Source of the DNA: Spirosoma sp.
GTDB taxonomy: Bacteria; Bacteroidota; Bacteroidia; Cytophagales; Spirosomataceae
Direction: 5' to 3'
NCBI RefSeq assembly: GCF_026391055.1
Contig: NZ_JAPLET010000003.1
Coordinates: forward strand, 1-64,000
DNA: 64,000 bases
The notes under the pieces: model-generated
What the model was told of the DNA's origin: nothing
The model's database searches: none
What the model saw: the letters and a program-made list of their open reading frames with translations, nothing else
Part shown: in pieces, positions 1 to 64,000 of the stretch
Layout of the letters: every line of letters begins with the position of its first letter
Numbering within the stretch: the stretch's first letter is position 1
Position numbers and translations under genes: made by a program

Positions 1-82
1 CTCTCCAGAGGACAAAATGGACTTCATTGCTGAACTGCTCGATCAAAATCCCGACATTGAAGTTCGGCTAAAGAGGGTATAA
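1..82 (+). CDS. C-terminal end of a PH-like membrane protein (cut by window edge)
   Basis: Only the last 26 codons are present, in the frame ending with TAA at 80-82, and they read LSPEDK...NPDIEVRLKRV. This tail is nearly identical to the end of the complete gene at 3249-3662. The similarity continues past the stop into non-coding DNA to about 136 (compare 3581-3716). This is therefore the upstream member of a duplicated gene, with its body outside the window. The function is inferred from the complete copy; no domain can be seen in the fragment itself. Confidence 0.75.
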   Translation, partial: SPEDKMDFIAELLDQNPDIEVRLKRV

Positions 83-469
83 GTATAAGCACTGAAGAAG
101 AGCTTAGATTAACTTTAGGGATAGCCGTATCACAAATCGCTAGTTTTAATAGTCAGTAAAGAAAACGGTCCTTTACTTTACTGTTGGATTAACACGCTGA
201 ATACAGCTTATTTTGTTCTATTTCAAGGCACATAACTTGGTCAAACAATCAAAATAAGCTAAGCTGTGTCGAATATTGAGTTTTCTAACTCCCTATTTTC
301 ATATTGGCCCGTTTTGCAGTTCAGACCTACGTATAAACATGGACGAGTTGCAAAATCGTCCGCCCATCAAACCTGACCCGGAATCACTTTTAAAACCAAC
401 GCGTCCTGATCGGAGTTGAGTCAGCGGGTCTGTCACCTGACAAAACGATCCATTAAACCGAAAGGACCC
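83..469. other. Intergenic stretch, no gene seen
   Basis: The first 55 bases are the duplicated 3' flank of the PH-like gene. A weak inverted repeat (CAGTAAAG at 154-161, CTTTACTG at 176-183) may be a terminator for that gene, but it has no clear T-run. A short open frame on the minus strand (299-481) overlaps the next gene's start and shows no protein-like features. The rest should hold the promoter of the hydrolase gene. Confidence 0.4.
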
Positions 470-1387
470 ATGACAATGCACTACGTCCGGCGAGGCACCG
501 GCACACCCTTACTCTTAGTTCACGGGATTGGTAGCAGCCACCGGTCGTGGGATCTGATCATCGACGGCCTGGCCACCAAACGCGACGTTATCGCGGTAGA
601 TTTACCCGGCTTCGGAGCCACACCGCCCCTGACGGGCGAGACCTCCATTCGTACCCTTGCCGACGCCGTGACCGATTTTCTGGCCAATAATAATCTGACG
701 GGCATCGACGCCGTCGGCAGTTCGATGGGCGCGCGGTTAGTGATCGAACTAGCCCGGCGGGGCGGGGTGCTGGGGGCCGTCGTGTCGCTCGACCCGGGTG
801 GTTTCTGGCAGGGCTGGGAAATTCCGTTCTTTTACCACTCCGTGCGGTTATCAGCCCAGCTCGTCGGCACATTACAACCCGCACTGCCTTTGCTGACCGG
901 CAACCCCGTTGGCCGGACCTTGCTGTTCGCTCAGTTTTCGGCGGCTCCCTGGAAAATCCCCGCTCCGGTAGCGCTACAGGAACTGCGAACGTTTGTGCCC
1001 ACGCCCGCATTCAACGAACTATTGGACAATCTGGCCCATGGCGAAAAACAGCAGGGTGCCCCGGCGGGTCTCATTCAACAGCCGTTAGTTATTGGTTGGG
1101 GACGCCGGGACCTGGTTTGTCTGCCCGGTCAGTCGAAGCTCGCACTAAGTTTGTTCCCCGATGCGCAACTGCATTGGTTCGCCAACTCGGGTCACTTTCC
1201 CCAACTCGACGTTCCTGAAGAAGCAATACAACTGATTCTGGACGTGACCGACGGAACGTATCAGGCTCAACCGGAGCGGACTGAGGCCCCAGTGGAGGTG
1301 AAGCACCCAAACAACGTACTGATTGGTGTAGGTGTCGCCGTTGTGGTGGCGGGCCTGTTTCTGGCACTTCGCAGCGCCAGGTGGTAA
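470..1387 (+). CDS. Alpha/beta-fold hydrolase with C-terminal membrane tail
   Basis: This protein of about 305 residues has the motifs of the alpha/beta hydrolase fold in order: LLVHGIGSSHRSWD (oxyanion region), VDLPGFGATPP, the nucleophile elbow GSSMG (Ser nucleophile, near residue 80), an acid candidate in GWGRRD and the catalytic His in NSGHFPQLD. It should hydrolyse an ester, amide or similar bond; the substrate cannot be told. The ATG at 470 follows AAAGGA and is preferred over an upstream TTG at 416. The last 25 residues (VLIGVGVAVVVAGLFLAL then RSARW) form one hydrophobic helix with a basic end. There is no N-terminal signal, so the enzyme is probably tail-anchored with its catalytic domain in the cytoplasm. 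It is transcribed alone and is followed by a strong terminator. Confidence 0.85.
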   Translation: MTMHYVRRGTGTPLLLVHGIGSSHRSWDLIIDGLATKRDVIAVDLPGFGATPPLTGETSIRTLADAVTDFLANNNLTGIDAVGSSMGARLVIELARRGGVLGAVVSLDPGGFWQGWEIPFFYHSVRLSAQLVGTLQPALPLLTGNPVGRTLLFAQFSAAPWKIPAPVALQELRTFVPTPAFNELLDNLAHGEKQQGAPAGLIQQPLVIGWGRRDLVCLPGQSKLALSLFPDAQLHWFANSGHFPQLDVPEEAIQLILDVTDGTYQAQPERTEAPVEVKHPNNVLIGVGVAVVVAGLFLALRSARW

Positions 1388-1417
1388 TCTCGGACGACGA
1401 GAGAGAAATCCGAGGCT

Positions 1418-1467
1418 ACAAAAAAGACTGACCCGGCCTTCTCAGGCGCAAAGTCAGTCTTTTTTGT
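1418..1467 (+). terminator. Bidirectional intrinsic terminator
   Basis: A perfect 15-bp inverted repeat (1418-1432 and 1453-1467) has an A-run on the left arm and a T-run on the right arm, 30 bp after the hydrolase stop. It ends that transcript and would also work on the other strand. Confidence 0.85.
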
Positions 1468-1510
1468 AAACTAGTCCTGGCCAGATCAACCCCGTATGCT
1501 ACTGACTAGA

Positions 1511-1646
1511 GTTGACGGTTATTAAAAAATATTCGTCTCGTAAAATGCTCCTTAGTGAGACGAGTAATCATTCTTGAATTAGCATCCTTCAGAGACGACG
1601 AAGTGTTCATGCATCTGCGTCCAAAATGGGAGTTATTTGAAACACT
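1511..1646 (+). repeat. Interspersed GTCTC/GAGAC repeat, full-length copy
   Basis: This is one of the two most complete copies of a family found in at least 16 places here. It has an A/T-rich lead (GACGGTTATTAAAAAATA), a stem-loop with TCGTCTC (1533-1539) and GAGACGA (1557-1563), then a tail containing TTCTTGAAT, CTTCAGAGACGAC, TTCATG, TCCAAAATGGG and TTTGAAACA. The tail aligns closely with the copy at 43571-43712. It is non-coding. Confidence 0.75.
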
Positions 1647-1797
1647 CTTTCCCTAGACTAATTATGACTTTTGCTTATGTCTTACATCTGTAAGACAGTA
1701 CTTTTTTTTGTCTTATAGAATGTAGTATTTAACATACAAGTGATTACACAGTTCCAGAGCTTTAATTACAACCTTTGAGGGATTGGGGGAATCTGTC

Positions 1798-2190
1798 ATG
1801 AAATGGATTGACTTTACTACGATGAAGCCTGGTTATCTACTGAGTACGCTACTGATTGGTGTGAGTGTAGCTTGTCAAAAAGACACGTTGCCAGTACCCG
1901 CATCGGCTCATTCTGGTTGCTTTGACAATAATCCGGTCAGTCATCAGGCTAAGAACCTGAAAGGCATCATTGGGTATCGACAGGATATAGGGGTGTACAC
2001 GATCAACTATCATGTCCCAGGAACTATTGATAGTCAGTGGACGGGCTTAACCTGCAACTTGCCGACCAGTTATCAGACCGTTGGCAAAGAGGTTACGTTT
2101 ACGGGTGAGTACAGAACTACGTCGGGTAAAGTCGCTCCCCGATTGGGGGGAGAACAGATTTACTACCTGTATTTGTCCTCTGTTAAATAG
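1798..2190 (+). CDS. Small exported lipoprotein, unknown function
   Basis: The product is about 130 residues. The N-terminus MKWIDFTTMKPGYLLSTLL runs into a hydrophobic stretch ending in GVSVACQK, a plausible lipobox with Cys near residue 27. The mature part has two further Cys residues (HSGCFDN and LTCNLP) and a beta-rich pattern (VYTINYHV, EVTFTGEY, QIYYLYLS). The ATG at 1798 is preferred over a TTG at 1783 because the signal peptide then begins normally. It may be co-transcribed with the thioredoxin-like lipoprotein 38 bp downstream, which would suggest a shared envelope role. No known family was recognised. Confidence 0.65.
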   Translation: MKWIDFTTMKPGYLLSTLLIGVSVACQKDTLPVPASAHSGCFDNNPVSHQAKNLKGIIGYRQDIGVYTINYHVPGTIDSQWTGLTCNLPTSYQTVGKEVTFTGEYRTTSGKVAPRLGGEQIYYLYLSSVK

Positions 2191-2228
2191 GCTGGATTAA
2201 CATAATGCTCACTTGTACAACAGATTAG

Positions 2229-2834
2229 ATGAGGAGATTATACTGGCTAGTTCTCTCACTTGTGATATTCTTTAGTTGCCAAAACCACTCAGAAACAGAA
2301 ATCCCCAATTTCAAGGCCAAACTGTTCAGAGCGGATACCATTGATCTACAGGCGGTGTCTAGACATAAAGTCACCCTCTTAACTATTTGGTCAATTTTCT
2401 GCGGCCCCTGCCTCAAAGAATTACCGGAGCTCCAAAGTGTGTATGAGCATTACAAACTCGATAAGCGAGTGACTGTATTGACCTTAGCTCTGAATACGAA
2501 TCAGGAACTGATTCGCTTTTCGTCTACCTCTGATAGTGCCGACATCTACCGAAAAGTATTTGTGCATTCAGGCCTCAAACAACTTGCCCTACCTGTACTG
2601 ATTGGCACCAACTCTCCTTATCAGATAGAAAACGGCAGTGTTCGGCTAAGTGACCGAAAAGCCGCTACCCTTTTGAAGCATCTGTTCAAGTTCGAAGCAG
2701 TACCAACCACCCGAATTTACAATCAAAATGGACAGTTAGTTTTTGAGCAAAGAGGGGCTGAGACGTCAGAAAGTGGGTTACGCCATCATCGACTAAACCT
2801 AATGAAGAAACTAGACAGTTTAATCATCCAGTAA
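2229..2834 (+). CDS. TlpA/ResA-like thioredoxin lipoprotein
   Basis: The protein has 201 residues. An N-terminal signal ends in the lipobox IFFSC (Cys at about 17), so it is anchored to a membrane facing the periplasm. A thioredoxin-fold domain follows: TLLTIWSIFCGPCLKELPEL gives the redox CxxC motif (Cys-Gly-Pro-Cys) near residues 58-61, and VPTTRIYNQNGQLV supplies the cis-Pro strand and beta hairpin. The family (TlpA/ResA/AhpC-TSA-like) reduces disulfides in exported proteins. An insertion between about residues 95 and 150 is longer than in minimal TlpA. It lies just downstream of a small Cys-containing lipoprotein, a possible client, but that link is only positional. Confidence 0.85.
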   Translation: MRRLYWLVLSLVIFFSCQNHSETEIPNFKAKLFRADTIDLQAVSRHKVTLLTIWSIFCGPCLKELPELQSVYEHYKLDKRVTVLTLALNTNQELIRFSSTSDSADIYRKVFVHSGLKQLALPVLIGTNSPYQIENGSVRLSDRKAATLLKHLFKFEAVPTTRIYNQNGQLVFEQRGAETSESGLRHHRLNLMKKLDSLIIQ

Positions 2835-2908
2835 ATTGTCTGAAAGCAATATTTCTCAATACTAGTCAAGCTGTCCTTTAATAAGATAAATCACTTAACA
2901 TAAAGTTA

Positions 2909-3061
2909 GTGGCTGCGGTCCGCCGCTGCGGTTGCAAAAGTCTAGAATGAGTGTAGCGGCCTTAGCTTAGTTGCCAATTTATCACTATTTACAAGGCAAA
3001 AATGGCATACCTGGCTGCAGGCCTGTTGATTTTTGCAACCGCAGCGGCGGACCGCAGCCAC
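2909..3061. mobile_element. 153-bp MITE-like element with 31-bp perfect terminal inverted repeats
   Basis: Positions 2909-2939 and 3031-3061 are perfect reverse complements over 31 bp (outer end GTGGCTGCGG, inner end TTGCAAAA). They enclose about 91 bp with no open frame. This is the architecture of a miniature inverted-repeat element moved in trans by a transposase. The arms are far richer in G+C than the surroundings. No clean target duplication was found; the flanks are AAAGTTA and TTTAGTT. A large bidirectional terminator is a weaker alternative, because the arms are long, the loop is about 90 nt and there is no terminal T-run. Confidence 0.6.
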
Positions 3062-3097
3062 TTTAGTTATACAACAGGTCGTAGGCGACAGATTGCA

Positions 3098-3165
3098 CTG
3101 GACAGATATTAAGAACTTACCGTCTTACATAAATCGCTCCCGAAGGAGACGAATCATTAACCATA
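3098..3165 (+). repeat. Interspersed GTCTC/GAGAC repeat, copy before the PH-like gene
   Basis: The lead reads GGACAGATATTAAGAAC, then CGTCTTACATAAATCGCTCC and GGAGACGAATCATTAACC. It is the same lead, stem and tail order as other family members, placed between the MITE-like element and the PH-like gene, about 85 bp before its start codon. Confidence 0.6.
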
Positions 3166-3248
3166 CTTCATTCATAGCTGCGTTGTTATTGCCTTTTTCC
3201 CTATCTTACTCCTGTGGTGCTATTCAAAACGATGAAAAGGAGCAATCG

Positions 3249-3662
3249 ATGAAAACCTATAAATCTAAAGTAGGACTTGAGCTAGCGACTCCCTTAGCTG
3301 GCTTATTTGTTGGTTTGGGTAGCTTGATGGCCTACCAAGGGCTTTGGGAAGGAGTCGGTATTATCCTGGTGGTTTCACTACTGATCCTGCACTTGTTTAG
3401 GACAACACGCTATAAACTGGACAAAAACACCCTTAATATTCAATCCGGTTTTTTCTTTCACAAAGAGATGCCCATTGCATCCATCAAAAAGATCATCGCA
3501 ACCCGAAACCCCATTAGCTCCCCCGCTCTCTCGCTGGATCGAATTGAATTAATCTATAATCGATTCGATAGTGTGCTCCTCTCTCCAGAGGACAAAACAG
3601 GCTTTATCGCTGAACTGCTCGCTCAAAATCCCGACATTGAAGTTCGGCTAAAGAGGGTATAA
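3249..3662 (+). CDS. PH-like-domain membrane protein (duplicated gene)
   Basis: The ATG at 3249 has AAAGGAG nearby and gives a 137-residue protein. An upstream in-frame extension runs through the repeat and is not credible. Two hydrophobic segments (about residues 12-30 and 33-52) form a hairpin in the inner membrane. The cytoplasmic part RTTRYKLDKNTLNIQSGFFF...MPIASIKKIIATRNP...LDRIELIYN resembles the short bacterial PH-like domain (DUF304/bPH group) of small YdbT-like proteins. The role is unknown. Its C-terminus and 3' flank are repeated at 1-136, so it arose by duplication. A domain search would settle the exact PH subfamily. Confidence 0.7.
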   Translation: MKTYKSKVGLELATPLAGLFVGLGSLMAYQGLWEGVGIILVVSLLILHLFRTTRYKLDKNTLNIQSGFFFHKEMPIASIKKIIATRNPISSPALSLDRIELIYNRFDSVLLSPEDKTGFIAELLAQNPDIEVRLKRV

Positions 3663-3857
3663 GTATAAGCATTGAGGAAGAGCTTAGAGTAACTTTGGCG
3701 ATAGCCGTATCACAATTCGAAACTAAATAAGACAGACGAAAACAGACATTTGTCGTGACGCGGGATTAATATGGTCAAGTGCTAGTAAATACTTTTGTCG
3801 AGGTAGGCAACCAACTGATCACTGGCGGCATCTTCCTAAAAAAGAACCATAAAAACC

Positions 3858-4292
3858 ATGACTAGCCAATCAAATCTACCCTTGTCATTCCTACTTTGTG
3901 TTACATTTTTGGCCGCTCTTGGGTCAGATTTACTTGCCCAAAGCGGACTTAATGGCGGTAAACCCATTATTACTTATAATACGTATGGCCCTTTACCTAT
4001 CATTAAAACACAGTCTCCGCCTTCTTTCCCAGACGGGGAAGACAAGCTAAATGCGTTTGTTCTCCATCAAATTGAGAAAGCACAAACGCCGATTAAACTA
4101 GGTCGAAAGACTTGGTTGACAGCTACCGTTGATGAAACCGGTAAAGTCACCGAATTAGTCCCAACCTATGATGCTGATCCAACCTTGAAAAAAGAAGCAG
4201 CCCGGGTGGGTAGCTCGATGCCACGCTGGAATCCAGGCACCATTAATGGCAAAGGGGTAGCGACTAAATGCCAGTTCCTACTTCGGCGATAA
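3858..4292 (+). CDS. Exported TonB C-terminal-domain protein
   Basis: The product has 144 residues. A signal peptide (LSFLLCVTFLAALGSDLLAQ) is followed by a short linker and a TonB-C-like fold. The segment TWLTATVDETGKVTELVPTY, then DADPTLKKEAARVGSSMPRWNPGTINGKGV and KCQFLLRR, matches the usual beta-alpha-beta-beta core with the 'W.PG..NGK.V' signature. It lacks the Pro-rich spacer and the long periplasmic arm of a true TonB. It is therefore more likely one of the short secreted TonB-C proteins common in Bacteroidota, or an auxiliary of an outer-membrane complex, than an energy transducer. No ExbB/ExbD gene lies in the window. Confidence 0.75.
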   Translation: MTSQSNLPLSFLLCVTFLAALGSDLLAQSGLNGGKPIITYNTYGPLPIIKTQSPPSFPDGEDKLNAFVLHQIEKAQTPIKLGRKTWLTATVDETGKVTELVPTYDADPTLKKEAARVGSSMPRWNPGTINGKGVATKCQFLLRR

Positions 4293-4452
4293 GATGAACT
4301 AGTTGCCAGGCACTTACACATCAGCAAGCGTATCAGGTCGCACCAACCGGTTAAACTTTCAATCACAGGGCAAGCTACGAAAAGGCGAGATGCGACCATA
4401 ATCACTATAAGCACATGCTACGATCGATAAGTACCTTAAATAAAGAACGCTA

Positions 4453-5979
4453 ATGGCCCTTTTTCTTATTCGTGTGCCAGCCAATTACCTGCGGGTTGTG
4501 CGGGTTGCGCTTATCGTTATCTTAAATTTAGTCCTCTTCAAAGTATTAGCCCAATCTAGAAAAGACAGCATTGATGTTTTTATCCACCAACAAATGCGGG
4601 AGAGGCATATTCCTGGACTTCAACTCGCCATCCTTCGCAACGGCCAGATTAATCAATTGAGTGCCTACGGGTTGGCCAATATCGAGCATAACATAAAGAC
4701 GACTAATCAAAGTGTATTCTCTATCAATTCAATCACTAAAGCCTTTGTTGGCGTGGCGATTATGCAGCTAGCTGAACAAGGAAAACTACGAATTGATACG
4801 CCTATCACGCAGTACATAGATAGCCTACCAACGGCTTGGCAAAGCTTAACGATACAGCAATTACTGACTAATACATCCGGCTTACCTAATATTATTGATC
4901 AGGATGAACACGTACTTGGAGGGGGACAAGAACAAGCTGCTTGGCTAGCTGTAAAAGCGCTACCCCTTGAATTCATTTCCGGTGATCGCTTTAGCTACAA
5001 TCAAACCGGCTATGTTATCTTAGGCAAAATCATTGATCAGGTAAGCGGCGTACCCTTCATCCAGTTTATTGACGACAATCAGTTTAAGGTAGTTGGCATG
5101 AACTTTACACGATTTGGTGACTCGGGCGATGTCATTCCGAATAGTGCGGGGGTATATACTAAACTAAGAAATGTGAACGGTAAATGGCTGGCTCGTGATG
5201 CGAAAAACCCGCTTGGTGTTGGCTTCGCGGAGTTTCCCACCTTCTTCCGAACGGCCACGGGTATTCTGTCCACAGTTCAGGACATGGCTCATTGGCTAAT
5301 GGCGTTACAGTCCGGTAAGCTGCTTAAAAAGAAAGAAAGCCTGGAAGCCCTATGGACACCGGCTCGATTGAACAATGGCCAAGTGGGTGGTTTTAATGAG
5401 CTGACCAATGGGTACGCGCTGGGTTGGCCGACGGTCACCCGAGATGAACACCCCGCCGTTGCTCCCGTGGGTGGTGGGCGGTCGGCGTTATTTGTCTATC
5501 CCAGGGATAACTTGTCGATTGTGGTACTGACTAATCTTCAGGGGGCCAATCCCGAGTGGTTTATTGACGAGATTGCTGGCTATTATTACCCTGAAATGCA
5601 TAAGGCGAACGGCTTTGGCCTCTCCCCCTCGCTTAAAACATTACGGACCGAACTACTCAAGAAGGGCTTTGCGAAAGCAATCCCCATCGCGAAAATGTTG
5701 CAGCAGAAAAATGCATCGTTCCACTTGAGGGGGGATCAACTGAATAGTTGGGGCTATTACTTATTGAGCGAAACAAAAGGGCCAGAGGCTTTGGCGATCT
5801 TTAACCTGATCGTGTCGTTGTATCCGCAAAGCGCGAACGCCTATGACAGCTTAGGCGAAGCGTATGCGACGATGGGAGATAAGGCTAACGCCATTCATAA
5901 CTATAAGCGCTCTTTGGAACTGGATGCAACGAACCAGAACGCGGCCAACCAGATCGCCCAGTTAAGTAAGACCCCTTAG
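4453..5979 (+). CDS. Serine hydrolase (class C beta-lactamase/esterase family) with C-terminal TPR
   Basis: The protein has 508 residues. A signal peptide or anchor (RVVRVALIVILNLVLFKVLA) is followed by a beta-lactamase-type domain to about residue 385. The SxxK motif is SITK (near residue 96), the second motif is YNQTGYVILGKI in place of the usual YxN, and the third region is APVGGGRSALFVYP. The last 55 residues form a TPR repeat (NAYDSLGEAYATMGDKANA). This is the standard plan of Bacteroidota periplasmic 'serine hydrolase/TPR' proteins acting on peptides, esters or D-amino acid substrates. Resistance to beta-lactams cannot be assumed. The Gln in place of the motif-2 Asn is a mild oddity. 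It appears to be transcribed alone. Confidence 0.85.
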   Translation: MALFLIRVPANYLRVVRVALIVILNLVLFKVLAQSRKDSIDVFIHQQMRERHIPGLQLAILRNGQINQLSAYGLANIEHNIKTTNQSVFSINSITKAFVGVAIMQLAEQGKLRIDTPITQYIDSLPTAWQSLTIQQLLTNTSGLPNIIDQDEHVLGGGQEQAAWLAVKALPLEFISGDRFSYNQTGYVILGKIIDQVSGVPFIQFIDDNQFKVVGMNFTRFGDSGDVIPNSAGVYTKLRNVNGKWLARDAKNPLGVGFAEFPTFFRTATGILSTVQDMAHWLMALQSGKLLKKKESLEALWTPARLNNGQVGGFNELTNGYALGWPTVTRDEHPAVAPVGGGRSALFVYPRDNLSIVVLTNLQGANPEWFIDEIAGYYYPEMHKANGFGLSPSLKTLRTELLKKGFAKAIPIAKMLQQKNASFHLRGDQLNSWGYYLLSETKGPEALAIFNLIVSLYPQSANAYDSLGEAYATMGDKANAIHNYKRSLELDATNQNAANQIAQLSKTP

Positions 5980-6004
5980 CGGTTGTCAATTTTTGTAATT
6001 ATCT

Positions 6005-6060
6005 GTTCTCATAAATCGCTCCTGCTTGAGACAAGTGAAGTTTACGCACCTGCTTTTTTA
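6005..6060 (+). repeat. Interspersed GTCTC/GAGAC repeat, partial copy
   Basis: The sequence GTTCTCATAAATCGCTCC, then TGCTTGAGACAAGTGAAG and TACGCACC, matches the stem region of the family. It lies 25 bp after the serine hydrolase stop, in a convergent gap before the minus-strand LytTR gene. Confidence 0.6.
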
Positions 6061-6170
6061 AACAAGACCTTTATTGGACTAACCCTCAAGGACTACCCGT
6101 ACATGTCTATTCGTTGTCTAATTGAAAAAGGATACCGACACGGTAGCCGGGCGGGCCAGGGTTGAGGTTC

Positions 6171-6614
6171 CTACCAGTAGGCTTTGCGTAAGTTTTCGGG
6201 ATAAGGGTATCCCTGAGTTAGACCGGCCTGCATCCGATCCGAAATCGGCTTCTCAGGAGCAAGGGCCAGTTTGGTGGCCATCTCCTCGATCCGACGCCGA
6301 GCCACCCGGATGAGCGGCCCATCAAGCAAGGTTAAGCTCATCTGCTTGGCGTTAATCCGGCTGACGGCCTCTACGTAAGCGGGGTTGATCAAGGCCCCCT
6401 TGCGAGCCCGCAGAAACTCCGGTAGCGGCGCCTCAAACGCTTTCAGAGTCCGGCTAATCAGTAAGGGGGTCTTTTGCCCGCTCAAATAGATTCGGGTATA
6501 GTTACCCTGCCCTTCCAGCCAGCGGATTTGGGCCACCGGTTGGGGGGTGCCATAGCCGGGAAGGGCTAAACGTCCCTGATCAAGTTGTATCGGTTTCATC
6601 GCCTTCATCAACAC
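6171..6614 (-). CDS. Stand-alone LytTR DNA-binding protein
   Basis: The product has up to 147 residues. The sequence IRWLEGQGNYTRIYLSGQ, LLISRTLKAFE, FLRARKGALINPAYVEAV and MSLTLLDGPLIRVARRR is a complete LytTR DNA-binding domain (about residues 25-125). There is no receiver domain before it. Such proteins bind direct repeats in promoters as dimers. Three in-frame Met codons lie at the N-terminus (MLMKAMKPIQ), so the exact start is uncertain; the Met before KPIQ would lose little. The 20-residue tail after the domain is unusual. No partner kinase is adjacent. Confidence 0.85.
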   Translation of the reverse strand: MLMKAMKPIQLDQGRLALPGYGTPQPVAQIRWLEGQGNYTRIYLSGQKTPLLISRTLKAFEAPLPEFLRARKGALINPAYVEAVSRINAKQMSLTLLDGPLIRVARRRIEEMATKLALAPEKPISDRMQAGLTQGYPYPENLRKAYW

Positions 6615-7025
6615 CCAGGACTTGTGCGCTGGTCAATGCCGCTGTAATGTCTATGTCTACTTGGACATTTCGGCAGGGTTGATCAGCAGATTTCGGATTC
6701 GGCTAAGGGGTGATTTCACCTTAAGTTGACCGCTTCCCGGCGGGGGTGCTACAAAATCGACCACTGCGGTGGGCCGCTGGTCAACGGCCCTGAAATCTTC
6801 AGCTCAACGGCTACTTGACTGGCACCCGTCTGCCAGTCACCCCCGCTTAACGCCTGGCTACAGTCGCCTTAGGCCTAGTTCATCAGCAGCCTGATGGAAG
6901 CTGGCCGATAACCTTTCATGTACTTACAGGCAATATGCGTAAAAATACTTAATAAAAAAAGCCCCGCACGCAACCCAAACTAAGCATCACCCGTATTTGC
7001 CAGAGAACCCTTAACTAATTACTAG
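6615..7025. other. Intergenic, no gene seen
   Basis: This stretch upstream of the minus-strand LytTR gene and the decayed plus-strand lipoprotein gene has no convincing open frame. It is G+C-rich between 6700 and 6860 and turns A+T-rich near 6930-6960, where a promoter for the downstream pseudogene could lie. Confidence 0.3.
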
Positions 7026-7576
7026 ATGAAATTCATTATCGTGTCCGTATCCGCTTTGCTCACTTTGTGAGCGCTCGCCTGCAACCGCTCACAGGAAATT
7101 GTTAATCCGATCATTGGCGCTCGTCAAGGGTCGCCCAATCCGGCTCCGTCTCCTTCGCCCACCCCAGTCCCTACAGCACTCCCCGTTTTAACACCCGCAG
7201 CCACGCCCATCAATGACCTGGGCCCGGTAATGCCATCCGGCACCTGGCGGGTCAAAGCCTACTACCGATCATTTAGCGAGAATACATCCGATTACAGTGG
7301 GTACAAATTTGTATTCACTAAAAATGTAGTTACGGCTACCGATGGTAAAGGCAATAGTTACGCTGGATCGTGGTACGCCACGGTTGGGGGCAGATTCCCT
7401 ATTATGGGGGAGCCCCCTCCATTACCGCGTTAACCCTGAATTTTAGTAAATCAGCGCCAAAGCAGCTCGTGCGGCTAACGGCTACCTGGAATGTCAACTT
7501 GGCTACCCTGCCCACTGACGTTGTGCTGGATAACTTTGAGCCCCTCTCGGGGGAGCGTATCGAATTCTCCTTTTAG
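7026..7576 (+). pseudogene. Decayed lipoprotein gene (nonsense codon plus frameshift)
   Basis: From ATG 7026 the frame reads MKFIIVSVSALLTL, stop (TGA at 7068-7070), ALACNRSQE. This is a lipoprotein signal with a lipobox (ALAC) interrupted by a stop codon, probably once TGG. The same frame continues through a Pro-rich linker to SGTWRVKAYYRS...SDYSGYKFVFTKNVVTATDG, then ends early at 7433. The next frame carries on from about 7390 with YYGGAPSITALTLNFSK...WNV...LDNF to 7576. The domain resembles the small lipocalin-like 'GTWxVxYY' lipoproteins frequent in Spirosoma relatives. Two independent lesions make a functional product unlikely. Confidence 0.7.
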
Positions 7577-8252
7577 AAGGGAGTACCTTTCCCCGTGGCT
7601 CCTAAACTCACCAACCCGCCTGAGAAGGTGTATTTGAATCTGGATGCGAACTTGGGGCACGGGTGGCGGCTACGATAGCCGGTTAGGACTGAACGGCCCG
7701 GATCAGATTACAGAGGTTTTATCCCCTTTATCCAGGGCAACAAGCCGCCAGGCGAGTGGGCGGAGTGAATCTATCGGGCAGCGTTGATCATCTTTTCGGT
7801 CAGCTTAGGCAGAACGTATCGATAGGAATCAACAAGCGCGTTGTCCCTACGCCCGGGTAGGGTCCCTGAGGGTTCGAGCTCCAGGGGACCCGTGTGAAAC
7901 GATTGGAGAAGTTGTAGGGATACGCTCACTTCTTTAGTCAAAGGATAGGGGCGTTTTTAAAGAAGAAGGTAGTCCAAAGCTGCAGTAAGTGCAGGCCGCT
8001 GCGAGGTAGTCTTCTCCGTAAATCGGCTCATTTTAACCCTCCCTTCACCGGGTATGTTAAGTCCCTACTTAACTCATTTGTGTAGGCCTTTGTGGTATGT
8101 AGATTAAGTTACGGTGCGTGCTTACAGCCATTAACCGCTGGTTAATGGCTGTTTTTTTAGGAAGGCCCCTGGCTTTTTCAGCCCCTGCGTGCGGGTAGGG
8201 CCATAGGCTGAACCTGTCGGCAAGGGTGACCAGCGAGCCTGAAATCGCCCGC
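7577..8252. other. Intergenic with no convincing gene
   Basis: Nearly 680 bp separate the decayed lipoprotein gene from the next gene. Short frames (for example 8069-8263 minus) have no protein-like features and cross the terminator at 8124-8158. This may be more remnant DNA, but I could not assign any ancestor. Confidence 0.3.
8124..8158 (+). terminator. Intrinsic terminator
   Basis: A perfect 13-bp stem (ACAGCCATTAACC, loop GCT, GGTTAATGGCTGT) is followed by seven T residues. It probably once ended the decayed transcript upstream. The reverse strand has no T-run, so it is not a terminator for the gene at 8253-8744. Confidence 0.8.
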
Positions 8253-8744
8253 TTAACCGCCAATGAGCTGGCGAAACTGACGGTACTGCGCTTCGCTCAT
8301 GTCCGCGATGGCCAGCGAAAATAGCCAGTCACGCTTCTGTTTCTGCTCGATGAAACGGGAATTGGCCGCCTGCCGACGGGAGGCTCTCCAGGCAAGTCTG
8401 TAGGCGGCCAGCAGCTCTTTCAGAACCTGGGTGTGGGTCAGCACGAGCATAAAGGTGTAGCGGGGGTTGTCCTGGCCAGCCTGGTGCATAGCGGCATAGT
8501 TGTGGCGGATGGCCTGAGGGGGCAAGGTTTTGTTTTGGCTGGCCCCAAAGTCCAGCAGCTTACGGATGGCGGGAAAAACAAGGATTAATTCCTGCCTGGA
8601 ATACGTCGCGTAGCGAAGCTGCTGTTGTAATTGGTCACGGCTGGCCTGGTGAAGATACTGGTCCACCGCGTTCAGTTCGTCGGGGTTAATCCGTATATTC
8701 ATCTGTAGCGGTTTATTCAGGTTGTTAAGCAGATACCGAGTCAT
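8253..8744 (-). CDS. Unknown helical protein
   Basis: The product has 163 residues, is mostly helical and charged, and has no signal peptide or membrane segment. It is rich in Gln and Arg (for example SRDQLQQQLRYATYSRQEL and AWRASRRQAANSRFIEQKQK). It may begin at the Met at position 15 (MNIRINPDEL) rather than the first. I did not recognise a family. A role in DNA or RNA binding is possible from composition alone. It is isolated by long gaps on both sides. Confidence 0.55.
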   Translation of the reverse strand: MTRYLLNNLNKPLQMNIRINPDELNAVDQYLHQASRDQLQQQLRYATYSRQELILVFPAIRKLLDFGASQNKTLPPQAIRHNYAAMHQAGQDNPRYTFMLVLTHTQVLKELLAAYRLAWRASRRQAANSRFIEQKQKRDWLFSLAIADMSEAQYRQFRQLIGG

Positions 8745-8837
8745 ATACGATTGACAGATTATCTGCGATTTCTTGTCGGGTAAAACTAGTTCATCTGAGT
8801 CATGTGCTGCGGAGACTAGTTTGCCGATGCTGAACCA

Positions 8838-8955
8838 TCATCTCACAAAAGGCTCCTCAGCGAGACATAAGAGTGTTCATGTTTTGGCTCCCGCTTGTAC
8901 GAAGGATCGTTCAGATATCTGCTTCAAAAATGGGGCGTTTGAAGATATGTTATTC
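8838..8955 (+). repeat. Interspersed GTCTC/GAGAC repeat, diverged long copy
   Basis: The segments ATCTCACAAAAGGCTCCTC, GCGAGACATAAGAGTG, TTCATG, ATCTGCTTCAAAAATGGGGC and GTTTGAAGA follow the order of the full-length copies at 1511 and 43571. The stem is partly decayed. It fills the gap between two minus-strand genes. Confidence 0.6.
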
Positions 8956-9081
8956 TACTAGTTATTCTTTGCTCAATGTTGGGTATAGTTAATCAAACGA
9001 AGTAAAATTTCGACGTATGTTCAAAAGATAGATGATAAAACTAAAACACAAGAAAGTTGTGCTGAACTAATCACCCGTATA

Positions 9082-10542
9082 TCACAGCGCATCAACTAAC
9101 AAACGTGAGGCCAAGTCGATGAAATCCAGGGCACTATTACGTAATGAGAGGTCTGCATCGTTGCGTAGAATTCGATTATGATTCAATTCATCTTCTTCGG
9201 GCCGTCTGATAGCATCATTCCGTGGGTAAAGCAACTCTGTAATTGTACTGTTGATCAAGCTGTGAAAGCTTTGCTGCTTCTTTATTAAGGAAACAAAATC
9301 GTTCAATTTAGCAAGTTTATACGGGTCGTTAAGTGCTTTCGACGTACAATACAAGTTGTAGGTTGATTTTTTGTTAATTAATCTCGATAGGTTTAAATAC
9401 TCGTGCCTGACCTGCTCGCGGATATCTTTGGGTAGCGAGACCAGAAATTTATGGTAAATGCTGTTCAGGATAGGCTCAAATCCTACTAGTGCGATTATAG
9501 TTTTCGGTTTGTTAATAGTTTCCATCATACTATTCAGCAAAGCGTTCATACTGTCTAGCGAAACGATATGATCTGCCTTCTCTGATTTCTCTGCCTTCTT
9601 TAAGCTAAACGATTTGGTCGTGTAACCTAACTGTAATGAATCACGAACATTAGGATACGTTAAGTACTCCTCTAGGTGCTTATTTACGGTCGTATTGTTA
9701 AAATGGTAAATGTGCGGATGGTTTTTAGTAAACTGGTCGTTCAGGTAATCTAATTGAGCAACAGAATAGTAAGCATCGGGGTAGTAAGGTCTATTTCGCC
9801 CACTCGGTTCTTTCAAAGGTTCGAATTTTTCAAACTCTTCTTTCTTTCCAATCAGGTAGCAGTACGTTCCGTACCCATCGGATATCCGGCATACGCGAAT
9901 TGGTTTTTCTTCTTCGGGCATGTTTCGAAATATAGACTCGAACGTATCACGCAACATGAAAAATCCGTCGATCTTACCCTCCTTAACCAACTGCTCAAGA
10001 TCCTCAGCAACGTACACGTTATTGACATCAGATATACTTTCCCGAAGGGTATTAATACTGGTTAAATTTTCAATCCAATGGGGTTGCTCATTGCGAGCTG
10101 AAAAGGCAAATTTGATGCCGGGTGGTACTTTTGAACGGCCATCTTCACCGACGATACCCATGGCTGCCAGCAGTTGAGCCGCCCAAATGGCGAAACTAGA
10201 CGCCAAAAGTAGCCCTGACTCATCCTGGCCCGGAATATCGTCGGCGTTAACCTTTGCCCATAAATCATCTATCGAAGCGTCTGCTCGCTCATTGACTACC
10301 CGTGAGATGGCCAATAGCGTTTCAGGACGAGCCTTCGTACGGTGTTTGAGGATACGATTTAGTACAGCGGGATCTAATTTTTCAACTGGCTTGTCATCCT
10401 GTCCACTTAGCTGATTCGTTTTTTCATCTGACTTAAGCGAAAACTTATTCGCTTTGTCCACGAAATCCTTCTGCTTCATGGGCGACTTATCAAGGTAATG
10501 CCTTAGATAGATGGCCAATTTTTCTTCATTTGTGAATGCCAT
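9082..10542 (-). CDS. HTH-domain protein with large C-terminal domain, possible ligand-sensing regulator
   Basis: The protein has 486 residues. The N-terminal 100 residues contain MKQKDFVDKANKF, then LDPAVLNRILKHRTKARPET, with LLAISRVVN, a pattern like an XRE-type helix-turn-helix. The remaining part has alternating strands and helices (VPPGIKFAFSARNEQPHWIE, DLEQLVKEGKIDGFFML, RVCRISDGYGTYCYLIGK) that suggest a periplasmic-binding-protein-like or other alpha/beta sensor domain, but I do not recognise it. There is no signal peptide, so it acts in the cytoplasm. It is divergent from the GNAT-like gene at 10836 across an A+T-rich control region with repeated TGTGAAA boxes, which could be its own operators. 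Confidence 0.6.
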   Translation of the reverse strand: MAFTNEEKLAIYLRHYLDKSPMKQKDFVDKANKFSLKSDEKTNQLSGQDDKPVEKLDPAVLNRILKHRTKARPETLLAISRVVNERADASIDDLWAKVNADDIPGQDESGLLLASSFAIWAAQLLAAMGIVGEDGRSKVPPGIKFAFSARNEQPHWIENLTSINTLRESISDVNNVYVAEDLEQLVKEGKIDGFFMLRDTFESIFRNMPEEEKPIRVCRISDGYGTYCYLIGKKEEFEKFEPLKEPSGRNRPYYPDAYYSVAQLDYLNDQFTKNHPHIYHFNNTTVNKHLEEYLTYPNVRDSLQLGYTTKSFSLKKAEKSEKADHIVSLDSMNALLNSMMETINKPKTIIALVGFEPILNSIYHKFLVSLPKDIREQVRHEYLNLSRLINKKSTYNLYCTSKALNDPYKLAKLNDFVSLIKKQQSFHSLINSTITELLYPRNDAIRRPEEDELNHNRILRNDADLSLRNSALDFIDLASRLLVDAL

Positions 10543-10835
10543 ATCTCACATTAGATTAGTTGTCAAATAACGGTAAAATTAACATCAAAACAATATTTAT
10601 CTGACTTATTGATAATAAAATGTATTTTCTAATTTTATGTGAAAATTGAAATATAAGAAACAAAATGTGAAATTTTTATAAAAATTGCGCAAAAATTTGA
10701 TTTTTAAAAATAAAGAAAATATATTTCACACATCAAAGCAATTGCGGACACAAAGTGTCTTTCCGGTTGGTTATCAGTCGGTTAATTGTTAGTACTATAT
10801 ACTTACATAAACATTAACCCTAAGCAAATGCAATC
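10543..10835. promoter_or_regulatory. A+T-rich divergent control region with repeated TGTGAAA boxes
   Basis: The TGTGAAA motif occurs at 10638 and 10666 on the plus strand and inverted (TTTCACA) at 10724-10730; a related TCTCACA lies at 10544-10550. A GACAC-aaa-GTGTC inverted repeat is at 10747-10759. The region separates two divergent genes and is strongly A+T-rich, as expected for regulated promoters. The regulator is likely one of the neighbouring HTH proteins, but that is inference. Confidence 0.5.
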
Positions 10836-11537
10836 ATGATTACGCTCTTAACCATCGTCCCTCTGCTTATAAGCAGCCGATTTTTGCCTTTTTATCGGGT
10901 AGTTCTTAACCCAACCGATCATGCTGCATTACTGATTTACCAACGGGAGTTTCTCGAACGATCAAAAGGAATCCAAGTATCGTGCGACTATTTGAGCAAT
11001 GCTTATGTTGCCATGTTCTTCTGGGGCACCCGGTCTATCGGTGGTTATGTTATCAATGTATCGGAATGGAACCCTCTGCGTTATTTAATGCTATTCACAC
11101 CGACCATGAGCAACGCTATTTTGAACGACAAGGGCCTGCGTGAGGAAGAGATGCTCGAAATCAGTTGTATATGGAAGGCGAAGTTACCCATGATTTTTAC
11201 CGCAATATTCTACGCTGGTATGCTGATCGACTCGTGGAGGATTGGTCGACGAATGGGCAAACGTTACTTACTAGGTGGGTCGGTCCTGAAGAGTATCCGA
11301 AAAATCCATCGCTTGCTGCTACCCATTGACATATTCATTGGTTTTCTACCTAGTACCACACTATCCACAAAAGCCGATCAACTGGTTGCGATTTACGCAG
11401 GTCCATTAAACAGTTTACCGCTCCGGGCAACCAATTTATTAGTCAGTCGATTTCTTCTTCCGAAAAATTTGGTATTACGTCTCTCTCGGTATAAAAAAAC
11501 ATCTATTAGCAACGCTTCGAACGTTGCGGACGGCTAA
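10836..11537 (+). CDS. GNAT/LuxI-fold-like protein, possible acyltransferase
   Basis: The product has 233 residues. Features seen: an early YQREFLERSKGIQ segment; a strand pair AYVAMFFWGTRSIGGYVIN; EEEMLEISCIWKAK, which resembles the E-[IL]-S-R strand of autoinducer synthases; a long helix through DSWRIGRRMGKRYLLGG; and LVAIYAGPL as a late strand. This order fits the GNAT fold shared by N-acetyltransferases and LuxI-type acyl-homoserine lactone synthases. The match is weak and the key LuxI Arg is Cys here. The first 15 residues are hydrophobic and may be mis-started. It sits between a divergent HTH gene and a convergent PAS/LuxR-like gene, so a signalling role is possible. Confidence 0.5.
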   Translation: MITLLTIVPLLISSRFLPFYRVVLNPTDHAALLIYQREFLERSKGIQVSCDYLSNAYVAMFFWGTRSIGGYVINVSEWNPLRYLMLFTPTMSNAILNDKGLREEEMLEISCIWKAKLPMIFTAIFYAGMLIDSWRIGRRMGKRYLLGGSVLKSIRKIHRLLLPIDIFIGFLPSTTLSTKADQLVAIYAGPLNSLPLRATNLLVSRFLLPKNLVLRLSRYKKTSISNASNVADG

Positions 11538-11576
11538 GCGAGCTGTGTGATCGAACACAATCAAAATTGATCCAAA

Positions 11577-12503
11577 TCAGGGATTCTGTGGGGGAAGTAG
11601 TCCATTCTTATGTAGGAAAATAGCTACGTCAAACGCCGTCTCAACTGGCAGGTCTTCCCCATAGAGTCCTTTGGCCTTCGCCAGAATTGATTTATTATAT
11701 TCCTTTACCGTAAGTACACGTAAGTTGGTATAGTCGGCGATGAATTGAGAGGAAGGGCGTTTACGGGCAGGCTGCGAAATATATATCCGCATTAAATCCA
11801 ACTCCCGCAGCGTAAACGGATTTTTCTGAGCCGATAGGTTAGCAAAAATTTGGTAAACGGCTTTGTAAAAGTTCGCCTTCAGATGGGTGGGAACATCAAG
11901 AAAGCGAGGACTCATTGGTTCGCCTTCGTAGGGTTTAATAATCTGAAATTCAGACAAATATTCGGTAATTAATCCTGTGCTGGTGTATTGCCAGGGCGAG
12001 AGAGTACGTTTTACCAGCAAAATTTCGCCATTTGCCTTCTGCATCGGAATGTTAGCAATGAAACGTGGTTTCAGAAACTGCATTTGGGGTAGTTCGCTCA
12101 ACAAGGAAAATATCTGCTTCGATAGAAGTATGCTACTGCGCAAATGCCCAGGATTGGACATACAGCGTAAATACTGACGAAACGAGAACGTAGTATCAGC
12201 AAAGCCGATTTCCTCTAACCCGAACGCCTTTTCGACTGAGAGCGTAAGCAAATTGGTGACGATGGCAAACTGCTCAGCCCGGCAGCCAATTCGTATCCGC
12301 TCCAGTTCCTGCGCCTGTACTTCGGCGGGTACCATCAGTCGCAGTTTAGTTGGCTCGGGGAAAATCTGGGCCATAAACTGCCGAATGCCCAGGTACTCAT
12401 CTTCGTATAGATTGTGGCTCATAACCAGGCCTATTTTCAGCGGTAAATCACCCCTATCATAGGGTTGATGCAAAAAAAACAGCCGGGCAAATTTGCACAG
12501 CAA
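11577..12503 (-). CDS. PAS-like/LuxR-type HTH regulator, tentative
   Basis: The product has 308 residues or slightly less; the Met in GLVMSHNLYEDEY is a better start than the first one. The middle part (LVKRTLSPWQYTSTGLITEYLSEFQIIKPYEGEP) has the look of a PAS or related sensor domain. The last 90 residues (FTLRELDLMRIYISQ, SSQFIADYTNLRVLTVKEYNKSILAKAKG) can be laid over the LuxR/GerE helix-turn-helix, with the usual 'T.RE.....I..G.S...IA' rhythm altered. It converges with the GNAT-like gene, with stops 40 bp apart. The family is not certain; a profile search of the C-terminus would decide it. Confidence 0.5.
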   Translation of the reverse strand: MLCKFARLFFLHQPYDRGDLPLKIGLVMSHNLYEDEYLGIRQFMAQIFPEPTKLRLMVPAEVQAQELERIRIGCRAEQFAIVTNLLTLSVEKAFGLEEIGFADTTFSFRQYLRCMSNPGHLRSSILLSKQIFSLLSELPQMQFLKPRFIANIPMQKANGEILLVKRTLSPWQYTSTGLITEYLSEFQIIKPYEGEPMSPRFLDVPTHLKANFYKAVYQIFANLSAQKNPFTLRELDLMRIYISQPARKRPSSQFIADYTNLRVLTVKEYNKSILAKAKGLYGEDLPVETAFDVAIFLHKNGLLPPQNP

Positions 12504-12569
12504 ATTAACAAGCGCAGCTCATTACGTTAAAGTAAGTTTCTGGTCGGTTTTAACTGTTTTCCACAGTCC

Positions 12570-13718
12570 ATGAAAAACAAATCACTACTTCTGGTTGGCG
12601 TCGTCATCTTGTCCACGCAGGTCTCGTGCACTACGTCGAAACCAAAGGCCACTGAACTGGCTCAGTTACATAACTCAGCTAAACGGATTTCACCGTATTA
12701 CGAAGTGCGAAAAAAGCGGGTATCGCTCCCAACTGCCTTATACACAGGCGGATTACTGGGACTCAGCATTTTTCTGCTTACCACGCCACCCCCTACCCAG
12801 GCGGGTAAAATTTCGACTCAGAAAGACGTTAGTTCAAGACGGATTTCTGGTGGTATGGTTGGGACGGTGGGTCTGGGGTTAACTATTGGTATAGCTGCTT
12901 CGAAACGCAACGTTTCGATTCGTACCGAAGCCGTTCGCGAAACCGGCTTCGATGAGTGGTTGCGTAAATATAATAGTCAGACCGGGCAGCACTACGTAAA
13001 ATACAGTCAGAATACGGCAACTGGTTATCTGATTGTTCCTCGCAATCAGATAACCAGCTATGAGCGCACGGAGCGTGAATTGCAGGAGCGGGCCGAGCGC
13101 GAACGACGCGAAGCTGCCGAACGCGCCGAGATAGCAGCCTACCAGAACGTACTAAAAGGCGTCATGGACGCACATACTATCTACCTCAGTACGTACCCGT
13201 CTGGTGAACACATCGACGAAGTACGGGCGATGTGGGCCGAATGTCAGGCATATTACGAAGCTATGCGGGGCACTATTAAAGATTGCGAACTGTTTCAGCG
13301 CGACTGGCCCAACGCCCGGCCGGTTTTTCGTAACGCAGTAGCTGCCCGAAAAGGAAATCTGGAAGAAGTAAAACGATTAGAAGAAAACCGGGCGATAGTG
13401 AAACGAGACCAGGACGAACGGCGGCTTCGTGAATCCAGATCATGGGTGCGGGGTGATAACATCTGCATGGTAGCCGACGGCACCAGTACGACAACGATCT
13501 GGATATTTACAAACGAAGAAAAAGCCCAGTATAAATTTCGAGCCTTTGTGGAAGATCTTAATGAAGACCATAGCCGGTTTAAAATTCGCATTGCCGACAT
13601 GTTCAGAAACGGTGACACTGAGATTAACAAATTCAACTTTCCCGGTACAACCGTCTGGCGAACTAATGACGTTATCTGGATCGACCCGCGCGAATGGGAT
13701 TTTTCGCGATGCCATTGA
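12570..13718 (+). CDS. Large lipoprotein with coiled coil, unknown function
   Basis: The product has 382 residues. A signal peptide ends in the lipobox TQVSCTT (Cys near 20). Two hydrophobic stretches follow (ALYTGGLLGLSIFLL and GGMVGTVGLGLTIGI), then a charged coiled coil (ERTERELQERAERERREAAE, about 165-195), a helical region with YPSGEHIDEVRAMWAECQAYYEAM, and a C-terminal beta domain with NICMVADGTSTTTIWIF. It may be a membrane-spanning scaffold of the envelope. It leads a plus-strand series of exported proteins (13773, 14381 and 15432) that could act together. No family was recognised. Confidence 0.65.
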   Translation: MKNKSLLLVGVVILSTQVSCTTSKPKATELAQLHNSAKRISPYYEVRKKRVSLPTALYTGGLLGLSIFLLTTPPPTQAGKISTQKDVSSRRISGGMVGTVGLGLTIGIAASKRNVSIRTEAVRETGFDEWLRKYNSQTGQHYVKYSQNTATGYLIVPRNQITSYERTERELQERAERERREAAERAEIAAYQNVLKGVMDAHTIYLSTYPSGEHIDEVRAMWAECQAYYEAMRGTIKDCELFQRDWPNARPVFRNAVAARKGNLEEVKRLEENRAIVKRDQDERRLRESRSWVRGDNICMVADGTSTTTIWIFTNEEKAQYKFRAFVEDLNEDHSRFKIRIADMFRNGDTEINKFNFPGTTVWRTNDVIWIDPREWDFSRCH

Positions 13719-13772
13719 TTCTAACCACACAACAACTATTTCATCGACCAACCTTTTTCGGTACTAAAAGCT

Positions 13773-14219
13773 ATGCGTTTATTCAACCCTATCCTGATAC
13801 TTCTTCTAATAATACTTTACGTTAGTGTCGCCGAAGCGCAGGTTTCCACCCGACGGGTTCGCGAAAGAGTGAATGAAATTACTAATGTTGTGGAAAATAA
13901 CGATACGGACCAGGTTCTCTTTGTGATGATTGATTACGTAACACGTGATGGCTCGGCGACTCAGAGTCTACACCTTTCCTCTGACAATCGTTATCGTGTG
14001 ATAGCCATCGGTGACGATAACCGCATCAGAGACATTGACCTTTATGTGCTGAACGAATATGGCAGCGAAGTTGCTAAAGACCCTGATGATAAGAATATCG
14101 CTGCCTGTACATTCCGACCTGCCAGTTCAGGTATTTATAAGTTCAAAGTAAAACCGTATAAGATGCTTGAAGAAGTTAAAGACGGATTTTTCGGTTTGAT
14201 AGTTAGTCGAATACGCTGA
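13773..14219 (+). CDS. Small exported protein with PPC-like beta domain
   Basis: The product has 148 residues with a clear signal peptide (ILILLLIILYVSVAEAQ, cut after AEA). The mature part has YRVIAIGDDNRIRDIDLYVL and NIAACTFRPASSGIYKFKV, the layout of the PPC-type beta sandwich ('D.DLYV...G.....TF.P..SG.Y...V') that accompanies exported enzymes. No enzyme domain is attached. The gene follows the large lipoprotein by 54 bp, so the two are probably co-transcribed. Confidence 0.65.
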   Translation: MRLFNPILILLLIILYVSVAEAQVSTRRVRERVNEITNVVENNDTDQVLFVMIDYVTRDGSATQSLHLSSDNRYRVIAIGDDNRIRDIDLYVLNEYGSEVAKDPDDKNIAACTFRPASSGIYKFKVKPYKMLEEVKDGFFGLIVSRIR

Positions 14220-14380
14220 TGAATCGGAACAGAGTTGATGTTCCAAATCGTACAAAAATCGTCAACTTCCTCACTTCATTTCATTCAGTCTGGGTTTGCT
14301 TCCGACGGCAATGAATTACAGTAAAATTTATCAATCAACTATTGTAAGCAATCGTCTACTATTAAAATACATACTATACT

Positions 14381-14944
14381 ATGAAAAATACACTATTCGC
14401 ACTGGTTGTGATGCCAGCGCTTTCCTTTAGCCAATCCCTTCATTTGGGCACATGGACATACAAACAGGCTGAAAGCGGCCTTTTTAATCAACAGTATACG
14501 ATTACAGTGACCTATTCCCAGCCTAACGAAGCATCTTTTACCTATGTGATTTCCGAGTACAAAAAGAGTGGAGAAAAACGAGAAGAGTGTAACATTCGGT
14601 ACAAGGGTGTGTGGAAAGCAACTGTTTTGGATGATGGGGTTCGGAGAAGTATTCTTAAGCAGGTTCAGGAGGATTATCCGGAGTACCTTTCATATTTCGA
14701 TAGAGGAAAGTATAATCAGACCTACTACGTTGACGAACAAGGTACTTCAATTGAGCTATGTGAATGTGTCAATACCCAGACTGGTGCGCGCAATACCGAT
14801 ATGGAGGATTTCTTTAGAAGAATTTTTCTTCACACTTCCTTTCGACTAATAATACCGGAGCAGGGCACAAATAAGACGCTGTATGTATTTGTGCCGGGTG
14901 AAAAGGTCTCTAAGATCAATTTAAGAACTATGCATAAACCGTAA
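14381..14944 (+). CDS. Exported protein of unknown function
   Basis: The product has 187 residues. The N-terminus MKNTLFALVVMPALSFSQSL is a signal peptide. The mature domain begins LHLGTWTYKQAESGLFNQQY and is beta-rich, with two nearby Cys residues (ELCECVN) and an earlier one (EECNIRY). The opening 'GTWxY' and the strand pattern are reminiscent of lipocalin-like domains, but the match is weak. It lies in the same direction as the two exported proteins upstream, 161 bp away with an A+T-rich gap that may hold its own promoter. Confidence 0.6.
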   Translation: MKNTLFALVVMPALSFSQSLHLGTWTYKQAESGLFNQQYTITVTYSQPNEASFTYVISEYKKSGEKREECNIRYKGVWKATVLDDGVRRSILKQVQEDYPEYLSYFDRGKYNQTYYVDEQGTSIELCECVNTQTGARNTDMEDFFRRIFLHTSFRLIIPEQGTNKTLYVFVPGEKVSKINLRTMHKP

Positions 14945-15431
14945 AACCTCTCGATTAAAGGGTGACTACACCTGCATTGTTTTCAGCAAGTTAAAGCCTT
15001 ATTTAGATTCAACAGATAAGGCTTTTCTGCCAACAGATTATCTCAGTTCACCTTGCTTCTTTTAAGATAACCTGTTAACAACTATTCCGCTCCGGTTCAC
15101 CGTATACGACTGATGGCGTTTGACAGATATTAAAATATATGTCTTGCAAAAACGCTGATTTTTATAGTATTCAAAACGGGTGTTTTTCCCATTGCGAACA
15201 AGTAACCTAAAGTTGAATTTGCCCTTGGTCAATCGATGAACCGGCGGTTGTACTTTTAAGCTTAGGAACAAAAGAACCAAACTCTAAATGGTTAATTAGC
15301 TGGCAGTTGTTGTACGTTGAAAATAGGCATGTGCTTGAAGTTGCCATTCCCAATTCAAAATATTCTAATGGTAACCATTACCATTTGTCTCCATCAATTT
15401 ATAAGTTCTAAACCAATAATCTCCTCACTGT
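14945..15431. other. Intergenic with one repeat copy, no gene
   Basis: There is no convincing coding frame. The stretch holds the repeat copy at 15116-15165 and A+T-rich DNA before the gene at 15432. The segments AAAGCCTTATTTAGATTC and AGATAAGGCTTTT (14994-15025) form an imperfect hairpin with a short T-run that could end the previous transcript. Confidence 0.4.
15116..15165 (+). repeat. Interspersed GTCTC/GAGAC repeat, 5' part only
   Basis: The segments GCGTTTGACAGATATTAAAA and TATATGTCTTGCAAAAACGCTG match the lead and first stem arm of the family. The second arm is missing. Confidence 0.55.
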
Positions 15432-16277
15432 ATGAAAATTGCACCTTTTTTACTAATTACCTTAATGGTAAAGCTGCTAGAAAATTGCGCCCTGAATACG
15501 GATGTTCCTATCTCTACCAATACGAATCAGTATGACAAGCGTTTAGTCGGAACCTGGCTATCAACTACTAAAAAATCAATTGTCAATGTTCAGAAAACCA
15601 ACGAAAATGTTCTTAAAGCTACCTATATAGAAGTGGGAGATGATGATTATTATGGTTCCAAGCGAGTGGTCTATCCAAGTGATGTTCAGGTTTACTTTTT
15701 AAGTACCGCTCAATTTAGTAGTGAGAACTTTCTAAGTTTTAAGTTTGATGATTCATTTATTTCATGTCAGTATGAATTTAGTGGAAACAATAAGATGTTT
15801 TTCAACCTCATTCCTGAAAATAGCTACTTTACAGACTTAAACGGCAAAGCGTTAAAATTCAGTAACTCAGATGCCTTTCAGGAACACCTAAAAAAGGTAT
15901 TACGCAAGACTAATAAAGCTAACATTTTCTATTCAGACGGAGCTTCAGTATATAATGAAACACAATACTTCCGCGTATCTCCAAGCACTCTGGATTCGTA
16001 TTTTGTATTTAGCACTCAGGAACGGACACCCAAACAATCTACAAGCCAAGCTCAAGTAAAGTCCAAAACCGATAAGGCCGCCGGTGCCTTGCTCTTATTA
16101 ATGCTTTTTGGATTGATGGCAGCCGATGGTACGTCATCGGGCCAAAGCAACAAATACCAAGCAAAAGTTTGTGATTTGTGCCATGGTTCCGGCAAGGAGC
16201 CTGACGGTTATTTAGGTAAGGATTATAAATCTTTCAGTTCGTGTCCGCGATGCTACGGAGCGGGAGTGCTGCGCTAA
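15432..16277 (+). CDS. Exported/membrane protein with DnaJ-type zinc-binding motifs
   Basis: The product has 281 residues. The N-terminus (MKIAPFLLITLMVKLLENCA) is a signal peptide, possibly a lipoprotein at Cys 19. A beta-rich domain follows (VGTWLSTTKKSIVNVQ, VYFLSTAQF), then a Lys-rich linker and a hydrophobic helix (AAGALLLLMLFGLMAADG). The C-terminal 40 residues contain CDLCHGSG and CPRCYGAG, two CxxCxGxG motifs as in the DnaJ zinc domain, with a 20-residue spacer. Four Cys can hold one zinc. This tail probably lies on the opposite side of the helix from the beta domain. The function is unknown; zinc-dependent folding or a protein contact is a guess. Confidence 0.65.
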   Translation: MKIAPFLLITLMVKLLENCALNTDVPISTNTNQYDKRLVGTWLSTTKKSIVNVQKTNENVLKATYIEVGDDDYYGSKRVVYPSDVQVYFLSTAQFSSENFLSFKFDDSFISCQYEFSGNNKMFFNLIPENSYFTDLNGKALKFSNSDAFQEHLKKVLRKTNKANIFYSDGASVYNETQYFRVSPSTLDSYFVFSTQERTPKQSTSQAQVKSKTDKAAGALLLLMLFGLMAADGTSSGQSNKYQAKVCDLCHGSGKEPDGYLGKDYKSFSSCPRCYGAGVLR

Positions 16278-16299
16278 CTTGACGCGTTGTTACTGACTG

Positions 16300-16365
16300 A
16301 ATAAAATCTCAAAATACGCTCCTCTTAACGAGACGGACGAATCTTCATGTATCTAAACTTTATGG
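16300..16365 (+). repeat. Interspersed GTCTC/GAGAC repeat copy
   Basis: The segments AATCTCAAAATACGCTCCTC and AACGAGACGGACGAATC, then TTCATG, match the family. It lies in the convergent gap between the zinc-motif gene and the minus-strand membrane protein. Confidence 0.6.
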
Positions 16366-16391
16366 ACCGGCTCGGGGCCAGGCATCATCCG

Positions 16392-17000
16392 TTACGGTAA
16401 TTTAGGGATAAACGTGTCCAACGAAGACAGGCTGGCAGCCCTCGCTTTTTTCTTGGTCAAGAAGTCATAAAACAGCAGCACGCTGAAACCGACTTCGATG
16501 ATTCCGCCGGTGAGCAAGGTGACCATCGGCTGGGTATTGGTAATATATAACCCATAGCCCGATACGCCTAAAACGGCCCCAAATAGCCAATATAGTTTGT
16601 TCCCATACAGCGTCTGAAAAGTTAAGTAGCGGCCCCCGATGATCAGCAACATGCCTTGAAAGAACCAGCTCGGATGCAGACTGGCAAGGCCATAGGCGAG
16701 CGGAATACTCATCAGCATAAACAGGGTTCCCTCCATGGCCAGACGAACCAACGGGTTGTCTTTGTGGGTCGAAGTAGTCCCACCAAGTAGTTGAATGACC
16801 AGTGTGCTGATAGGGTGGATCAAAGCGCCACCGACCAGTAGAGCCCAGATGGCTTGGCGGGGAGAGAAGCCGTAGCTGACAAGGGCTGCTGTCAACCATA
16901 CCAGTCCCGATACCAGCACACCCACTGCCCCATTTCGGTAGGTGCTGCTCATGTCGGATTGGGCTACTTTCAAGGAATCCATTGGGTAAGGCTGCTCCAT
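16392..17000 (-). CDS. Six-helix membrane protein, DUF7010-like
   Basis: The product has 202 residues with about six membrane helices (for example AVGVLVSGLVWLTAALVSYG, AIWALLVGGALIHPISTLVI, LFMLMSIPLAYGLA, FFQGMLLIIGGRYLTF and LYWLFGAVLGVSGYGLYI). The loop with a conserved look, IHPISTLVIQLLGG...NPLVRLAMEGTLFML, resembles a family of small uncharacterised membrane proteins that I remember as DUF7010; the match is from memory. No transport or catalytic motif is visible. It is probably monocistronic. Confidence 0.6.
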   Translation of the reverse strand: MEQPYPMDSLKVAQSDMSSTYRNGAVGVLVSGLVWLTAALVSYGFSPRQAIWALLVGGALIHPISTLVIQLLGGTTSTHKDNPLVRLAMEGTLFMLMSIPLAYGLASLHPSWFFQGMLLIIGGRYLTFQTLYGNKLYWLFGAVLGVSGYGLYITNTQPMVTLLTGGIIEVGFSVLLFYDFLTKKKARAASLSSLDTFIPKLP

Positions 17001-17204
17001 GTCTACTTATCTCTCAGAATTAAGCTGGCCTAAAGGAACACCGTTCCTGGTTGGGCACCAACAGAAACAGGTTTATAGGTAGCTGAACAGTATGAATGGT
17101 TAGACGTTGATTGACGCCACAAGGGCTACTCATCTTGACTGAATCAATTCTAGTGCACTTGCTACCTTTACCTTGACAGAATGTAATTGGCGTTAACCGT
17201 CCTA

Positions 17205-17285
17205 ACCCTTGAAGTCTTAAAATACCCTCCTCCTTTAGACAAAGGACGATCATGATTGGGCTCCTGCCTGAAACGGCAAAGTAGT
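17205..17285 (+). repeat. Interspersed GTCTC/GAGAC repeat, diverged copy
   Basis: The segments AAGTCTTAAAATACCCTCC and TTTAGACAAAGGACGATCATG, with CCTGAAACGGC further on, match the order of stem, ATCATG and GAAAC tail in better copies. It is decayed. Confidence 0.5.
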
Positions 17286-17433
17286 CATGCATCTGCTCAT
17301 TGATGCGGGGGTTAATTGGTCAGTTATTTCAATATCTGTTAATGACTATGCGTAGCATACGACCCCTTTAAAAAGGACAACCCCCGGCTACCTCAATCAA
17401 TGACCAGGCGCTGTACTTTGCCATTCACTTCAC

Positions 17434-17867
17434 TTAGCTTTTACAGCTCTGAACACTGACACACTTACCGTCTAACCACGCCTGGCGCAAGTGAAGCACC
17501 ACTTGGTTCAACCCTTCCACCGTAGCGGGTTTGGTAATAAAGCCGTCCGCTTTCAAAGCTATCGCCTCTTGGCGGTCAATAGCTTGATCGGAGGTTGTTA
17601 AGATAACAACGGGCACAGCGTCATACCTTGCCTGTTGCCGCATCAAACGAAGGGCCTCAAAACCACCCATAAACGGCATGTTAAGATCGAGCAAGATCAA
17701 GGTGGGTAAAGCAACACTCGTTTCTAGCGCTAGCAGGAGCTCTTCGCCATTAAAAAGGGCTTTCAGCCGACACTCCGGGCTTTTTGGTTGAAGCTGGCTT
17801 CAACCAAAAAGCGGTCGTCTTCATCGTCATCAACTAAGAAGACGCATTCGGTAGTTAAGGATTTCAT
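17434..17867 (-). pseudogene. Frameshifted receiver-domain response regulator
   Basis: From ATG 17867 the frame reads MKSLTTECVFLVDDDEDDRF, then LVEASFNQKARSVG and a stop; this holds the acidic pocket (DDDEDD). The next frame continues with SPECRLKALFNGEELLLAL and LPTLILLDLNMPFMGGFEAL (phospho-acceptor Asp in LLDLNMP), then VVILTTSDQAIDRQEA (switch Thr) and FITKP (Lys), ending at 17434. Together they make a full CheY-like receiver of about 140 residues with no output domain, as in Rcp1-type partners of PAS kinases. A one-base shift separates the halves, right after a 16-bp perfect inverted repeat (17779-17794 and 17797-17812). A sequencing error is the alternative. Confidence 0.75.
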
Positions 17868-18263
17868 GATACAAGTCGGTCGGTTAACTTATTTTAAGAC
17901 GACAGATGGCTAACGAAGTCATAGTAAAATAGTACAATAATGTTCACGTAGTTTCATAAGACTACGTTGTACTTTAGTAAGCTACGTTGTATAACTACCA
18001 TCCTGTAAAGCAGTCTGAGAATTTAGTAAGAAAGGCAAAAAGCACATCGTATGTCCAACTGTCTTAGAAGAAAGGGGTAAAATAGATTCCATGTCCTCGC
18101 ACTGAGCCTTCGGCTTCTATGCACTTTTAAGTGGTGCAGCATAAAGATATGAGCGTTTTTACGAGACACTTACTTTTTACGATCTATCTAATACAATTAG
18201 TTGCATACGTCCAGTGAACGTCCGGGCGGGGGTTGCTAAACTGTTGTAGGAAGCAGCCGGCCA
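17868..18263. other. Intergenic, no gene; direct repeat of TACGTTGTA
   Basis: No coding frame is supported. TACGTTGTA occurs twice about 22 bp apart near 17963 and 17985, and a reverse-strand copy of the interspersed repeat lies at 18141-18200. The sequence upstream of the broken response regulator is A+T-rich and may hold its promoter. Confidence 0.35.
18141..18200 (-). repeat. Interspersed GTCTC/GAGAC repeat, only minus-strand copy
   Basis: Read on the minus strand, the order is TTAGATAGATCGTAAAAAG, then GTGTCTCGTAAAAACGCTC, the lead and first stem arm of the family. The second arm is lost. All other copies seen are on the plus strand. Confidence 0.5.
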
Positions 18264-18503
18264 TTAGAACGATTCAAATGCCTGGCAAATCATCACCACT
18301 TTATCTCTATGCTCCTCTCGACAGGGCTCCTCAATATGCCAGTAAAACTGATGGTCCCGCGTATCGTACACGCCTAACACGTCCCTCCTCGGCTTTGTCG
18401 ATAGATTATAAATTCGGTCATGGACCTCGTACTCATCCTCAATCGGAAGGGTCCTATATTGGCTATCTTGACGGTAGACGATATGGTAATGGGTTTGTGT
18501 CAT
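18264..18503 (-). CDS. Small hypothetical protein
   Basis: The product has 79 residues (MTQTHYHIVYRQDSQYRTLP...VHDRIYNL...VLGVYDTRDHQFYWHIEEP). It has the composition of a real small soluble protein, rich in Tyr, His and charged residues, without a signal or membrane segment. A plus-strand frame overlaps it (18233-18523) but has a less protein-like composition. No family was recognised. Confidence 0.4.
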   Translation of the reverse strand: MTQTHYHIVYRQDSQYRTLPIEDEYEVHDRIYNLSTKPRRDVLGVYDTRDHQFYWHIEEPCREEHRDKVVMICQAFESF

Positions 18504-18750
18504 CGGATCCTTCTGGGTTATGAGTTCATCTGCAGGACGCCTGAACGCTGAGCGACATACTGCAGAGGGTGATTAGGAAAAACGGCCAGCCCAAATTTTT
18601 TGTAAAGGAAGTAAGAAAGATTAGCAGTAGGTTGGTAGTAGGTAAATAGATTAAAGCCGTACGAAGTACTGTCAGTACGGTCAGGTTAATGACAAACCGA
18701 CCAGCTTCTACCCCATTGGATGACGAGCCTCTAACGGCTGTTCACCACAA

Positions 18751-18966
18751 TTATTTAGTGCGTTTAAGCCGATAGAATTTACGGCGGCATCGCTGACATT
18801 TGTACGCGCGAAGAGGCAGAAAAAACAGCACCGAACGAACCACCGCTCCTCTTGACACCCGCTCGATGGAGATTTGTTCTTTACAGCGTGGACAGTGTAT
18901 AATTTCCAGCTGACTATCAGCCGTGAGCCAAGAGGAGGTTGGAGATAAAGAGACGTTATGACCCAT
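18751..18966 (-). CDS. Small zinc-ribbon protein
   Basis: The product has 71 residues. Two CxxC knuckles are present: IIHCPRCKEQISIE and YKCQRCRRKFYRL, 32 residues apart, enough for one zinc ribbon. Between them AVVRSVLFFLPLRAY is hydrophobic. The basic C-terminus (RRKFYRLKRTK) suggests binding to nucleic acid or membrane. Proteins of this kind are common as small plasmid or chromosomal hypotheticals in Cytophagales. The function is unknown. Confidence 0.6.
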   Translation of the reverse strand: MGHNVSLSPTSSWLTADSQLEIIHCPRCKEQISIERVSRGAVVRSVLFFLPLRAYKCQRCRRKFYRLKRTK

Positions 18967-19276
18967 TTTTACCGTTTTTAAGTACGCTTAAGGTTCGTAA
19001 AATTATTTAAAAACACCAGTTGCTATCTATAATGTTAACAGTTTTTGGTAAAAAATAAATTAGGTGGTAGTTATATGCTCTATTTGAGAGATGACTGTTC
19101 AATTCTTCATAGCTGCTGTGCTCAGCATAATACCTTCTTTTCAGCAGTAACAAATTACGGTTTAACTATTTTTCGTTGGGTGAAAAACCGCATATAGATG
19201 CCTCAGATTGTGTTTTGTTTGCCTATCTTAACGTAATTATTTATCTGTGAGGTACCAATTAATTTATGAAATTATA
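18967..19276. other. Intergenic, no gene seen
   Basis: This A+T-rich gap lies between the zinc-ribbon gene and the ArdC terminator. It presumably contains the promoter of the minus-strand zinc-ribbon gene. I see no repeats or conserved structures. Confidence 0.3.
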
Positions 19277-19298
19277 TGGCCGGGCTTTCGCCCGGCCA
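19277..19298 (-). terminator. Intrinsic terminator of the ArdC gene
   Basis: A 9-bp perfect stem TGGCCGGGC / GCCCGGCCA with a TTTC loop starts 9 bp after the ArdC stop and is followed on the minus strand by a T-rich tract. The methylase-helicase gene ends in a similar CCGGG hairpin at 22383-22399. Confidence 0.65.
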
Positions 19299-19306
19299 CA
19301 TTCGTG

Positions 19307-20281
19307 TTAGGCCGATACAACCTCCTGCTCAACTTCTTCAGTTACATTATTTATCACATAATTGACAGCTTTTTGAGCTTGCCCCGATGCCCGGAAAATA
19401 AGCGTTTTGTCACCTTTTAAAGCTGACAACCAATTTTGCAGGTACGCAGCTGCATTAGTCAAAAGCCGGTGGTCCGTCAGGTCAAGGCCGCAACTGCTGG
19501 CTAAATAACAGGCTCCAATTTCAGCCGTCAATTCCTCTTTCGCGTAACGCTCCCCTCCGAAACCATCCGAATGAACTAACTCCTCCCGGTTCAGGCGATC
19601 GCGGTGGCCAGTTGAGTGAATCAGTTCATGAAATAATACGCAGTAATAGGCCTCAAGGCAATCGAAAGCTGTAGGACGGGGCATATTGACGACATCTAAA
19701 AACGGGCTGTAATAGGCACGGGATGGATCGACATGCACGATTTCGGGTGCATTTGAATAACCTGCATATAAGGCATCACAGGCATTGTAGCTATACACTT
19801 CGTCAAGGGCATCGGGTATTTTCAACTCTGGCAAATCAATTGTTACCCCTTCTACGTCGGCCACGTTAAAAACGAAATAATGCTTAAGGAGCGGGACGCC
19901 CACCTTTTTGGTTTTGGTCTCGCCTTTGTTATTCGTTACCTCCTTTTCTTTCTCCAGAACGCTCCAGAAAACAACCAGATTACCCGGCGCACCTTTACGG
20001 ATTGTACCACCCAATTCAGCAGCTTGCTTAAACGTCAGAAAGTACGGGCGTTCATACGTTGCGCACCCTAGCAGTACGCTGTTTATCCCTGTATATGGAC
20101 GTTTGCTGATGTAATTTTGAGCAACTTCGACCCGGCCATCTTGCAGGATGCCCCACCGTTTACGCCAGGGGATAAAGCCTTTTTCAAGTTCAGAAACGAT
20201 GAGGTCAGTAACACGGGCGTATAGGTCGGACGCGACCCCGGTCTTATTGCCTCGCTGTGCGGAAGCCTTTGCATTTTGCAT
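19307..20281 (-). CDS. ardC: ArdC-type antirestriction / ssDNA-binding metallopeptidase-like protein
   Basis: The product has 324 residues. The N-terminal half (YARVTDLIVSELEKGFIPWRKRW, YTGINSVLLGCATYERPYFLT, LGGTIRKGAPGNLVVFWSVL) is the ArdC N-terminal ssDNA-binding domain. The C-terminal half is an MPTase-type zincin with HELIHSTGH (near residue 217) and a following Glu-rich helix (AKEELTAEIGACYL). In plasmids such proteins protect incoming DNA during transfer and relieve host type I restriction. I chose the Met at 20281 (MQNAKAS), because the conserved leader shared with two other genes lies between it and the upstream Met at 20317. It ends in a terminator. Confidence 0.9.
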   Translation of the reverse strand: MQNAKASAQRGNKTGVASDLYARVTDLIVSELEKGFIPWRKRWGILQDGRVEVAQNYISKRPYTGINSVLLGCATYERPYFLTFKQAAELGGTIRKGAPGNLVVFWSVLEKEKEVTNNKGETKTKKVGVPLLKHYFVFNVADVEGVTIDLPELKIPDALDEVYSYNACDALYAGYSNAPEIVHVDPSRAYYSPFLDVVNMPRPTAFDCLEAYYCVLFHELIHSTGHRDRLNREELVHSDGFGGERYAKEELTAEIGACYLASSCGLDLTDHRLLTNAAAYLQNWLSALKGDKTLIFRASGQAQKAVNYVINNVTEEVEQEVVSA

Positions 20282-20287
20282 TATAGT

Positions 20288-20412
20288 CGCCCGATGTAAC
20301 ACGTCGGTGCAGCGCAATTAGAACACTATAAAGATACGGCACTTTTGGCCTCCCTACAACATATATAACTGACATACAGAAGTTTATGCGAAAGCCTTCG
20401 CCCCCTTTCGTC
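20288..20412 (-). promoter_or_regulatory. Shared promoter and leader, copy before ardC
   Basis: On the minus strand a -7-like box TATCTTTATAGTGTTC is followed by TTGCGCTGCACCGACGTG, then TTACATCGGGC and the ATG 7 bp later. The blocks CCGACGT and ACATCGG form an imperfect palindrome. Further upstream lie TTGTAGGGAGG (a possible -33 region) and ACGAAAGGGGGCGAAGGCTT. The same blocks recur before 22069 and 27474, so these three units are probably co-regulated. Confidence 0.7.
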
Positions 20413-20481
20413 TTTAAGCTTTGTATCTCCAGTGGCAAAAGGTGTATGTGCTTTAGTGTTAGCGTGCATCGTGAACGGAGG

Positions 20482-20555
20482 GCCACTCTTCAGTGGCTAT
20501 CCGGGATGTAGAATTAGGTCATACGGCTCCGCAGCTCGCAAGGAGTGGTATGACC
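20482..20555 (-). other. Two-hairpin element upstream of the ardC promoter
   Basis: A hairpin GCCACT-cttc-AGTGGC (20482-20497) is followed by a long-range stem GGTCATAC (20517-20524) / GTATGACC (20548-20555). A similar pair lies at 22268-22357, with preserved pairing but changed bases in the second stem. The function is unknown; a structured RNA or a transfer-related site is possible. Confidence 0.4.
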
Positions 20556-20586
20556 CGTGAAACGCGTGTGCTGCCCGCAGAAAGTT

Positions 20587-20626
20587 AAAACGCCTGAGTC
20601 AGATGCTATCTGGCTCAGGCGTTTTT
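20587..20626. terminator. Bidirectional intrinsic terminator
   Basis: The stem AACGCCTGAG...CTCAGGCGTT, extended by CAGA/TCTG, has a loop TGCTA, an A-run on one side and a T-run on the other. It lies a few bases after the stop of the minus-strand gene at 20633. Confidence 0.8.
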
Positions 20627-20632
20627 CGCTAC

Positions 20633-21046
20633 CTATATCTTTTCGAGATACTCGACGCTAACTTCTGCTTCGCGTTGTTCTTGGTCGATATTGACTATAA
20701 CATTGAAACGACTATAGCCGGTCACGATGCCGGTGGAACCAGTACTAGTTAACCGCACTCGGTCACCAATGGCTGGTTTTGGGGGTAGTGGTTTATAGAA
20801 CCGCTTAAAATGTTTGCAGTAAGTTAAACCAAGTTGCCCGGCACGGTTGAACAAATAGCGCCACGCCTGCCAGTACTCTTCACCAGCAAATTTCCACTCA
20901 TACCCCTTGACCAGGTCTTTACCTGCCACGGTCAGTTGGTTGTCTTTGTTCATACCTGCAACCCGAATCCTGAATTCTTCCAGCGTTCTGGCGAGTGGGG
21001 TAGGAGCGGAGTAGGCTGCCCCCTGGGAGTTTTGTGTGTTGACCAT
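20633..21046 (-). CDS. Plasmid hypothetical protein with KOW/SH3-like C-terminus
   Basis: The product has 137 residues. The N-terminal 85 residues are helical (LARTLEEFRIRVAGMNKDNQ, EEYWQAWRYLFNRAGQLGL). The C-terminal 45 residues (PAIGDRVRLTSTGSTGIVTG, YSRFNVIVNIDQEQREAEVS) look like a small KOW/SH3-type beta barrel as found in RNA- or protein-binding proteins. It is the last gene of a minus-strand run downstream of the shared leader at 22076 and may be co-transcribed with the three small genes at 21106-22069. The function is unknown. Confidence 0.6.
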   Translation of the reverse strand: MVNTQNSQGAAYSAPTPLARTLEEFRIRVAGMNKDNQLTVAGKDLVKGYEWKFAGEEYWQAWRYLFNRAGQLGLTYCKHFKRFYKPLPPKPAIGDRVRLTSTGSTGIVTGYSRFNVIVNIDQEQREAEVSVEYLEKI

Positions 21047-21105
21047 TATTTTGGTTGCCTAACTCCAAAAGGGAAGACCGGTCCGTAGATAGGCGTTAAA
21101 TGGTT

Positions 21106-21402
21106 TTAGTGATCATTCATGGTAACTGTATCAAAATAGCCCTGAATCATGGGGACCAGGTATAGATCGATTGTTTCACTGTCTATACCCGTATACTGAC
21201 TAACCTGCTCAATCCATGCTTGTCCGATCTGCGCATCAACCCGATAAGCGGCCAAACGAATCAGCTTTTCATTCCCTGCTACAAGGCATATCAGGTCAGC
21301 CGGGGTAATGGCGAAAACTGGGGCTATTCGGGCCATGTGAAAGGCCACGTAAGTAGGGTCTGCAGTTAGTCGATTCCATAAATTTGCTTGTGCTGCTTCC
21401 AT
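21106..21402 (-). CDS. Small plasmid hypothetical protein
   Basis: The product has 98 residues, all helical (AFHMARIAPVFAITPADLIC, LIRLAAYRVDAQIGQAWIEQ), with no signal and no known motif. It is separated by 11 bp from the upstream gene (21414-21794) and by 59 bp from the downstream one, which supports an operon. I do not recognise a family. Confidence 0.55.
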   Translation of the reverse strand: MEAAQANLWNRLTADPTYVAFHMARIAPVFAITPADLICLVAGNEKLIRLAAYRVDAQIGQAWIEQVSQYTGIDSETIDLYLVPMIQGYFDTVTMNDH

Positions 21403-21413
21403 GGGCTTGAGAG

Positions 21414-21794
21414 TTACATTTTAGGTGTGAAGTTCTCATCAACATCATTCACCAAATCGGTGGGGGTGTACGATAGTACTAAACCCGTTATTCGCTCAAT
21501 CGTAGAAATCAGTTCCTGCGCCTGTATATGCTCAATGACTATTTCGGTAAACTGCTGATGGTTGATAATGAAAAAGCTAACCTGATAGCCTACTCCGTTC
21601 TGCTGACCTTCCACCCGAATCGATGTAAATAGGGTGCCTTTCAATTTCCATTGCAACGCATTCTTCCGGTTATCTGGCTTCAACGTTGTTGCCTTCATTC
21701 GAGCGAAAGCAACCTGACCAATTTGATTATAAATTGCCTGGACACATGGTTTCATTGCCTGTCTCGGTTGGCAAATAGAATAGTTGCCGTTCAT
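21414..21794 (-). CDS. Small plasmid hypothetical protein
   Basis: The product has 126 residues with an alpha/beta mix (LKGTLFTSIRVEGQQNGVGY, QVSFFIINHQQFTEIVIEHI, ISTIERITGLVLSYTP). Its start codon overlaps the stop of the preceding gene by 4 bp (ATGA at 21794-21791), so translation is coupled. It is the second gene of a small operon led by 21791-22069. No known motif was seen. Confidence 0.6.
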   Translation of the reverse strand: MNGNYSICQPRQAMKPCVQAIYNQIGQVAFARMKATTLKPDNRKNALQWKLKGTLFTSIRVEGQQNGVGYQVSFFIINHQQFTEIVIEHIQAQELISTIERITGLVLSYTPTDLVNDVDENFTPKM

Positions 21795-22069
21795 AGCTGA
21801 GAGTATTGGCCGCCAACTCGACGGGTTTGTTGATAAAGGAAAAACAAGGTGGCTTCGATGGCTTTACCGAATAGCCAATCCGCTTCGTCTGGGTCACATT
21901 GGTGAGCCGGGTTTTCTATGTCGGCGGCTTCTAGTCCCCGCCACATATCAGCATCAGCAAAAGGGTCAGAGAACACAAATCCCTGCTCCCGCGCCTGGGC
22001 AATCAGGTCGCGATTCAGGCGGTTGTCAATACCCCGCCTTATCGGGCATGTCGCTACTGAATACATCAT
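21791..22069 (-). CDS. Small plasmid hypothetical protein, first gene of an operon
   Basis: The product has 92 residues (MMYSVATCPIRRGIDNRLNR...DMWRGLEAADIENPAHQCDP...LFGKAIEATLFFLYQQ). It follows the shared promoter and leader by 6 bp, which confirms the start and shows that it belongs with ardC and the methylase-helicase in one regulatory group. It overlaps the next gene by 4 bp. The function is unknown; a plasmid-transfer or anti-restriction accessory is a guess from context. Confidence 0.6.
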   Translation of the reverse strand: MMYSVATCPIRRGIDNRLNRDLIAQAREQGFVFSDPFADADMWRGLEAADIENPAHQCDPDEADWLFGKAIEATLFFLYQQTRRVGGQYSQL

Positions 22070-22075
22070 GGATTA

Positions 22076-22200
22076 GCCCGATGTAACACGTCGGTGCCGC
22101 GCAATGGGAACACTATAAAGATACGAAAACAGCGCCACCCCTACAAGCTATTTAACTGAATTATAGTATTTTACACTAAAACCCTGATCCCTTTCGTCAA
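22076..22200 (-). promoter_or_regulatory. Shared promoter and leader, copy before the small-gene operon
   Basis: The minus strand has TTGTAGGGGTGG, then a 16-17 bp gap, TATCTTTATAGTGTTCCC, TTGCGCGGCACCGACGTG and TTACATCGGGC, with the ATG 6 bp later. It is nearly identical to the ardC copy over about 50 bp. The upstream GAAAGGG block (near 22190) is partly conserved. Confidence 0.7.
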
Positions 22201-22267
22201 GTACTTTTGCAGTGTTTTTTGGTTGCTTTAGCCGTGTTTTTATCGTGGCAGGTGGAAGTGTGCGTGC

Positions 22268-22357
22268 CAGCAGGTTTTCGCCATAGGCGATGTCCTGCTA
22301 CTAATTAGTTCGCATGGTTCACTAACCGACAATAGAAGGGAGGGCAGTGGTACGAAC
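22268..22357 (-). other. Two-hairpin element, second copy
   Basis: AGCAGG...CCTGCT encloses TCGCC-ata-GGCGA (22268-22299). Then AATTAGTTCGCATGG and GTGGTACGAACCGTG give a second stem (GTTCG/CGAAC). The order and spacing resemble 20482-20555. It lies about 60 bp beyond the end of the methylase-helicase gene. Confidence 0.35.
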
Positions 22358-22382
22358 CGTGTAAGGCAAATTTTATTTGTAT

Positions 22383-22399
22383 GCCGGGTGTTCCCCGGC
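22383..22399 (-). terminator. Probable terminator of the methylase-helicase gene
   Basis: The hairpin GCCGGG-tgttc-CCCGGC lies 18 bp after the stop and is followed on the minus strand by a T-rich stretch (AAATAAAATTT). It is similar in sequence to the ardC terminator. Confidence 0.55.
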
Positions 22400-22416
22400 C
22401 TACTGTGTTTCTTTTC

Positions 22417-25400
22417 TTACTCTGCCAATACCGCTTCGACTTCTGGCTCTGATTCGGCCAACATGGCTTCTTGTAACTCGGCAATCTCCGTTTCCAACTG
22501 AGCTAATTTTTCGCTGTGGCGAAACGGTTCATTAACCTTTTGCAGAAAAGCTGCTTCGTCGGCGCGGGCTCGTTCAATTCGTTGCTGACATTGCGCGGGC
22601 AAGTGGGCAGCATGGGCCACCGACTGGCGTAAGGACTGAAACAAACCGGGACCACTCATTACTTCGCCCTGCAAACTGCTTCCCCATTGATAGGTAAATA
22701 CGTACTCGTTCCGAAATGAAACGGGGTCTTGCCGAATCTCGCCGGTCAATGTCAGAGGTAGCCTGTTTACCGTAACGATTGCCTGCGGTGTCAACCGACG
22801 TTTTAGCTGGCCGCGCATTTTGTCCAGCATCTGTTGCACTGGTCCACCAAACTTTTCGGTATGGGTTTCGCTCTCAATTATCACCTCATTTACTCTGTAC
22901 TCTTCTCCGTCAGTAATAAACCGAGTCTTTAGTATGGCGCTCTCTGCCTGGAGCGTTGGCAGTAGAGGCACCTGCACCGACAACGTACGCCGGGCGCGTT
23001 CTACCTGCATCTGAGCATCCAAAACGTCCCGTTGCCAGTTCTTACGAGCAGTCAGCAATCGAGACAAATCAAGTTGTTTAGCGGCATAGGCTAAGGCATA
23101 CTGACTGCCCGAAAGGGTTGCCATCATCTGATCGAACGACATAGCAGCAAAATCATCATCAGCCGAAATGTCATTCATACCCGGGCCGCGTTCGGCATCG
23201 TCGGTCAGATGCCCTTTTAGCACTTGGTTAATGAACTTTTGTTTGATCGCCAATCGTCCGTAGGCAGTCGCATCGAGTGTTTTATCAACGCCGTAGGTAA
23301 GAATTTCAATTGGCATATTCCAGGCGGCATGTGCGTTCCCCTGACGGATGATACGCCCATTGCGTTGCTCAAAATCGGTCGGGCGGTTCGGCGCGTCCAG
23401 GTGATGCAAGCCAACTAGCCGTTCTTGCACGTTAACCCCAACGCCCATTCGCTCGGACGTACCCAGCATTACCCGAACGTCGCCCATTCGGACTTTGGCA
23501 AAAACAGCTTCTCGTTTATCTGCTTCGGCAGGGCAAACGGCCACCTCACAGGCCGGAATACCTTCGGAAACGAGTTTCATTTTCAGGTCGTCGAAGAGAT
23601 TAAACCGAGCCCCAACACATAGTCGCTCGTCTTCATCAGCAAATAAGTTTGCCGGTGACTGGTATACGTCGGCAAAAACCAACTGAGTACCCTTATATGA
23701 ATCAGAGAGCTGATACAGCCTTAGAATCTCCGCTGCGGCTCGGTTTAGCTTTGAGCCTGGCTCGTCTTCGTTGCTGGCGTTCAACAAGCGAATGTCTAAC
23801 GTAGCTTTTCGGGCCTGCCCAAAGAGTACCAACGGCAAATGGCTGCTCTCCCGCTTCTCACTGCCTGTTAATCCATCAAACCACCGTAGCCGTTCACGAA
23901 TCGCGTCTAACTCAGCCTGTACGCTTTCGGTCTGTTGTAGTACTATTTTCGTAAATCCACCGTCTTTCAGCGTCGGCAAGGTTTGGTCCCTCTGAAACTC
24001 GACTACATCATCATTTAGCACCACATCAACATGAGCACGGTATAACTCTGACAACTGACGGACATTGACAAACCGGGCAAACCTTGAAACAGCTTTAAAC
24101 TGGCCGGTAGTCGTTAACTCGAATGAGGCAATTAGCTGTCCGAATGCTCCGGCGAATTGGTCAAACGTGGCAATCCGTGCTTCATCCAAGCGGTCAGGGG
24201 CGATAAAACGTAACATTGTCCATGCCTCGGCCATTGTGTTGCTGATTGGTGTTCCTGTAGCCAGTACAACCCGCCCTTGCCGGGCCTGCACCAAGCGGCA
24301 TTTAAACATCGCGCTCAATGCATCCTCCGATCCTGCCGGGTCAATGCCTTTGATGCCGCGCCGGGACGTAAAAAAGCCTAACCGCTTGTATTTGTGGCAT
24401 TCATCCAGAAACAGCGCGTCGATGCCCAATTCATCAAACGACAGGATGTTATCTTTTTTTCGGTCGGCTTGCCGCAGTCTCCGGGCTTCTAACCGCAACC
24501 GCAATTCATTCAGCCGCTTTACTAATGACTTCTTACTCTTGTTCGGGCCGCGTTCGGTCTGCCGGGACGCTGCGGCAACGGCGGCTTCTACCCGGTTTAT
24601 TTCCTCCTGCAAAAAAGCCTGTTCGCTGGCCGGATCGTCGGGAATCAGCTTGAGGAAACTTTGCGGAATAATAATCCCGTCGAAGTGGTTGGTCGCAATT
24701 CGTTGCAGGAACCGTTTGCGTCCCGATGCCTCCAAATCGCTCCGTTGTGGCACATACACAACCGCCGACGGGTATAACAGCCGCCAACTGCGGGCCACAT
24801 CGTCAACCGTTGAGTTCTGCACGACTAACAGAGGTTTGCGGGCAATACCTAGCCGTTTCAACTCCATCGCCCCGGTAATCATCGTGTAGGTTTTTCCGCT
24901 ACCTACGGCATGGGCCAACATCGTATCCTGAATCTTGATGCGCTCAACTGCCCGAAACTGGTGGTCACGTAATGAAATGGCGGGGTTAGCTTTTGGGTAC
25001 TGGCTGAACGATGGCCGGGCAAAACGCCGGGGAACATGCGTGTTATACAAGCGGTTAAACGTCTCTTCAATGACAGGTTCATAATGCTGTCGGGCAAAAT
25101 CAACGAACAGTTCATTCAAACGTTCCTGCGCGGCAATCGCCTGGCTCGTTGCTTCTACGTCGCGAACGGAACGTTCTTTACCATCCTGGGTAATGGTTTT
25201 GGTAATTACTACACTCCGGCTATTTAAGGCAGACTCAATCAATTGTAGGGCCGTTCGGTTTGACGTACCCAACGACTGGTTCAACGATGAATAAAAATAG
25301 GTTGGCGTTTCTATCTCGTACTGTCGGCTACGGTTGTTGTAAATAGCCGTTACTGCTGGCAGTTGTAAGGTCTCCTGAATAAATCGGGTTACTAATTCAT

Positions 25401-27474
25401 CCGGCAACCACACCGACCCTAAACCAAATGATATTAACGCGGCCGGAATCGTCGGAGGAACGATCTGTTCCAAAGCGTACACATTGGCCTGATAAATCGG
25501 CTCGTGACGGGCTTTCTCTTCGGCTAGGGCTAATTTCTGCCGAATGTTACCGGATAAGTAAGCATCCCGGTCAATCAGACTGCCCGTTACAGAGTCAATG
25601 AATCCCAAACCGGCGGCTAACAACTGTTCAGTGACATCAGCAACTGACAACCCAAGCCAACCGGTAATGGCCGGTAATGTCAAGCTTCCATAAAACCACA
25701 TTGATAGATTCACCGCATCGGTTATTGACGCAGCCGAAGTAGGATAGGAGAGGGCTACGTTTACCCGCTCCCGGAAAATGGTCGCTTTTTGTAGAACCTG
25801 TTTCCCGTTAACTTTTTCAGGAACTTCTAACGCCTGAACACGGCTGAATTGACCATCAAACGTTTCTAAAAATGACAGATGACGGTTGCCCGTTAACGGA
25901 CCAAAGAAGGCGGCAAACTCATCGTATAGTGTGTTGAGGTGGGTACGCAACACGGCAATCTCCCAATCGTCTTTTCCTTCCCGTTCGGCCTCTAACAAGC
26001 CCGTCAACGTATCGCGGAGCCGAATGTATTGCCGGATAATAGTTGCCTGACTGTACGACCGGCCTTTTATACGTACAACACCTGAAAATAGATCAGCTAG
26101 TTGATTTTCGGCTGGTTTCTCCGTTGGTTGTCCGTTCTGATTCGCCGACAAAAAACCCCTCGGTAATTGGTTGATTGCACACGCTAACCGTTCCACCAAC
26201 TCAGATGGTTGTTCCAAGTAAAGGGTTGGCCGGTCTGCTCTGTAAAGTCCACCCTTGCCCACTTCATCGGCCCAAACCATTTCACCCAGCATCAAATCTG
26301 GCCGCCCGGCGAAGTATTCGTTTACAGACAAATTACTGGTCGTTTCCTCTCCTTCCGCCACTACGGTACGGCTCCGAATACTTATGGTACGTTCAAATGA
26401 ATGACTGGCAAACTGACGGTTTACTCCGTCCCGCCGTTGCAGAAATAGTACGTCAGTCGTTACGCTCGTACCGCTATGGCTCTCGAACGCGCAAGATGGT
26501 AAACGGATAGCTCCAACTAATTCTGTTTCAGCCTGACGGGTTAACCATTGCCGGAACTCAGCCCCGCCCTGATCGAGCGTGCCCGACGAGGTAATAAGTG
26601 CCAACAAACCACCCGGCTTCACTAATCGCGCCGATTTGCCAATGAAATAGTTATGAATTGGGTAGGCAGATATATCGGAGTTTTGCCGGTCATAGACGCT
26701 GTAGGCTCCAAAAGGTACGTTACCAATAACAAGGTCAAACGAGCCGTTAGTTAGATTAGCTTGCTCAAACCCGCCAATCTCGACGGTAGCATCTGGATAC
26801 AGTAGTTGCAGAATTAGCCCAGCAATCGGGTCTTTCTCCACGGCAACCCATTCGGCGCGGTCGTTTACCGAAGGGGGCGAAAATCCCAAAAAATGCCCAA
26901 TACCTGCGCCTGGCTCCAAAATGCGGCAACCTGAAAATCCGAATTGGTCAACGGCTTGCCAAAGAGCGGTAATAAGGGTAGGGGGCGTATAAAAAGCCGT
27001 TAAGCATGAAGCGGCTGCGGCTTGCCGTTCCCCCATCGTCAGCACTTCGTCAATAACCGACAAGTAGCGGCTACCTTCCTCGAACGCAGAAGCCAAACCA
27101 CCCCAGCCCGAAAACTGCACCAATACATCTTTCTCGTTGGCAGTAGTTTCCCGGCTCTCTTTGGCAAGGTGCCTGGCTAACTGGATGGCTTTAACGTTAG
27201 CCTTTATACGTTCGCTTACCGTCCGGGTGTGGAACGTATCAGCGGACAGTTGGTAATTTCGGCTGTTTAACCCCGACTCTACACTCGAAAATGGTAAAAT
27301 GACATTGGGTTTGTCGCTCAAAGGATCGCCCGGTAGACGCTGTATTAAGTCGTCCCCGGTCTGCGATAAAGTCAGCACATTGGCAGATGAGACAAGCCCG
27401 AACAGACTAAGCTGGATACAGTTGGGCGGGCTGACCGTATGCAGGTCAGCGGGGATATGTCGGCGTTGACGCAT
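22417..27474 (-). CDS. N12-class adenine-specific DNA methylase fused to SNF2-like helicase
   Basis: The product has 1685 residues. The N-terminal third is a class I methyltransferase: VQFSGWGGLASAF, motif I LEPGAGIGHFLGF (about 186) and the catalytic motif FDLVIGNVPFGAY (about 250, NVPF in place of NPPY). The C-terminal half is a superfamily 2 helicase: HAVGSGKTYTMITGAMELKR (Walker A, about 858), ALFLDECHKYK (motif II, about 1022), LATGTPISNTMAEAW (motif III, about 1074) and FEQRNGRIIRQGN (motif VI, about 1370), ending in a coiled-coil tail. Such giant proteins are typical of large Bacteroidota plasmids and conjugative elements and are thought to modify or protect transferred DNA. It has its own shared-type promoter and terminator. 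Confidence 0.9.
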   Translation of the reverse strand: MRQRRHIPADLHTVSPPNCIQLSLFGLVSSANVLTLSQTGDDLIQRLPGDPLSDKPNVILPFSSVESGLNSRNYQLSADTFHTRTVSERIKANVKAIQLARHLAKESRETTANEKDVLVQFSGWGGLASAFEEGSRYLSVIDEVLTMGERQAAAASCLTAFYTPPTLITALWQAVDQFGFSGCRILEPGAGIGHFLGFSPPSVNDRAEWVAVEKDPIAGLILQLLYPDATVEIGGFEQANLTNGSFDLVIGNVPFGAYSVYDRQNSDISAYPIHNYFIGKSARLVKPGGLLALITSSGTLDQGGAEFRQWLTRQAETELVGAIRLPSCAFESHSGTSVTTDVLFLQRRDGVNRQFASHSFERTISIRSRTVVAEGEETTSNLSVNEYFAGRPDLMLGEMVWADEVGKGGLYRADRPTLYLEQPSELVERLACAINQLPRGFLSANQNGQPTEKPAENQLADLFSGVVRIKGRSYSQATIIRQYIRLRDTLTGLLEAEREGKDDWEIAVLRTHLNTLYDEFAAFFGPLTGNRHLSFLETFDGQFSRVQALEVPEKVNGKQVLQKATIFRERVNVALSYPTSAASITDAVNLSMWFYGSLTLPAITGWLGLSVADVTEQLLAAGLGFIDSVTGSLIDRDAYLSGNIRQKLALAEEKARHEPIYQANVYALEQIVPPTIPAALISFGLGSVWLPDELVTRFIQETLQLPAVTAIYNNRSRQYEIETPTYFYSSLNQSLGTSNRTALQLIESALNSRSVVITKTITQDGKERSVRDVEATSQAIAAQERLNELFVDFARQHYEPVIEETFNRLYNTHVPRRFARPSFSQYPKANPAISLRDHQFRAVERIKIQDTMLAHAVGSGKTYTMITGAMELKRLGIARKPLLVVQNSTVDDVARSWRLLYPSAVVYVPQRSDLEASGRKRFLQRIATNHFDGIIIPQSFLKLIPDDPASEQAFLQEEINRVEAAVAAASRQTERGPNKSKKSLVKRLNELRLRLEARRLRQADRKKDNILSFDELGIDALFLDECHKYKRLGFFTSRRGIKGIDPAGSEDALSAMFKCRLVQARQGRVVLATGTPISNTMAEAWTMLRFIAPDRLDEARIATFDQFAGAFGQLIASFELTTTGQFKAVSRFARFVNVRQLSELYRAHVDVVLNDDVVEFQRDQTLPTLKDGGFTKIVLQQTESVQAELDAIRERLRWFDGLTGSEKRESSHLPLVLFGQARKATLDIRLLNASNEDEPGSKLNRAAAEILRLYQLSDSYKGTQLVFADVYQSPANLFADEDERLCVGARFNLFDDLKMKLVSEGIPACEVAVCPAEADKREAVFAKVRMGDVRVMLGTSERMGVGVNVQERLVGLHHLDAPNRPTDFEQRNGRIIRQGNAHAAWNMPIEILTYGVDKTLDATAYGRLAIKQKFINQVLKGHLTDDAERGPGMNDISADDDFAAMSFDQMMATLSGSQYALAYAAKQLDLSRLLTARKNWQRDVLDAQMQVERARRTLSVQVPLLPTLQAESAILKTRFITDGEEYRVNEVIIESETHTEKFGGPVQQMLDKMRGQLKRRLTPQAIVTVNRLPLTLTGEIRQDPVSFRNEYVFTYQWGSSLQGEVMSGPGLFQSLRQSVAHAAHLPAQCQQRIERARADEAAFLQKVNEPFRHSEKLAQLETEIAELQEAMLAESEPEVEAVLAE

Positions 27475-27483
27475 CCTGGTTTT

Positions 27484-27600
27484 GCCCGAAGTAACACGTC
27501 GGTGCCGCGCAGAAGTAACACTATAAAAATACCGCTTGTCAGGCGGTATGGCAAGGTTTCAGGAAGATATAGTCGGAGCCTTCGCCCCCTTTCGTTATCC
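27484..27600 (-). promoter_or_regulatory. Shared promoter and leader, copy before the methylase-helicase gene
   Basis: The minus strand has ACGAAAGGGGGCGAAGGCTC, later TATTTTTATAGTGTTAC, TGCGCGGCACCGACGTG and TTACTTCGGGC, with the ATG 9 bp later. It is slightly more diverged than the other two copies, but all blocks are in the same order. Confidence 0.7.
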
Positions 27601-27900
27601 GATTCGTCAACGTGCATTAAAGCATTACAAACGTCGGTTTTCCTAAAAAGTAGATTAAGTACTTTAGGACTCCCTACCTATTCATGAAACAAAACACCTT
27701 TCTTTAAAGCCACATTACAGAGCTGGATTTGGTCATTAACTAACCCAGCAAGCTGATTTGTATGCTACATCTTTAATAGAGCGCCACTCTAGGGCTTAAT
27801 CATTGTGTTGGTAAAGTAGTACATCACGGTTTACACTGGGGTAATCTATACGAAAAAATACCCATCGGGTAGTCTTAACTTCAACTGGAACAATGAATTG

Positions 27901-27927
27901 GGCGAAAACCTACTTTTATCTTGCTTT
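27901..27927 (-). repeat. Distal iteron, left arm of an inverted pair
   Basis: On the minus strand it reads AAGCAAGATAAAAGTAGGTT, matching the origin iteron consensus, and is flanked by GGCGAA on the outer side. It is the reverse complement of 28103-28129 with one mismatch over 27 bp. Confidence 0.75.
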
Positions 27928-28102
27928 TAGATTTGGATAAAGCATCACTAATAATTGATGATTGTCAGCCTCCGTAGTTTTGCCTGTCTATTTGATGGCT
28001 AGAACTCCCTCCCAGGTACAATCATTATTTGGCTAGGCTCGTGCAGTAGTTGATTCACAGGATGTTGTATGTGAAGTTAATATCGAAACCAGCGTCTTCC
28101 TT

Positions 28103-28129
28103 AAAGCAAGATAGAAGTAGGTTTTCGCC
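28103..28129 (+). repeat. Distal iteron, right arm of an inverted pair
   Basis: It reads AAGCAAGATAGAAGTAGGTT and then TTCGCC. It is identical to iteron 1 of the origin array over the 21-bp unit. Confidence 0.8.
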
Positions 28130-28303
28130 GTTGGAGACTGCCAGGAATCTTGCTAAATTTAAATTTTCAGCCTACTGCCCGCTGATTTTGTGCTTAACTA
28201 GTGTGGCTGATTTGCAACGAGCTAATACAAACTGCATCATAAATCGCTGAATTGTATGGTCTGTATGGTTGATAGCCCATGATTTTGACATTATCATTAC
28301 CGA

Positions 28304-28340
28304 TAACGAATTGGGCAGTTATCAACTGCCCAATTCGTTA
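28304..28340. other. Perfect 17-bp-stem hairpin, three-base loop
   Basis: TAACGAATTGGGCAGTT and AACTGCCCAATTCGTTA are perfect reverse complements around ATC. It has no T-run, so it is not a standard terminator. It lies 30 bp from a distal iteron. Confidence 0.7.
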
Positions 28341-28369
28341 AAACCCATTTTTAGCCTGTAAATCTGTAG

Positions 28370-28390
28370 AAACCGACTTTTATCTTGCTT
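28370..28390 (-). repeat. Distal iteron, single copy
   Basis: On the minus strand it reads AAGCAAGATAAAAGTCGGTT, one or two changes from the consensus; the TCGG variant also occurs in origin iteron 2. It lies 40 bp beyond the end of the restriction gene. Confidence 0.7.
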
Positions 28391-28430
28391 AATGTATCAG
28401 GCTATTTTGATCATAGGCATGCAGTAGGAC

Positions 28431-31133
28431 CTACAACTCCCGGATTGTATTTGCCACATCGGCCAGGGTGTTAGCACCTGCAACCTCCTTCGTTTCGAAA
28501 ACCATGAAGTACCGGTAGTCATTGCCTGCTTTGCTTCGCCATAGGTTACCTAGGCGGATCTTCTCGGCCGTGTCCGTATTATCCAAGTGATCGCCTTTGG
28601 TTTCGACTACAATGATCTTACCTCGCTTGGTAACGATAATAAAATCAGGATAATGGTTGATGAAGCCGTTTATCGAGAAGCCTCGACCACGTTCCAGATT
28701 CCGGGTCCAGAAGGCAACGCTCTCCAGATTAGCGATGGCATCGATCACTTTCTCCTCGAACGAATTGATTTTCCCCTCTCGAACATAAAGTGACTTGATG
28801 AGGTCCTTACCCGTCTCAGTTGGTGAAATAGTAGACGGGAACGGGAAAGAAGGCCGTAGAAACAGTTTATCGCGGTCCAGCCAGAGTCCGAATGTCTTCT
28901 CGGCGTAAGTAGTTGTTAAGGCATCAATCTTGGCTTTAATTCGCTGGGTGTAGCTGTATTCCTGAGCTATCAGATCCTGAAATTGTTCCTCCGTTAAGTC
29001 TTCCAGTACCTGACGCACGTACCACTCTACGTCCTTATCAGAAATGGGCTTGAAATTGCCCAGCCGACGCATCATCTGACTTGTCATCGACTTGATTTGA
29101 CCGTCGCGGGTTTGATTCGGCAGAATGTTGGCCAGCAGCGCATCCTTGATCGATCCATCGATATGACTGAAGCGGGGTGTATACTCATTCTTGTTACCTT
29201 CTTCCAGATCAACTTTATACAGTTCCGAATCGACGCTGCCAAAGTCGATGTTGCGGTCTGCTTTTCTCAGGTTAAAATCGGCTAGCAAGGCTTCTTTCTT
29301 CAGCAATACTTCCTCATCACCAAACAGACCCGTAGCTACCCGTTGATAAAACTGCGGCAGCTTTATGGTGGCGGCCAGCGCCTGAAACTGATCTTTGATT
29401 TTGTACTTGTCGACCAGATCAGCCAGGGCAACCGGTAAGGGAGAGGTTTCACCTTCCATTTGTTTCACTCGTTTTTCAAATTCGTCGGCTTCGTCCTGTG
29501 CCTTTTTAACAATGTCGTCAATAACCACATCGGCAGTTGTAGGCGTATCGCCCTCCGAGCCCTGTACATATTGAATGTTGGCCGGGTCAAGATCATCGGC
29601 AGTTGGGGTAGGGGACTCCGTCGGTACGGTCGTACCAGTTCCTGCTGGTGTAGTTCCCGGAAAAGTCAGCAGCAGTTCGAGTGGATCGCCGGTTGGCTTT
29701 GCTTTCTCCGGTTCTGTATTCTCGTCGATAACCCGGTAATCGCGGGCGCTAAAACCGGCCTTGTTCAAGCCATTAACAATGTGTTGCAGGGTTTCTCGAA
29801 ACTTAGACGAAGCCGTTAGTACGAAGCTTAGATTCAGCAGCGGTGATTTATGCTTCATGACATGGGGTTGCCGCAGCACCCGCCCTAGAATCTGCTCCAC
29901 GTCGACCGCCGAGGAGCGGTCGGCCAGCGAAGCCAAGATGTAGGCAAATGGGCAGTCCCAGCCCTCTTTCAGAGCATTCACGGTGATGATATATCGGACC
30001 TGGCAGTCCGATGCCATCAGGTTGATACCCTTCAGCTCGTCGGTGCTGGCCGTTTTGATTTTGATCTGTTCACTGGGTATACCCGCTTTGATCAGCGTTT
30101 CTTTGATCTTCTCAAACGTATGGTTATCCTCCGCTGTCTTTGGCTGGGCCTGAAACAAGACAATAGGCCGGATGTATCGACCGCCCTGTTTGCGCTCTTC
30201 GGTAGCCAATAGTTCGAGCCGGCGTTGCAGACTGAGCGCCGAGTTGATTACCTCGGTGCGCTCGCGCTTCTGGTTGTACACAATCACCGGCAGCTTCACC
30301 ATGTTTTCCTTCTTCAGCTCCAGGGCGTCGACAAAGCTGATAATGTTGCTATTCTTGCGGGGGGTGGCCGTCAGGTCAAGAATGAAGGCTGGGTTCAGGT
30401 TTCGCAGCATCTCTACGCTCAGGTCGCTTTCGGCATTGTGACTTTCATCGACCACAACTACGGGTTGCAATGACCGTATGACGTTAATGACCGCCGTTTC
30501 GTCGATGCCTTCCAAGACGTGGCCGTTGGTGGCCTCAGCGTGGGCAAAACTCAGGTTACTGCCGTTTTCCTGGAAGAGCTTCCGGTCTTCCTTATTCTTG
30601 GCCCGTAATGAGTCGAAACTCATGACAATGATGCTCAACTGCCCCTGCACGGCCGTGGCATTAAACCCGGCACCACTCAACAGGGCTTGCTTGTCGAACA
30701 CTTCGACCCGGTGTTGAAAATGCGAGTTGATCTTTTGCCGATAGGGGTGATCCAGATTGCGCAGGTTTTGAATGGTTTGCTGTAGAATCGCATTGGACGG
30801 TACTAGCCACACGACCACGTTGGCTAGTTGCGCTACTTCGCCCTTGCGCCCTGGCTCGATTTTATCGAAAATTGGGCGCAGCGCATTGCAGGCAATAAAA
30901 GTTTTGCCCCCCGCTGTAGGCACCTTGATACAGACGTGCGGCACGGGATAGCCGCCCGGCGACTGCACGTTGTTTTTGTAGGGTTCGACTATGGTGCCGG
31001 GAAATGGCTTGTAGCCTTTATCAAGCCAGAAATCATAGAATGAGTCACGTACCCGGCCATTGGTGCGTTGTAATTGTTCCAGAAATAAATTCAGGTCGTT
31101 AATCACGCCCTGTTGGTACGATTTAAGCTCCAT
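28431..31133 (-). CDS. Type III restriction enzyme, Res subunit
   Basis: The product has 900 residues when started at the Met in MELKSYQQG (31133), which lies 24 bp after the methylase stop; the upstream start at 31235 overlaps that gene. SF2 helicase motifs: KVPTAGGKTFIACNAL (Walker A, about 75), VVVDESHNAE (motif II, about 226), LDLTATPRK (motif III) and VEQILGRVLRQP (motif VI). The C-terminal nuclease is PD-(D/E)xK: HYPDFIIV (about 824) and IVVETKGD (about 842). With the Mod protein it cuts DNA carrying two unmethylated sites, using ATP-driven movement. It is the second gene of the mod-res operon. Confidence 0.9.
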   Translation of the reverse strand: MELKSYQQGVINDLNLFLEQLQRTNGRVRDSFYDFWLDKGYKPFPGTIVEPYKNNVQSPGGYPVPHVCIKVPTAGGKTFIACNALRPIFDKIEPGRKGEVAQLANVVVWLVPSNAILQQTIQNLRNLDHPYRQKINSHFQHRVEVFDKQALLSGAGFNATAVQGQLSIIVMSFDSLRAKNKEDRKLFQENGSNLSFAHAEATNGHVLEGIDETAVINVIRSLQPVVVVDESHNAESDLSVEMLRNLNPAFILDLTATPRKNSNIISFVDALELKKENMVKLPVIVYNQKRERTEVINSALSLQRRLELLATEERKQGGRYIRPIVLFQAQPKTAEDNHTFEKIKETLIKAGIPSEQIKIKTASTDELKGINLMASDCQVRYIITVNALKEGWDCPFAYILASLADRSSAVDVEQILGRVLRQPHVMKHKSPLLNLSFVLTASSKFRETLQHIVNGLNKAGFSARDYRVIDENTEPEKAKPTGDPLELLLTFPGTTPAGTGTTVPTESPTPTADDLDPANIQYVQGSEGDTPTTADVVIDDIVKKAQDEADEFEKRVKQMEGETSPLPVALADLVDKYKIKDQFQALAATIKLPQFYQRVATGLFGDEEVLLKKEALLADFNLRKADRNIDFGSVDSELYKVDLEEGNKNEYTPRFSHIDGSIKDALLANILPNQTRDGQIKSMTSQMMRRLGNFKPISDKDVEWYVRQVLEDLTEEQFQDLIAQEYSYTQRIKAKIDALTTTYAEKTFGLWLDRDKLFLRPSFPFPSTISPTETGKDLIKSLYVREGKINSFEEKVIDAIANLESVAFWTRNLERGRGFSINGFINHYPDFIIVTKRGKIIVVETKGDHLDNTDTAEKIRLGNLWRSKAGNDYRYFMVFETKEVAGANTLADVANTIREL

Positions 31134-31156
31134 ATAGCACTGGTTGAGCGGGGCAG

Positions 31157-32782
31157 TTACAGCCGGGTAATATCGCGTGGAATTTTCTTGAAAATGATCT
31201 GCTTTTGCTGCAGGTACTCGTCGGGCAACAGACACGAGTCGGCGTAGACGATGTATTGTTCCGCCCGCGTCAGGAACTTACCCAGCAGGTCGTAATCGAG
31301 GGTTGTGGTGGCCTCGGCCTTGTAGCAGAAGTAGTATGCGGTGCCTTCATGCACACCCAACCGATATGGCTCTGGCTGGTGCTCATCGGGTAGGGGTAGG
31401 GATATACCCTTCGTTTCTGTAAACCAGATATACTGCCGGATCTTATTTGTAGGCACCGCTGGATTCAGATTGCCACTATCATCAAAGAGCCGTTCGCCAA
31501 GGATGTAGTAGTCAAAACTCCCCCCGGTGCCTTCTTTGTCGGCATACCCGTTCATCACCCGACGTACCCGCTCTGCGGTAATGGTTTCCGCATAGTCTTC
31601 CATTTCCACCAAGATGAATTTCCGGCTACCACCATCTAGTTTGTTTAGGTTTAAAACTGCATGAGCAGTCGTACCGGAGCCAGCGAAAGAGTCAAGAACA
31701 ACATCATTTTCACCTGCTGCTAATTGCAGAATACGTTCAATCAATTTTGAAGGCTTAGGAGTTGCAAACGTCTCTACATCATGCAATACCTTATTCACTT
31801 CTTTCTTAGCATCCTGCGTATGTCCAACATCGTTGTAAAACCAGAGTGTTTGTGGCACTATTCCACCCTGAACTTCTGATAAGAAGCGCTTGATTGCTGG
31901 AACTCCGTTTCCATCTTTTCCCCACCAGATCCGATTGTCATTGTGTAAGTCCCATAGTTTTTCCTCCGAGTATCGCCAGTAGTTACCTTTTGGTGGCCCT
32001 TCAATTATTCGTCCACTTGGTGTTTTGATAGGATACGTACCTAAACTGTAAAAATTACGAGCTGACAGATCTCCAGGCTTCCAAGGTCCTCGATTATCAT
32101 TATCAGGGTTTTTGTAACGACTGATTTGTTCTGCATTTCGCGACATCAAATTCGGTCGCCACAACTCACCATTTTTACCATATACCAGAATAGAGTCATG
32201 ATCTACCGAGAAATGCTTTGCGGAATTTTTAGGGCTATAATTCTTCTGCCAAATTATATTCGAAATAAAGTTGTTGCCACCGAATATCTCATCACAGATA
32301 AGCTTAAGGTTTGAGTACTCATTATCGTCGATTGATATCCAGACGCTACCATCATTAGCTAATAATCTATACAGCAAGACAAGCCGAGGGTACATCATAC
32401 ACAGCCACTTATCATGTCGACTGAGGTCTTCGCTTTCCTTTCCCACTACTTGGCCAAGCCACTTTTTTAACTTCGGGTCATTGACATTGTCGTTATAAAC
32501 CCAGCTTTCGTTTCCTGTATTGTATGGCGGGTCAATGTAGATGCACTTTACTTTCCCTTCATACTGTGGCAGCAAAGCTTTCAGGGCTTCTAGATTGTCG
32601 CCGTGAATGATTAAATTAGTTGGCTTCTCTGGCTGCGTTTTATTCTCCTTCCCAAAAATTTCCGGTTCATTAATCGGTTTCTCCTCAGCCGAAAAGGTGT
32701 ATTGTTTGTCAAGTACGCGGTAGGGTACGTCGTGATGGTGATTGATAACTTTTTCTTTACCAATCCAATGTAAACTCGGCAT
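31157..32782 (-). CDS. Type III DNA methyltransferase, Mod subunit
   Basis: The product has 541 residues. Motif IV DPPYNTGNE comes first (about residues 84-87), and the SAM-binding motif I LDSFAGSGTTAHAVL follows near 364, the beta-class order expected for Mod. LIIHGDNLEALKAL precedes DPPY, as is normal for the family. The middle segment (about 180-340) is the likely target-recognition region. The enzyme methylates adenine (N6) at an asymmetric site and provides recognition to the Res subunit. It is the first gene of the operon and is divergent from the DUF1016 gene across about 130 bp. Confidence 0.92.
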   Translation of the reverse strand: MPSLHWIGKEKVINHHHDVPYRVLDKQYTFSAEEKPINEPEIFGKENKTQPEKPTNLIIHGDNLEALKALLPQYEGKVKCIYIDPPYNTGNESWVYNDNVNDPKLKKWLGQVVGKESEDLSRHDKWLCMMYPRLVLLYRLLANDGSVWISIDDNEYSNLKLICDEIFGGNNFISNIIWQKNYSPKNSAKHFSVDHDSILVYGKNGELWRPNLMSRNAEQISRYKNPDNDNRGPWKPGDLSARNFYSLGTYPIKTPSGRIIEGPPKGNYWRYSEEKLWDLHNDNRIWWGKDGNGVPAIKRFLSEVQGGIVPQTLWFYNDVGHTQDAKKEVNKVLHDVETFATPKPSKLIERILQLAAGENDVVLDSFAGSGTTAHAVLNLNKLDGGSRKFILVEMEDYAETITAERVRRVMNGYADKEGTGGSFDYYILGERLFDDSGNLNPAVPTNKIRQYIWFTETKGISLPLPDEHQPEPYRLGVHEGTAYYFCYKAEATTTLDYDLLGKFLTRAEQYIVYADSCLLPDEYLQQKQIIFKKIPRDITRL

Positions 32783-32912
32783 AAAAAGGGCTACGACCAG
32801 CTATTTATAAGATCATCAAAAATAGCCTATTTTGCGCTATTTCTTCGGTTATCTTGTCGGTAGGCCGGTTGTTTGGCTGTATATTGATGATCGTTATCCC
32901 CCTTTCCTACCT

Positions 32913-34004
32913 ATGCAATTTACGGAGTTGATTACCACGTTGGCCAATGTGCATCAGCGACTTAGTCAGCAAGCCATTCGCCAGGCCGACCAGTTAATGA
33001 CCCTTCGTAACTGGCTCATTGGTTTTCATATTGTCGAATACGAACAGCACGGCGATGACCGGGCCACATACGGGCAGAACCCAATACCGAAGATCGCACA
33101 AGCGATGAAGCAACAGCAGGTACGCGGCTTTTCCGATCGTAACCTGTACCTGTTCAAAAACTTCTATCTGGCCTACCCAAACATTTTGCAGTTCTTAACT
33201 GCAAAATTTCAATTACCTGATTTTGAGCAAATTGAACAAAAGGCACTAAGCCGATACGTACCACCAGCCAACGTACCTGACATTAACTACGCGCTCCTGT
33301 TCGAGCGGCTTACGTTCACCCACTTTGTCGAGTTGCTCAAGGTCGATGATCCACTTCGCCGACGGTTTTATGAAGTAGAAGCGCTCAGAAATGCCTGGAA
33401 AGTACACGAGTTGAATCGAGCCATTACCACCCTTCTGGCGGAACGAACTGGCCTGTCGACCGATAAATCGGCGGTTATCTCGCGCGTTAAAGACGATCAG
33501 CCAGCTGGAATATCCGACTACATCCGGAATCCCTACCTGTTGGAGTTTCTGCAGTTCGAGGAGAAAGCCGAGTACTCCGAAAATGACCTGGAAGGAGCCA
33601 TCATCGACCATTTACAAGACTTTCTGTTGGAGCTTGGGCGTGGGTTCTGCTTTGAAGCCCGTCAGAAACGAATCAGTTTCGACAACCGGCACTATCGGAT
33701 CGATTTAGTCTTTTACCATCGAATCCTGCGTTGCCACGTGCTTATTGACCTCAAAATCGGCGAGTTCGATCATGCCGATGCCGGCCAGATGAATATGTAT
33801 TTGAACTACTATGCCGACAATGAATCAACCCCTCACGACAACCCGCCGGTGGGACTGATTCTCTGCGCCAGCAAGAACAACGCCTTAGTCAAGTATACCA
33901 CCAGCGGTTTGGCCCACGACATCTTCGTATCGCAATATTTGACCAACCTGCCTGACAAAGAACAGCTCCAGGCATTCATCGAGCGTGAAAGTCAGGGATT
34001 GTAA
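32913..34004 (+). CDS. DUF1016/YhcG-type PD-(D/E)xK nuclease
   Basis: The product has 363 residues from the Met at 32913; the longer frame from 32832 adds an unlikely leader. The N-terminal domain (VHQRLSQQAIRQADQLMTLR, NWLIGFHIVEYEQHGDDRA, FSDRNLYLFKNFYLAYP) is DUF1016_N. The C-terminal YhcG nuclease has YRIDLVFYHR (Asp, about 262) and VLIDLKIGEFDHADAGQMNM (DLK, about 278), then YLNYYADNE. These proteins are PDDEXK nucleases often found in restriction and other defence loci. It is divergent from the type III operon, so it may be an accessory or separate defence gene. Confidence 0.88.
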   Translation: MQFTELITTLANVHQRLSQQAIRQADQLMTLRNWLIGFHIVEYEQHGDDRATYGQNPIPKIAQAMKQQQVRGFSDRNLYLFKNFYLAYPNILQFLTAKFQLPDFEQIEQKALSRYVPPANVPDINYALLFERLTFTHFVELLKVDDPLRRRFYEVEALRNAWKVHELNRAITTLLAERTGLSTDKSAVISRVKDDQPAGISDYIRNPYLLEFLQFEEKAEYSENDLEGAIIDHLQDFLLELGRGFCFEARQKRISFDNRHYRIDLVFYHRILRCHVLIDLKIGEFDHADAGQMNMYLNYYADNESTPHDNPPVGLILCASKNNALVKYTTSGLAHDIFVSQYLTNLPDKEQLQAFIERESQGL

Positions 34005-34038
34005 GGAGCAAGTAATGACAACGATTAATGATTGATCA

Positions 34039-35061
34039 GTGAAAGACACCAATGTAGAACAGGCTGAAGAGAACAACGCACCTTCTCATTTTCAACCCAG
34101 AAACTCCGTAGATGCTTATGAGCAGCTCATAGAGATCGTCAAAAACAGTAAACATAGTATGGCCAGTCCACAGACTATTTTAGGCTTGCTACGTCCATTC
34201 TTGATTAATCCAGACCGTGACACTGAATATGTCAGTACGATAGTGGGTTTGTTCAGTATATCTGTTTTCTGGGAAGCAATTCGGCATACACCGCTCAGAC
34301 GCCCCATCCTATGGTTCCTGAGCCGGGGAAAGCGAAATGAATCACTGCTAGAAATTCAAGGAAATTTGCTGAATCAGCTTCAAACACTGGAGGAAAACCT
34401 ACGGAAGCGAATAAAACCTGGTAGTATAGATCTACACATCAACCCTGTCCGTTACCTCGAAACACCAGTTGGTTTTGGCATTGATGGCTACCATAAGTAT
34501 CGGTTACAGCTACAAACTTTGGTAGAAGAGACCAACGATGATTTACTACAAACCGTATCGGTAGCCATTGAAATAACGACCCCATCTGCTGGTATAACGA
34601 TAGAACGTATGGTTCCAGAAGCTGGATTCTCTACAATCGGACTCAAAAAGTCAATTAGTAGTCAATCAAGCCATCAAAAAGTAATTGGTGAAAAGCGAAT
34701 TGTGTCTGGTGAAATGGCTAGTGGTATTGTAAAAGGATCAGCAATAAATGAAACCACTTATTCGGAGCAACAAACTCAAGGCTTAGTTTCTGGAAATGAA
34801 CAGTCGAGTTCGCAGGTTGAACAATACCAATTTGCTCGTAAATTCTCCAATAAAGCTATTTGGAAGATTATAGCTGGTGTAGGTCCTACTGATGTTGGTG
34901 GCCTAGAGTACACGATCGAAGTATTAGTACCGATTTCAATAACAGCAATAAGTGTTTCAATAAAAGCAACCATAGAATGGCAAAATTCAGGGACAGTTGG
35001 TACTGAGCTAACTTGTGAAATTAAACTGCCAGCAACTAATTCAGGATCGCAAACGGTTTGA
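34039..35061 (+). CDS. Unknown protein with one membrane-like segment, in the defence block
   Basis: The product has 340 residues, starting at a GTG (34039), 35 bp after the DUF1016 stop. It has a hydrophobic segment (STIVGLFSISVFWEAI, about 75-90), a helical linker with LLEIQGNLLNQLQTLEEN, then a beta-rich domain (YRLQLQTLVEE, VSVAIEITTPSAGITIERM, EVLVPISITAISVSI) broken by a Ser/Gln-rich low-complexity part (SSQSSHQKV, SEQQTQGLVSGNEQSSSQVE). The close spacing suggests co-transcription with the nuclease. I recognise no family. A membrane-linked effector or sensor is only a guess. Confidence 0.6.
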   Translation: MKDTNVEQAEENNAPSHFQPRNSVDAYEQLIEIVKNSKHSMASPQTILGLLRPFLINPDRDTEYVSTIVGLFSISVFWEAIRHTPLRRPILWFLSRGKRNESLLEIQGNLLNQLQTLEENLRKRIKPGSIDLHINPVRYLETPVGFGIDGYHKYRLQLQTLVEETNDDLLQTVSVAIEITTPSAGITIERMVPEAGFSTIGLKKSISSQSSHQKVIGEKRIVSGEMASGIVKGSAINETTYSEQQTQGLVSGNEQSSSQVEQYQFARKFSNKAIWKIIAGVGPTDVGGLEYTIEVLVPISITAISVSIKATIEWQNSGTVGTELTCEIKLPATNSGSQTV

Positions 35062-35117
35062 TGTTCACTTATACCCCCTTTATGTTACTGGTAAGTATTG
35101 CCAGCACACTAAACTCG

Positions 35118-35963
35118 TCAAGGTTCATCAAACAAATCTAACTGGGCCTGATCACTCGTTGGCGTTAGTAAACCGAACGTTTCCTGGCTTTCTAACTCGG
35201 GCCGTGGCCGAGCGTAAAGCCATTTAGGCCCTGATGTACTCTTGAGCGAAAACCGGTTCAGATAATTCTCAATCTCTTTATTCTGCTGCGGATGTACCCG
35301 ATTTATTTCTGTCATGTTGACAAAAATAACGTTCTGTTTACTTTGGGTAATATTACCAACCCGATCACGGATATGGTGAAGCAAATGCTCTGAAGCATTG
35401 TCATACTCACCAGTTGGTAACAGGAATTTGTAACTAATGTACAAATAGGCATAACCCCGTTGGTAGGTTGAAACGGCCAACTCATATTGAGCTGATTGTT
35501 GCTGAACCTGCTGCCAGGCTTCTATCTCCTGTTGGGCATCATATATTTTGCGACGAGATTCAGCCTGGGCCAGTGGCGGTAAGTGGTCTATCTTATTCTG
35601 TAGCTGGTTAATTGATAATGACAAGCCATTAAGATAGTCATTAATATGTTCATCGCGTTCTTCTTCGGTGAGGTCATGAGGCTTTTTGAGCCAATATTTA
35701 TGCTTACTAAAGAAACTCATGCGTACAGCTGGTCGGCCATAGTTGATCAGTTTCACGGTTTTGCATCCAAAGTCCCGCCAAGTGGCGAACTCGGCCATGT
35801 ATTTACTGTCGACAAAGTGAATGTCCCCACATTCCTGCCAATTACCCTCTATGTCCCATTCATCTCTGTTGGGCTTCAGCTTTGGAACTTTAGTAATTTG
35901 CTCGGATAAGCCTGTGAGTAGGTACTGGTACTCTTTATCGGTGAATTTTGTCTTTTTCTTCAT
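35118..35963 (-). CDS. Unknown protein in the defence block
   Basis: The product has 281 residues, soluble, with no signal. It begins MKKKTKFTDKEYQYLLTGL and contains HFVDSKYMAEFATWRDFGCK, RPAVRMSFFSKHKYWLKKP, a helical coiled-coil-like middle (INQLQNKIDHLPPLAQAESR) and a C-terminus ending QLDLFDEP, which resembles short acidic tails that bind the sliding clamp (QLxLF). It is convergent with 34039-35061. The possible clamp-binding motif (QLDLF) hints at a DNA-replication or repair link, but this is weak. No family was recognised. Confidence 0.6.
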   Translation of the reverse strand: MKKKTKFTDKEYQYLLTGLSEQITKVPKLKPNRDEWDIEGNWQECGDIHFVDSKYMAEFATWRDFGCKTVKLINYGRPAVRMSFFSKHKYWLKKPHDLTEEERDEHINDYLNGLSLSINQLQNKIDHLPPLAQAESRRKIYDAQQEIEAWQQVQQQSAQYELAVSTYQRGYAYLYISYKFLLPTGEYDNASEHLLHHIRDRVGNITQSKQNVIFVNMTEINRVHPQQNKEIENYLNRFSLKSTSGPKWLYARPRPELESQETFGLLTPTSDQAQLDLFDEP

Positions 35964-36243
35964 AGTGGGTGAGCAGTCGTTTTAGTATAAAGGTAAACGA
36001 TTCTTTATTTTACCCTGAGAGTAAAACTAATTTTAAGGGAATACTTTTTCAATTTTTGATTTAAAAATTTGATCCCAAACTCATGAGCATACCTTCTACC
36101 TCAATACCCCTTTTGATCAATTACAACTTGTTTTTTTTTAATTGTTCTGAAATTGAAAACTTGATTATTTGATACTTGTAGGCCCTTTTTTATATAGTTA
36201 GCTCTCTATGGGACAACTAGTTGCGATGATTTTGATTAGCACA
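35964..36243. other. A+T-rich origin flank
   Basis: The stretch is strongly A+T-rich (for example around 36001-36070 and 36120-36170) and contains no gene. It could be the unwinding region next to the iterons, and it includes the promoter of the minus-strand gene at 35118-35963. Confidence 0.45.
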
Positions 36244-36410
36244 AAGCAAGATAGAAGTAGGTTTAGGCAAGATAGAGGTCGGTTTAGGCAAGATGAAAGT
36301 AGGTTTAAGCAAGATGAAAGTAGGTTCAGGCAAGACAGAAGTATCCACAATTGACCTCTTAAGCAAGATGGGAGTAGGTTTGAGCAAGATAGAAGTAGGT
36401 TTAAAGCAAG
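36244..36410 (+). repeat. Iteron array of the replication origin (seven 21-bp units plus a half)
   Basis: Units start at 36244, 36265, 36286, 36307, 36328, 36361 and 36382, with an AAAGCAAG half-unit at 36403. The consensus is AAGCAAGATAGAAGTAGGTT plus T. Units 1-5 are directly head to tail and a 12-bp gap precedes units 6-7, so spacing stays near whole helical turns (21 and 33 bp). The end of unit 5 departs from the consensus and reads GTATCCACA (36341-36349), one base from the DnaA box TTATCCACA. This is the classic layout of a Rep_3-type origin. Confidence 0.92.
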
Positions 36411-36580
36411 AAAGATATACAGTCATGATGCTTTAAATGTGGATTCTAATTAATTATATACTTGCCATTTTTAGTACCTGATAACAATATGTGTAGCATA
36501 TTATTCGTTAAATTTCGACAAGTGCAGCTGGCAAAACCAACTAAACGCAAAATCTTAATAATCAGACATATAGATAAATA

Positions 36581-36644
36581 AAGCAATATAAAAGTAGGTT
36601 TACGCGGTACCGTAAAGCAAGATAGGTGCTTTACATATTGCTTT
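36581..36644. promoter_or_regulatory. Rep operator: one iteron plus inverted half-iterons
   Basis: An iteron variant AAGCAATATAAAAGTAGGTT lies at 36581-36600. It is followed by the palindrome CGGTACCG (36605-36612) and an inverted half-site pair, AAAGCAA (36614-36620) and TTGCTTT (36638-36644), just before the rep start. Inverted half-iterons in the rep promoter normally bind Rep dimers and repress rep transcription. Confidence 0.75.
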
Positions 36645-36690
36645 GGTAGTGATTATTCATATTTTTGAGCTAGACTTACCAAGGAATAAC

Positions 36691-37662
36691 ATGGGAGAAC
36701 TCGTCCATATTCAAGAGCCGCTCCGGCTATTATTGTCTCGAAATAATTTCGATTTACTAGAAAGACGAGTGTATTGGCTGATACTCAGACACATTAAGCA
36801 GCTCCAGATCTTGAGACCCGCTGAGGTGGAAACCCTACCAAGTGAATTTCCGGCATTCAAGATTCCCATCACTGATTTACAGCTGCCTAATTCGTCTTCT
36901 GAGGTAAATTACTCGACTTACAAGCGGGTTGCCCAGCGACTTACATCCCGGCAGCTGTACCTTGATTCTCCCGCGCAGCATGAGTTTACTTCAGTAGTCG
37001 TTTTCCCGATGGCTCGCTACAGCAGGGGTGTACTAACGGTCGAGGTTAATAAGCACTTAGTGCCTTATATGATCGATCTGAGTAAGGGGTATACTAAGCT
37101 CCAGCTTCAGGCGGCTTTGTCTCTCAATAGCCAGTATGCTCAGAATCTATATACCAGGCTCTGTAAGTTCCTGGACACGGGTATTTGGCGGGTTAGCGTT
37201 ACAGATCTAAAAGAAATTCTTGACGCCCAACAGTACGTTCGCTGGTCCAACTTCAAGCAGACCGTACTGGCTCGGGCGATGGAAGAAATCAACCAGAAGA
37301 CGGATATCGAAGTTTTTGTTACCGAAAAGAGAGAAGGCCGCTTTATCACCACGCTGATCTTTACGATAAAGAGGCAGTCTCGTAAAGACAACAAAGCGTT
37401 TGATGCCTTCAATGAGGAAATGGACATGGTGTATGCTCAACCGACTGAAGAACTTCAGAGTAAAGCGTCCCAAGTTCTGTTACAACATTACCGATTTACC
37501 AGTGCCCAGATACGTGAAATCATTAGTAATGAGAATCTGCTACAAGAATTTATTCGGCTCGACGTGTTGATCCAGAAGGGGTTCATTGATGTAAAGACGA
37601 ATCCAACCAGGTACATCGCCGGCATCTTATTTAAAAAACCGAAAGCTTCGGCTACCAAGTGA
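36691..37662 (+). CDS. Plasmid replication initiator, Rep_3 superfamily
   Basis: The product has 323 residues. The Met at 36691 follows AAGGA and is preferred over the TTG at 36643. It contains two winged-helix regions: LLLSRNNFDLLERRVYWLIL with IPITDLQLPNSSSEVNYSTYKRVAQRL, and LQAALSLNSQYAQNLYTRLC with VSVTDLKEILDAQQYVRWSN, FKQTVLARAMEEINQ and TLIFTIKR. This is the RepB/RepE-type plan in which monomers bind direct iterons to open the origin and dimers repress their own gene. The neighbouring iterons and half-iteron operator fit this. No ParA/ParB pair follows. Confidence 0.92.
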   Translation: MGELVHIQEPLRLLLSRNNFDLLERRVYWLILRHIKQLQILRPAEVETLPSEFPAFKIPITDLQLPNSSSEVNYSTYKRVAQRLTSRQLYLDSPAQHEFTSVVVFPMARYSRGVLTVEVNKHLVPYMIDLSKGYTKLQLQAALSLNSQYAQNLYTRLCKFLDTGIWRVSVTDLKEILDAQQYVRWSNFKQTVLARAMEEINQKTDIEVFVTEKREGRFITTLIFTIKRQSRKDNKAFDAFNEEMDMVYAQPTEELQSKASQVLLQHYRFTSAQIREIISNENLLQEFIRLDVLIQKGFIDVKTNPTRYIAGILFKKPKASATK

Positions 37663-37689
37663 GTTAAGTGAATTTAGCACTCAACGATT

Positions 37690-38181
37690 ATGATACGATT
37701 GACACTACCAAGAGCCAGCACGCTGATGTGTTTGCTTCTAATAGCCGGTTGTTCAAAAGAGAATGCCGGGCCAGCAATCGACTCTGCACAGATAGTCGGT
37801 AGCTGGCAGATTACCACAATTACGGCTGATCCTGCGGTTACCTCTCCTACCTATGGGACAACCACAGATGTTCTCCAGCTATATCAGCAAAACATTGGCA
37901 AAGATTGTGTCGGGCCGACTCGGTATAAATTTGCAGCTGACGGCGCCTTACAGCTTACAACCTCAGCCGATTGCCAGAACAGGTTAAACAGCCTTTTCGG
38001 GTTTACCTCAGCGAACTGGCGTACAACCGGTCGGCAACTACGCGTAGAGGGTAATTACGATGCGCTGTCCTACACCGTGACGGAACAAAGTCCTCAGACT
38101 ATGGTGTGGCAACGAACGGAGTACAACTCCCCCTTTGACGGAAAAACTCATTTGTATACGATCAAGTTGTTAAAGCGGTAA
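37690..38181 (+). CDS. Lipocalin-like lipoprotein
   Basis: The product has 163 residues. A signal peptide with lipobox LIAGCSK (Cys about 21) is followed by a small beta-barrel-like domain: IVGSWQITTITADPAV, CVGPTRYKFAADGALQLTT, SANWRTTGRQLRVEG, MVWQRTEY. The 'GSW.I......F..DG.......W...G..L' pattern is that of the lipocalin-like domain proteins of Bacteroidota. Two Cys in the mature part (KDC and ADC) may form a disulfide. It starts 28 bp after rep, but being a lipoprotein it is probably cargo. Confidence 0.75.
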   Translation: MIRLTLPRASTLMCLLLIAGCSKENAGPAIDSAQIVGSWQITTITADPAVTSPTYGTTTDVLQLYQQNIGKDCVGPTRYKFAADGALQLTTSADCQNRLNSLFGFTSANWRTTGRQLRVEGNYDALSYTVTEQSPQTMVWQRTEYNSPFDGKTHLYTIKLLKR

Positions 38182-38306
38182 GTTGGGTAGTCACAAGACA
38201 CTCGAACAAAATCAGTCTATTTCACCGTCTTATAAATTATAGTTTGCGAGATTTGGTGAATAACCAAGATTTCACCAATTTTAAGTTCCAAGTAGATTCT
38301 CTCTTT

Positions 38307-39521
38307 ATGGCTGATACATCCATCTCGCTACAGCATTCCCAAAACCAGAGAAGCAACCAGACCCTCGGCAAGACAATCACCCGATATACCGTTAGTCAAC
38401 TGATTCGTTATTTTGCGGCCGACCTGCCCAAAGCAAGCAATTATCCCCGACATGCCAGGGCTTATGTAGCGTTTTGTCTTAAGCAAGGTTTTGGAATAGA
38501 TGGATTAAGCTTTACCCGATTTACCACAGAGTTACCCCCTAACCGGGTATCGCCGATCCGTAAATTTTTACTATTCTATCAGACCATTGGTAGTCCAGCG
38601 GTCGTAGCCGACCCAAAGACCACTAAAATACCGCCAGCCGCTAATGAACTGATCTTGCGATTTATTCGCGAAGCAAAAAATTTGCGGGGTGACCGCTCCA
38701 AGGAAACCTACACCAAAGCACTAAATGCCTTCTTCATTTATGTTGATCAGCAGCTTGCGCAGGGTCAACCGGCCTCATTCAGTGGATTGACAGTTTCTGA
38801 TTTTGTGCAGCAGCTGAAAGATAACCAATACTCTGCGTTTACCATAAACCTATATCTGTCGGCCATTAAGCAGTTAGCAGCCTGGTGTATCCGAAAACGC
38901 GAGGATATCAAGTTGGTCGAAGATCAACTCAATGCATTGCGAGACATTGGAGACGTAAGGGGATTGGCTATCGAGCGAACCTTTTATAAAGACAGTTTGG
39001 AATCCCAGGAACGGCAACAGGTCTTAGGAGATATTGAGACGGCACGGGATAGATCTGTGCTTGTTTTATTGGGACTGGAGGGGTTACGAACCGTTGAAGT
39101 AACCCGGCTAAAGTTGGGTGATTTAGACTTCGAAAAGCATCAGTTACTGGTGCTGGGAAAAGGGAAAAGCACAAAAAAAGCCATTAAATTTTTCGCCGGA
39201 TGTCGTACGGTTATACAAACTTATCTGGAAGAAACAGGCCGGTGGCCCCTTCCCTACGGCCAACGTGGGGAGTATCTATTTGATAATCTAAAGACGTATC
39301 AAATACGATATATAGTCGATAAGCAATTGAAAAAACATGGCCTGAAACGAACAGGTATGTCTGCCCACAGTTTACGGCATACGGTAGGCCAACTCTTACT
39401 AGAAGAAGGTGTTAGTTTAGAACATGTGCAGCAGCATCTGCGCCATGAAACAATGGAAACTACCCAGTTTTATACCAAGAAAAAGACCCGAAAAACGTAT
39501 TTCCAGCAGATGCCCGATTGA
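38307..39521 (+). CDS. Tyrosine recombinase (XerC/D-type integrase)
   Basis: The product has about 404 residues from the Met at 38307; TTG and GTG starts up to 38244 are possible. An N-terminal SAM-like domain (TVSDFVQQLKDNQYSAFTIN) is followed by the catalytic domain with all expected residues: first Arg in LEGLRTVEVTRLKLGDLD, Lys in VLGKGKSTKK, HSLRH (His and Arg, about 353), HLRHE (about 377) and the Tyr in TTQFYTKKK (about 388). It may resolve plasmid multimers or insert cassettes. It lies 645 bp beyond rep on the same strand, which favours multimer resolution. No attachment site was identified. Confidence 0.9.
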   Translation: MADTSISLQHSQNQRSNQTLGKTITRYTVSQLIRYFAADLPKASNYPRHARAYVAFCLKQGFGIDGLSFTRFTTELPPNRVSPIRKFLLFYQTIGSPAVVADPKTTKIPPAANELILRFIREAKNLRGDRSKETYTKALNAFFIYVDQQLAQGQPASFSGLTVSDFVQQLKDNQYSAFTINLYLSAIKQLAAWCIRKREDIKLVEDQLNALRDIGDVRGLAIERTFYKDSLESQERQQVLGDIETARDRSVLVLLGLEGLRTVEVTRLKLGDLDFEKHQLLVLGKGKSTKKAIKFFAGCRTVIQTYLEETGRWPLPYGQRGEYLFDNLKTYQIRYIVDKQLKKHGLKRTGMSAHSLRHTVGQLLLEEGVSLEHVQQHLRHETMETTQFYTKKKTRKTYFQQMPD

Positions 39522-39620
39522 TCTGATAATCAAGACAGAAAAATGATAACGTTGTACCCTACATCGTTCCCTTCACAGTTGCCCAATATCGAGGTTTAAC
39601 TAAAGAGGACGGTAGCGTAA

Positions 39621-39878
39621 CTACCCTGGTAGGTCTAACCAGTGGTTTAGTGTTTCGCTGACATCAGGATGTTCAGCAGCCTGAAAACTTAACTCCAGAT
39701 CTAAAAGTCGCAGTGCCTGCTCAAAAATTAGTTTCTGCGCAATGGTCGGCACAAAATTGGGCTCGGCCAGATCACACGATAATTGATGCAAAGAGTCTAC
39801 TCTAAATAAATAGGTTGATCCAGATAACATACTTTTCACAGCAAGGGTAGCTCGATTTTCAACATTCTTATACGGCAC
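39621..39878 (-). CDS. Small hypothetical protein
   Basis: The product has 85 residues, mostly helical (TIAQKLIFEQALRLLDLELS, QAAEHPDVSETLNHWLDLPG), no signal and no membrane segment. It is convergent with the integrase gene. The composition is protein-like and its upstream region is A+T-rich (39880-39930), as for a promoter. No family was recognised; a small regulator is a guess. Confidence 0.45.
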   Translation of the reverse strand: MPYKNVENRATLAVKSMLSGSTYLFRVDSLHQLSCDLAEPNFVPTIAQKLIFEQALRLLDLELSFQAAEHPDVSETLNHWLDLPG

Positions 39879-40084
39879 ATTTGCTACAATTGCATCACAA
39901 GTTTACAAACAAATAAATTTATTTATCGGCTACCGGGCTAATCCGGCCGGATTTGAGGACAAACAGGGTATTTGTCAGGACAAACCCGTATTACCTATTC
40001 CCCGGTTGACAAAAGGACCACTGCGAAACGAATCAATTACTCTACTTGTTTTGTATATCTAATTGTTCAATCGAGTAATTCATT

Positions 40085-41155
40085 GTGAAGTCAGATCATT
40101 TTGCATTCTTAGGACAGAATATCCTGTTCCAACGTGACTCTTTATCCCTGTGTGTATCAACTAACGCTGACCCACAGGCTGCTGCGCTACTTCAACAGAC
40201 GACCTACGGCACCGAAGGTATTCGCTACCGTCAACTGGGTCAGGAAATTAAGCTAAAGCAACTCCACCAGCCTAATTTCTTTCATCTTTACGACCAGACA
40301 GAGTTAATAGGATTATATTGCCTGGACCAGCGGCCAATTGATTTCCCGTGTGCCACGGTCAATAGCTATTACGGTCGTTACCTGGCCGTGCGTGACGATG
40401 CTCAAGGCAACGGATACGGACAACTACTTAAAACGACTGCGGTTAATTACATCAGCCAAAACGTTTCAGGTCCTCTCCTATTTTACTCATACATCGAAAG
40501 TAAGAATACTCGCTCCATAGCGGCTTCGCTTCGGGAAAATTTTGCGTCGGTGGCTCGACTTAAAACATTCATGTTCAGGCGATTCTCCCCCCATATCGAT
40601 GAGCGTTTTAACGTGGTTTCAGTGGCGGATGCCGACAGCATTCTGAATGCAATCCGAAGGCAATATGCAACCTACGGTTTCAGAAATTTTTTGAACATTA
40701 ATTACCGAAACCACTACTTTACCCTAAAAGAAAATGGCCGCATCGTGGCTGGGATTCAGGCCAATCCAATCGTGTGGAAACTGATCCATATCCCTGGTAA
40801 GCTGGGGCCATTTATCCGGTATATAGCCCCCTTTGTGCCAGGCCTCCGGCGGTTCTTCAACCCGTCGAGGCAGTCGTTTGTGGCTCTGGAAGGTGTTTTT
40901 TTTGAGGACGGACGAACAGATCTGTTACCCATTTTGCTGGAAAGTGTATTGTCCCATTTCAATGTCCATACCGCTATGTGGCAGATTGACGAAAAAGATC
41001 CACTGATTAACCAACTGAACAGCCGACAGATGGGCCGTCTCAGCCAGTTTCAGCCAGGGGTTACAACGCATGTTATGGTTAAAGCCGTTGACCTGCCTTC
41101 AAGCATTGACTTAGGCAGATCGCCAGCTTACGTTTCTAGTTTTGACTATTCATAA
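40085..41155 (+). CDS. GNAT-family N-acetyltransferase
   Basis: The product has 356 residues, starting at GTG 40085. A GNAT domain covers about residues 20-170: ELIGLYCLDQRPIDFP, YYGRYLAVRDDAQGNGYGQL (Q-x-x-G-x-G/A acetyl-CoA loop as QGNGYG), then LLFYSYIESKNTRSIAASLR. A second half of about 180 residues (IVAGIQANPIVWKLIHIPGK, ALEGVFFEDGRTDLLPILLE) looks like a degenerate second GNAT copy, which would make a tandem enzyme. The substrate is unknown. The gene precedes the LytS/LytTR pair by 75 bp and may be co-transcribed with it. Confidence 0.75.
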   Translation: MKSDHFAFLGQNILFQRDSLSLCVSTNADPQAAALLQQTTYGTEGIRYRQLGQEIKLKQLHQPNFFHLYDQTELIGLYCLDQRPIDFPCATVNSYYGRYLAVRDDAQGNGYGQLLKTTAVNYISQNVSGPLLFYSYIESKNTRSIAASLRENFASVARLKTFMFRRFSPHIDERFNVVSVADADSILNAIRRQYATYGFRNFLNINYRNHYFTLKENGRIVAGIQANPIVWKLIHIPGKLGPFIRYIAPFVPGLRRFFNPSRQSFVALEGVFFEDGRTDLLPILLESVLSHFNVHTAMWQIDEKDPLINQLNSRQMGRLSQFQPGVTTHVMVKAVDLPSSIDLGRSPAYVSSFDYS

Positions 41156-41229
41156 ACCACGCCGATTTCGCCAAGCACTCATTACCCATTACCTCCTCCA
41201 ACTAAATAATAGCGGCTGGCCGCTGTCCA

Positions 41230-42639
41230 ATGAATCAAGCCGAAACGCAGTTAAAACAGTTACTTGAACGCTCCCAACAACAGCTATCCCAGCCCTTTTC
41301 TAATGTACAGCGTCGATTACTATATGTGATTAACATCACCTACCTGACATTGACACCTGTCTTTCTGGTCGGCGAAAAAATGGCCACCGGCTTCTATGTT
41401 CCTGACAACCGACTTTGGTTCGTTTATGGGTTTGTTTGGTTTGCCAACTTGATTTCGGGAGTTTATGCCTTCGTCTCGTTGACGGGAAATCAGATCACTT
41501 TTTTTGGTAAACGGATAGACACCTCAAAACTTAAGCGCGGCTCTCAAGCTGAGAAGGTTTTACGCTGGATAAGTGTTGTGTCGGTCATGTTCATGAGTTT
41601 AGCCAATATGACCGGTGTTGGCAACCCCTCTACGGATTCGCTGTTGACCGATTTTGCCCTGGCTCATTCGCTTATTGTTTTGGCAGCCATGCTACTGGGT
41701 CGAACCGTCATGCTGATTTGGTCGGGCGTTGTCATTGTAATTTTGGCTTATGTGACGTTTGGGCAATTGAGTTATTCGTATCAGTTCAACTATCTGACCC
41801 CAGCCGAGTCGACGCGTTATGAGAAGGCCTTAACCAGGCAACAGGCGTGGGCGTTAGATCGGCAAGCCGTTTTAAAGGCGAACCGTCTTAATCCACCACA
41901 GGCATCGCGCTATTTCAACACCTGGTTTATTTTTATCGTGGTTGCCACAGCTACAGCCTATTTTTTTGCGGGCATTGCTCTTGACCTTTTCAAGGTAATT
42001 CCTGAAGTAACAGATGATATAAAAGGCGCCATCGAAGCCACTAAAGAGGCCGAAGAACGACGTCTGTTGCAACAGCAGGAAACGCTTAGCGCTGAATTAA
42101 AGGCGCTGAAAGCACAAGTAAATCCACACTTCCTCTATAATACCTTAAATTATTTTTATATCCGGTCACAGGAGGTGGACCCTGAACTGGCTGAATCTAT
42201 TATCAAACTGTCAGCCATCATGCGGTATAGCATGCGGGAGGATTTTAACACAGCCCGGCTTTTTGAGGAAATTGATTATATGAAGCAGTTTATCAGCCTG
42301 CACCAGGTTCGCTATTCACTCTGTATAAAATTTGATGTTACAGGTGATATTGAGCAACTGAATATTCTTCCTTTTCTGTTTATTGGCCTGTTAGAGAACG
42401 CCTTTAAGCATGGCAATATGACTGATCCGAGCTATCCCCTGGTTATTGATATCCAGGCAAATGAGGATCGAATAGCGTTTTTTACAACTAACTTAAAAAA
42501 TAAGAAGAAGCGGATCGAGAGTAATCATATCGGTCTCACAAATACGCGTCGTCGGCTTGAGCGTGCGTATGAGAACTATACATTCGAGATCAATGAGACG
42601 GAAGACACCTTCTCCTGTAACCTAACTATTTATAGCTAA
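41230..42639 (+). CDS. LytS-type membrane sensor histidine kinase
   Basis: The product has 469 residues. The N-terminal 260 residues contain about six membrane helices (LLYVINITYLTLTPVFLVGE, LWFVYGFVWFANLISGVYAF, SLIVLAAMLLGRTVMLIWSG, TWFIFIVVATATAYFFAGIA). A short coiled coil follows, then the His_kinase core with LKAQVNPHFLYNTLNYFYIR (phospho-accepting His, about 299) and the ATP-binding N box LLENAFKHGN. The C-terminal HATPase is short but ends in GLTNTRRRLERAYEN. It would phosphorylate the LytTR regulator whose ATG overlaps its stop codon (TAATG). The signal is unknown. Confidence 0.92.
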   Translation: MNQAETQLKQLLERSQQQLSQPFSNVQRRLLYVINITYLTLTPVFLVGEKMATGFYVPDNRLWFVYGFVWFANLISGVYAFVSLTGNQITFFGKRIDTSKLKRGSQAEKVLRWISVVSVMFMSLANMTGVGNPSTDSLLTDFALAHSLIVLAAMLLGRTVMLIWSGVVIVILAYVTFGQLSYSYQFNYLTPAESTRYEKALTRQQAWALDRQAVLKANRLNPPQASRYFNTWFIFIVVATATAYFFAGIALDLFKVIPEVTDDIKGAIEATKEAEERRLLQQQETLSAELKALKAQVNPHFLYNTLNYFYIRSQEVDPELAESIIKLSAIMRYSMREDFNTARLFEEIDYMKQFISLHQVRYSLCIKFDVTGDIEQLNILPFLFIGLLENAFKHGNMTDPSYPLVIDIQANEDRIAFFTTNLKNKKKRIESNHIGLTNTRRRLERAYENYTFEINETEDTFSCNLTIYS

Positions 42640-43367
42640 TGGCTTTAACGTGTTTAATCCTCGATGATGAGGAAATTTGTGTGAATCAGTTACGCAAATA
42701 CATTGAAAAAGTGCCTACATTAATCTTAAAGGCTTATTTCACCAATCCAAACGAAGCCCTTCTATATCTGGAGCATGAAAAAGTGGATGTCATTTTCCTG
42801 GATATGGAAATGCCCAATTTTGCGCTCGATGGCCTGGATGTAATCCGAATACTGGGTGACTCCCAGAACTATATATTTACCACAGCATATCCTAAGTACG
42901 CGTCTCCGAGTTACGAGTATAATGCCGTCGATTTCCTTGAAAAGCCTATTCGGTTCGAACGGTTCACAATGGCCATTCACCGAGTGAAACAGATGCTGAG
43001 TATTCAGACAAAAGGCGATACAAAAGCAACAGACAAATATACGTTTGTACGGGTTGACGGAAATTTCCAGCGGGTTGATTTTAATGATTTATGCTGGGTT
43101 GAGAGCGAGCGGAATGGTATCTGGTTCTGTACCGAAACAAACCGGTATTACAGCGCTTTGCCAATAAGTGACATTGAAGCCCGCCTTCCTAAAAATCAGT
43201 TTATCCGAGTTCACAAATCATTCATTATTCCCATCAGCAAAGCAGAGGTGATTAACAGAGAAACGATCAGTATTCGTAGACAAGGAAAGCTCCAGGAAAT
43301 ACCGATTGGCGACACGTACCGAAAAGAGTTTATCACCTCGATTGAAAATAAGGTGATAAAGAGATAA
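42639..43367 (+). CDS. LytTR-family response regulator
   Basis: The product has 242 residues. A receiver domain (LILDDEEICVNQLRKYIEK, VIFLDMEMPNF with Asp about 54, FTTAYPKYASPSYEYNAVDF, LEKPIRF) is joined to a LytTR DNA-binding domain (YTFVRVDGNFQRVDFNDL, LPISDIEARLPKNQFIRVHK, SFIIPISKAEVINRE). It is translationally coupled to the LytS-type kinase through a TAATG overlap, so the two form a complete two-component system. Targets are usually paired direct repeats near promoters and cannot be identified here; the GNAT gene upstream is a candidate. Confidence 0.93.
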   Translation: MALTCLILDDEEICVNQLRKYIEKVPTLILKAYFTNPNEALLYLEHEKVDVIFLDMEMPNFALDGLDVIRILGDSQNYIFTTAYPKYASPSYEYNAVDFLEKPIRFERFTMAIHRVKQMLSIQTKGDTKATDKYTFVRVDGNFQRVDFNDLCWVESERNGIWFCTETNRYYSALPISDIEARLPKNQFIRVHKSFIIPISKAEVINRETISIRRQGKLQEIPIGDTYRKEFITSIENKVIKR

Positions 43368-43570
43368 GAAATCGAAATAACCTCTCAACCCCCTTATTAA
43401 TTGGGCATAATTTCCGCTAATAATGTTTTTTGCAATAATAATCAAGGAAAAATAAGGCTTTTGGTCAACGATTTCAGGCTTAGAAATCATCGTCTGATTT
43501 TGACGATTGGTCACGGACAACCGTTCATTCATCGAAGGTTTAATTTTGTTTAGTTTTTGGGTGCGGCGGA

Positions 43571-43712
43571 TAAATTGAACAGAAATAAAAGTTGAGTGTC
43601 TCTCGAAAACGCTCATCCTTGAGACGAGTAATTATTCTTGAATAAGCAACCTTCAGAGACGACAAGGTATCATGATCTGCTTCCAAAGTGGGGCGTTTAA
43701 TGAAACAGCGTG
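43571..43712 (+). repeat. Interspersed GTCTC/GAGAC repeat, full-length copy
   Basis: The lead AACAGAAATAAAAGTTGAG is followed by TGTCTCTCGAAAACGCTC, CTTGAGACGAGTAATTATTC, TTGAATAAGCAACCTTCAG, AGACGAC, TCATGATCTGCTTCCAAAG and TGGGGCGTTTAATGAAACA. It aligns with the 1511-1646 copy over its whole length and fills the convergent gap between the LytTR gene and the amidohydrolase pseudogene. Confidence 0.75.
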
Positions 43713-43750
43713 TTTTAATAATTGTCAACTTCTATCCGTAGCATGTGTAT

Positions 43751-45091
43751 CTACTTCTTATAAATCTTCTTTACATCTTCCAACATGTAATGTAATTCCT
43801 CAGCCGCGAACCACTTCCCTTATACCATGACACCCCGAATGCGCTTCGTGTTGGTAATATCGGCTACAGGATTACCCCCTAAGAGGACCAGGTCAGCTAT
43901 TTTTCCCGGTTCAATGGTACCTACCTCATCCTGGCGCTTTAGACATTCGGCTGCGTTCACGGTACTCGCTTTCAGCACCTCATAGGGTGGCAGACCGGCA
44001 TTGACGAGTTCCTGAAGCTCTTCGTGCAGACTAAAACCCGCCAGCACATACGTATTTAAGCAATCGGTTCCTGTTAGAAAGCGACCTCCGCTTTTAAAGA
44101 TGAGCTTGGCCATATCTTTTTGCAAGCGGTAATGGTCTAAGCTATAATAATGAAGTCGTTGTTGCCAAAAGATACGGGTCTGCGGGTATACATACTCTTC
44201 ATAGGCCATTGGTATCGAGGGATCATTGGGATGCTTTTGCATGCTTTTATACACCAGCAAGGTCGGACAGAGCTATTTTTTGGATTGACCAACCATCGCT
44301 AATTTTTTAAAAAGGGGGATCTGGGGCGAAATAGGCCTCAGATCAACATGTTCCAGGGAGTATTGAGATAAGGCTAATGTTTGTGGTAGGTCCAACTGGA
44401 AGGGAATGTGACCCACGACCGGAACCGCCAGCGAATCGCTCACCCGTAAAATTTCTCTGTATACATCCGCTGGTAGCGTATGATAGACTTTTATAAAATC
44501 ATAACCAGCTTGTTTATAGGTCAGAACGGCTTGGCGGGCCTCCTGTTTGTTTTTTAGTACCACACTGAATTTCCAGACATTATCAGATCCTTCCAGAATA
44601 GGACTCGCCGTGTAAAGCGTAGGGCTTAGGATTTGCCCATCCCTACTTTGTTGTCGAAGGATCAGATCAAAAGGGGCACCCGCCATATTGCGGACCGTAG
44701 TGACGCCGTTAGCCACAAAAAGTAATAGATTATTTTCGTCGTTGATATATACGTGCATATCATTTAGGCCAGGAATGAGATATTGGCCTTGCCCGTTGAT
44801 CCGAACCGGATGAGTGGATGTATCGATTCGATCTAACAAGGGAGTGATCTGGTGGATATGTCCCCGCTTGATGAGCACATTCTGGTGCGCTAAAATGGTG
44901 TCCCTGCTCATGGGAATCACGGACACATCGGTAATTAAATACGAGGAGCTTTTTGAAGCCGCGATTCGACCATACTTAGCTGGCAGCTTAGATAATAGGT
45001 GCTCAGGCAATGAACTATGGGGCCTCAGCAGCAGAAAATAGCTGGCTGTCAAGCCAACTAGTAGGGTGACGGTAATAATGATTTTTTTCAT
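43751..45091 (-). pseudogene. Amidohydrolase-family gene with two in-frame stops
   Basis: From the Met at 45091 (signal-like IIITVTLLVGLTASYFLLL) the frame reads an imidazolonepropionase-like amidohydrolase: YLIPGLNDMHVYINDEN, NGVTTVRNMAGAP, AGYDFIKVYHTLP, VVGHIPF, then a TAG at 44273-44275. The same frame resumes LCPTLLVYKSMQKHPNDPS, FLTGTDCLN, VLKASTVNAAECL, VGTIEPGKIADLVLLGGNP and GVMV, meets a TAA at 43820-43822, and resumes GKWFAAEELHYMLEDVKKIY to a final TAG at 43751. No frameshift is present. The metal-binding HxH is HVY here, so a Zn ligand is lost. It is probably a decayed enzyme; stop-codon readthrough is a remote alternative. Confidence 0.8.
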
Positions 45092-45172
45092 AGATCGAGC
45101 CAATGAAGCGTCGTATGCGCTTGGTTCAATGACCGGCACTGGTTAGCCGGTGAGTGTCCGTTCAACGGCCCT

Positions 45173-46783
45173 TCAGTTCACATCGGGCTTCGTCTTGATC
45201 TGGTAGAAGTGCTGAGCCAATCGAGTGGCTTCCTGGGTGACCGCCAGGGGGTATTGATTCAATTCCAGGATGCGAATCGCATTGGTACCGGTTAAAATGC
45301 CTGGTTTGAGCTTATAGTCGAACAGAATCGTATCACGCTGGACCACCTCCGTAAAATGATACAGTTCGAAAGCCCCCGTTAATAACTGAGCTAATTCAAG
45401 ATCATGCGTCGCTACAAACACAAACGTAGTGGGCTGATTTAAGTAGCTCAGCACCGCTTTACTAGCGGCAATTCGCTCGACTGTATTGGTGCCTTTAAAC
45501 AGTTCATCCAATAAGAAGAGATGATGGCCCGCGCTTTGGCTCGCTTCGAGTAACGTTTTGAGCGTAAGTACTTCTTCAAAATAATAACTTTTAGCGCTCA
45601 GCAAATCATCGCTGATTCGGATGGCCGAATGAATGTTAAGTAGAGGCATCTGCCAGTACCGGGCAAAACACGTATTGAGGGTCTGGGCGAGTAGCGCATT
45701 GATCCCCACCGTACGAACGAATGTAGTTTTGCCAGACATATTCGATCCGGTTAGCAAGGCCGATTGGCCTGCCAGATGAATTGAATTGGCGACGGCCTGG
45801 TCAATAAGGGGATGATAAGCGTCTTGAAAGGTGAGCTGTTTTAGATCGGGGGTCAACGTCGGTTGGCAGTAATAAGGAAGTTCTTGCCGAAGATCATGAA
45901 GTGAGAGGGCCACATCGATCAAGCCGACGTATTGATAAACCGACTGGATTTGGGCTCGCTTTAAAGCAATTTGTTGAAGTACCTGATAGAAGATGAGGGG
46001 TTCAAGCAAGAATAAAGCTTTGAGGAGTTCCAGGAAGTAATCGGCGATCAGACCAATTTCACTTTGCAGTTTGGCCTCTATTTTAAAAAATGAGGTTTGG
46101 GGACCGAGCTGATCAATCGCCTTAATGGCTTGGCCAACCTCGGGCATGACTTCCCTCATCCGTTGATGTTGATGGATTACCTTAGCTGCCTGGTTCATTC
46201 GGGTTAATTGCGGAATCGAACCGGCGTAGGCATATAGGTTATTTTTATTCCAGTAGTGAATGAGGTAATTAATGGTCAGAAGAGGTAGTAGTAAAAGCCA
46301 AGCCTGGTGAAAGGCGATGCCTACCAGCCCGATTAACAGACTCACTACCGATAAGCTCTTAATAGCCCAGAACCAACCAGGCTTTTGGATAGGCTCCCGT
46401 AAAAACAGCGAGGCAATGGAATAGCTATTGGTTGAATTTAAGGGGGCTAGTTCCCGTTCAATCGTTTCTTTTAGGGTGACATCTTCCCGAATATGGGCAA
46501 TGGTTTTTTCGAGTTGTTGAGCCGTAATTGGGTGGTTGGGAATCGTTCGCAGGGTATAATAGAGAAACTGTTGACCAATCCTGGAACGGGTGCGGTCAAT
46601 AAACATGAACACCTCGTCTAAATCCAGATCCTGAAAGGTTCGATCCGAAATAACCTGATACGCACCCGTAAGGTCAGTCAAACGAAAGAAGCGTTCAATC
46701 TTTAGCCAATCAAAAGGCTCTTGTTTGAGTGACTGGGCGTTAGTGTTGACGGAATCGACCGATCCTTGTTTCGAGTGAGTCAT
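45173..46783 (-). CDS. Membrane-associated MutS-family ATPase
   Basis: The product has 536 residues. The C-terminal 200 residues are a MutS ABC-ATPase domain: LLTGSNMSGKTTFVRTVGIN (Walker A, about 346), HLFLLDELFKGTNTVER (Walker B plus signature, about 424) and FVATHDLELA (His loop). The middle is the helical core/lever region. The mismatch-recognition domain is absent. Instead the N-terminal part has two hydrophobic helices (LSVVSLLIGLVGIAFHQAWL and LLLPLLTINYLIHYW, about 125-170). Such short membrane 'MutS-related' proteins are common in Bacteroidota, are unlikely to repair mismatches, and have no settled role. It appears to be transcribed with the amidohydrolase pseudogene downstream. Confidence 0.85.
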   Translation of the reverse strand: MTHSKQGSVDSVNTNAQSLKQEPFDWLKIERFFRLTDLTGAYQVISDRTFQDLDLDEVFMFIDRTRSRIGQQFLYYTLRTIPNHPITAQQLEKTIAHIREDVTLKETIERELAPLNSTNSYSIASLFLREPIQKPGWFWAIKSLSVVSLLIGLVGIAFHQAWLLLLPLLTINYLIHYWNKNNLYAYAGSIPQLTRMNQAAKVIHQHQRMREVMPEVGQAIKAIDQLGPQTSFFKIEAKLQSEIGLIADYFLELLKALFLLEPLIFYQVLQQIALKRAQIQSVYQYVGLIDVALSLHDLRQELPYYCQPTLTPDLKQLTFQDAYHPLIDQAVANSIHLAGQSALLTGSNMSGKTTFVRTVGINALLAQTLNTCFARYWQMPLLNIHSAIRISDDLLSAKSYYFEEVLTLKTLLEASQSAGHHLFLLDELFKGTNTVERIAASKAVLSYLNQPTTFVFVATHDLELAQLLTGAFELYHFTEVVQRDTILFDYKLKPGILTGTNAIRILELNQYPLAVTQEATRLAQHFYQIKTKPDVN

Positions 46784-47049
46784 CTTTGGTTGGCTACTTA
46801 CCGAAGAACACCAAAGAAATTACAAGGGTTGGTTTACTCTCGCTGGTCGTTTCGCCCTTACCCGTGAAAGCCAAATCGGAAAACATGAGGTAGACCAACT
46901 GGTCAGGCCGTGAGGATAGGAGCGGTTTATAAATGTTCACTGGTGGAAAAGGGGGACGCCCTGCCGCAGCCAACCAGGCCCGACTATAATGAAAATAGCT
47001 ACATAATGTGATGATTTTAAGTGATGCCAAAGAAAATGATCAATTCACT

Positions 47050-47100
47050 CAATCTCAAAATACCCTCCTCAAGTTGAGGCTAAGTTCGTCAGCCACTGAT
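47050..47100 (+). repeat. Interspersed GTCTC/GAGAC repeat, diverged copy
   Basis: The segments CAATCTCAAAATACCCTCCT and CAAGTTGAGGCTAAGTTCG match the stem region of the family with a decayed second arm. It lies between the divergent MutS-like and kinase genes. Confidence 0.5.
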
Positions 47101-47207
47101 GCTGATAACAAGCTCTTAGCAACCCGAGTCAGCTAGTTAATGCCCTGCTTGCCTAGCTGAAAGGGGAAACAATTTGCCATCTTTTGAGTAATGATAGGGT
47201 ATGTTTA

Positions 47208-49037
47208 ATGACCCGCGAATCGATGCATGAACCTCCTTTATCACCTGAGGAGACCAACCGACTGCTTGCCTTAACCAGCTACGACATCCTGGACTCGTTG
47301 CCCGAAGCTGATTATGACGACATCACCCAACTGGCAGCCCAAATCTGCCAGACCCCCATTGCTCTCATTAGCCTGGTGGATGAAGCGCGCCAGTGGTTTA
47401 AGTCCAACCGAGGACTCTCCCTCCGCCAAACCCCTCGGGAGCACTCCTTTTGCGCGCACGCTATTCTTACTCCCTATCAGCCCCTGATCGTAGCCGATGC
47501 CCGCACCGATCAACGTTTTGCCGATAACCCGCTGGTGAAGGGTGATCCCCATATTGTGTTTTACGCGGGGGTACCCCTGCTCGATGCCCAGGGGTTTGCC
47601 CTGGGGTCGCTCTGCGTGCTTGATGAGCAAACCCGCCAACTAACGGGCGATCAACTAGCCAACCTGCAAATTCTTTCCCGGCAAGTGATGCGACTGTTAG
47701 AATTACGCCAGAAAACGCGCATCTTGCAGGAAAGTGAAGAGCGGTTTCAACTCGAAAACGAAGCCTTAAAGACCAGTCAGGCTCGTCTGGAGACGATATT
47801 CAATCATGCCCCGATTGGTCTGGGGCTGCTGCGGGGGGACGACCATGTGTTCGAATGGGCCAATGACCGCATTGCTCAGATGGCGGGACGAACCCTTGAC
47901 CAGATTCAGGGAAAGCCTCTCCTGGAAGCGCTGCCCGAATTGGCTCAACAAGGACTCAAAGAGATCTTCGATCGGGTTCGCCAGACCCGCAAACGCTTTG
48001 AAGCGTCGCAAATTCCCATCACCTTACGACGCAACGACCAAGACGAAACCGCTTACTTCTATGCCAGTTTTGAGCCGGTTGAGGAGCCCGACGGCACGGT
48101 GAGTATCGTTGACTTTAGTTTGGAAATCACCCAGCAGTTGCTGGCTCAGCGGGCGCTGGCCGACAGTCAGGATCGCTATCGAAGGCTGACGGCTGACCTG
48201 GAGCAGTTGGTCGAACAACGAACCCAAGAGCTAGCCACCGCCAATGAAGGGCTGGACGCCAGCAACCAGGAGTACGCCAGCATCAATGATGAGCTGAAAG
48301 AAGCCAACTTGCTGCTTAAGCGCTCCAACGAAAATCTTCAGCAGTTTGCCTACGTAGCTTCTCACGACTTGCAGGAGCCCCTGCGCAAGATTCGTCAGTT
48401 CGGGGATCTGTTGATGACTCACTATGCCGATTCGGTGGGCAACGAGCGGGCTTATGTCGAACGGATGCAATCGGCGGCTCAGCGCATGTCGACCCTCATC
48501 AAAGACCTGTTGGACTTCTCACGCCTTTCCACTCGGCGAGAACCCAACCGGTTGGTCTCCCTGGCGGAGGTGGTCGGGCAGGTCTTGTCTACCCTGGAGC
48601 TGACGCTGCAGGAAACGGGGGCTCAGTTGACGATCGATACCTTGCCAACCGTGCCGGGGGATGGCTCGCAACTGGAGCAACTTTTTCAGAACCTACTGGC
48701 CAATGCGCTTAAGTTTCGTCAGCCTGGGGTCATCCCACGGATTGCCGTTCAGGCTGGCTGGGTGTCGAGTGATCACCTGCCCGAAGGCATCCGAGTAGGC
48801 CGGAGCAGCATCGCTTATCACCGGATCGATGTAGTCGATAACGGCATTGGATTCGAGGAGAAGTACCTCGACCGCATCTTTCAGGTTTTCCAGCGGCTGC
48901 ATGGCAAGCGTGAATATGGGGGAACGGGGATAGGGCTGGCCATCTGTGAGAAAGTCGTCACCAATCATGGGGGCGCCATTACAGCTCGCAGCCAACCCGG
49001 TCAGGGAGCCACCTTTACCATTTATCTGCCTGTATAG
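47208..49037 (+). CDS. Soluble GAF-PAS sensor histidine kinase
   Basis: The product has 609 residues from the Met at 47208; the upstream TTG is unlikely. A GAF domain (about 20-165; [50 protein letters not shown]) is followed by a PAS domain (about 190-310; [20 protein letters not shown]), a coiled coil (about 320-380) and a HisKA domain with [20 protein letters not shown] (His about 386). The ATP-binding domain has [34 protein letters not shown] and [14 protein letters not shown]. There are no membrane segments. It is an orphan; the only nearby stand-alone receiver is the frameshifted one at 17434. The C-terminal half is a close relative of the broken kinase at 49927-52775. Confidence 0.92.
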
Positions 49038-49189
49038 CATCATGCGAACGTCCGGGTTCCTGTGTCGTTTGGTTGGGAGATATTTTAAGAAGCACTCTCT
49101 GGCCAAAAATCTATTCTCTTTAAAGGTTCTATTGATGTTACGTTTCACTTCGCTTCAGCGAAGTGACGAATTGTCTCACTTGCCGAGAA

Positions 49190-49303
49190 CTATCCAGCGT
49201 TGAGCGATTTTCTCAGGTTTTTATCGGCTTGATTGACAGTAAAAAACAAAAGCAGGCCCAATACAGTCCCGGCAACGAGAATGGTTATCGATAGATTCTT
49301 CAT
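49190..49303 (-). CDS. 37-residue single-helix membrane protein
   Basis: ATG at 49303 gives MKNLSITILVAGTVLGLLLF, then FTVNQADKNLRKSLNAG and a TAG at 49190. It has one membrane helix with a short charged tail, typical of small bacterial membrane proteins. The N-terminus (MKN + hydrophobic) also resembles a signal. There is no strong ribosome-binding site, which is usual in Bacteroidota. It is too short for certainty, but the composition is convincing. Confidence 0.45.
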   Translation of the reverse strand: MKNLSITILVAGTVLGLLLFFTVNQADKNLRKSLNAG

Positions 49304-49681
49304 AAGTTGACATTGGTTAGACTAGAAGTTAACTCAAAAATGGATTACTTGTTAGCTGTTTCCTGTGCTTAACCAAGCTGTTTACTTCTAGCTAATGGTC
49401 GGTTTCATACCGGCTGCCCTTTTCTGAATTAGCCACTTGACCCCTAGTTCGCCCGCAGCCCAGAAGCGTACTGCGCCGAAACTGGCATCTGTCCACATAT
49501 TCGTTATACAGCCATAGATCGTCAAGATCAAAACCGCCCTTTTGCCCACCCCCGACAGGATCAAGCAACCCTAGTAAGAAGGGTTACATTGAGTTGGCGG
49601 TAAAACCTATTTCAGGCATATTGGTCACGATGGCCTGAACGATGATGCTCCTTATAGCCAATGTTGACGCGTTGGGCAAAT

Positions 49682-49733
49682 ATAGACCCCATTGTATCAC
49701 TCGGCACGTGCCGAGTGATACAATGGGGTCTAT
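49682..49733. other. Perfect 52-bp palindrome with no spacer
   Basis: The left arm 49682-49707 (ATAGACCCCATTG, TATCACTCGGCAC) is the exact reverse complement of 49708-49733, with the centre at CAC|GTG. A perfect palindrome of this length with no loop is unusual in bacterial DNA. It lacks T-runs and so is not a typical terminator. It lies between two convergent kinase genes. Confidence 0.85.
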
Positions 49734-49789
49734 GAAAATAATGTTGAGCTGTTTATGCACCTTTCTCTTAATTAACTTCAGCACAAGAC

Positions 49790-49836
49790 GTGAAAAAGGA
49801 ATCTGTTCATAAAATAGGGCGTTTGGAGAAACGGCG
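49790..49836 (+). repeat. Interspersed GTCTC/GAGAC repeat, 3' tail only
   Basis: The segments AATCTGTTCATAAAATAGGG and GCGTTTGGAGAAACGGC match the tail of full-length copies (TCCAAAATGGGGCGTTTGAA). The stem part is absent. Confidence 0.45.
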
Positions 49837-49926
49837 AAAAGTCAGTCAAGGTTGTGTCAAACATACGTATCCATTGGAGCTATTTACTGTATAGCGCATG
49901 CATAGCAACGGGAAACCCAAAGCGTG

Positions 49927-52775
49927 CTAAGCAGGAAGGTATACGCTGAAGGTGGAACCCTGTCCAGGTTGACTGCGGGCGGTGATGGCGCCACCGTGGT
50001 TAGTGACAACCCGCTCACTAATGGCTAAGCCAATACCGGTTCCGGCAAACTCATGCTTGCCATGCAGCCGCTGGAAAACCTGAAAGATGCGGTCCAGATA
50101 TTTTTCATTAAAGCCCACCCCAGTATCAGCCACATCAATCCGATAGTAGGTCTTAACCAATCGGGCAGGCTTAACGCCCGGGGGCAGCTCATGGGCGGGT
50201 ATGGATTGAGCCTGTATATGGATGAGGGGAGCCACCGATGGTCGGTGAAATTTGAGCGCATTGCTCACCAGATTCTGGAACAACTGAACGAGTTGGGAGG
50301 CATCCCCCAGTACGGTCGGTAAGGGCTTTACCTGGATGTCCGCTTTGGTTTCGGCAGTGACCAGCTCAAAGATCGTCAGTACTTGATCCACAATGCCATT
50401 GAGGGGTACGGGCTCATCACGATCACGCTGGGTGGAAATCCGGGAAAAGTTTAATAAGTCCCGAATTAACGTCGACATACGACTGGCGGCTAACTGCATC
50501 CGCTCAATGTTGACTACTTCGTCTCCTGCGAAGGAGCACTGACGGGCCTTGAGTAAGTCCCCGAACTGCCGGATCTTGCGCAGGGGCTCCTGCAAATCGT
50601 GGGACGCCACGTAGGCAAAGGTTTGCAGATTCTCATTGGAACGAACTAACTGGCTATTGGCTTCTTACAGCTCTTCATTACTGGCGGCCAGCTCTTCATT
50701 CGCCGTTGCCAGCTCTTGGGTTCGCTGCTGGACCAGTTGCTCTAAGTCGGCTGATAACAGCCGGTAACGTTCTTCGCTCAGGCGTAGCTGCTGTTCAACC
50801 TGTTTGGTCGCGGTAATATCCGTCGCCAGCACAATGATGCCAATTACTTGACCGGCCTCATCCGTATGGGGTGTATAGACGATACTCAGCCAGCGGTTTT
50901 CCTGCATGCGAGAGGGGGCCAGCAGCTCATACTGCTCAGGCTGACCGGCATAGGCCCTGTCCAGGTGAGATTCGGTTTGCCGGTAAGCGGCCTCGCCCAG
51001 AAACTCCCGAACCGTTTTGCCAAGGGCTTCCCCGCCCGACACCCCAAACCAGTCCCGGAATACTTTATTGTAGGACTGATACCGCTGCTGCGCATCGAGA
51101 TAAAAAATCATGGCGGGCACCATGTCCCGTAAGAGTTCCAGGTGTGTCTCGCTTTGAGCCAGGGCCTGCTGGGTGTTGACTTGGGGGGTCACATCGATGG
51201 CGACATCCAGTATGGCATAGATCTCGCCAGCTCCATTCCGTATCGGAGAATAGGACATGTTATAATACTTCTCCTGAAGTACGCCGTTCTGGACAATCTT
51301 AACCAGGGAACCGGGCGATACGAAGGGTTCACCCGTGGTAAAGACATCGTCCAGAATCTGAAGAAAGGGTTGCCCTTCACTGATCAGTTCGGGCATGGCC
51401 TCCCGTAGCGGCAGCCCTACAATGGCTTCTCCTTTGCCCACAATATCGATGAAGGTCTGATTGGGGTTGTCAATCACCAGATCCCGTCCCACAAACAGCG
51501 CGATACCCGCTGGCGCCGTGGCCAGAATAGCGCGTAGCTTACTTTCGCTTTCTTCAATCTTTTTCCGAGTGAGTACCTATTGGGTCACATCCGTGGCCAC
51601 CACCAGAATGCCGCTCACTTCTCCCTGAGCCCCTTTTTGGGGCTGGTAGGTCAGATCGACATAGATGGTGCTCAGGTGGTCATCGCGGCGGATTTCGACG
51701 GCTACCTCAGGGGCATTAAAGGGGATGCCCGTGGCAATGACGTTCTTCAGGAGTTGATCAAACCCCTGCCCTTTGAGTTCAGGCAAGGCTTCCAGCAAGG
51801 GTTTGCCGGTAATAGCCTGGGGGGGCGGGCGACCAATTCCCCGAAAAATGCATTCGCCCACTGAATCACCAAGGCCTCATCCGCACTGTAGGTAGCTAAG
51901 CCCACCGGCGACTGCTCAAACAAGGCTAGCAACTGACGTTGCGCTTCTTCTTTGATTTCCTGGGCCCGCTTAAGGTCGGTGATGTCCCGGGTGGTACCGG
52001 CTACGGCCTCCACTTCACCCTGGTCGTTGAGTACCGGCGCAAATACGTAGTCATAGATACGGCTACCCAGCGTCGCGTGCGGGAAGGATACCTCGCCCCG
52101 GATCGGTTGTTTGGTGACCACCACCCGGTCGATTTCTTGCTCGTGCATCCGGGCGTGCCAGGGCTCATATCCGTTTTCCAGTAAGGTTTTCCCGATGGAT
52201 TCCTCCCAGGTTTTGCCCCACATGGCCAAGAGTGCCTGGTTGGCGTAGGTGAAGCGATAGGTAAAGTCGAAGACATACATCAAATCGGGCGTACTGGCCG
52301 TAATGGCTTCATAGATCCGCTGCTGGCGCTGGGCCAGTTGATGAACCGCGGCTTCCCGTTGCCGGGTCTCTGCCTGCTCAGTTACCTCCTGGGCAACGCC
52401 CGCAAAGCGAATGGGCTGGCCCGTCTGATCCAGGTACCGTCGCCCCGTTGACTGAATCCAGCGGACGCGGCCATCCTCCCCTAGGGTGCGGTAGGTTAGT
52501 TGATAGTTTCCATCGGACGCCGGATTCAGAGCCCATTGCACCGCTAGATTGACCCGATCGACATCCTCGGGGTGGATAAAAGCCAGTGTATCCTGGAAGA
52601 CAACCGGATGGCTGTGGATGCCAAAAAGCTGACGGCACCGCTCATCCCAGCGTACTTGCTTGGTGATCGGATTCATTTCCCAAACGCCGAGACCCGCTGC
52701 CTGCAGGGCTAAGTCAATATCGAGCGATTCGTTGAGTGGCCTAGTTGAGTTAGCGGGCCGTTGATCACCGGTCAT
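49927..52775 (-). pseudogene. Multi-PAS sensor histidine kinase broken by one frameshift and two stops
   Basis: From 52775 the frame encodes two PAS domains (LALQAAGLGVWEMNPITKQV, ITASTPDLMYVFDFTYRFTY) and the start of a third (LLALFEQSPVGLATYSADEA). A frameshift follows near a seven-G run (51820-51830). The next frame continues [18 protein letters not shown] to GILVVATDVTQ and a TAG (51577-51579), then resumes in frame through two more PAS domains to LATANEELAASNEEL and a TAA (50665-50667). It resumes again at [20 protein letters not shown] and a full HATPase. The intact ancestor was a soluble kinase of about 950 residues related to the one at 47208. A short C-terminal fragment with HisKA and HATPase (49927-50610) is still open. 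Confidence 0.85.
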
Positions 52776-52845
52776 ACCTGGTTACTGGATGTTATATGGC
52801 AAGGTAAATAAAACTATAAATTTGGTTTGCGTTGGTTAGTGATCG

Positions 52846-52890
52846 CGTTGGACAGATGTTAAACTATACGTCTCATAATACGCTTCTTTT
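52846..52890 (+). repeat. Interspersed GTCTC/GAGAC repeat, 5' part
   Basis: GTTGGACAGATGTTAAACTA is followed by TACGTCTCATAATACGCTTC. The lead and first arm match the family; the second arm is lost. It lies between two minus-strand kinase genes. Confidence 0.55.
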
Positions 52891-53066
52891 CTATCTGCTT
52901 ACTGGCCCTCACTCCGTTGAGAGCGGATTGTGCTCGTGTCAACGGCTAAAATTGTCCAACCCGCCTGAATCTGTTACCTACAAAAGGTGACTTACGTCTC
53001 CAAGCCTCCTGGCTCCAAATAAGCCTTAACGCGCTGGCTGACTTCCGGAAAAAGAAAAATAGGCGT

Positions 53067-55529
53067 TTAAGTAGACCCCGCTTGGTTTTCGGCATAGCCG
53101 AGCTGAAAACTCAAGGTGGTGCCCACCCCTTCGGTACTTTCTACCCATAGCTCACTTCCCAACACCCTGAGCTGTTCCTGACAAATAGCCAGTCCCAGCC
53201 CCAGCCCTTGAAAATCACCCGCGTTCCGGGCTCGATAAAAACGATCGAAAATGTAGGGCTGCTCCTCCAAGGGGATCCCAATCCCCTCATCACTAACCGC
53301 AACGACCACAGCGCTCACTCCGTAGCTGAGCTGCAAGCGGGGCGAGCCGTCCGAATACGTGTAGGCGTTTCGCAGCAAATGGCATACCACCAGCGTTAAC
53401 AGGCGCTCATCCCCGGCTACCGGCACCGGCCGTCCTATTACGTGTAGGTCCACCCTATGCGCCTGGCGAGCAGCAGACGCTGCGTGAACCTCGATCAATG
53501 ACTCGCTCAGACCTACTAAATCGACGGCGGTCATACTGATTAGCAATTTGTCGGGTTGTACTGACTCAAGGGATAACGTATCCCGGAGTAGCCCCTCCAG
53601 TGCATCGATATTACGGGTAATTGTCTTCAGGTGCTTATCGATGCACGCCCGGACACCCGAATCCGGGAGCCGATCCAGATACAGTTGGGCTAACTGAATG
53701 CTGGTACTCATGGCCGTTAGCGGGGTACGGAACATGTGGGAAGCCGTGGTAATGAAGTGAGCCTGATGGTCGGTCAAGCGCCGTTCTTTTTGCAACAGCT
53801 CCTCCAGGAGCTGCTCGTTCTCCCTGGCCGCCGTGATGTCCCTGGCCACCCCAATCCGGCGAATCAAGGTGCCTGACTCGTCAAGAACCTCCACCATGCG
53901 GGCCTGCAACCAGTGCACCTGCCCATTCCGGTGGTGAACCCGAAACTGCAGCTGAGTGTCCGGCTGGGGATCCTGGAGAGCGGCCAGTAACCGGGGGTGG
54001 TCTTCGGCCACCACAAACCGTAGAAAGTCCCGTGGGTCAGTATACAGATCGGCGCGGCTAAGCCCGCTCATCGTCTCGTAAGCCGGGTTGACATATATGA
54101 ACCGCTGGCTTTGCACATCCCGAACCCAGAAGATTTCCCCGACGTAGTCAGCTATTTCCTGGAACCGTTCTTCACTGGCCCGCAGCGCACTTTCAACCTC
54201 CTTCAACGAGGAGATATCGACCGCTAGGTCCACATACCCCAATAGGGTTTGATCAGCAGCGTAAAGCCCCGTGATGGTAGCCAAAACGGGGCGCTGCTGG
54301 CCGGCCTTCGAAAGCAGGGCGGTTTTGCCCTGTAACACCCGGTGCCCTTGCAGGTAGTGCCGCATCCACTCGAAGTCGGTTAGGGAAGCCTCGCCTAGGG
54401 CCGTCCCGAGTTGCGCCGCCATCGGCTGCTGGTCCATCGGATCCAGCAACCGGTGACGGCTCTGCCCCACGAGCTCATCCTGACGATACCCTGTCCAATT
54501 TTCTACCGCCGGGTTGACCCGCTGAATCAGTCCGGTGGGGTCCGTAACGATAATGGCCAGTCCGCCGTGGGTAAAGATAGCCCGTTGCAGGGCCAGGAGC
54601 TGCTGAAGCTTCCCTGGGCGCTCAGCTACCCGCCCCGGTTCCAGGGTGGTTTGCGCCAACAACTGACGGTCTTGTCGGTGAGCTTTTTCCCGTTGAATTT
54701 GAGGAGTCACTTCTCCGATGAGGGCAAACCAGGTATCGGTGCCCGGCTTAGGGCTTATCACCCAGTGCAGGAGCCGGTAGGTGCCGTCGCTACCGCGGAA
54801 CCGGTTCGTTAGCTCCACCGAATCCTTCCGTAAGGCCTCCACCAGTTGCCGGGTGCCGTCCCGGTCTTCGGGGTGGATCCAGCTATACCATTCGGCTTGA
54901 CGCAGTTCGTCGGTCGTCCAGCCCAGCAGGCGCTCAAAAGCCGGGTTAACCGTCCTGAAGTAGCCGTTCCGGCTGGCGACGACCATCAGGTCATTGTCCA
55001 GCGTAGTGAGTTGGTCAACCGATTGCCATTGCGGCGGGAGTCGTCGTTGGGCAATCAGGTCAATCAGGTCAATCAGGTCCATGACCGTTTGGCTGAGGTC
55101 CTGGAGGGCGTTGTGCTGGAGAGGACTTAACTGGCGGGGTTTCTGATCCATGACGCAGAGCGTACCCAGCACGACGCCCTCGGGGTTGATCAGGGGAAAG
55201 CCTGCATAAAAGCGAATGGCCGGGGCCGTCGTGACCAGGGCGTGGTATTGAAAGCGCACATCCAGTGTGGTATCGGGTACTTCCAGGGAAGCCCCGTTTG
55301 CCACGACATACTGACAAAATTCCACCAGTCTGGGTGTCTCGAAGCCCGGCATACCGGTATTGGCGGAGTACCACCGGTGGTTCCCATCCACCACCAGCGA
55401 GACCGGTGTTTCACAGAAAAGAGAAGCCAATCGGGTAACGCGATCAATGGCTTCGTCGGGTAAAATGGTTGCTATCTGGTACTGGCGCAGGGCCGAGATG
55501 CGGGCCGCTTCGTCTGAATGATCGATCAT
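53067..55529 (-). CDS. Soluble GAF-PAS-PAS-PAS sensor histidine kinase
   Basis: The product has 820 residues without membrane segments. In order: GAF-like domain (about 20-165; LASLFCETPVSLVVDGNHRW, FYAGFPLINPEGVVLGTLCV), PAS (about 175-280; NPAFERLLGWTTDELRQAEW), PAS (about 315-430; RVNPAVENWTGYRQDELVGQ), PAS-PAC (about 450-570; YVNPAYETMSGLSRADLYTD), HisKA with TTASHMFRTPLTAMSTSIQL (His about 595), and HATPase with VVCHLLRNAYTYSDGS, VSDEGIGIPLEEQPYIFDRF and GLGLGLAICQEQL. A nine-base tandem repeat near 55049-55075 encodes LIDLIDLID in the GAF-PAS linker. It is an orphan kinase of the same type as 58348-60477. Confidence 0.92.
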   Translation of the reverse strand: MIDHSDEAARISALRQYQIATILPDEAIDRVTRLASLFCETPVSLVVDGNHRWYSANTGMPGFETPRLVEFCQYVVANGASLEVPDTTLDVRFQYHALVTTAPAIRFYAGFPLINPEGVVLGTLCVMDQKPRQLSPLQHNALQDLSQTVMDLIDLIDLIAQRRLPPQWQSVDQLTTLDNDLMVVASRNGYFRTVNPAFERLLGWTTDELRQAEWYSWIHPEDRDGTRQLVEALRKDSVELTNRFRGSDGTYRLLHWVISPKPGTDTWFALIGEVTPQIQREKAHRQDRQLLAQTTLEPGRVAERPGKLQQLLALQRAIFTHGGLAIIVTDPTGLIQRVNPAVENWTGYRQDELVGQSRHRLLDPMDQQPMAAQLGTALGEASLTDFEWMRHYLQGHRVLQGKTALLSKAGQQRPVLATITGLYAADQTLLGYVDLAVDISSLKEVESALRASEERFQEIADYVGEIFWVRDVQSQRFIYVNPAYETMSGLSRADLYTDPRDFLRFVVAEDHPRLLAALQDPQPDTQLQFRVHHRNGQVHWLQARMVEVLDESGTLIRRIGVARDITAARENEQLLEELLQKERRLTDHQAHFITTASHMFRTPLTAMSTSIQLAQLYLDRLPDSGVRACIDKHLKTITRNIDALEGLLRDTLSLESVQPDKLLISMTAVDLVGLSESLIEVHAASAARQAHRVDLHVIGRPVPVAGDERLLTLVVCHLLRNAYTYSDGSPRLQLSYGVSAVVVAVSDEGIGIPLEEQPYIFDRFYRARNAGDFQGLGLGLAICQEQLRVLGSELWVESTEGVGTTLSFQLGYAENQAGST

Positions 55530-56135
55530 AAAATCGCGAGGCTCGACTGGCCCCGCAGGTCTGGCTATAACCTGCGGGCAGCCGATACGGCCCCTTTTAT
55601 TAACTGGGTTTAACGCCAGTCATTTGACTGAATTAGGAGCGACTACCACCATCAGTATGTAGAATTTCATGACCGGGTGATGCCGGATCGTCGGGAAGCA
55701 ATCATTTCGCAAGGGTGGCTGGAGGGTTGGTCGTTAACCAGACAAGTAGCGCTCTTCCCCGAGGCTGTCCGTGACTAGCCGGGCGTTGTTGAGCGCGGCT
55801 GAGCACTTCCTAAAAGAAATAAGTGTAAGCTGGCTTGTCATCCCCTGGTTCAACCGATTCATTCTCTCTTTGCATAAAAAAGTATACATATAATCTGACT
55901 TTTGCCAGTGTACTTACCTGGAGGTAAAATACATCATAAACATCTATAATATCTAAATATAATCTATACAATTTTAGAGAAAGTTAGCTGCCTTATGAAG
56001 AGGGCGAACGGACCATATGCCTCCAATTACGCTGGACGGGTAGGAAAACCTGATCTTCTTACAAAACGATCCAATCAGAAAGCAGACGCCTGTAGTCTCA
56101 GTAGTCTTGTGTACGAGCGATTTATGAAATAAATA
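55530..56135. other. Intergenic, no gene; one hairpin near the kinase start
   Basis: An inverted repeat CCCGCAGGT / ACCTGCGGG (55552-55560 and 55570-55578) lies just upstream of the kinase start on the minus strand and could act in its leader. A short plus-strand frame (about 55650-55779, reading DRREAIISQGWLEGWSLTRQ) may be a gene remnant. The 55870-55975 stretch is A+T-rich. Confidence 0.35.
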
Positions 56136-56179
56136 AAGCGATAGCCGTTGCAAACTAATATGCAACGGCTATCGCTTTT
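56136..56179. terminator. Strong bidirectional terminator
   Basis: An 18-bp perfect stem (56136-56153 and 56162-56179; AAAGCGATAGCC / GGCTATCGCTTT) has an 8-base loop and A/T-runs on both sides. It would end the minus-strand transcript from 57993 through 56309. Confidence 0.85.
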
Positions 56180-56308
56180 ACGAATTGTTTATGACTGCCT
56201 GAGCCAAAAGTAACTCTAACCCTGTATGAACAACGCCTATATCGGTAAAGCCTCTGCCTGGCACTCCTCTTAAAATCAGCTATCCCAACAGTAGTCAGGT
56301 AGGCGCCG

Positions 56309-56656
56309 CTACTGGTAAGTAATTGTATAAGTAAACCGACCCATAACCCCTACCGGAGCAACTGGGCGAAGGGGAAAACCAGCCTCATTGACTTGTAGTG
56401 TCTCACTATTCAACGTACTGGTCTGACAACCATACAAAGTCGTACAATACTTCTTTGTACGACTAATCAGGTTATTCCGGGTGAGCACGTCCAAACCAGT
56501 CAAGCCCGTCGATGACCCAACGCTTCGATTGAAAGAGGCTAATAGAGCCGCCAGAATCTGATACTCTTTACTTTGAGCAAATACCGTCTGGTACTGATCA
56601 AACTGCTGAGCAAGCACTTCATAGAACACATTTGGATTGCGAGACTTGCTATCCAT
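56309..56656 (-). CDS. Hypothetical protein, start uncertain
   Basis: From the Met at 56656 the product has 115 residues (DSKSRNPNVFYEVLAQQFDQ, YQILAALLASFNRSVGSSTG, PLRPVAPVGVMGRFTYTITY). The frame stays open further upstream, past the stop of the CarboxypepD-type gene, reading NVQLGRLFLDKQGHFDLEAE. Either the true start lies upstream and overlaps that gene, or the two were once a single reading frame split by a frameshift near 56710. No signal peptide is visible from this start. No family was recognised. Confidence 0.5.
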   Translation of the reverse strand: MDSKSRNPNVFYEVLAQQFDQYQTVFAQSKEYQILAALLASFNRSVGSSTGLTGLDVLTRNNLISRTKKYCTTLYGCQTSTLNSETLQVNEAGFPLRPVAPVGVMGRFTYTITYQ

Positions 56657-56706
56657 TGATTCTGCTTCCAGATCAAAATGGCCTTGTTTATCAAGAAAGA
56701 GTCGGC

Positions 56707-57993
56707 CTAGCTGAACATTTCGCCGGTGGCGTAGAAGGATTTATCGATGTGCCCAAACAGGGTGGGAGCCAACAACTTGAATCGTTCTTTAAAAGTGGCT
56801 GTAATCCGTTCCAGACGGGCGTCGGAGGCTAGGAGTTTTCCATGGGTAATTGTCTGGCTGTTGGCAAGTGCCTCTTTCTCAGTCCCTTCGGGTTTCCAAT
56901 CGGCGGGCAACATCGTCGAAAGTCGGTCATTACCCATCGAGCCTTTCGCTTCCATCCCTTCCGGCATCGTAATCACCCCATCGACTGTCATTTGCAGCTG
57001 ACCACGAGGGAGCCTCATCTCGGTATAGGCATACCGAGCATCGGGATAAGGGGAGAAATTCGAGGTCGCATTCGTATAGAATACAATCAGTTTCATGGGC
57101 GAAACGAGGCGGCGTTCGGTCGCTAATCGACCGGGTAGAATGGCCGTTGACGTTTTAATGGGAATCAGCCGTTTGAGGTCATTACTGGCAGCGGCCAACG
57201 TAAGGGTTCGACTCTCCAGGGATATCATCTTGGTAACATCTTCCTGATAGACCATAAAGCCGGACTGCTCGAACGTATTATTGATTAAACTCGCCATCAA
57301 GTGCCGGATCGACCCTTTGTAAGCCATCAGTCGGTTCCGCTGAAACCGGCTGACCTGCCGTTCGTTCTCCGGTTTTAGTTCTTCGAAACGAGCCGTTCCC
57401 GCCGAGTACACATCGCCTGACGCAGCCGCATCGAAATGTTGTAGTGCATAGATTATTCGGTAGCCCAGCGCCTGATTGTCAATAACTAATGGTTCATTAG
57501 CTGTTGCATACAGATGCTCTTTATCTTCTTTAAAGTTGAGCACTTCACTGTTAACCAGCACGCACTGGCTGCCAAAGGGTTCGCCAAAGAGTTGCTTTTT
57601 AAACTGCCGCATGTGCCGCTCCCATTGCTTGGGATTGCCTCGAACAGTCACAGCATCGAGGGTTTGTTCGCTCGGTTTGAGACTAAAATTCGCCTTCTGG
57701 GGTATGGTATTATCGAATCGGATGGTCTGGGTAGCTGGCTGATAGCCGACAAACGAAGCGGCTATTTCGACCGTACCTAAGGGCACACCCGCCAATGTAT
57801 AATAGCCCTTTTCATCGGTGACGGCCCCGCGCGTTGATCCATTGACGTAGACACTGGCAAAAGGCAAGGGTTTTCCTGTGGCAGCCTCCGTTACGGAGCC
57901 GGTCAGTGTGGCGGTCGTTTGTGCCTGAGTCAGTCGGGTCGATCCTAGCAGGCAGGCGATAGCTATCCAGCTGATGAAGAGCGCGTAACGCAT
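56707..57993 (-). CDS. Exported CarboxypepD-regulatory-domain protein
   Basis: The product has 428 residues. A signal peptide (LFISWIAIACLLGSTRLTQA) is followed by a carboxypeptidase-D regulatory-like domain (TLTGSVTEAATGKPLPFASV, RGAVTDEKGYYTLAGVPLGT, VEIAASFVGYQPATQTIRF; about 28-115) and a 300-residue domain of unknown type (KQLFGEPFGSQCVLVNSEVL, YRIIYALQHFDAAASGDVYS, SRFQRNRLMAYKGSIRHLMA). This is the common Bacteroidota periplasmic or outer-membrane-associated family with N-terminal CarboxypepD_reg and no TonB receptor barrel. The role is unknown, probably envelope-related. It may be transcribed together with 56309-56656. Confidence 0.8.
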   Translation of the reverse strand: MRYALFISWIAIACLLGSTRLTQAQTTATLTGSVTEAATGKPLPFASVYVNGSTRGAVTDEKGYYTLAGVPLGTVEIAASFVGYQPATQTIRFDNTIPQKANFSLKPSEQTLDAVTVRGNPKQWERHMRQFKKQLFGEPFGSQCVLVNSEVLNFKEDKEHLYATANEPLVIDNQALGYRIIYALQHFDAAASGDVYSAGTARFEELKPENERQVSRFQRNRLMAYKGSIRHLMASLINNTFEQSGFMVYQEDVTKMISLESRTLTLAAASNDLKRLIPIKTSTAILPGRLATERRLVSPMKLIVFYTNATSNFSPYPDARYAYTEMRLPRGQLQMTVDGVITMPEGMEAKGSMGNDRLSTMLPADWKPEGTEKEALANSQTITHGKLLASDARLERITATFKERFKLLAPTLFGHIDKSFYATGEMFS

Positions 57994-58087
57994 AATTAGT
58001 TGATTAGAATACCCGCTCGGATAAAGAACTTTGTCCTGTAATTATACCCTGGACTTGACATGGCTGCCTACTTATGGACGAACCATT

Positions 58088-58172
58088 GAGTCTCATAAAT
58101 TGCTCCCCTCTGAGACGAAAGAGCTTTTATAGTACGCATCAATATGTAACCCTTTAGAGAAACGTTTAAGTG
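58088..58172 (+). repeat. Interspersed GTCTC/GAGAC repeat copy
   Basis: GAGTCTCATAAATTGCTCC is followed by CTCTGAGACGAAAGAGC and a diverged tail ending TTTAGAGAAACGTTTAAG. The stem arms GTCTC/GAGAC are intact. It lies in the divergent gap between the CarboxypepD gene and the CHASE3 kinase. Confidence 0.6.
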
Positions 58173-58347
58173 AACAGCTTTAAAAATGGAAATACACTTT
58201 CTGTTCATCCTGTCATCTCCATTTGCAACCCTAGTTCGCCGGTCCCCTCAAGTAATCAAAAAAGAAGCATCATAGGCCTTTTAATATAAAGTAACAATAC
58301 ATAGTTTAGCTACTTACTATACTAGTTGTTACTTTTTATGTCTGTAC

Positions 58348-60477
58348 ATGTTCCCAAACCTATACTTGTTTACGAAACGGCGGCTAATTAACCTTGCCTT
58401 CCTGGGGGCGGCTTCGTTACTGCTAGGGGGCCTTGGCTTGTTAGAGACGCTGCTGTACCGACAGCAAAAAGACCAGCAATGGGTGAACCATGCCGACCAA
58501 GTCATTGATCAACTCAAGGCGCTGGAAGCTAAGATAGTAGACGCCGAAACCGGCACTCGGGGTTACGTAGCGACGGGGGATGCGACCTTCCTCCAACCGT
58601 ATTCTCAGGCCCTTCCCCAGATTGCGGCCCAGCTGAAGACCTTGACCCGATTAGTAGCCGATAACCCCGGCCAACAACGAAAAATACAACAGCTCCAGCA
58701 GGTAGTCAGCGAGAAGATGGCCATCCTTTTCGAGCTCAGATGGCTCGATGGCTCGGCCAAAGCCTTATTGCCGATTGGCAAACAGCGCATGGATAAAATC
58801 CGCCAGCACATAGCTACCCTCATCCAGGTGGAACAGAGACTCTTGCGTACTCGTCAGCAGGAGCTACGGGCCGATTATGCGGCCACCAGTCGGTTGATTT
58901 GGTTGTTGCTGGTGCTGGCCCTGATCAACGGCGGGTGGTCTTACTGGCTGGTTGACCGGGAGTTCAACCGTCGGAAAAGGGTCGAACAACGCCTGCAAAG
59001 CAGCCAGCAACGCTACCGCTCCCTGGTTGAGCGCCTGAAAGTCTTGGTCTTTCAAACCGATTCTCACGGGCGGTGGACCTACTTAAACCCTGGCTGGGAG
59101 AAGCTCACCGGCTTTGCAGTGGAGGCCTCCCTGGGGGACTTTCTGGTGAATGCCGTGCTGGATGAAGACCGCTCAGCTATTCAGCAACTGTTGGAGCAGA
59201 TTCAGGTGGGTAGCTGGCCACCGGATGGCACCCTGTTGATTCGCTTTCGCCATCGAGCCGGTGGCTACCGCTGGCTCGAAGTATTGATGACCAGTACGCT
59301 CGATGACCAGCAGCGGTTCGTGGGCCTGACGGGGACCTTACTGGATCGAACCGAAGCTAAGCAGGCCCAGCAGGCTCTTCTTGACAGCGAACAACGCTTT
59401 CGGGCGATTGCTGAAAATGTGGATGAAATCTTTTGGGTACGGGACGTGCACAGCCCAACGTTTTTGTACATGAACCCCAGCTTTGAACGCTATACCGGCA
59501 TCAGCCTGAAAACGGTTTATGCCCAGCCGCTGGCCTTTACCCAGGCGATCGTTGAAGAAGATCGACCGCTGGTGCTGGAAGCGTTTATGAGCCAGCAGCC
59601 CCGCCCTGCTTTTCGCTTCCGGGTACACCACCCCGATGGTACGCTTCGCTGGCTAAGTACGCGCATTTTCACCCAAAAAAACGAAGCCGGCCAACTCACC
59701 CGGCGAATGGGCATGGCTACCGATATAACGGCGGTCCTAGAAAACGAACGGCGGCTGGAAGAGTCCCTGGCGGCTGAACGGTCATTTAATGGCTTGAAGT
59801 CCCAGTTCATTGCGACGGCCTCCCATCAGTTCCGGACGCCCTTAACGGCCATCAAACTGAGTGCCAGTCTCATCCAGCGGTATCTTCATGCCGATGCGGG
59901 TAATGGTCTGACGTCAAAAATCCAAAAGCAGCTCGCCACAATTAACCAGCATGGGATAATCTTAACGGAGTTAATCAATGATACACTCACCTTGAGTAAG
60001 ATTGAAGCCGGTCAACAACGGGTCGAGCTAGTGGCCACCGATCTGATTAAGTTGAGCGAAGAAGTGGTGAGCTTGTTTAAGAATCGGGAAGACGGGCGTC
60101 ACGTCGAGCTAGTCCTGCAGGGAGAGCCGGTCCCCGTGTGGGCGGATAAAACGATGTTGAGCCATGTGCTGGCCAATCTGCTTTCGAACGCCTTTAAGTT
60201 TTCCTCGAGCAACCCACAGCTACTAATCGTCTTTGAGTGGGCTCAGGTACGGGTGTTGGTCCGGGATCAGGGCATCGGTATTCCCTCCGCTGATTTGCCT
60301 TACTTATTTGGTAAATTCTTCCGAGCCAGTAATACAGGGGGCATTACGGGGACGGGTCTAGGGTTAAGCATCTGTCAGGAGTATATGACCCTGCAACAAA
60401 GTCAGATTGAGGTAGCCAGCACCGAAGGGGAAGGCACCGTGTTCACGGTTCGCTTAAGATTGGCGTCCCCTGCTTGA
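58348..60477 (+). CDS. CHASE3-PAS-PAS membrane sensor histidine kinase
   Basis: The product has 709 residues. A first membrane helix (LAFLGAASLLLGGLGLLETL, about 13-32) is followed by a periplasmic CHASE3 domain (VDAETGTRGYVATGDATFLQ to about 180), a second helix (LIWLLLVLALINGGWSYWLV, about 183-203) and two PAS-PAC domains (about 215-335 and 345-465; SHGRWTYLNPGWEKLTGFAV, FLYMNPSFERYTGISLKTVY). HisKA has IATASHQFRTPLTAIKLSAS (His about 492), and HATPase has VLANLLSNAFKFSSSN, VRDQGIGIPSADLPYLFGKF and GTGLGLSICQEYM. No response regulator is adjacent. The PAS2-HisKA part is closely related to the 53067-55529 kinase. Confidence 0.93.
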   Translation: MFPNLYLFTKRRLINLAFLGAASLLLGGLGLLETLLYRQQKDQQWVNHADQVIDQLKALEAKIVDAETGTRGYVATGDATFLQPYSQALPQIAAQLKTLTRLVADNPGQQRKIQQLQQVVSEKMAILFELRWLDGSAKALLPIGKQRMDKIRQHIATLIQVEQRLLRTRQQELRADYAATSRLIWLLLVLALINGGWSYWLVDREFNRRKRVEQRLQSSQQRYRSLVERLKVLVFQTDSHGRWTYLNPGWEKLTGFAVEASLGDFLVNAVLDEDRSAIQQLLEQIQVGSWPPDGTLLIRFRHRAGGYRWLEVLMTSTLDDQQRFVGLTGTLLDRTEAKQAQQALLDSEQRFRAIAENVDEIFWVRDVHSPTFLYMNPSFERYTGISLKTVYAQPLAFTQAIVEEDRPLVLEAFMSQQPRPAFRFRVHHPDGTLRWLSTRIFTQKNEAGQLTRRMGMATDITAVLENERRLEESLAAERSFNGLKSQFIATASHQFRTPLTAIKLSASLIQRYLHADAGNGLTSKIQKQLATINQHGIILTELINDTLTLSKIEAGQQRVELVATDLIKLSEEVVSLFKNREDGRHVELVLQGEPVPVWADKTMLSHVLANLLSNAFKFSSSNPQLLIVFEWAQVRVLVRDQGIGIPSADLPYLFGKFFRASNTGGITGTGLGLSICQEYMTLQQSQIEVASTEGEGTVFTVRLRLASPA

Positions 60478-60720
60478 CCCGCACCCGTTGAGGAGAGAAT
60501 TGTCGCTGTCCGCTATTAGAAAAGACCCCTATGGTGATCGATTTTGAAGCGAGGGGCTGATGGGTTAAATCCGTTCTGACGATCCGCTTTTAGCTATACC
60601 ATACGGAATGTCAGGGACGGGCCAAATGAGTCGTCAACGTTGGGTGAAAGCGGGTAACGACAAGGGCTCACGGGTTTGAATAGCTACCGCTGACGAAATA
60701 ACGGTGTGCCCCTCTTGTAG

Positions 60721-61131
60721 ATGACTGGACTAATTGCCTTTTTACAGCAGTATCCACAAACCATACGCGCAATGACTCCACACGGAACCCGCTTGGTGAC
60801 CATTAATGGCGTACAGGCGAAACTGATTATAGACGAAAAACAACAGGTCAGTGTCCTGCGCTCCCTGACCGGCACAACGCCTACTGACACCCTGGTCGAT
60901 GAACTCCCTCTTCCGGCTAAACCCCTGTGGCTGCGCCTAATCGTGCGGGCACTCAAGTGGTATCGTACCAAACTAGCCTCTAGTATAGGGCTGGGCTGCG
61001 TTTATGAACCCTCCTGTTCGCGCTACGCTGAACTGGCCCTGCGTCAGCATGGCTTCCGGAAGGGATTCTATTCTACGCTGAAGCGCCTGCACCGGTGCCG
61101 GCCCGGCGCGGGGGGTGTTGATCTTCCCTAG
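60721..61131 (+). CDS. yidD: YidD-type membrane-insertion factor with an N-terminal extension
   Basis: The product has 136 residues. The C-terminal 65 residues carry the YidD signature: LGCVYEPSCSRYAELALRQH, GFRKGFYSTLKRLHRCRPGA, then GGVDLP. This small inner-membrane-associated protein helps YidC/Sec insert membrane proteins. Here about 75 extra residues precede it (FLQQYPQTIRAMTPHGTRLV, INGVQAKLIIDEKQQVSVLR), which look like a small beta-alpha domain with no known match; usual YidD proteins are 70-85 residues. The amphipathic helix before the signature (WLRLIVRALKWYRTKL) is kept. It has no neighbours of the rnpA/yidC kind, so this is probably a second copy carried on the plasmid. Confidence 0.85.
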   Translation: MTGLIAFLQQYPQTIRAMTPHGTRLVTINGVQAKLIIDEKQQVSVLRSLTGTTPTDTLVDELPLPAKPLWLRLIVRALKWYRTKLASSIGLGCVYEPSCSRYAELALRQHGFRKGFYSTLKRLHRCRPGAGGVDLP

Positions 61132-61501
61132 TTAGCTGTACTTCCCTTTACCCATCAGGCGAGACTACCTGGCTCAACTCATGAGGGTATTTTTCACACA
61201 GTCAGTGGGATGACCACCTGATTCAGAACGAGCCAAAACGTATGTGACTGGTTGTGTTTGACAGATAGTAAAAAGCAAATGTATCGTAAAACGCTCCTCC
61301 ATGAGACAAGTAGCGTTCAGATAACAACCTTTTAAATGATTAAGCCGGATTTTGTAAAAAAACATAGCCCTATGTGCTAATTATGGCCTTTTTCGATAAA
61401 TAGCTATAACGCTGGGCAACGGCCCTTTTTATGAGTAGCACCGGTCATGGCCCCTGTTGGCTGGGCTTGACGTACTTTTTCCATGATTCATCACTAAAGT
61501 A
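61132..61501. other. Intergenic with a repeat copy, no gene
   Basis: Apart from the repeat at 61256-61335 I see no coding frame. A frame on the minus strand (61174-61365) crosses the repeat and is not protein-like. Confidence 0.35.
61256..61335 (+). repeat. Interspersed GTCTC/GAGAC repeat copy
   Basis: TGTTTGACAGATAGTAAAAA is followed by TGTATCGTAAAACGCTCC, CATGAGACAAGTAGCG and TTCAGATAACAACCTTT. The lead and second arm are good; the first arm is changed to GTATC. Confidence 0.65.
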
Positions 61502-61870
61502 ATGAACGATCAATTTTCACCTGACGGCATTTATCAGGTTCGAATCAGCCTGCTGGAGATGGCCATGAGCCATTGGGTATTTGAACCCGCTATTTATCGC
61601 GTGTCTGATAATGTCCAACTCTTCAACATGGGAAAGCAAGTCTGGAGTGCGGATTCGATTGAGTGGACCTCCAACTCCATCGTTGTGCTACAGACCCGTC
61701 AGTATCCTGGCCTGATCTTCTGCGATCTAACTTTAGATATGGCGCTCGGGATGGGCGAAGCTATTCGGGGCAAAATTAAGAATCGAGATTGGAAAACCGG
61801 TAATCCCATGAGCGAACTTCCCGCTGCGTTCACCGGAACGCTGGCCGAAATTAAAGAGTGGCAAAGTTGA
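61502..61870 (+). CDS. Small soluble hypothetical protein
   Basis: The product has 122 residues, no signal and no membrane segment. It has a beta-rich start (GIYQVRISLLEMAMSHWVFE, YRVSDNVQLFNMGKQVWSAD, SIEWTSNSIVVLQTRQYPG) and a helical end (FTGTLAEIKEWQS). The pattern 'V..W....W....I' resembles small proteins that describe modified or secreted substrates in related genomes, but no family was recognised. It is transcribed alone. Confidence 0.55.
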   Translation: MNDQFSPDGIYQVRISLLEMAMSHWVFEPAIYRVSDNVQLFNMGKQVWSADSIEWTSNSIVVLQTRQYPGLIFCDLTLDMALGMGEAIRGKIKNRDWKTGNPMSELPAAFTGTLAEIKEWQS

Positions 61871-62263
61871 ATTGGCCCACGACCACCCGTATGCGATTAA
61901 CAAGACCGGAGTGGCGAGGGGGCGTACCGGGTCGGTGCACCGATTACTGTCTACCTGACAGGTAGCAAAACTTGTCGTCTCATTATGTGGCCGTATGCAA
62001 CGGATTACATTTAACAGATATTAGAAAAAATTACTGTCTCGCAAAAACCCTCCTCCTTGAGACGAGGAGACTTTTTAGATTAATTGACGGATTTTGTGCG
62101 AAACGGCAAACGCACCCACTTTATAAGTTGAAGGTGGTTTCCCGGTATGATGAACTGGTCATCTTTATCGATAATACGTAGGATTTGCCCGAATTCATAA
62201 ATAAACAGGTTGTAATCGGTTTATAAAAGAAGTGATAGAGCCAATTTAACTCAGCAACCCGTC
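61871..62263. other. Intergenic with a repeat copy, no clear gene
   Basis: The repeat copy at 62007-62075 occupies the centre. A partial repeat-like segment (AACTTGTCGTCTCATTATG, 61968-61986) lies just upstream, so two family members may be side by side. A short frame (61972-62181) crosses the repeat and is not supported. Confidence 0.35.
62007..62075 (+). repeat. Interspersed GTCTC/GAGAC repeat copy with an intact stem
   Basis: ACATTTAACAGATATTAGAA is followed by ACTGTCTCGCAAAAACCCTC, CTCCTTGAGACGAGGAGAC and TTTTTAG. The stem GTCTC/GAGAC is intact. In this copy a T-run follows, so it could act as a terminator. Confidence 0.65.
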
Positions 62264-62485
62264 ATGAGCAAAACACGCAAAGACCGCTCTGATATTCAGG
62301 TCGGCAATCTCGAAAAAAAACATAAGCTGGAGCCCGGTACCGTCCGCAATACGGATCATAGTGATGCTTGCTCGGATAAAGAACTAGGCAGCTTGCAACG
62401 TGAATATGGCGAACAAGCCATGAAAGGTATGTTAGGCGAAGAAGACCCGTTAACTGATGGAGACGATAAGAAACAGCGCAACTAG
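62264..62485 (+). CDS. Small acidic hydrophilic protein
   Basis: The product has 73 residues, almost fully charged or polar (KTRKDRSDIQVGNLEKKHKL, DACSDKELGSLQREYGEQAM, EEDPLTDGDDKKQRN) and likely disordered, with a single Cys. Such small hydrophilic proteins are common near stress genes in Bacteroidota. No function can be given. A good terminator follows at 62580-62614. Confidence 0.6.
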   Translation: MSKTRKDRSDIQVGNLEKKHKLEPGTVRNTDHSDACSDKELGSLQREYGEQAMKGMLGEEDPLTDGDDKKQRN

Positions 62486-62579
62486 TCTGGTTAAAATAAA
62501 GTGCAAAATAGAGTTCATACTGTTTCAGACTGCACAATAAATGGGCCTTAATCGGCGTTTAGTAATCATTAAGCTTGTC

Positions 62580-62614
62580 AAGCCCCGGTAGTACAACTAT
62601 CGGGGCTTTTTTGT
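62580..62614 (+). terminator. Intrinsic terminator
   Basis: The stem AAGCCCCGGTAGT / ACTATCGGGGCTT (one G-T pair) has a short loop and six T residues. It lies 95 bp after the small acidic gene and also faces the end of the minus-strand gene at 62632. Confidence 0.85.
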
Positions 62615-62631
62615 GCTCTGTCTCAACAGAC

Positions 62632-62907
62632 CTAATAGCAGATCTTACGGGGCACATAGCATGTACTTCGAGCCTGCGTCATCGACATCTGGCTAACCTC
62701 ATGTGTACATCGGGCCAGTCCACGACACATGCCACTATGGTATGCATACGCGCTACGGCTCTCGCAAATAAACACGTAAGCCACCGTGACACGCGGAGCC
62801 GGACGTTTGGCTTTGTGTGGGTAGCGGCCCGTAACGGTCTGTGCGTCGACCGACGACCAGCCAGAAAGCGTTACGAATAGAACCAACAGCAATCGACGAG
62901 CCGCCAT
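62632..62907 (-). CDS. Small Cys-rich secreted protein
   Basis: The product has 91 residues. A signal peptide (LLLVLFVTLSGWSSVDAQ) is followed by a compact Cys-rich domain: AYVFICESRSAYAYHSGMCR, GLARCTHEVSQMSMTQARST, CYVPRKICY. The 'VxxCxSxxAxxYHxxxxCRGLxxCxHxxxxxxxxxA' pattern is one I recognise from small secreted Bacteroidota proteins of unknown function. Five or six Cys could form disulfides or bind metal with the His residues. Its start is 7 bp from the end of the S1/P1 nuclease gene, so the two are probably one operon. Confidence 0.7.
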   Translation of the reverse strand: MAARRLLLVLFVTLSGWSSVDAQTVTGRYPHKAKRPAPRVTVAYVFICESRSAYAYHSGMCRGLARCTHEVSQMSMTQARSTCYVPRKICY

Positions 62908-62914
62908 ACGCTTA

Positions 62915-63841
62915 TTAGCCTAAATCCGCAACAAGTTCATCAGCCAGCCAGTAACCAGCCAGCGCTACCTGACGCTGGGCAATGGGTTTTACGGTGGCCA
63001 CATAATCAGCCGGTAAAACAGTCCCCTCCTGATCGGTACCCGATTGAAGCGTGTTATTCCGGTAGGCGTTATCCTGTGCCAGTTGAAAACTCTCTTTCGC
63101 CCAGTCGGTAACGCTCCTCGTACCCAGCTGCGGCAACTGATTCCGCGCTTCGGCTTGCCGGATCTGAACGGCCAGGTTACGGGCCGACTGGAAATCATCG
63201 GCTCCCAGCAGCATCCCGTCCCAGAACGAGTGCAGATTGATCGTCTGGCTGCTCATCATTACTTTGATCTTAAACAGGTTGCCACCCCGATCACCTTTGG
63301 GAAACTGCCGGTCGACCAGCGCACTCGTATGGAGTGGTTGGTGCACGTCGCCCGTCAGGTGAAACAGCCAGCAAAGGGCAATCGCTTTGGCACTATCGGG
63401 CGCGTTGCTGCGCAGGATCTGCCGGTTCTGCTCATAGGCTTGCAGGATATTTTCGTCGGTCGATAGTACGGTATCAGTACGGGCTACACCCTGCTCGGGC
63501 GTGTAGATGTAGTTGACGCAGTGCCAGGTAGGATGATCATATTGGTTACCGCGCACATCGTCCGGCCAGCGAGCGGCCAGCATGAACAGGTACTGGTTTT
63601 GATCATCGGTTGATAGTGATGGGTCGTTCAGCTTCCCAGCCCATCGTTGTTGATACTCCGGATGCTGACGCAGGATGGCCACAACCCGATCGGCTACTTG
63701 AGGTGAAGTCGTTTGTAACTCGCGGTAGGCGATTGCACCGGTCACCATGTGCGTGGCTCGGTTCCAACCAAACGTAAGGGTGAATAGGCTCGTCGATAGA
63801 AACAGGCCGGTTAGCAGCAATAAGTTGATGAAGCGGTCCAT
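62915..63841 (-). CDS. S1/P1-type zinc nuclease, exported
   Basis: The product has 308 residues. A signal peptide (LLLLTGLFLSTSLFTLTFG) is followed by a mature N-terminal Trp (GWNRATHMVTGAIAYREL) that provides the zinc-binding Trp and His of the family. Further ligands lie in RWPDDVRGNQYDHPTWHCVN, WLFHLTGDVHQPLHTS and HSFWDGMLL, the complete three-zinc set of S1/P1 nucleases. It should degrade single-stranded DNA and RNA and remove 3'-phosphates in the periplasm or outside the cell, possibly for nutrient phosphate or to destroy extracellular DNA. It is followed by the Cys-rich gene. The length is usual for the family. Confidence 0.92.
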   Translation of the reverse strand: MDRFINLLLLTGLFLSTSLFTLTFGWNRATHMVTGAIAYRELQTTSPQVADRVVAILRQHPEYQQRWAGKLNDPSLSTDDQNQYLFMLAARWPDDVRGNQYDHPTWHCVNYIYTPEQGVARTDTVLSTDENILQAYEQNRQILRSNAPDSAKAIALCWLFHLTGDVHQPLHTSALVDRQFPKGDRGGNLFKIKVMMSSQTINLHSFWDGMLLGADDFQSARNLAVQIRQAEARNQLPQLGTRSVTDWAKESFQLAQDNAYRNNTLQSGTDQEGTVLPADYVATVKPIAQRQVALAGYWLADELVADLG

Positions 63842-64000
63842 AAGCTATCAAAAGGAAAGTCCCACAAGGTAAAGGTCAGCGTTCTTCAGTGCAACCAATT
63901 CCTTTAGGAGATCGCTAACAAATGGCTGATCGAATCGTGCGTTTGTTAAGATGCTGCTTTAGCCGACGATCCAACCGCAAGCACTCGGATAAATTTCACC
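63842..64000. other. Window-end intergenic stretch
   Basis: This is the upstream region of the minus-strand nuclease gene. No gene, repeat or hairpin was recognised in these 159 bp. Confidence 0.3.

Follow-up and report, generated by a model that had tools for sequence, protein, structure and literature searches.

The 64-kb stretch of Spirosoma DNA analyzed here (the window) is part of a 66,787-bp contig, C17, which harbors a Rep3 replication initiator gene, a tyrosine recombinase gene, iteron-like 21-nt repeats at 36242-36406 and copies of an intergenic repeat family that is also present on further contigs of the same genome. On the strength of the first three features C17 is probably a plasmid; no end-to-end overlap of the contig was found. 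The repeat copies, located with nhmmer unless stated otherwise, and the backbone genes are as follows (IR, inverted repeat; R', right box).

1493..1682, plus: full site of ~190 bp, with outer IR, core, R' and 3' outer IR (3' end worn); E 1.9e-41
3080..3161, plus: left outer IR and core
5977..6109, plus: core and right part
8822..8986 (iterative profile start 8836), plus: core, long-loop right arm and R' box; E 8.4e-28
15101..15206, plus: left outer IR and left core half
16294..16354 (iterative profile start 16305), plus: worn core; weak, E 0.027 and 0.031
17185..17361 (iterative profile start 17205), plus: core, R' box and 3' outer IR; E 1.7e-29
18147..18209, minus: left outer IR and left core half, the clearest minus-strand copy
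36643..37662, plus: Rep3 replication initiator (Pfam PF01051, PF21205), in the backbone without sites
38244..39521, plus: backbone tyrosine recombinase (PF00589)
43559..43747 (iterative profile start 43562), plus: best complete copy; both outer IRs present; E 2.9e-47
47050..47090, plus: probable worn core, TCTCAAAATACCCTCCTC..TGAGG; by eye
49797..49835, plus: R' box fragment; E 0.01
52834..52887, plus: left outer IR and left core half
56016..56126, no single strand: additional site, left part plus and worn core minus; weak, E 0.046 (minus)
58082..58199, plus: core and right arm; exchange pair, cassette start common with G026b 12226 (86.7%)
61239..61337, plus: left outer IR and core
61992..62106, plus: left outer IR and core

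Repeat copies and site architecture

The initial annotation had described a family of at least 16 intergenic repeats built on an ordered plan of parts. Started from six of its copies, an iterative nhmmer profile recovers 14 of the 15 positions listed there, adds one at 56016, and bears out both the family and the plan; the stem pattern alone, at up to 3 mismatches, has 2 matches in the window vs. 0.00 expected (100 shuffles). No profile reaches 47050, which is recognized by eye alone, and the ‘possible’ copy at 61968 is not reached by the profile. A core-only profile gives 13 matches at 11 places in the window, none of them inside an ORF of at least 150 amino acids, 12 on the plus strand and 1 on the minus strand, with zero matches at 18.2-43.5 kb, where the plasmid backbone is site-free; the intergenic placement, near-uniform orientation and central gap noted at first reading are upheld. 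The length of about 135 bp is not: a full copy measures ~190 bp, with imperfect 36-bp outer inverted repeats beyond the plan first drawn.

The core is a 26-28 bp dyad, with half-sites (G)TCTCANAAAAC and GTCTCANNNNGG flanking NGCTC. Each site also has an inner dyad, GAAGNAG...CTGCTTC, and a right box R' (GGGCGTTTNNNGAGAC), which repeats the left half in inverted form and lies most commonly 46 bp from the exchange coordinate described below. The 36-bp outer inverted repeat is optional, occurring in some copies, and may be an old transposon end.

One-way arrays and shared cassettes

Among 36 genus genomes, 29 contain the site pattern and none the backward pattern; a looser pattern, with 3 mismatches, was found in 16 of 29 genomes (backward control, one match, in G030). 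Dyadobacter has a variant core, Larkinella and Fibrisoma have single cores, and one site, used as a DNA query against plasmids, returned no match. Nine genomes contributed 1.95 Mb of site-bearing stretches, selected for matches in earlier searches, in which the core profile gives 339 matches at E<0.05; reversed sequence yields a best E of 0.12, and the full-element profile has no match in ten 20-kb stretches outside arrays (L040, L052, L079, L083, L084, L092-L096).

Within the 19 stretches that have at least 5 matches, 291 of 318 sites follow the majority polarity of their own stretch, and ORFs there run in both directions (608:591). Copies do not fall equally inside genes: 5 of 339 match midpoints lie in ORFs, vs. 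a fraction of 0.74 for random positions. Median site-to-site spacing is 3.1 kb, one chromosomal array spans about 210 kb, and the G035 array has sharp borders. A replication-strand account of the polarity was rejected, as polarity does not track replichore (origin assumed opposite dif). Among the three guesses originally offered (MITE, structured RNA, binding site for a nucleoid or segregation protein), the last comes nearest, insofar as the element is a putative protein-bound site, read here as a recombination site. Recurrent array genes, recognized mostly by eye from sequence starts and in some cases by scanning, include histidine kinases, regulators, oxidoreductases and transposases, and no recombinase stands out among the 30 recurrent gene families listed.

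Different genomes share blocks as long as 6.5 kb, at 85-98% identity. Of the 340 ends of 85 shared segments (at least 85% identity), 54 lie within 12 bp of the exchange coordinate of the core TCTCANAAANGCTCCNNNNTGAGAC; shifted-site controls give a mean of 1.28 (expected ~1.3) and a maximum of 7 in 300. Ends lie at the core in both partners in 18/170 cases, and the 44 segments between different genomes contribute 41/176 ends at the core. The remaining 286/340 ends lie away from sites (insertion sequences were kept in, and worn sites missed). The closest exchange pairs are G000C7 10842/G035a 118981 (97.5%) and G000C3 73187/G024a 271859 (97.8%), together with a within-genome pair, G035a 66324/G035c 39610 (99.0%). 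Exchange maps to -4..0 in the closest pairs and overall only to about -4..+7, because pairs with a common right side, at 80-90% identity, often disagree over positions +4 to +7, and position -1 is discordant in one shared-left and one shared-right pair; the mapped interval is wider than the 2 bp exchange expected of a serine recombinase. No empty site or cassette circle was seen in this analysis.

A candidate serine recombinase and a proposed mechanism

Taken together, these sequence comparisons suggest, with reasonable confidence, that the repeat acts as the joint between gene cassettes of an integron-like array in Spirosoma and Dyadobacter, exchanged at its core by a site-specific recombinase, likeliest of the serine type. 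The likeliest array enzyme would be a ~190-aa invertase/resolvase-type serine recombinase whose gene sits inside one of the site copies. PF00239 proteins, counted with several recombinase types pooled, are present in 10/10 site-bearing genomes tried and 0/2 site-less ones (G017, G008); site-less G015 has one PF00239 protein, of another type. Three of the six PF00239 matches in G035 lie inside its main array.

In one PF00239 subfamily, R' begins 4-14 nt past the stop codon in 6/8 Spirosoma loci, four of which outscore all 1289 other array ORF ends for R'; the test misses G019, where a full site lies further downstream, and S. rhododendri, where the locus is worn. The eight loci include a 97-residue 3' fragment (G023) and a broken copy (G000), and L049, another fragment, lacks a site within 3.6 kb. 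Intact genes of this type (L323 type) are those of G035, G024 and S. oryzicola. Neither of two Dyadobacter loci (one look-alike by eye) and none of three Hymenobacter relatives scores with the Spirosoma R' matrix. No member of the subfamily was seen in G026, whose 21 sites are accompanied by a single, diverged PF00239 protein. The broken copy is the sole subfamily member seen in the window's genome (G000), and the array there may therefore have become static, or depend on an enzyme supplied in trans. Plasmids from many bacteria commonly carry relatives at about 60% identity; the nearest solved structures are DNA-invertases (4m6f, E 1e-46, which we take to be phage Mu Gin), and the Mpi model gives 82 bits (cut-off 272). 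Separately, half-sites were noted, by eye only, upstream of the recombinase gene in Hymenobacter.

Under the proposed mechanism, a site-specific recombinase would exchange DNA at the core, such that a block of a few genes, flanked by two sites in direct repeat, could be released, presumably as a single-site circle, and join another site with its polarity kept; repeated exchange would build long one-way arrays on chromosomes and plasmids. Cassette circles or array variants would be expected to carry the joint TCTCANAAA/CTCC at the core. Insertion needs explaining, because resolvases normally favor excision. In the manner of integrons, such arrays likely store and shuffle the accessory genes of Spirosoma and its relatives.

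Alternative readings and comparison with known systems

A plain MITE, as first suggested, does not accord with the uniform polarity of each array, the sharp borders of the G035 array, the optional outer repeat or the exchange points inside the element. An improbable variant is a degenerate, TIME-like MITE with a res site that spread by transposition, shared cassettes reflecting homologous recombination between copies. The outer inverted repeats of some copies would suit it, and some Tn3-derived TIMEs are described as carrying res sites (PMC13367494). However, the features that disfavor a plain MITE (the optional repeat, polarity and array borders) count against this variant as well, and in imperfect sites many breakpoints coincide at a single point instead of scattering across the site. 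No target duplication was seen by eye in a few full copies, weak evidence given that exchange replaces flanks. A mixed history, with a MITE first and res-site exchange later, may also apply.

It is quite unlikely that the arrays are divergent integrons or CALINs, with attC-like sites on which an IntI-type tyrosine recombinase acts from elsewhere. Integron arrays have one polarity, and the box order of the site resembles the attC plan, R''-L''-L'-R'. One-polarity arrays of many cassettes with no linked integrase are CALIN-like, CALINs being characterized as cassettes each ended by a recombination site, without linked integrase (PMC8618304). One protein, L098, is IntI/XerA-like (187.6 bits to TIGR02249, cut-off 265). 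However, none of the 36 genus genomes encodes an IntI above this cut-off, and L098 relatives are absent from G009 and G019, which have 29 and 33 sites respectively, and present in G015, which yielded no site; lacking correlation to site counts, L098 was rejected as the array enzyme. The attC R-box pair RYYYAAC...GTTRRRY matches 0/69 sites on either strand (shuffles also 0). Covariation was found neither in the R''/R' box tests (two positions) nor among the 69 ungapped sites, where no pair stands out (best z 3.98 over 2498 column pairs, uncorrected) and conserved sequence alone could still fold. The window's own tyrosine recombinase (38244-39521), without correlation to arrays, is not preferred as the array enzyme: it is matched in 15/36 genus genomes, none of them the site-bearing G004, G005, G009, G011, G013, G014, G019, G020, G025, G026, G031 or G032, and at nine loci (most with 1.5 kb flanks) no site lies beside it above chance; in 2 genomes it is accompanied by the neighboring rep region (long DNA matches). 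By co-occurrence only XerC and XerD are left among other tyrosine recombinases, with no further PF00589 protein at 45% identity or more common to G000, G009, G019 and G205.

Action of host XerCD on the sites, as for the pdif modules of Acinetobacter plasmids, is very doubtful. XerC and XerD are the tyrosine recombinases common to all six genomes compared, and a Rep3 plasmid is involved; pdif modules are portrayed as short dyad sites bounding adaptive genes on plasmids and sometimes chromosomes (PMC6449649). Against this, the genus dif core ATAATTTATATTATGTTAAGT, within a 28-bp dif site delimited by hand in L316, occurs exactly once in 14/14 genomes tried, comparison by hand of its XerD arm with the array core gives a poor match (about 6/11), and G008, G015 and G017 have dif and no array sites. 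That the sites act as structured RNAs or as regulatory elements, as short intergenic inverted repeats might suggest, is scarcely credible, as sites have no tie to gene strand, Rfam gives no match at gathering scores, and covariation was not found. Pairing in a cassette circle was rejected: at the two positions compared, the next-site score falls even below shuffles (z -2.07).

Returning to a cassette array exchanged by a serine recombinase, we lean slightly towards a third, independently evolved system beside integrons and pdif, with the recombinase inside its own site and arrays of gene blocks in related genera. No comparable system was found in the titles and abstract openings of the papers listed by searches of an open-access library, and no open-access publication was found on integrons and gene cassettes in Spirosoma. 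If this reading is correct, cassette arrays have evolved at least twice, around unrelated enzymes, and serine recombinases, usually regarded as resolvers or inverters, are able to assemble long libraries of multi-gene cassettes. The core and R' box would then provide a sequence handle for finding such arrays, the arrays would be a route by which accessory genes move among Spirosoma and its relatives, and the L323-type enzyme would be a testable candidate recombinase.

Like Tn3-derived TIMEs, as described in the source above, the Spirosoma site is a miniature element with outer inverted repeats (in some copies), a possible res site and a putative serine resolvase; in contrast, its outer repeat is unlike Tn3 ends, no target duplication was seen, and arrays hold dozens of copies. 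As in pdif modules, short dyad sites flank gene modules on plasmids and chromosomes, but the Spirosoma site is unlike the host dif and is directly oriented, in one array over about 210 kb. The candidate enzyme shares its protein family with the Gin/Hin/Mpi serine invertases, and the site a dyad of about 26 bp with hix, whereas Spirosoma sites are directly repeated and would exchange gene blocks rather than invert a promoter. With integrons and CALINs the arrays share one polarity and cassettes each ended by a recombination site, yet they lack an IntI above cut-off, attC R boxes and covariation, and differ in their multi-gene cassettes on either strand, in exchange within the left half of the site and in an enzyme that is probably of the serine class.

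Repeat family and one-way arrays

A profile built from six copies of the interspersed repeat with a GTCTC...GAGAC stem finds 14 of the 15 window positions listed in the initial annotation, supporting a real family, and detects an extra copy at 56016; 47050 and a doubtful copy at 61968 were not reached. The stem pattern, with up to 3 mismatches, matches twice in the window vs. none in 100 shuffles. The accompanying claims that all copies lie between genes and nearly all on the plus strand also stand, as 0 of 13 core-profile matches in the window (11 places) fall inside an open reading frame (ORF) of at least 150 amino acids (aa) and 12 of 13 are on the plus strand. The proposed full length of about 135 bp needs correction, since imperfect 36-bp outer inverted repeats extend full copies to about 190 bp.

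Each site consists of a core, (G)TCTCANAAAACGCTCCNNNNTGAGAC (an imperfect dyad of 26–28 bp), then GAAGNAG...CTGCTTC, then a right box, R' (GGGCGTTTNNNGAGAC), which is an inverted copy of the core's left half. R' lies 46 bp from the exchange coordinate (the core position at which exchange is placed) in 54 of the 107 sites having a clear R'; some copies have a longer loop. A structured RNA had been suggested, but no covariation backs folded RNA or DNA, either at two tested R''/R' positions (z −0.69 within a site, −2.07 with the following site, its would-be partner in a cassette circle, and 0.79 with the preceding site) or over 2498 column pairs, among which no pair stands out.

The family extends beyond the window, with more copies in the same genome on contigs C3, C13, C16 and C22 (by profile, also C7 and C26), and in other genomes. 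One copy used as a DNA query matches 18 of 59 genomes, its own included, all within the genus, taken as Spirosoma. Over named genomes, the exact core pattern occurs in 22 stretches (10 Spirosoma, 8 Dyadobacter, and one each from Fibrisoma, Larkinella, Nostocales and Blastocatellia), vs. about 2 expected by chance on our arithmetic; Spirosoma and Dyadobacter form one family in GTDB, while NCBI places them in Cytophagaceae and Spirosomataceae, respectively. Dyadobacter sites read TCTCACAAAACGCTCGAACGTGAGAC, then GACGTTTTATGAGAC about 60 bp further (by eye). Of 36 genus genomes, 29 contain a 14-base gapped pattern, as do 47 of 200 family genomes (a set including most of the genus), its backward control being zero in every row of both sets; with 3 mismatches it is found in 16 of 29 genomes, the backward control giving one match.

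These copies almost certainly form one-way arrays. A core profile made from 131 sites (cut-off E<0.05) yields 339 matches in 1.95 Mb from 9 genomes (317 places once matches within 250 bp are merged), a density that is not a genome average because the stretches were selected for holding sites; the best E in the reversed-sequence control is 0.12. Copies avoid genes: match midpoints fall inside ORFs of at least 150 aa in 5 of 339 cases, vs. 74% for random positions. Across 19 stretches with at least 5 matches, 291 of 318 matches keep the majority polarity, and such ORFs run 608 along and 591 against it. Neighbouring same-strand sites have a median spacing of 3.1 kb (272 intervals). On the chromosome of genome G035, copies span 4,401,150 to 4,613,760, with none in 20 kb on either side, and a full-element profile has no match in ten 20-kb non-array stretches from three genomes.

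Probable cassette exchange and the replicon

Comparison between arrays (blastn) reveals common blocks of up to 6.5 kb, with up to 97.8% identity across genomes, at different array places. Among 85 segments of at least 85% identity, 54 of 340 ends lie within 12 bp of an exchange coordinate (assignable for 263 sites), whereas shifted-site controls average 1.28 and never exceed 7 (300 trials), and both partners lie there in 18 of 170 ends. Between-genome segments (n = 44) contribute 41 of 176 ends and within-genome segments (n = 41) 13 of 164; the remaining 286 include insertion-sequence ends, which were kept in the set, and worn sites. Judged from sequence comparison, the units between sites move. 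In aligned pairs, identity stops in TCTCNNAAA on one side and begins at CTC on the other (29 ends, plus further alignments in which some ends lie elsewhere). Pairs at 97–99% identity place exchange within −4 to 0; because bases +4 to +7 often differ too in pairs at 80–90% identity, and one shared-left pair and one shared-right pair are mismatched at base −1, the overall exchange region would be about −4 to +7.

The window comprises most of contig C17 (66,787 bp), which carries a Rep3 replication gene, iteron-like repeats and an ArdC gene, and is therefore probably a plasmid; no overlap exists between its two ends. Window cargo includes histidine kinases, a redoxin, a PF00144-family hydrolase, a MutS-domain protein, an S1/P1 nuclease and an amidohydrolase piece. 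Other features are:

1-139 and 3581-3719, direct repeat of 139 bp, 91% identical
20277-20337, 22064-22124 and 27472-27532, three 61-nt copies of a second repeat family (GCCCGATGTAACACGTCGGTGC...AACACTATAAAGATAC) in the plasmid backbone, the other two matching the reference copy at 80% and 85% identity; the family may be a common promoter or operator
22417-34004, a restriction-like defence block with genes for an Eco57I-like methylase/helicase, a ResIII helicase and an N6/N4 methylase, then a YhcG nuclease (32832-34004)

Candidate recombinases

The array's likeliest enzyme is a subfamily of serine recombinases (PF00239), which we infer, with reasonable though incomplete assurance, to act on the sites. 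All 10 site-bearing genomes tried have PF00239 proteins, whereas G017 and G008, both site-less, have none; the single one in G015, also site-less, is of another type. In G035, three of six lie within the main array. In the subfamily (about 190 aa; closest solved relatives the DNA-invertases 4m6f and 3uj3, E 1e-46), R' starts 4–14 nt after the stop codon in G035, G024, G009, G023 (a 97-residue 3' fragment), an S. oryzicola plasmid and the window's own genome, where the copy is broken (C14, ~248.4–248.9 kb). The G019 gene has a full site slightly further downstream, and that of S. rhododendri a worn box. R' scores at four subfamily loci exceed those at all 1289 other ORF ends in arrays. The S. 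oryzicola stretch holds four additional core matches (E<0.01), of one polarity throughout, and in G035 two core-like half-sites lie directly upstream of the recombinase gene (by eye). Among many bacteria, plasmid-borne relatives at ~60% identity are common; the candidate is therefore the subfamily, not the whole family. Three Hymenobacter relatives (67% identity) are without R', one having TCTCAGAAAACG upstream of its gene (by eye).

Hymenobacter plasmids (L333-L335) encode a related recombinase, have half-sites resembling GTCTCAGAAAACG upstream of it (an exact match in one of the three) as well as TGTCTC..CTGTTCTCA, and may have a sister system. Five loci (L323, L321, L325, L331, L338) show, by eye, an imperfect palindrome resembling GATGCAAC...GTTGCATC ahead of the recombinase start codon, a possible operator or accessory site.

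Tyrosine recombinases fit less well. XerC and XerD, the only PF00589 proteins common at ≥45% identity to the window's genome, G009, G019 and the Dyadobacter genome G205, are present also in site-less G017 and G008. Host dif, of which each of 14 genomes has a single copy, is a poor model for the site, as its XerD arm differs. The occurrence of neither the IntI/XerA-like L098 nor the window's own tyrosine recombinase follows the sites, and no integron integrase scores above its cut-off in 36 genomes.

The genus chromosomal dif (L316; G035 C1 2416051-2416170) is TTGTTGTATAATTTATATTATGTTAAGT (limits by hand), and its 21-bp core has a single occurrence in 14 of 14 genomes tried. Of 200 family genomes, 75 have a match to the IntI/XerA-like recombinase (L204-L233; 428 aa in the window's genome) at E 1e-40; several of these copies are broken.

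Proposed mechanism and known systems

Two direct sites would recombine to release a circle carrying one site, which would re-enter at a core in the sole polarity the site permits, so that one-way arrays would grow whatever the gene strand. Gene orientation suggests that cassettes keep their own promoters. Because the genome's own recombinase copy is broken and sites are worn, the window's array may now be static, resembling a cassette array without linked integrase (CALIN).

Some copies of the element have outer repeats like those of Tn3-derived miniature elements (TIMEs; PMC13367494), but no target duplication was seen by eye. The array resembles the pdif (Xer) modules of Acinetobacter plasmids (PMC6449649), although its site is unlike theirs. 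While it fails the integron's defining tests, the array would work like an integron or CALIN (PMC8618304).
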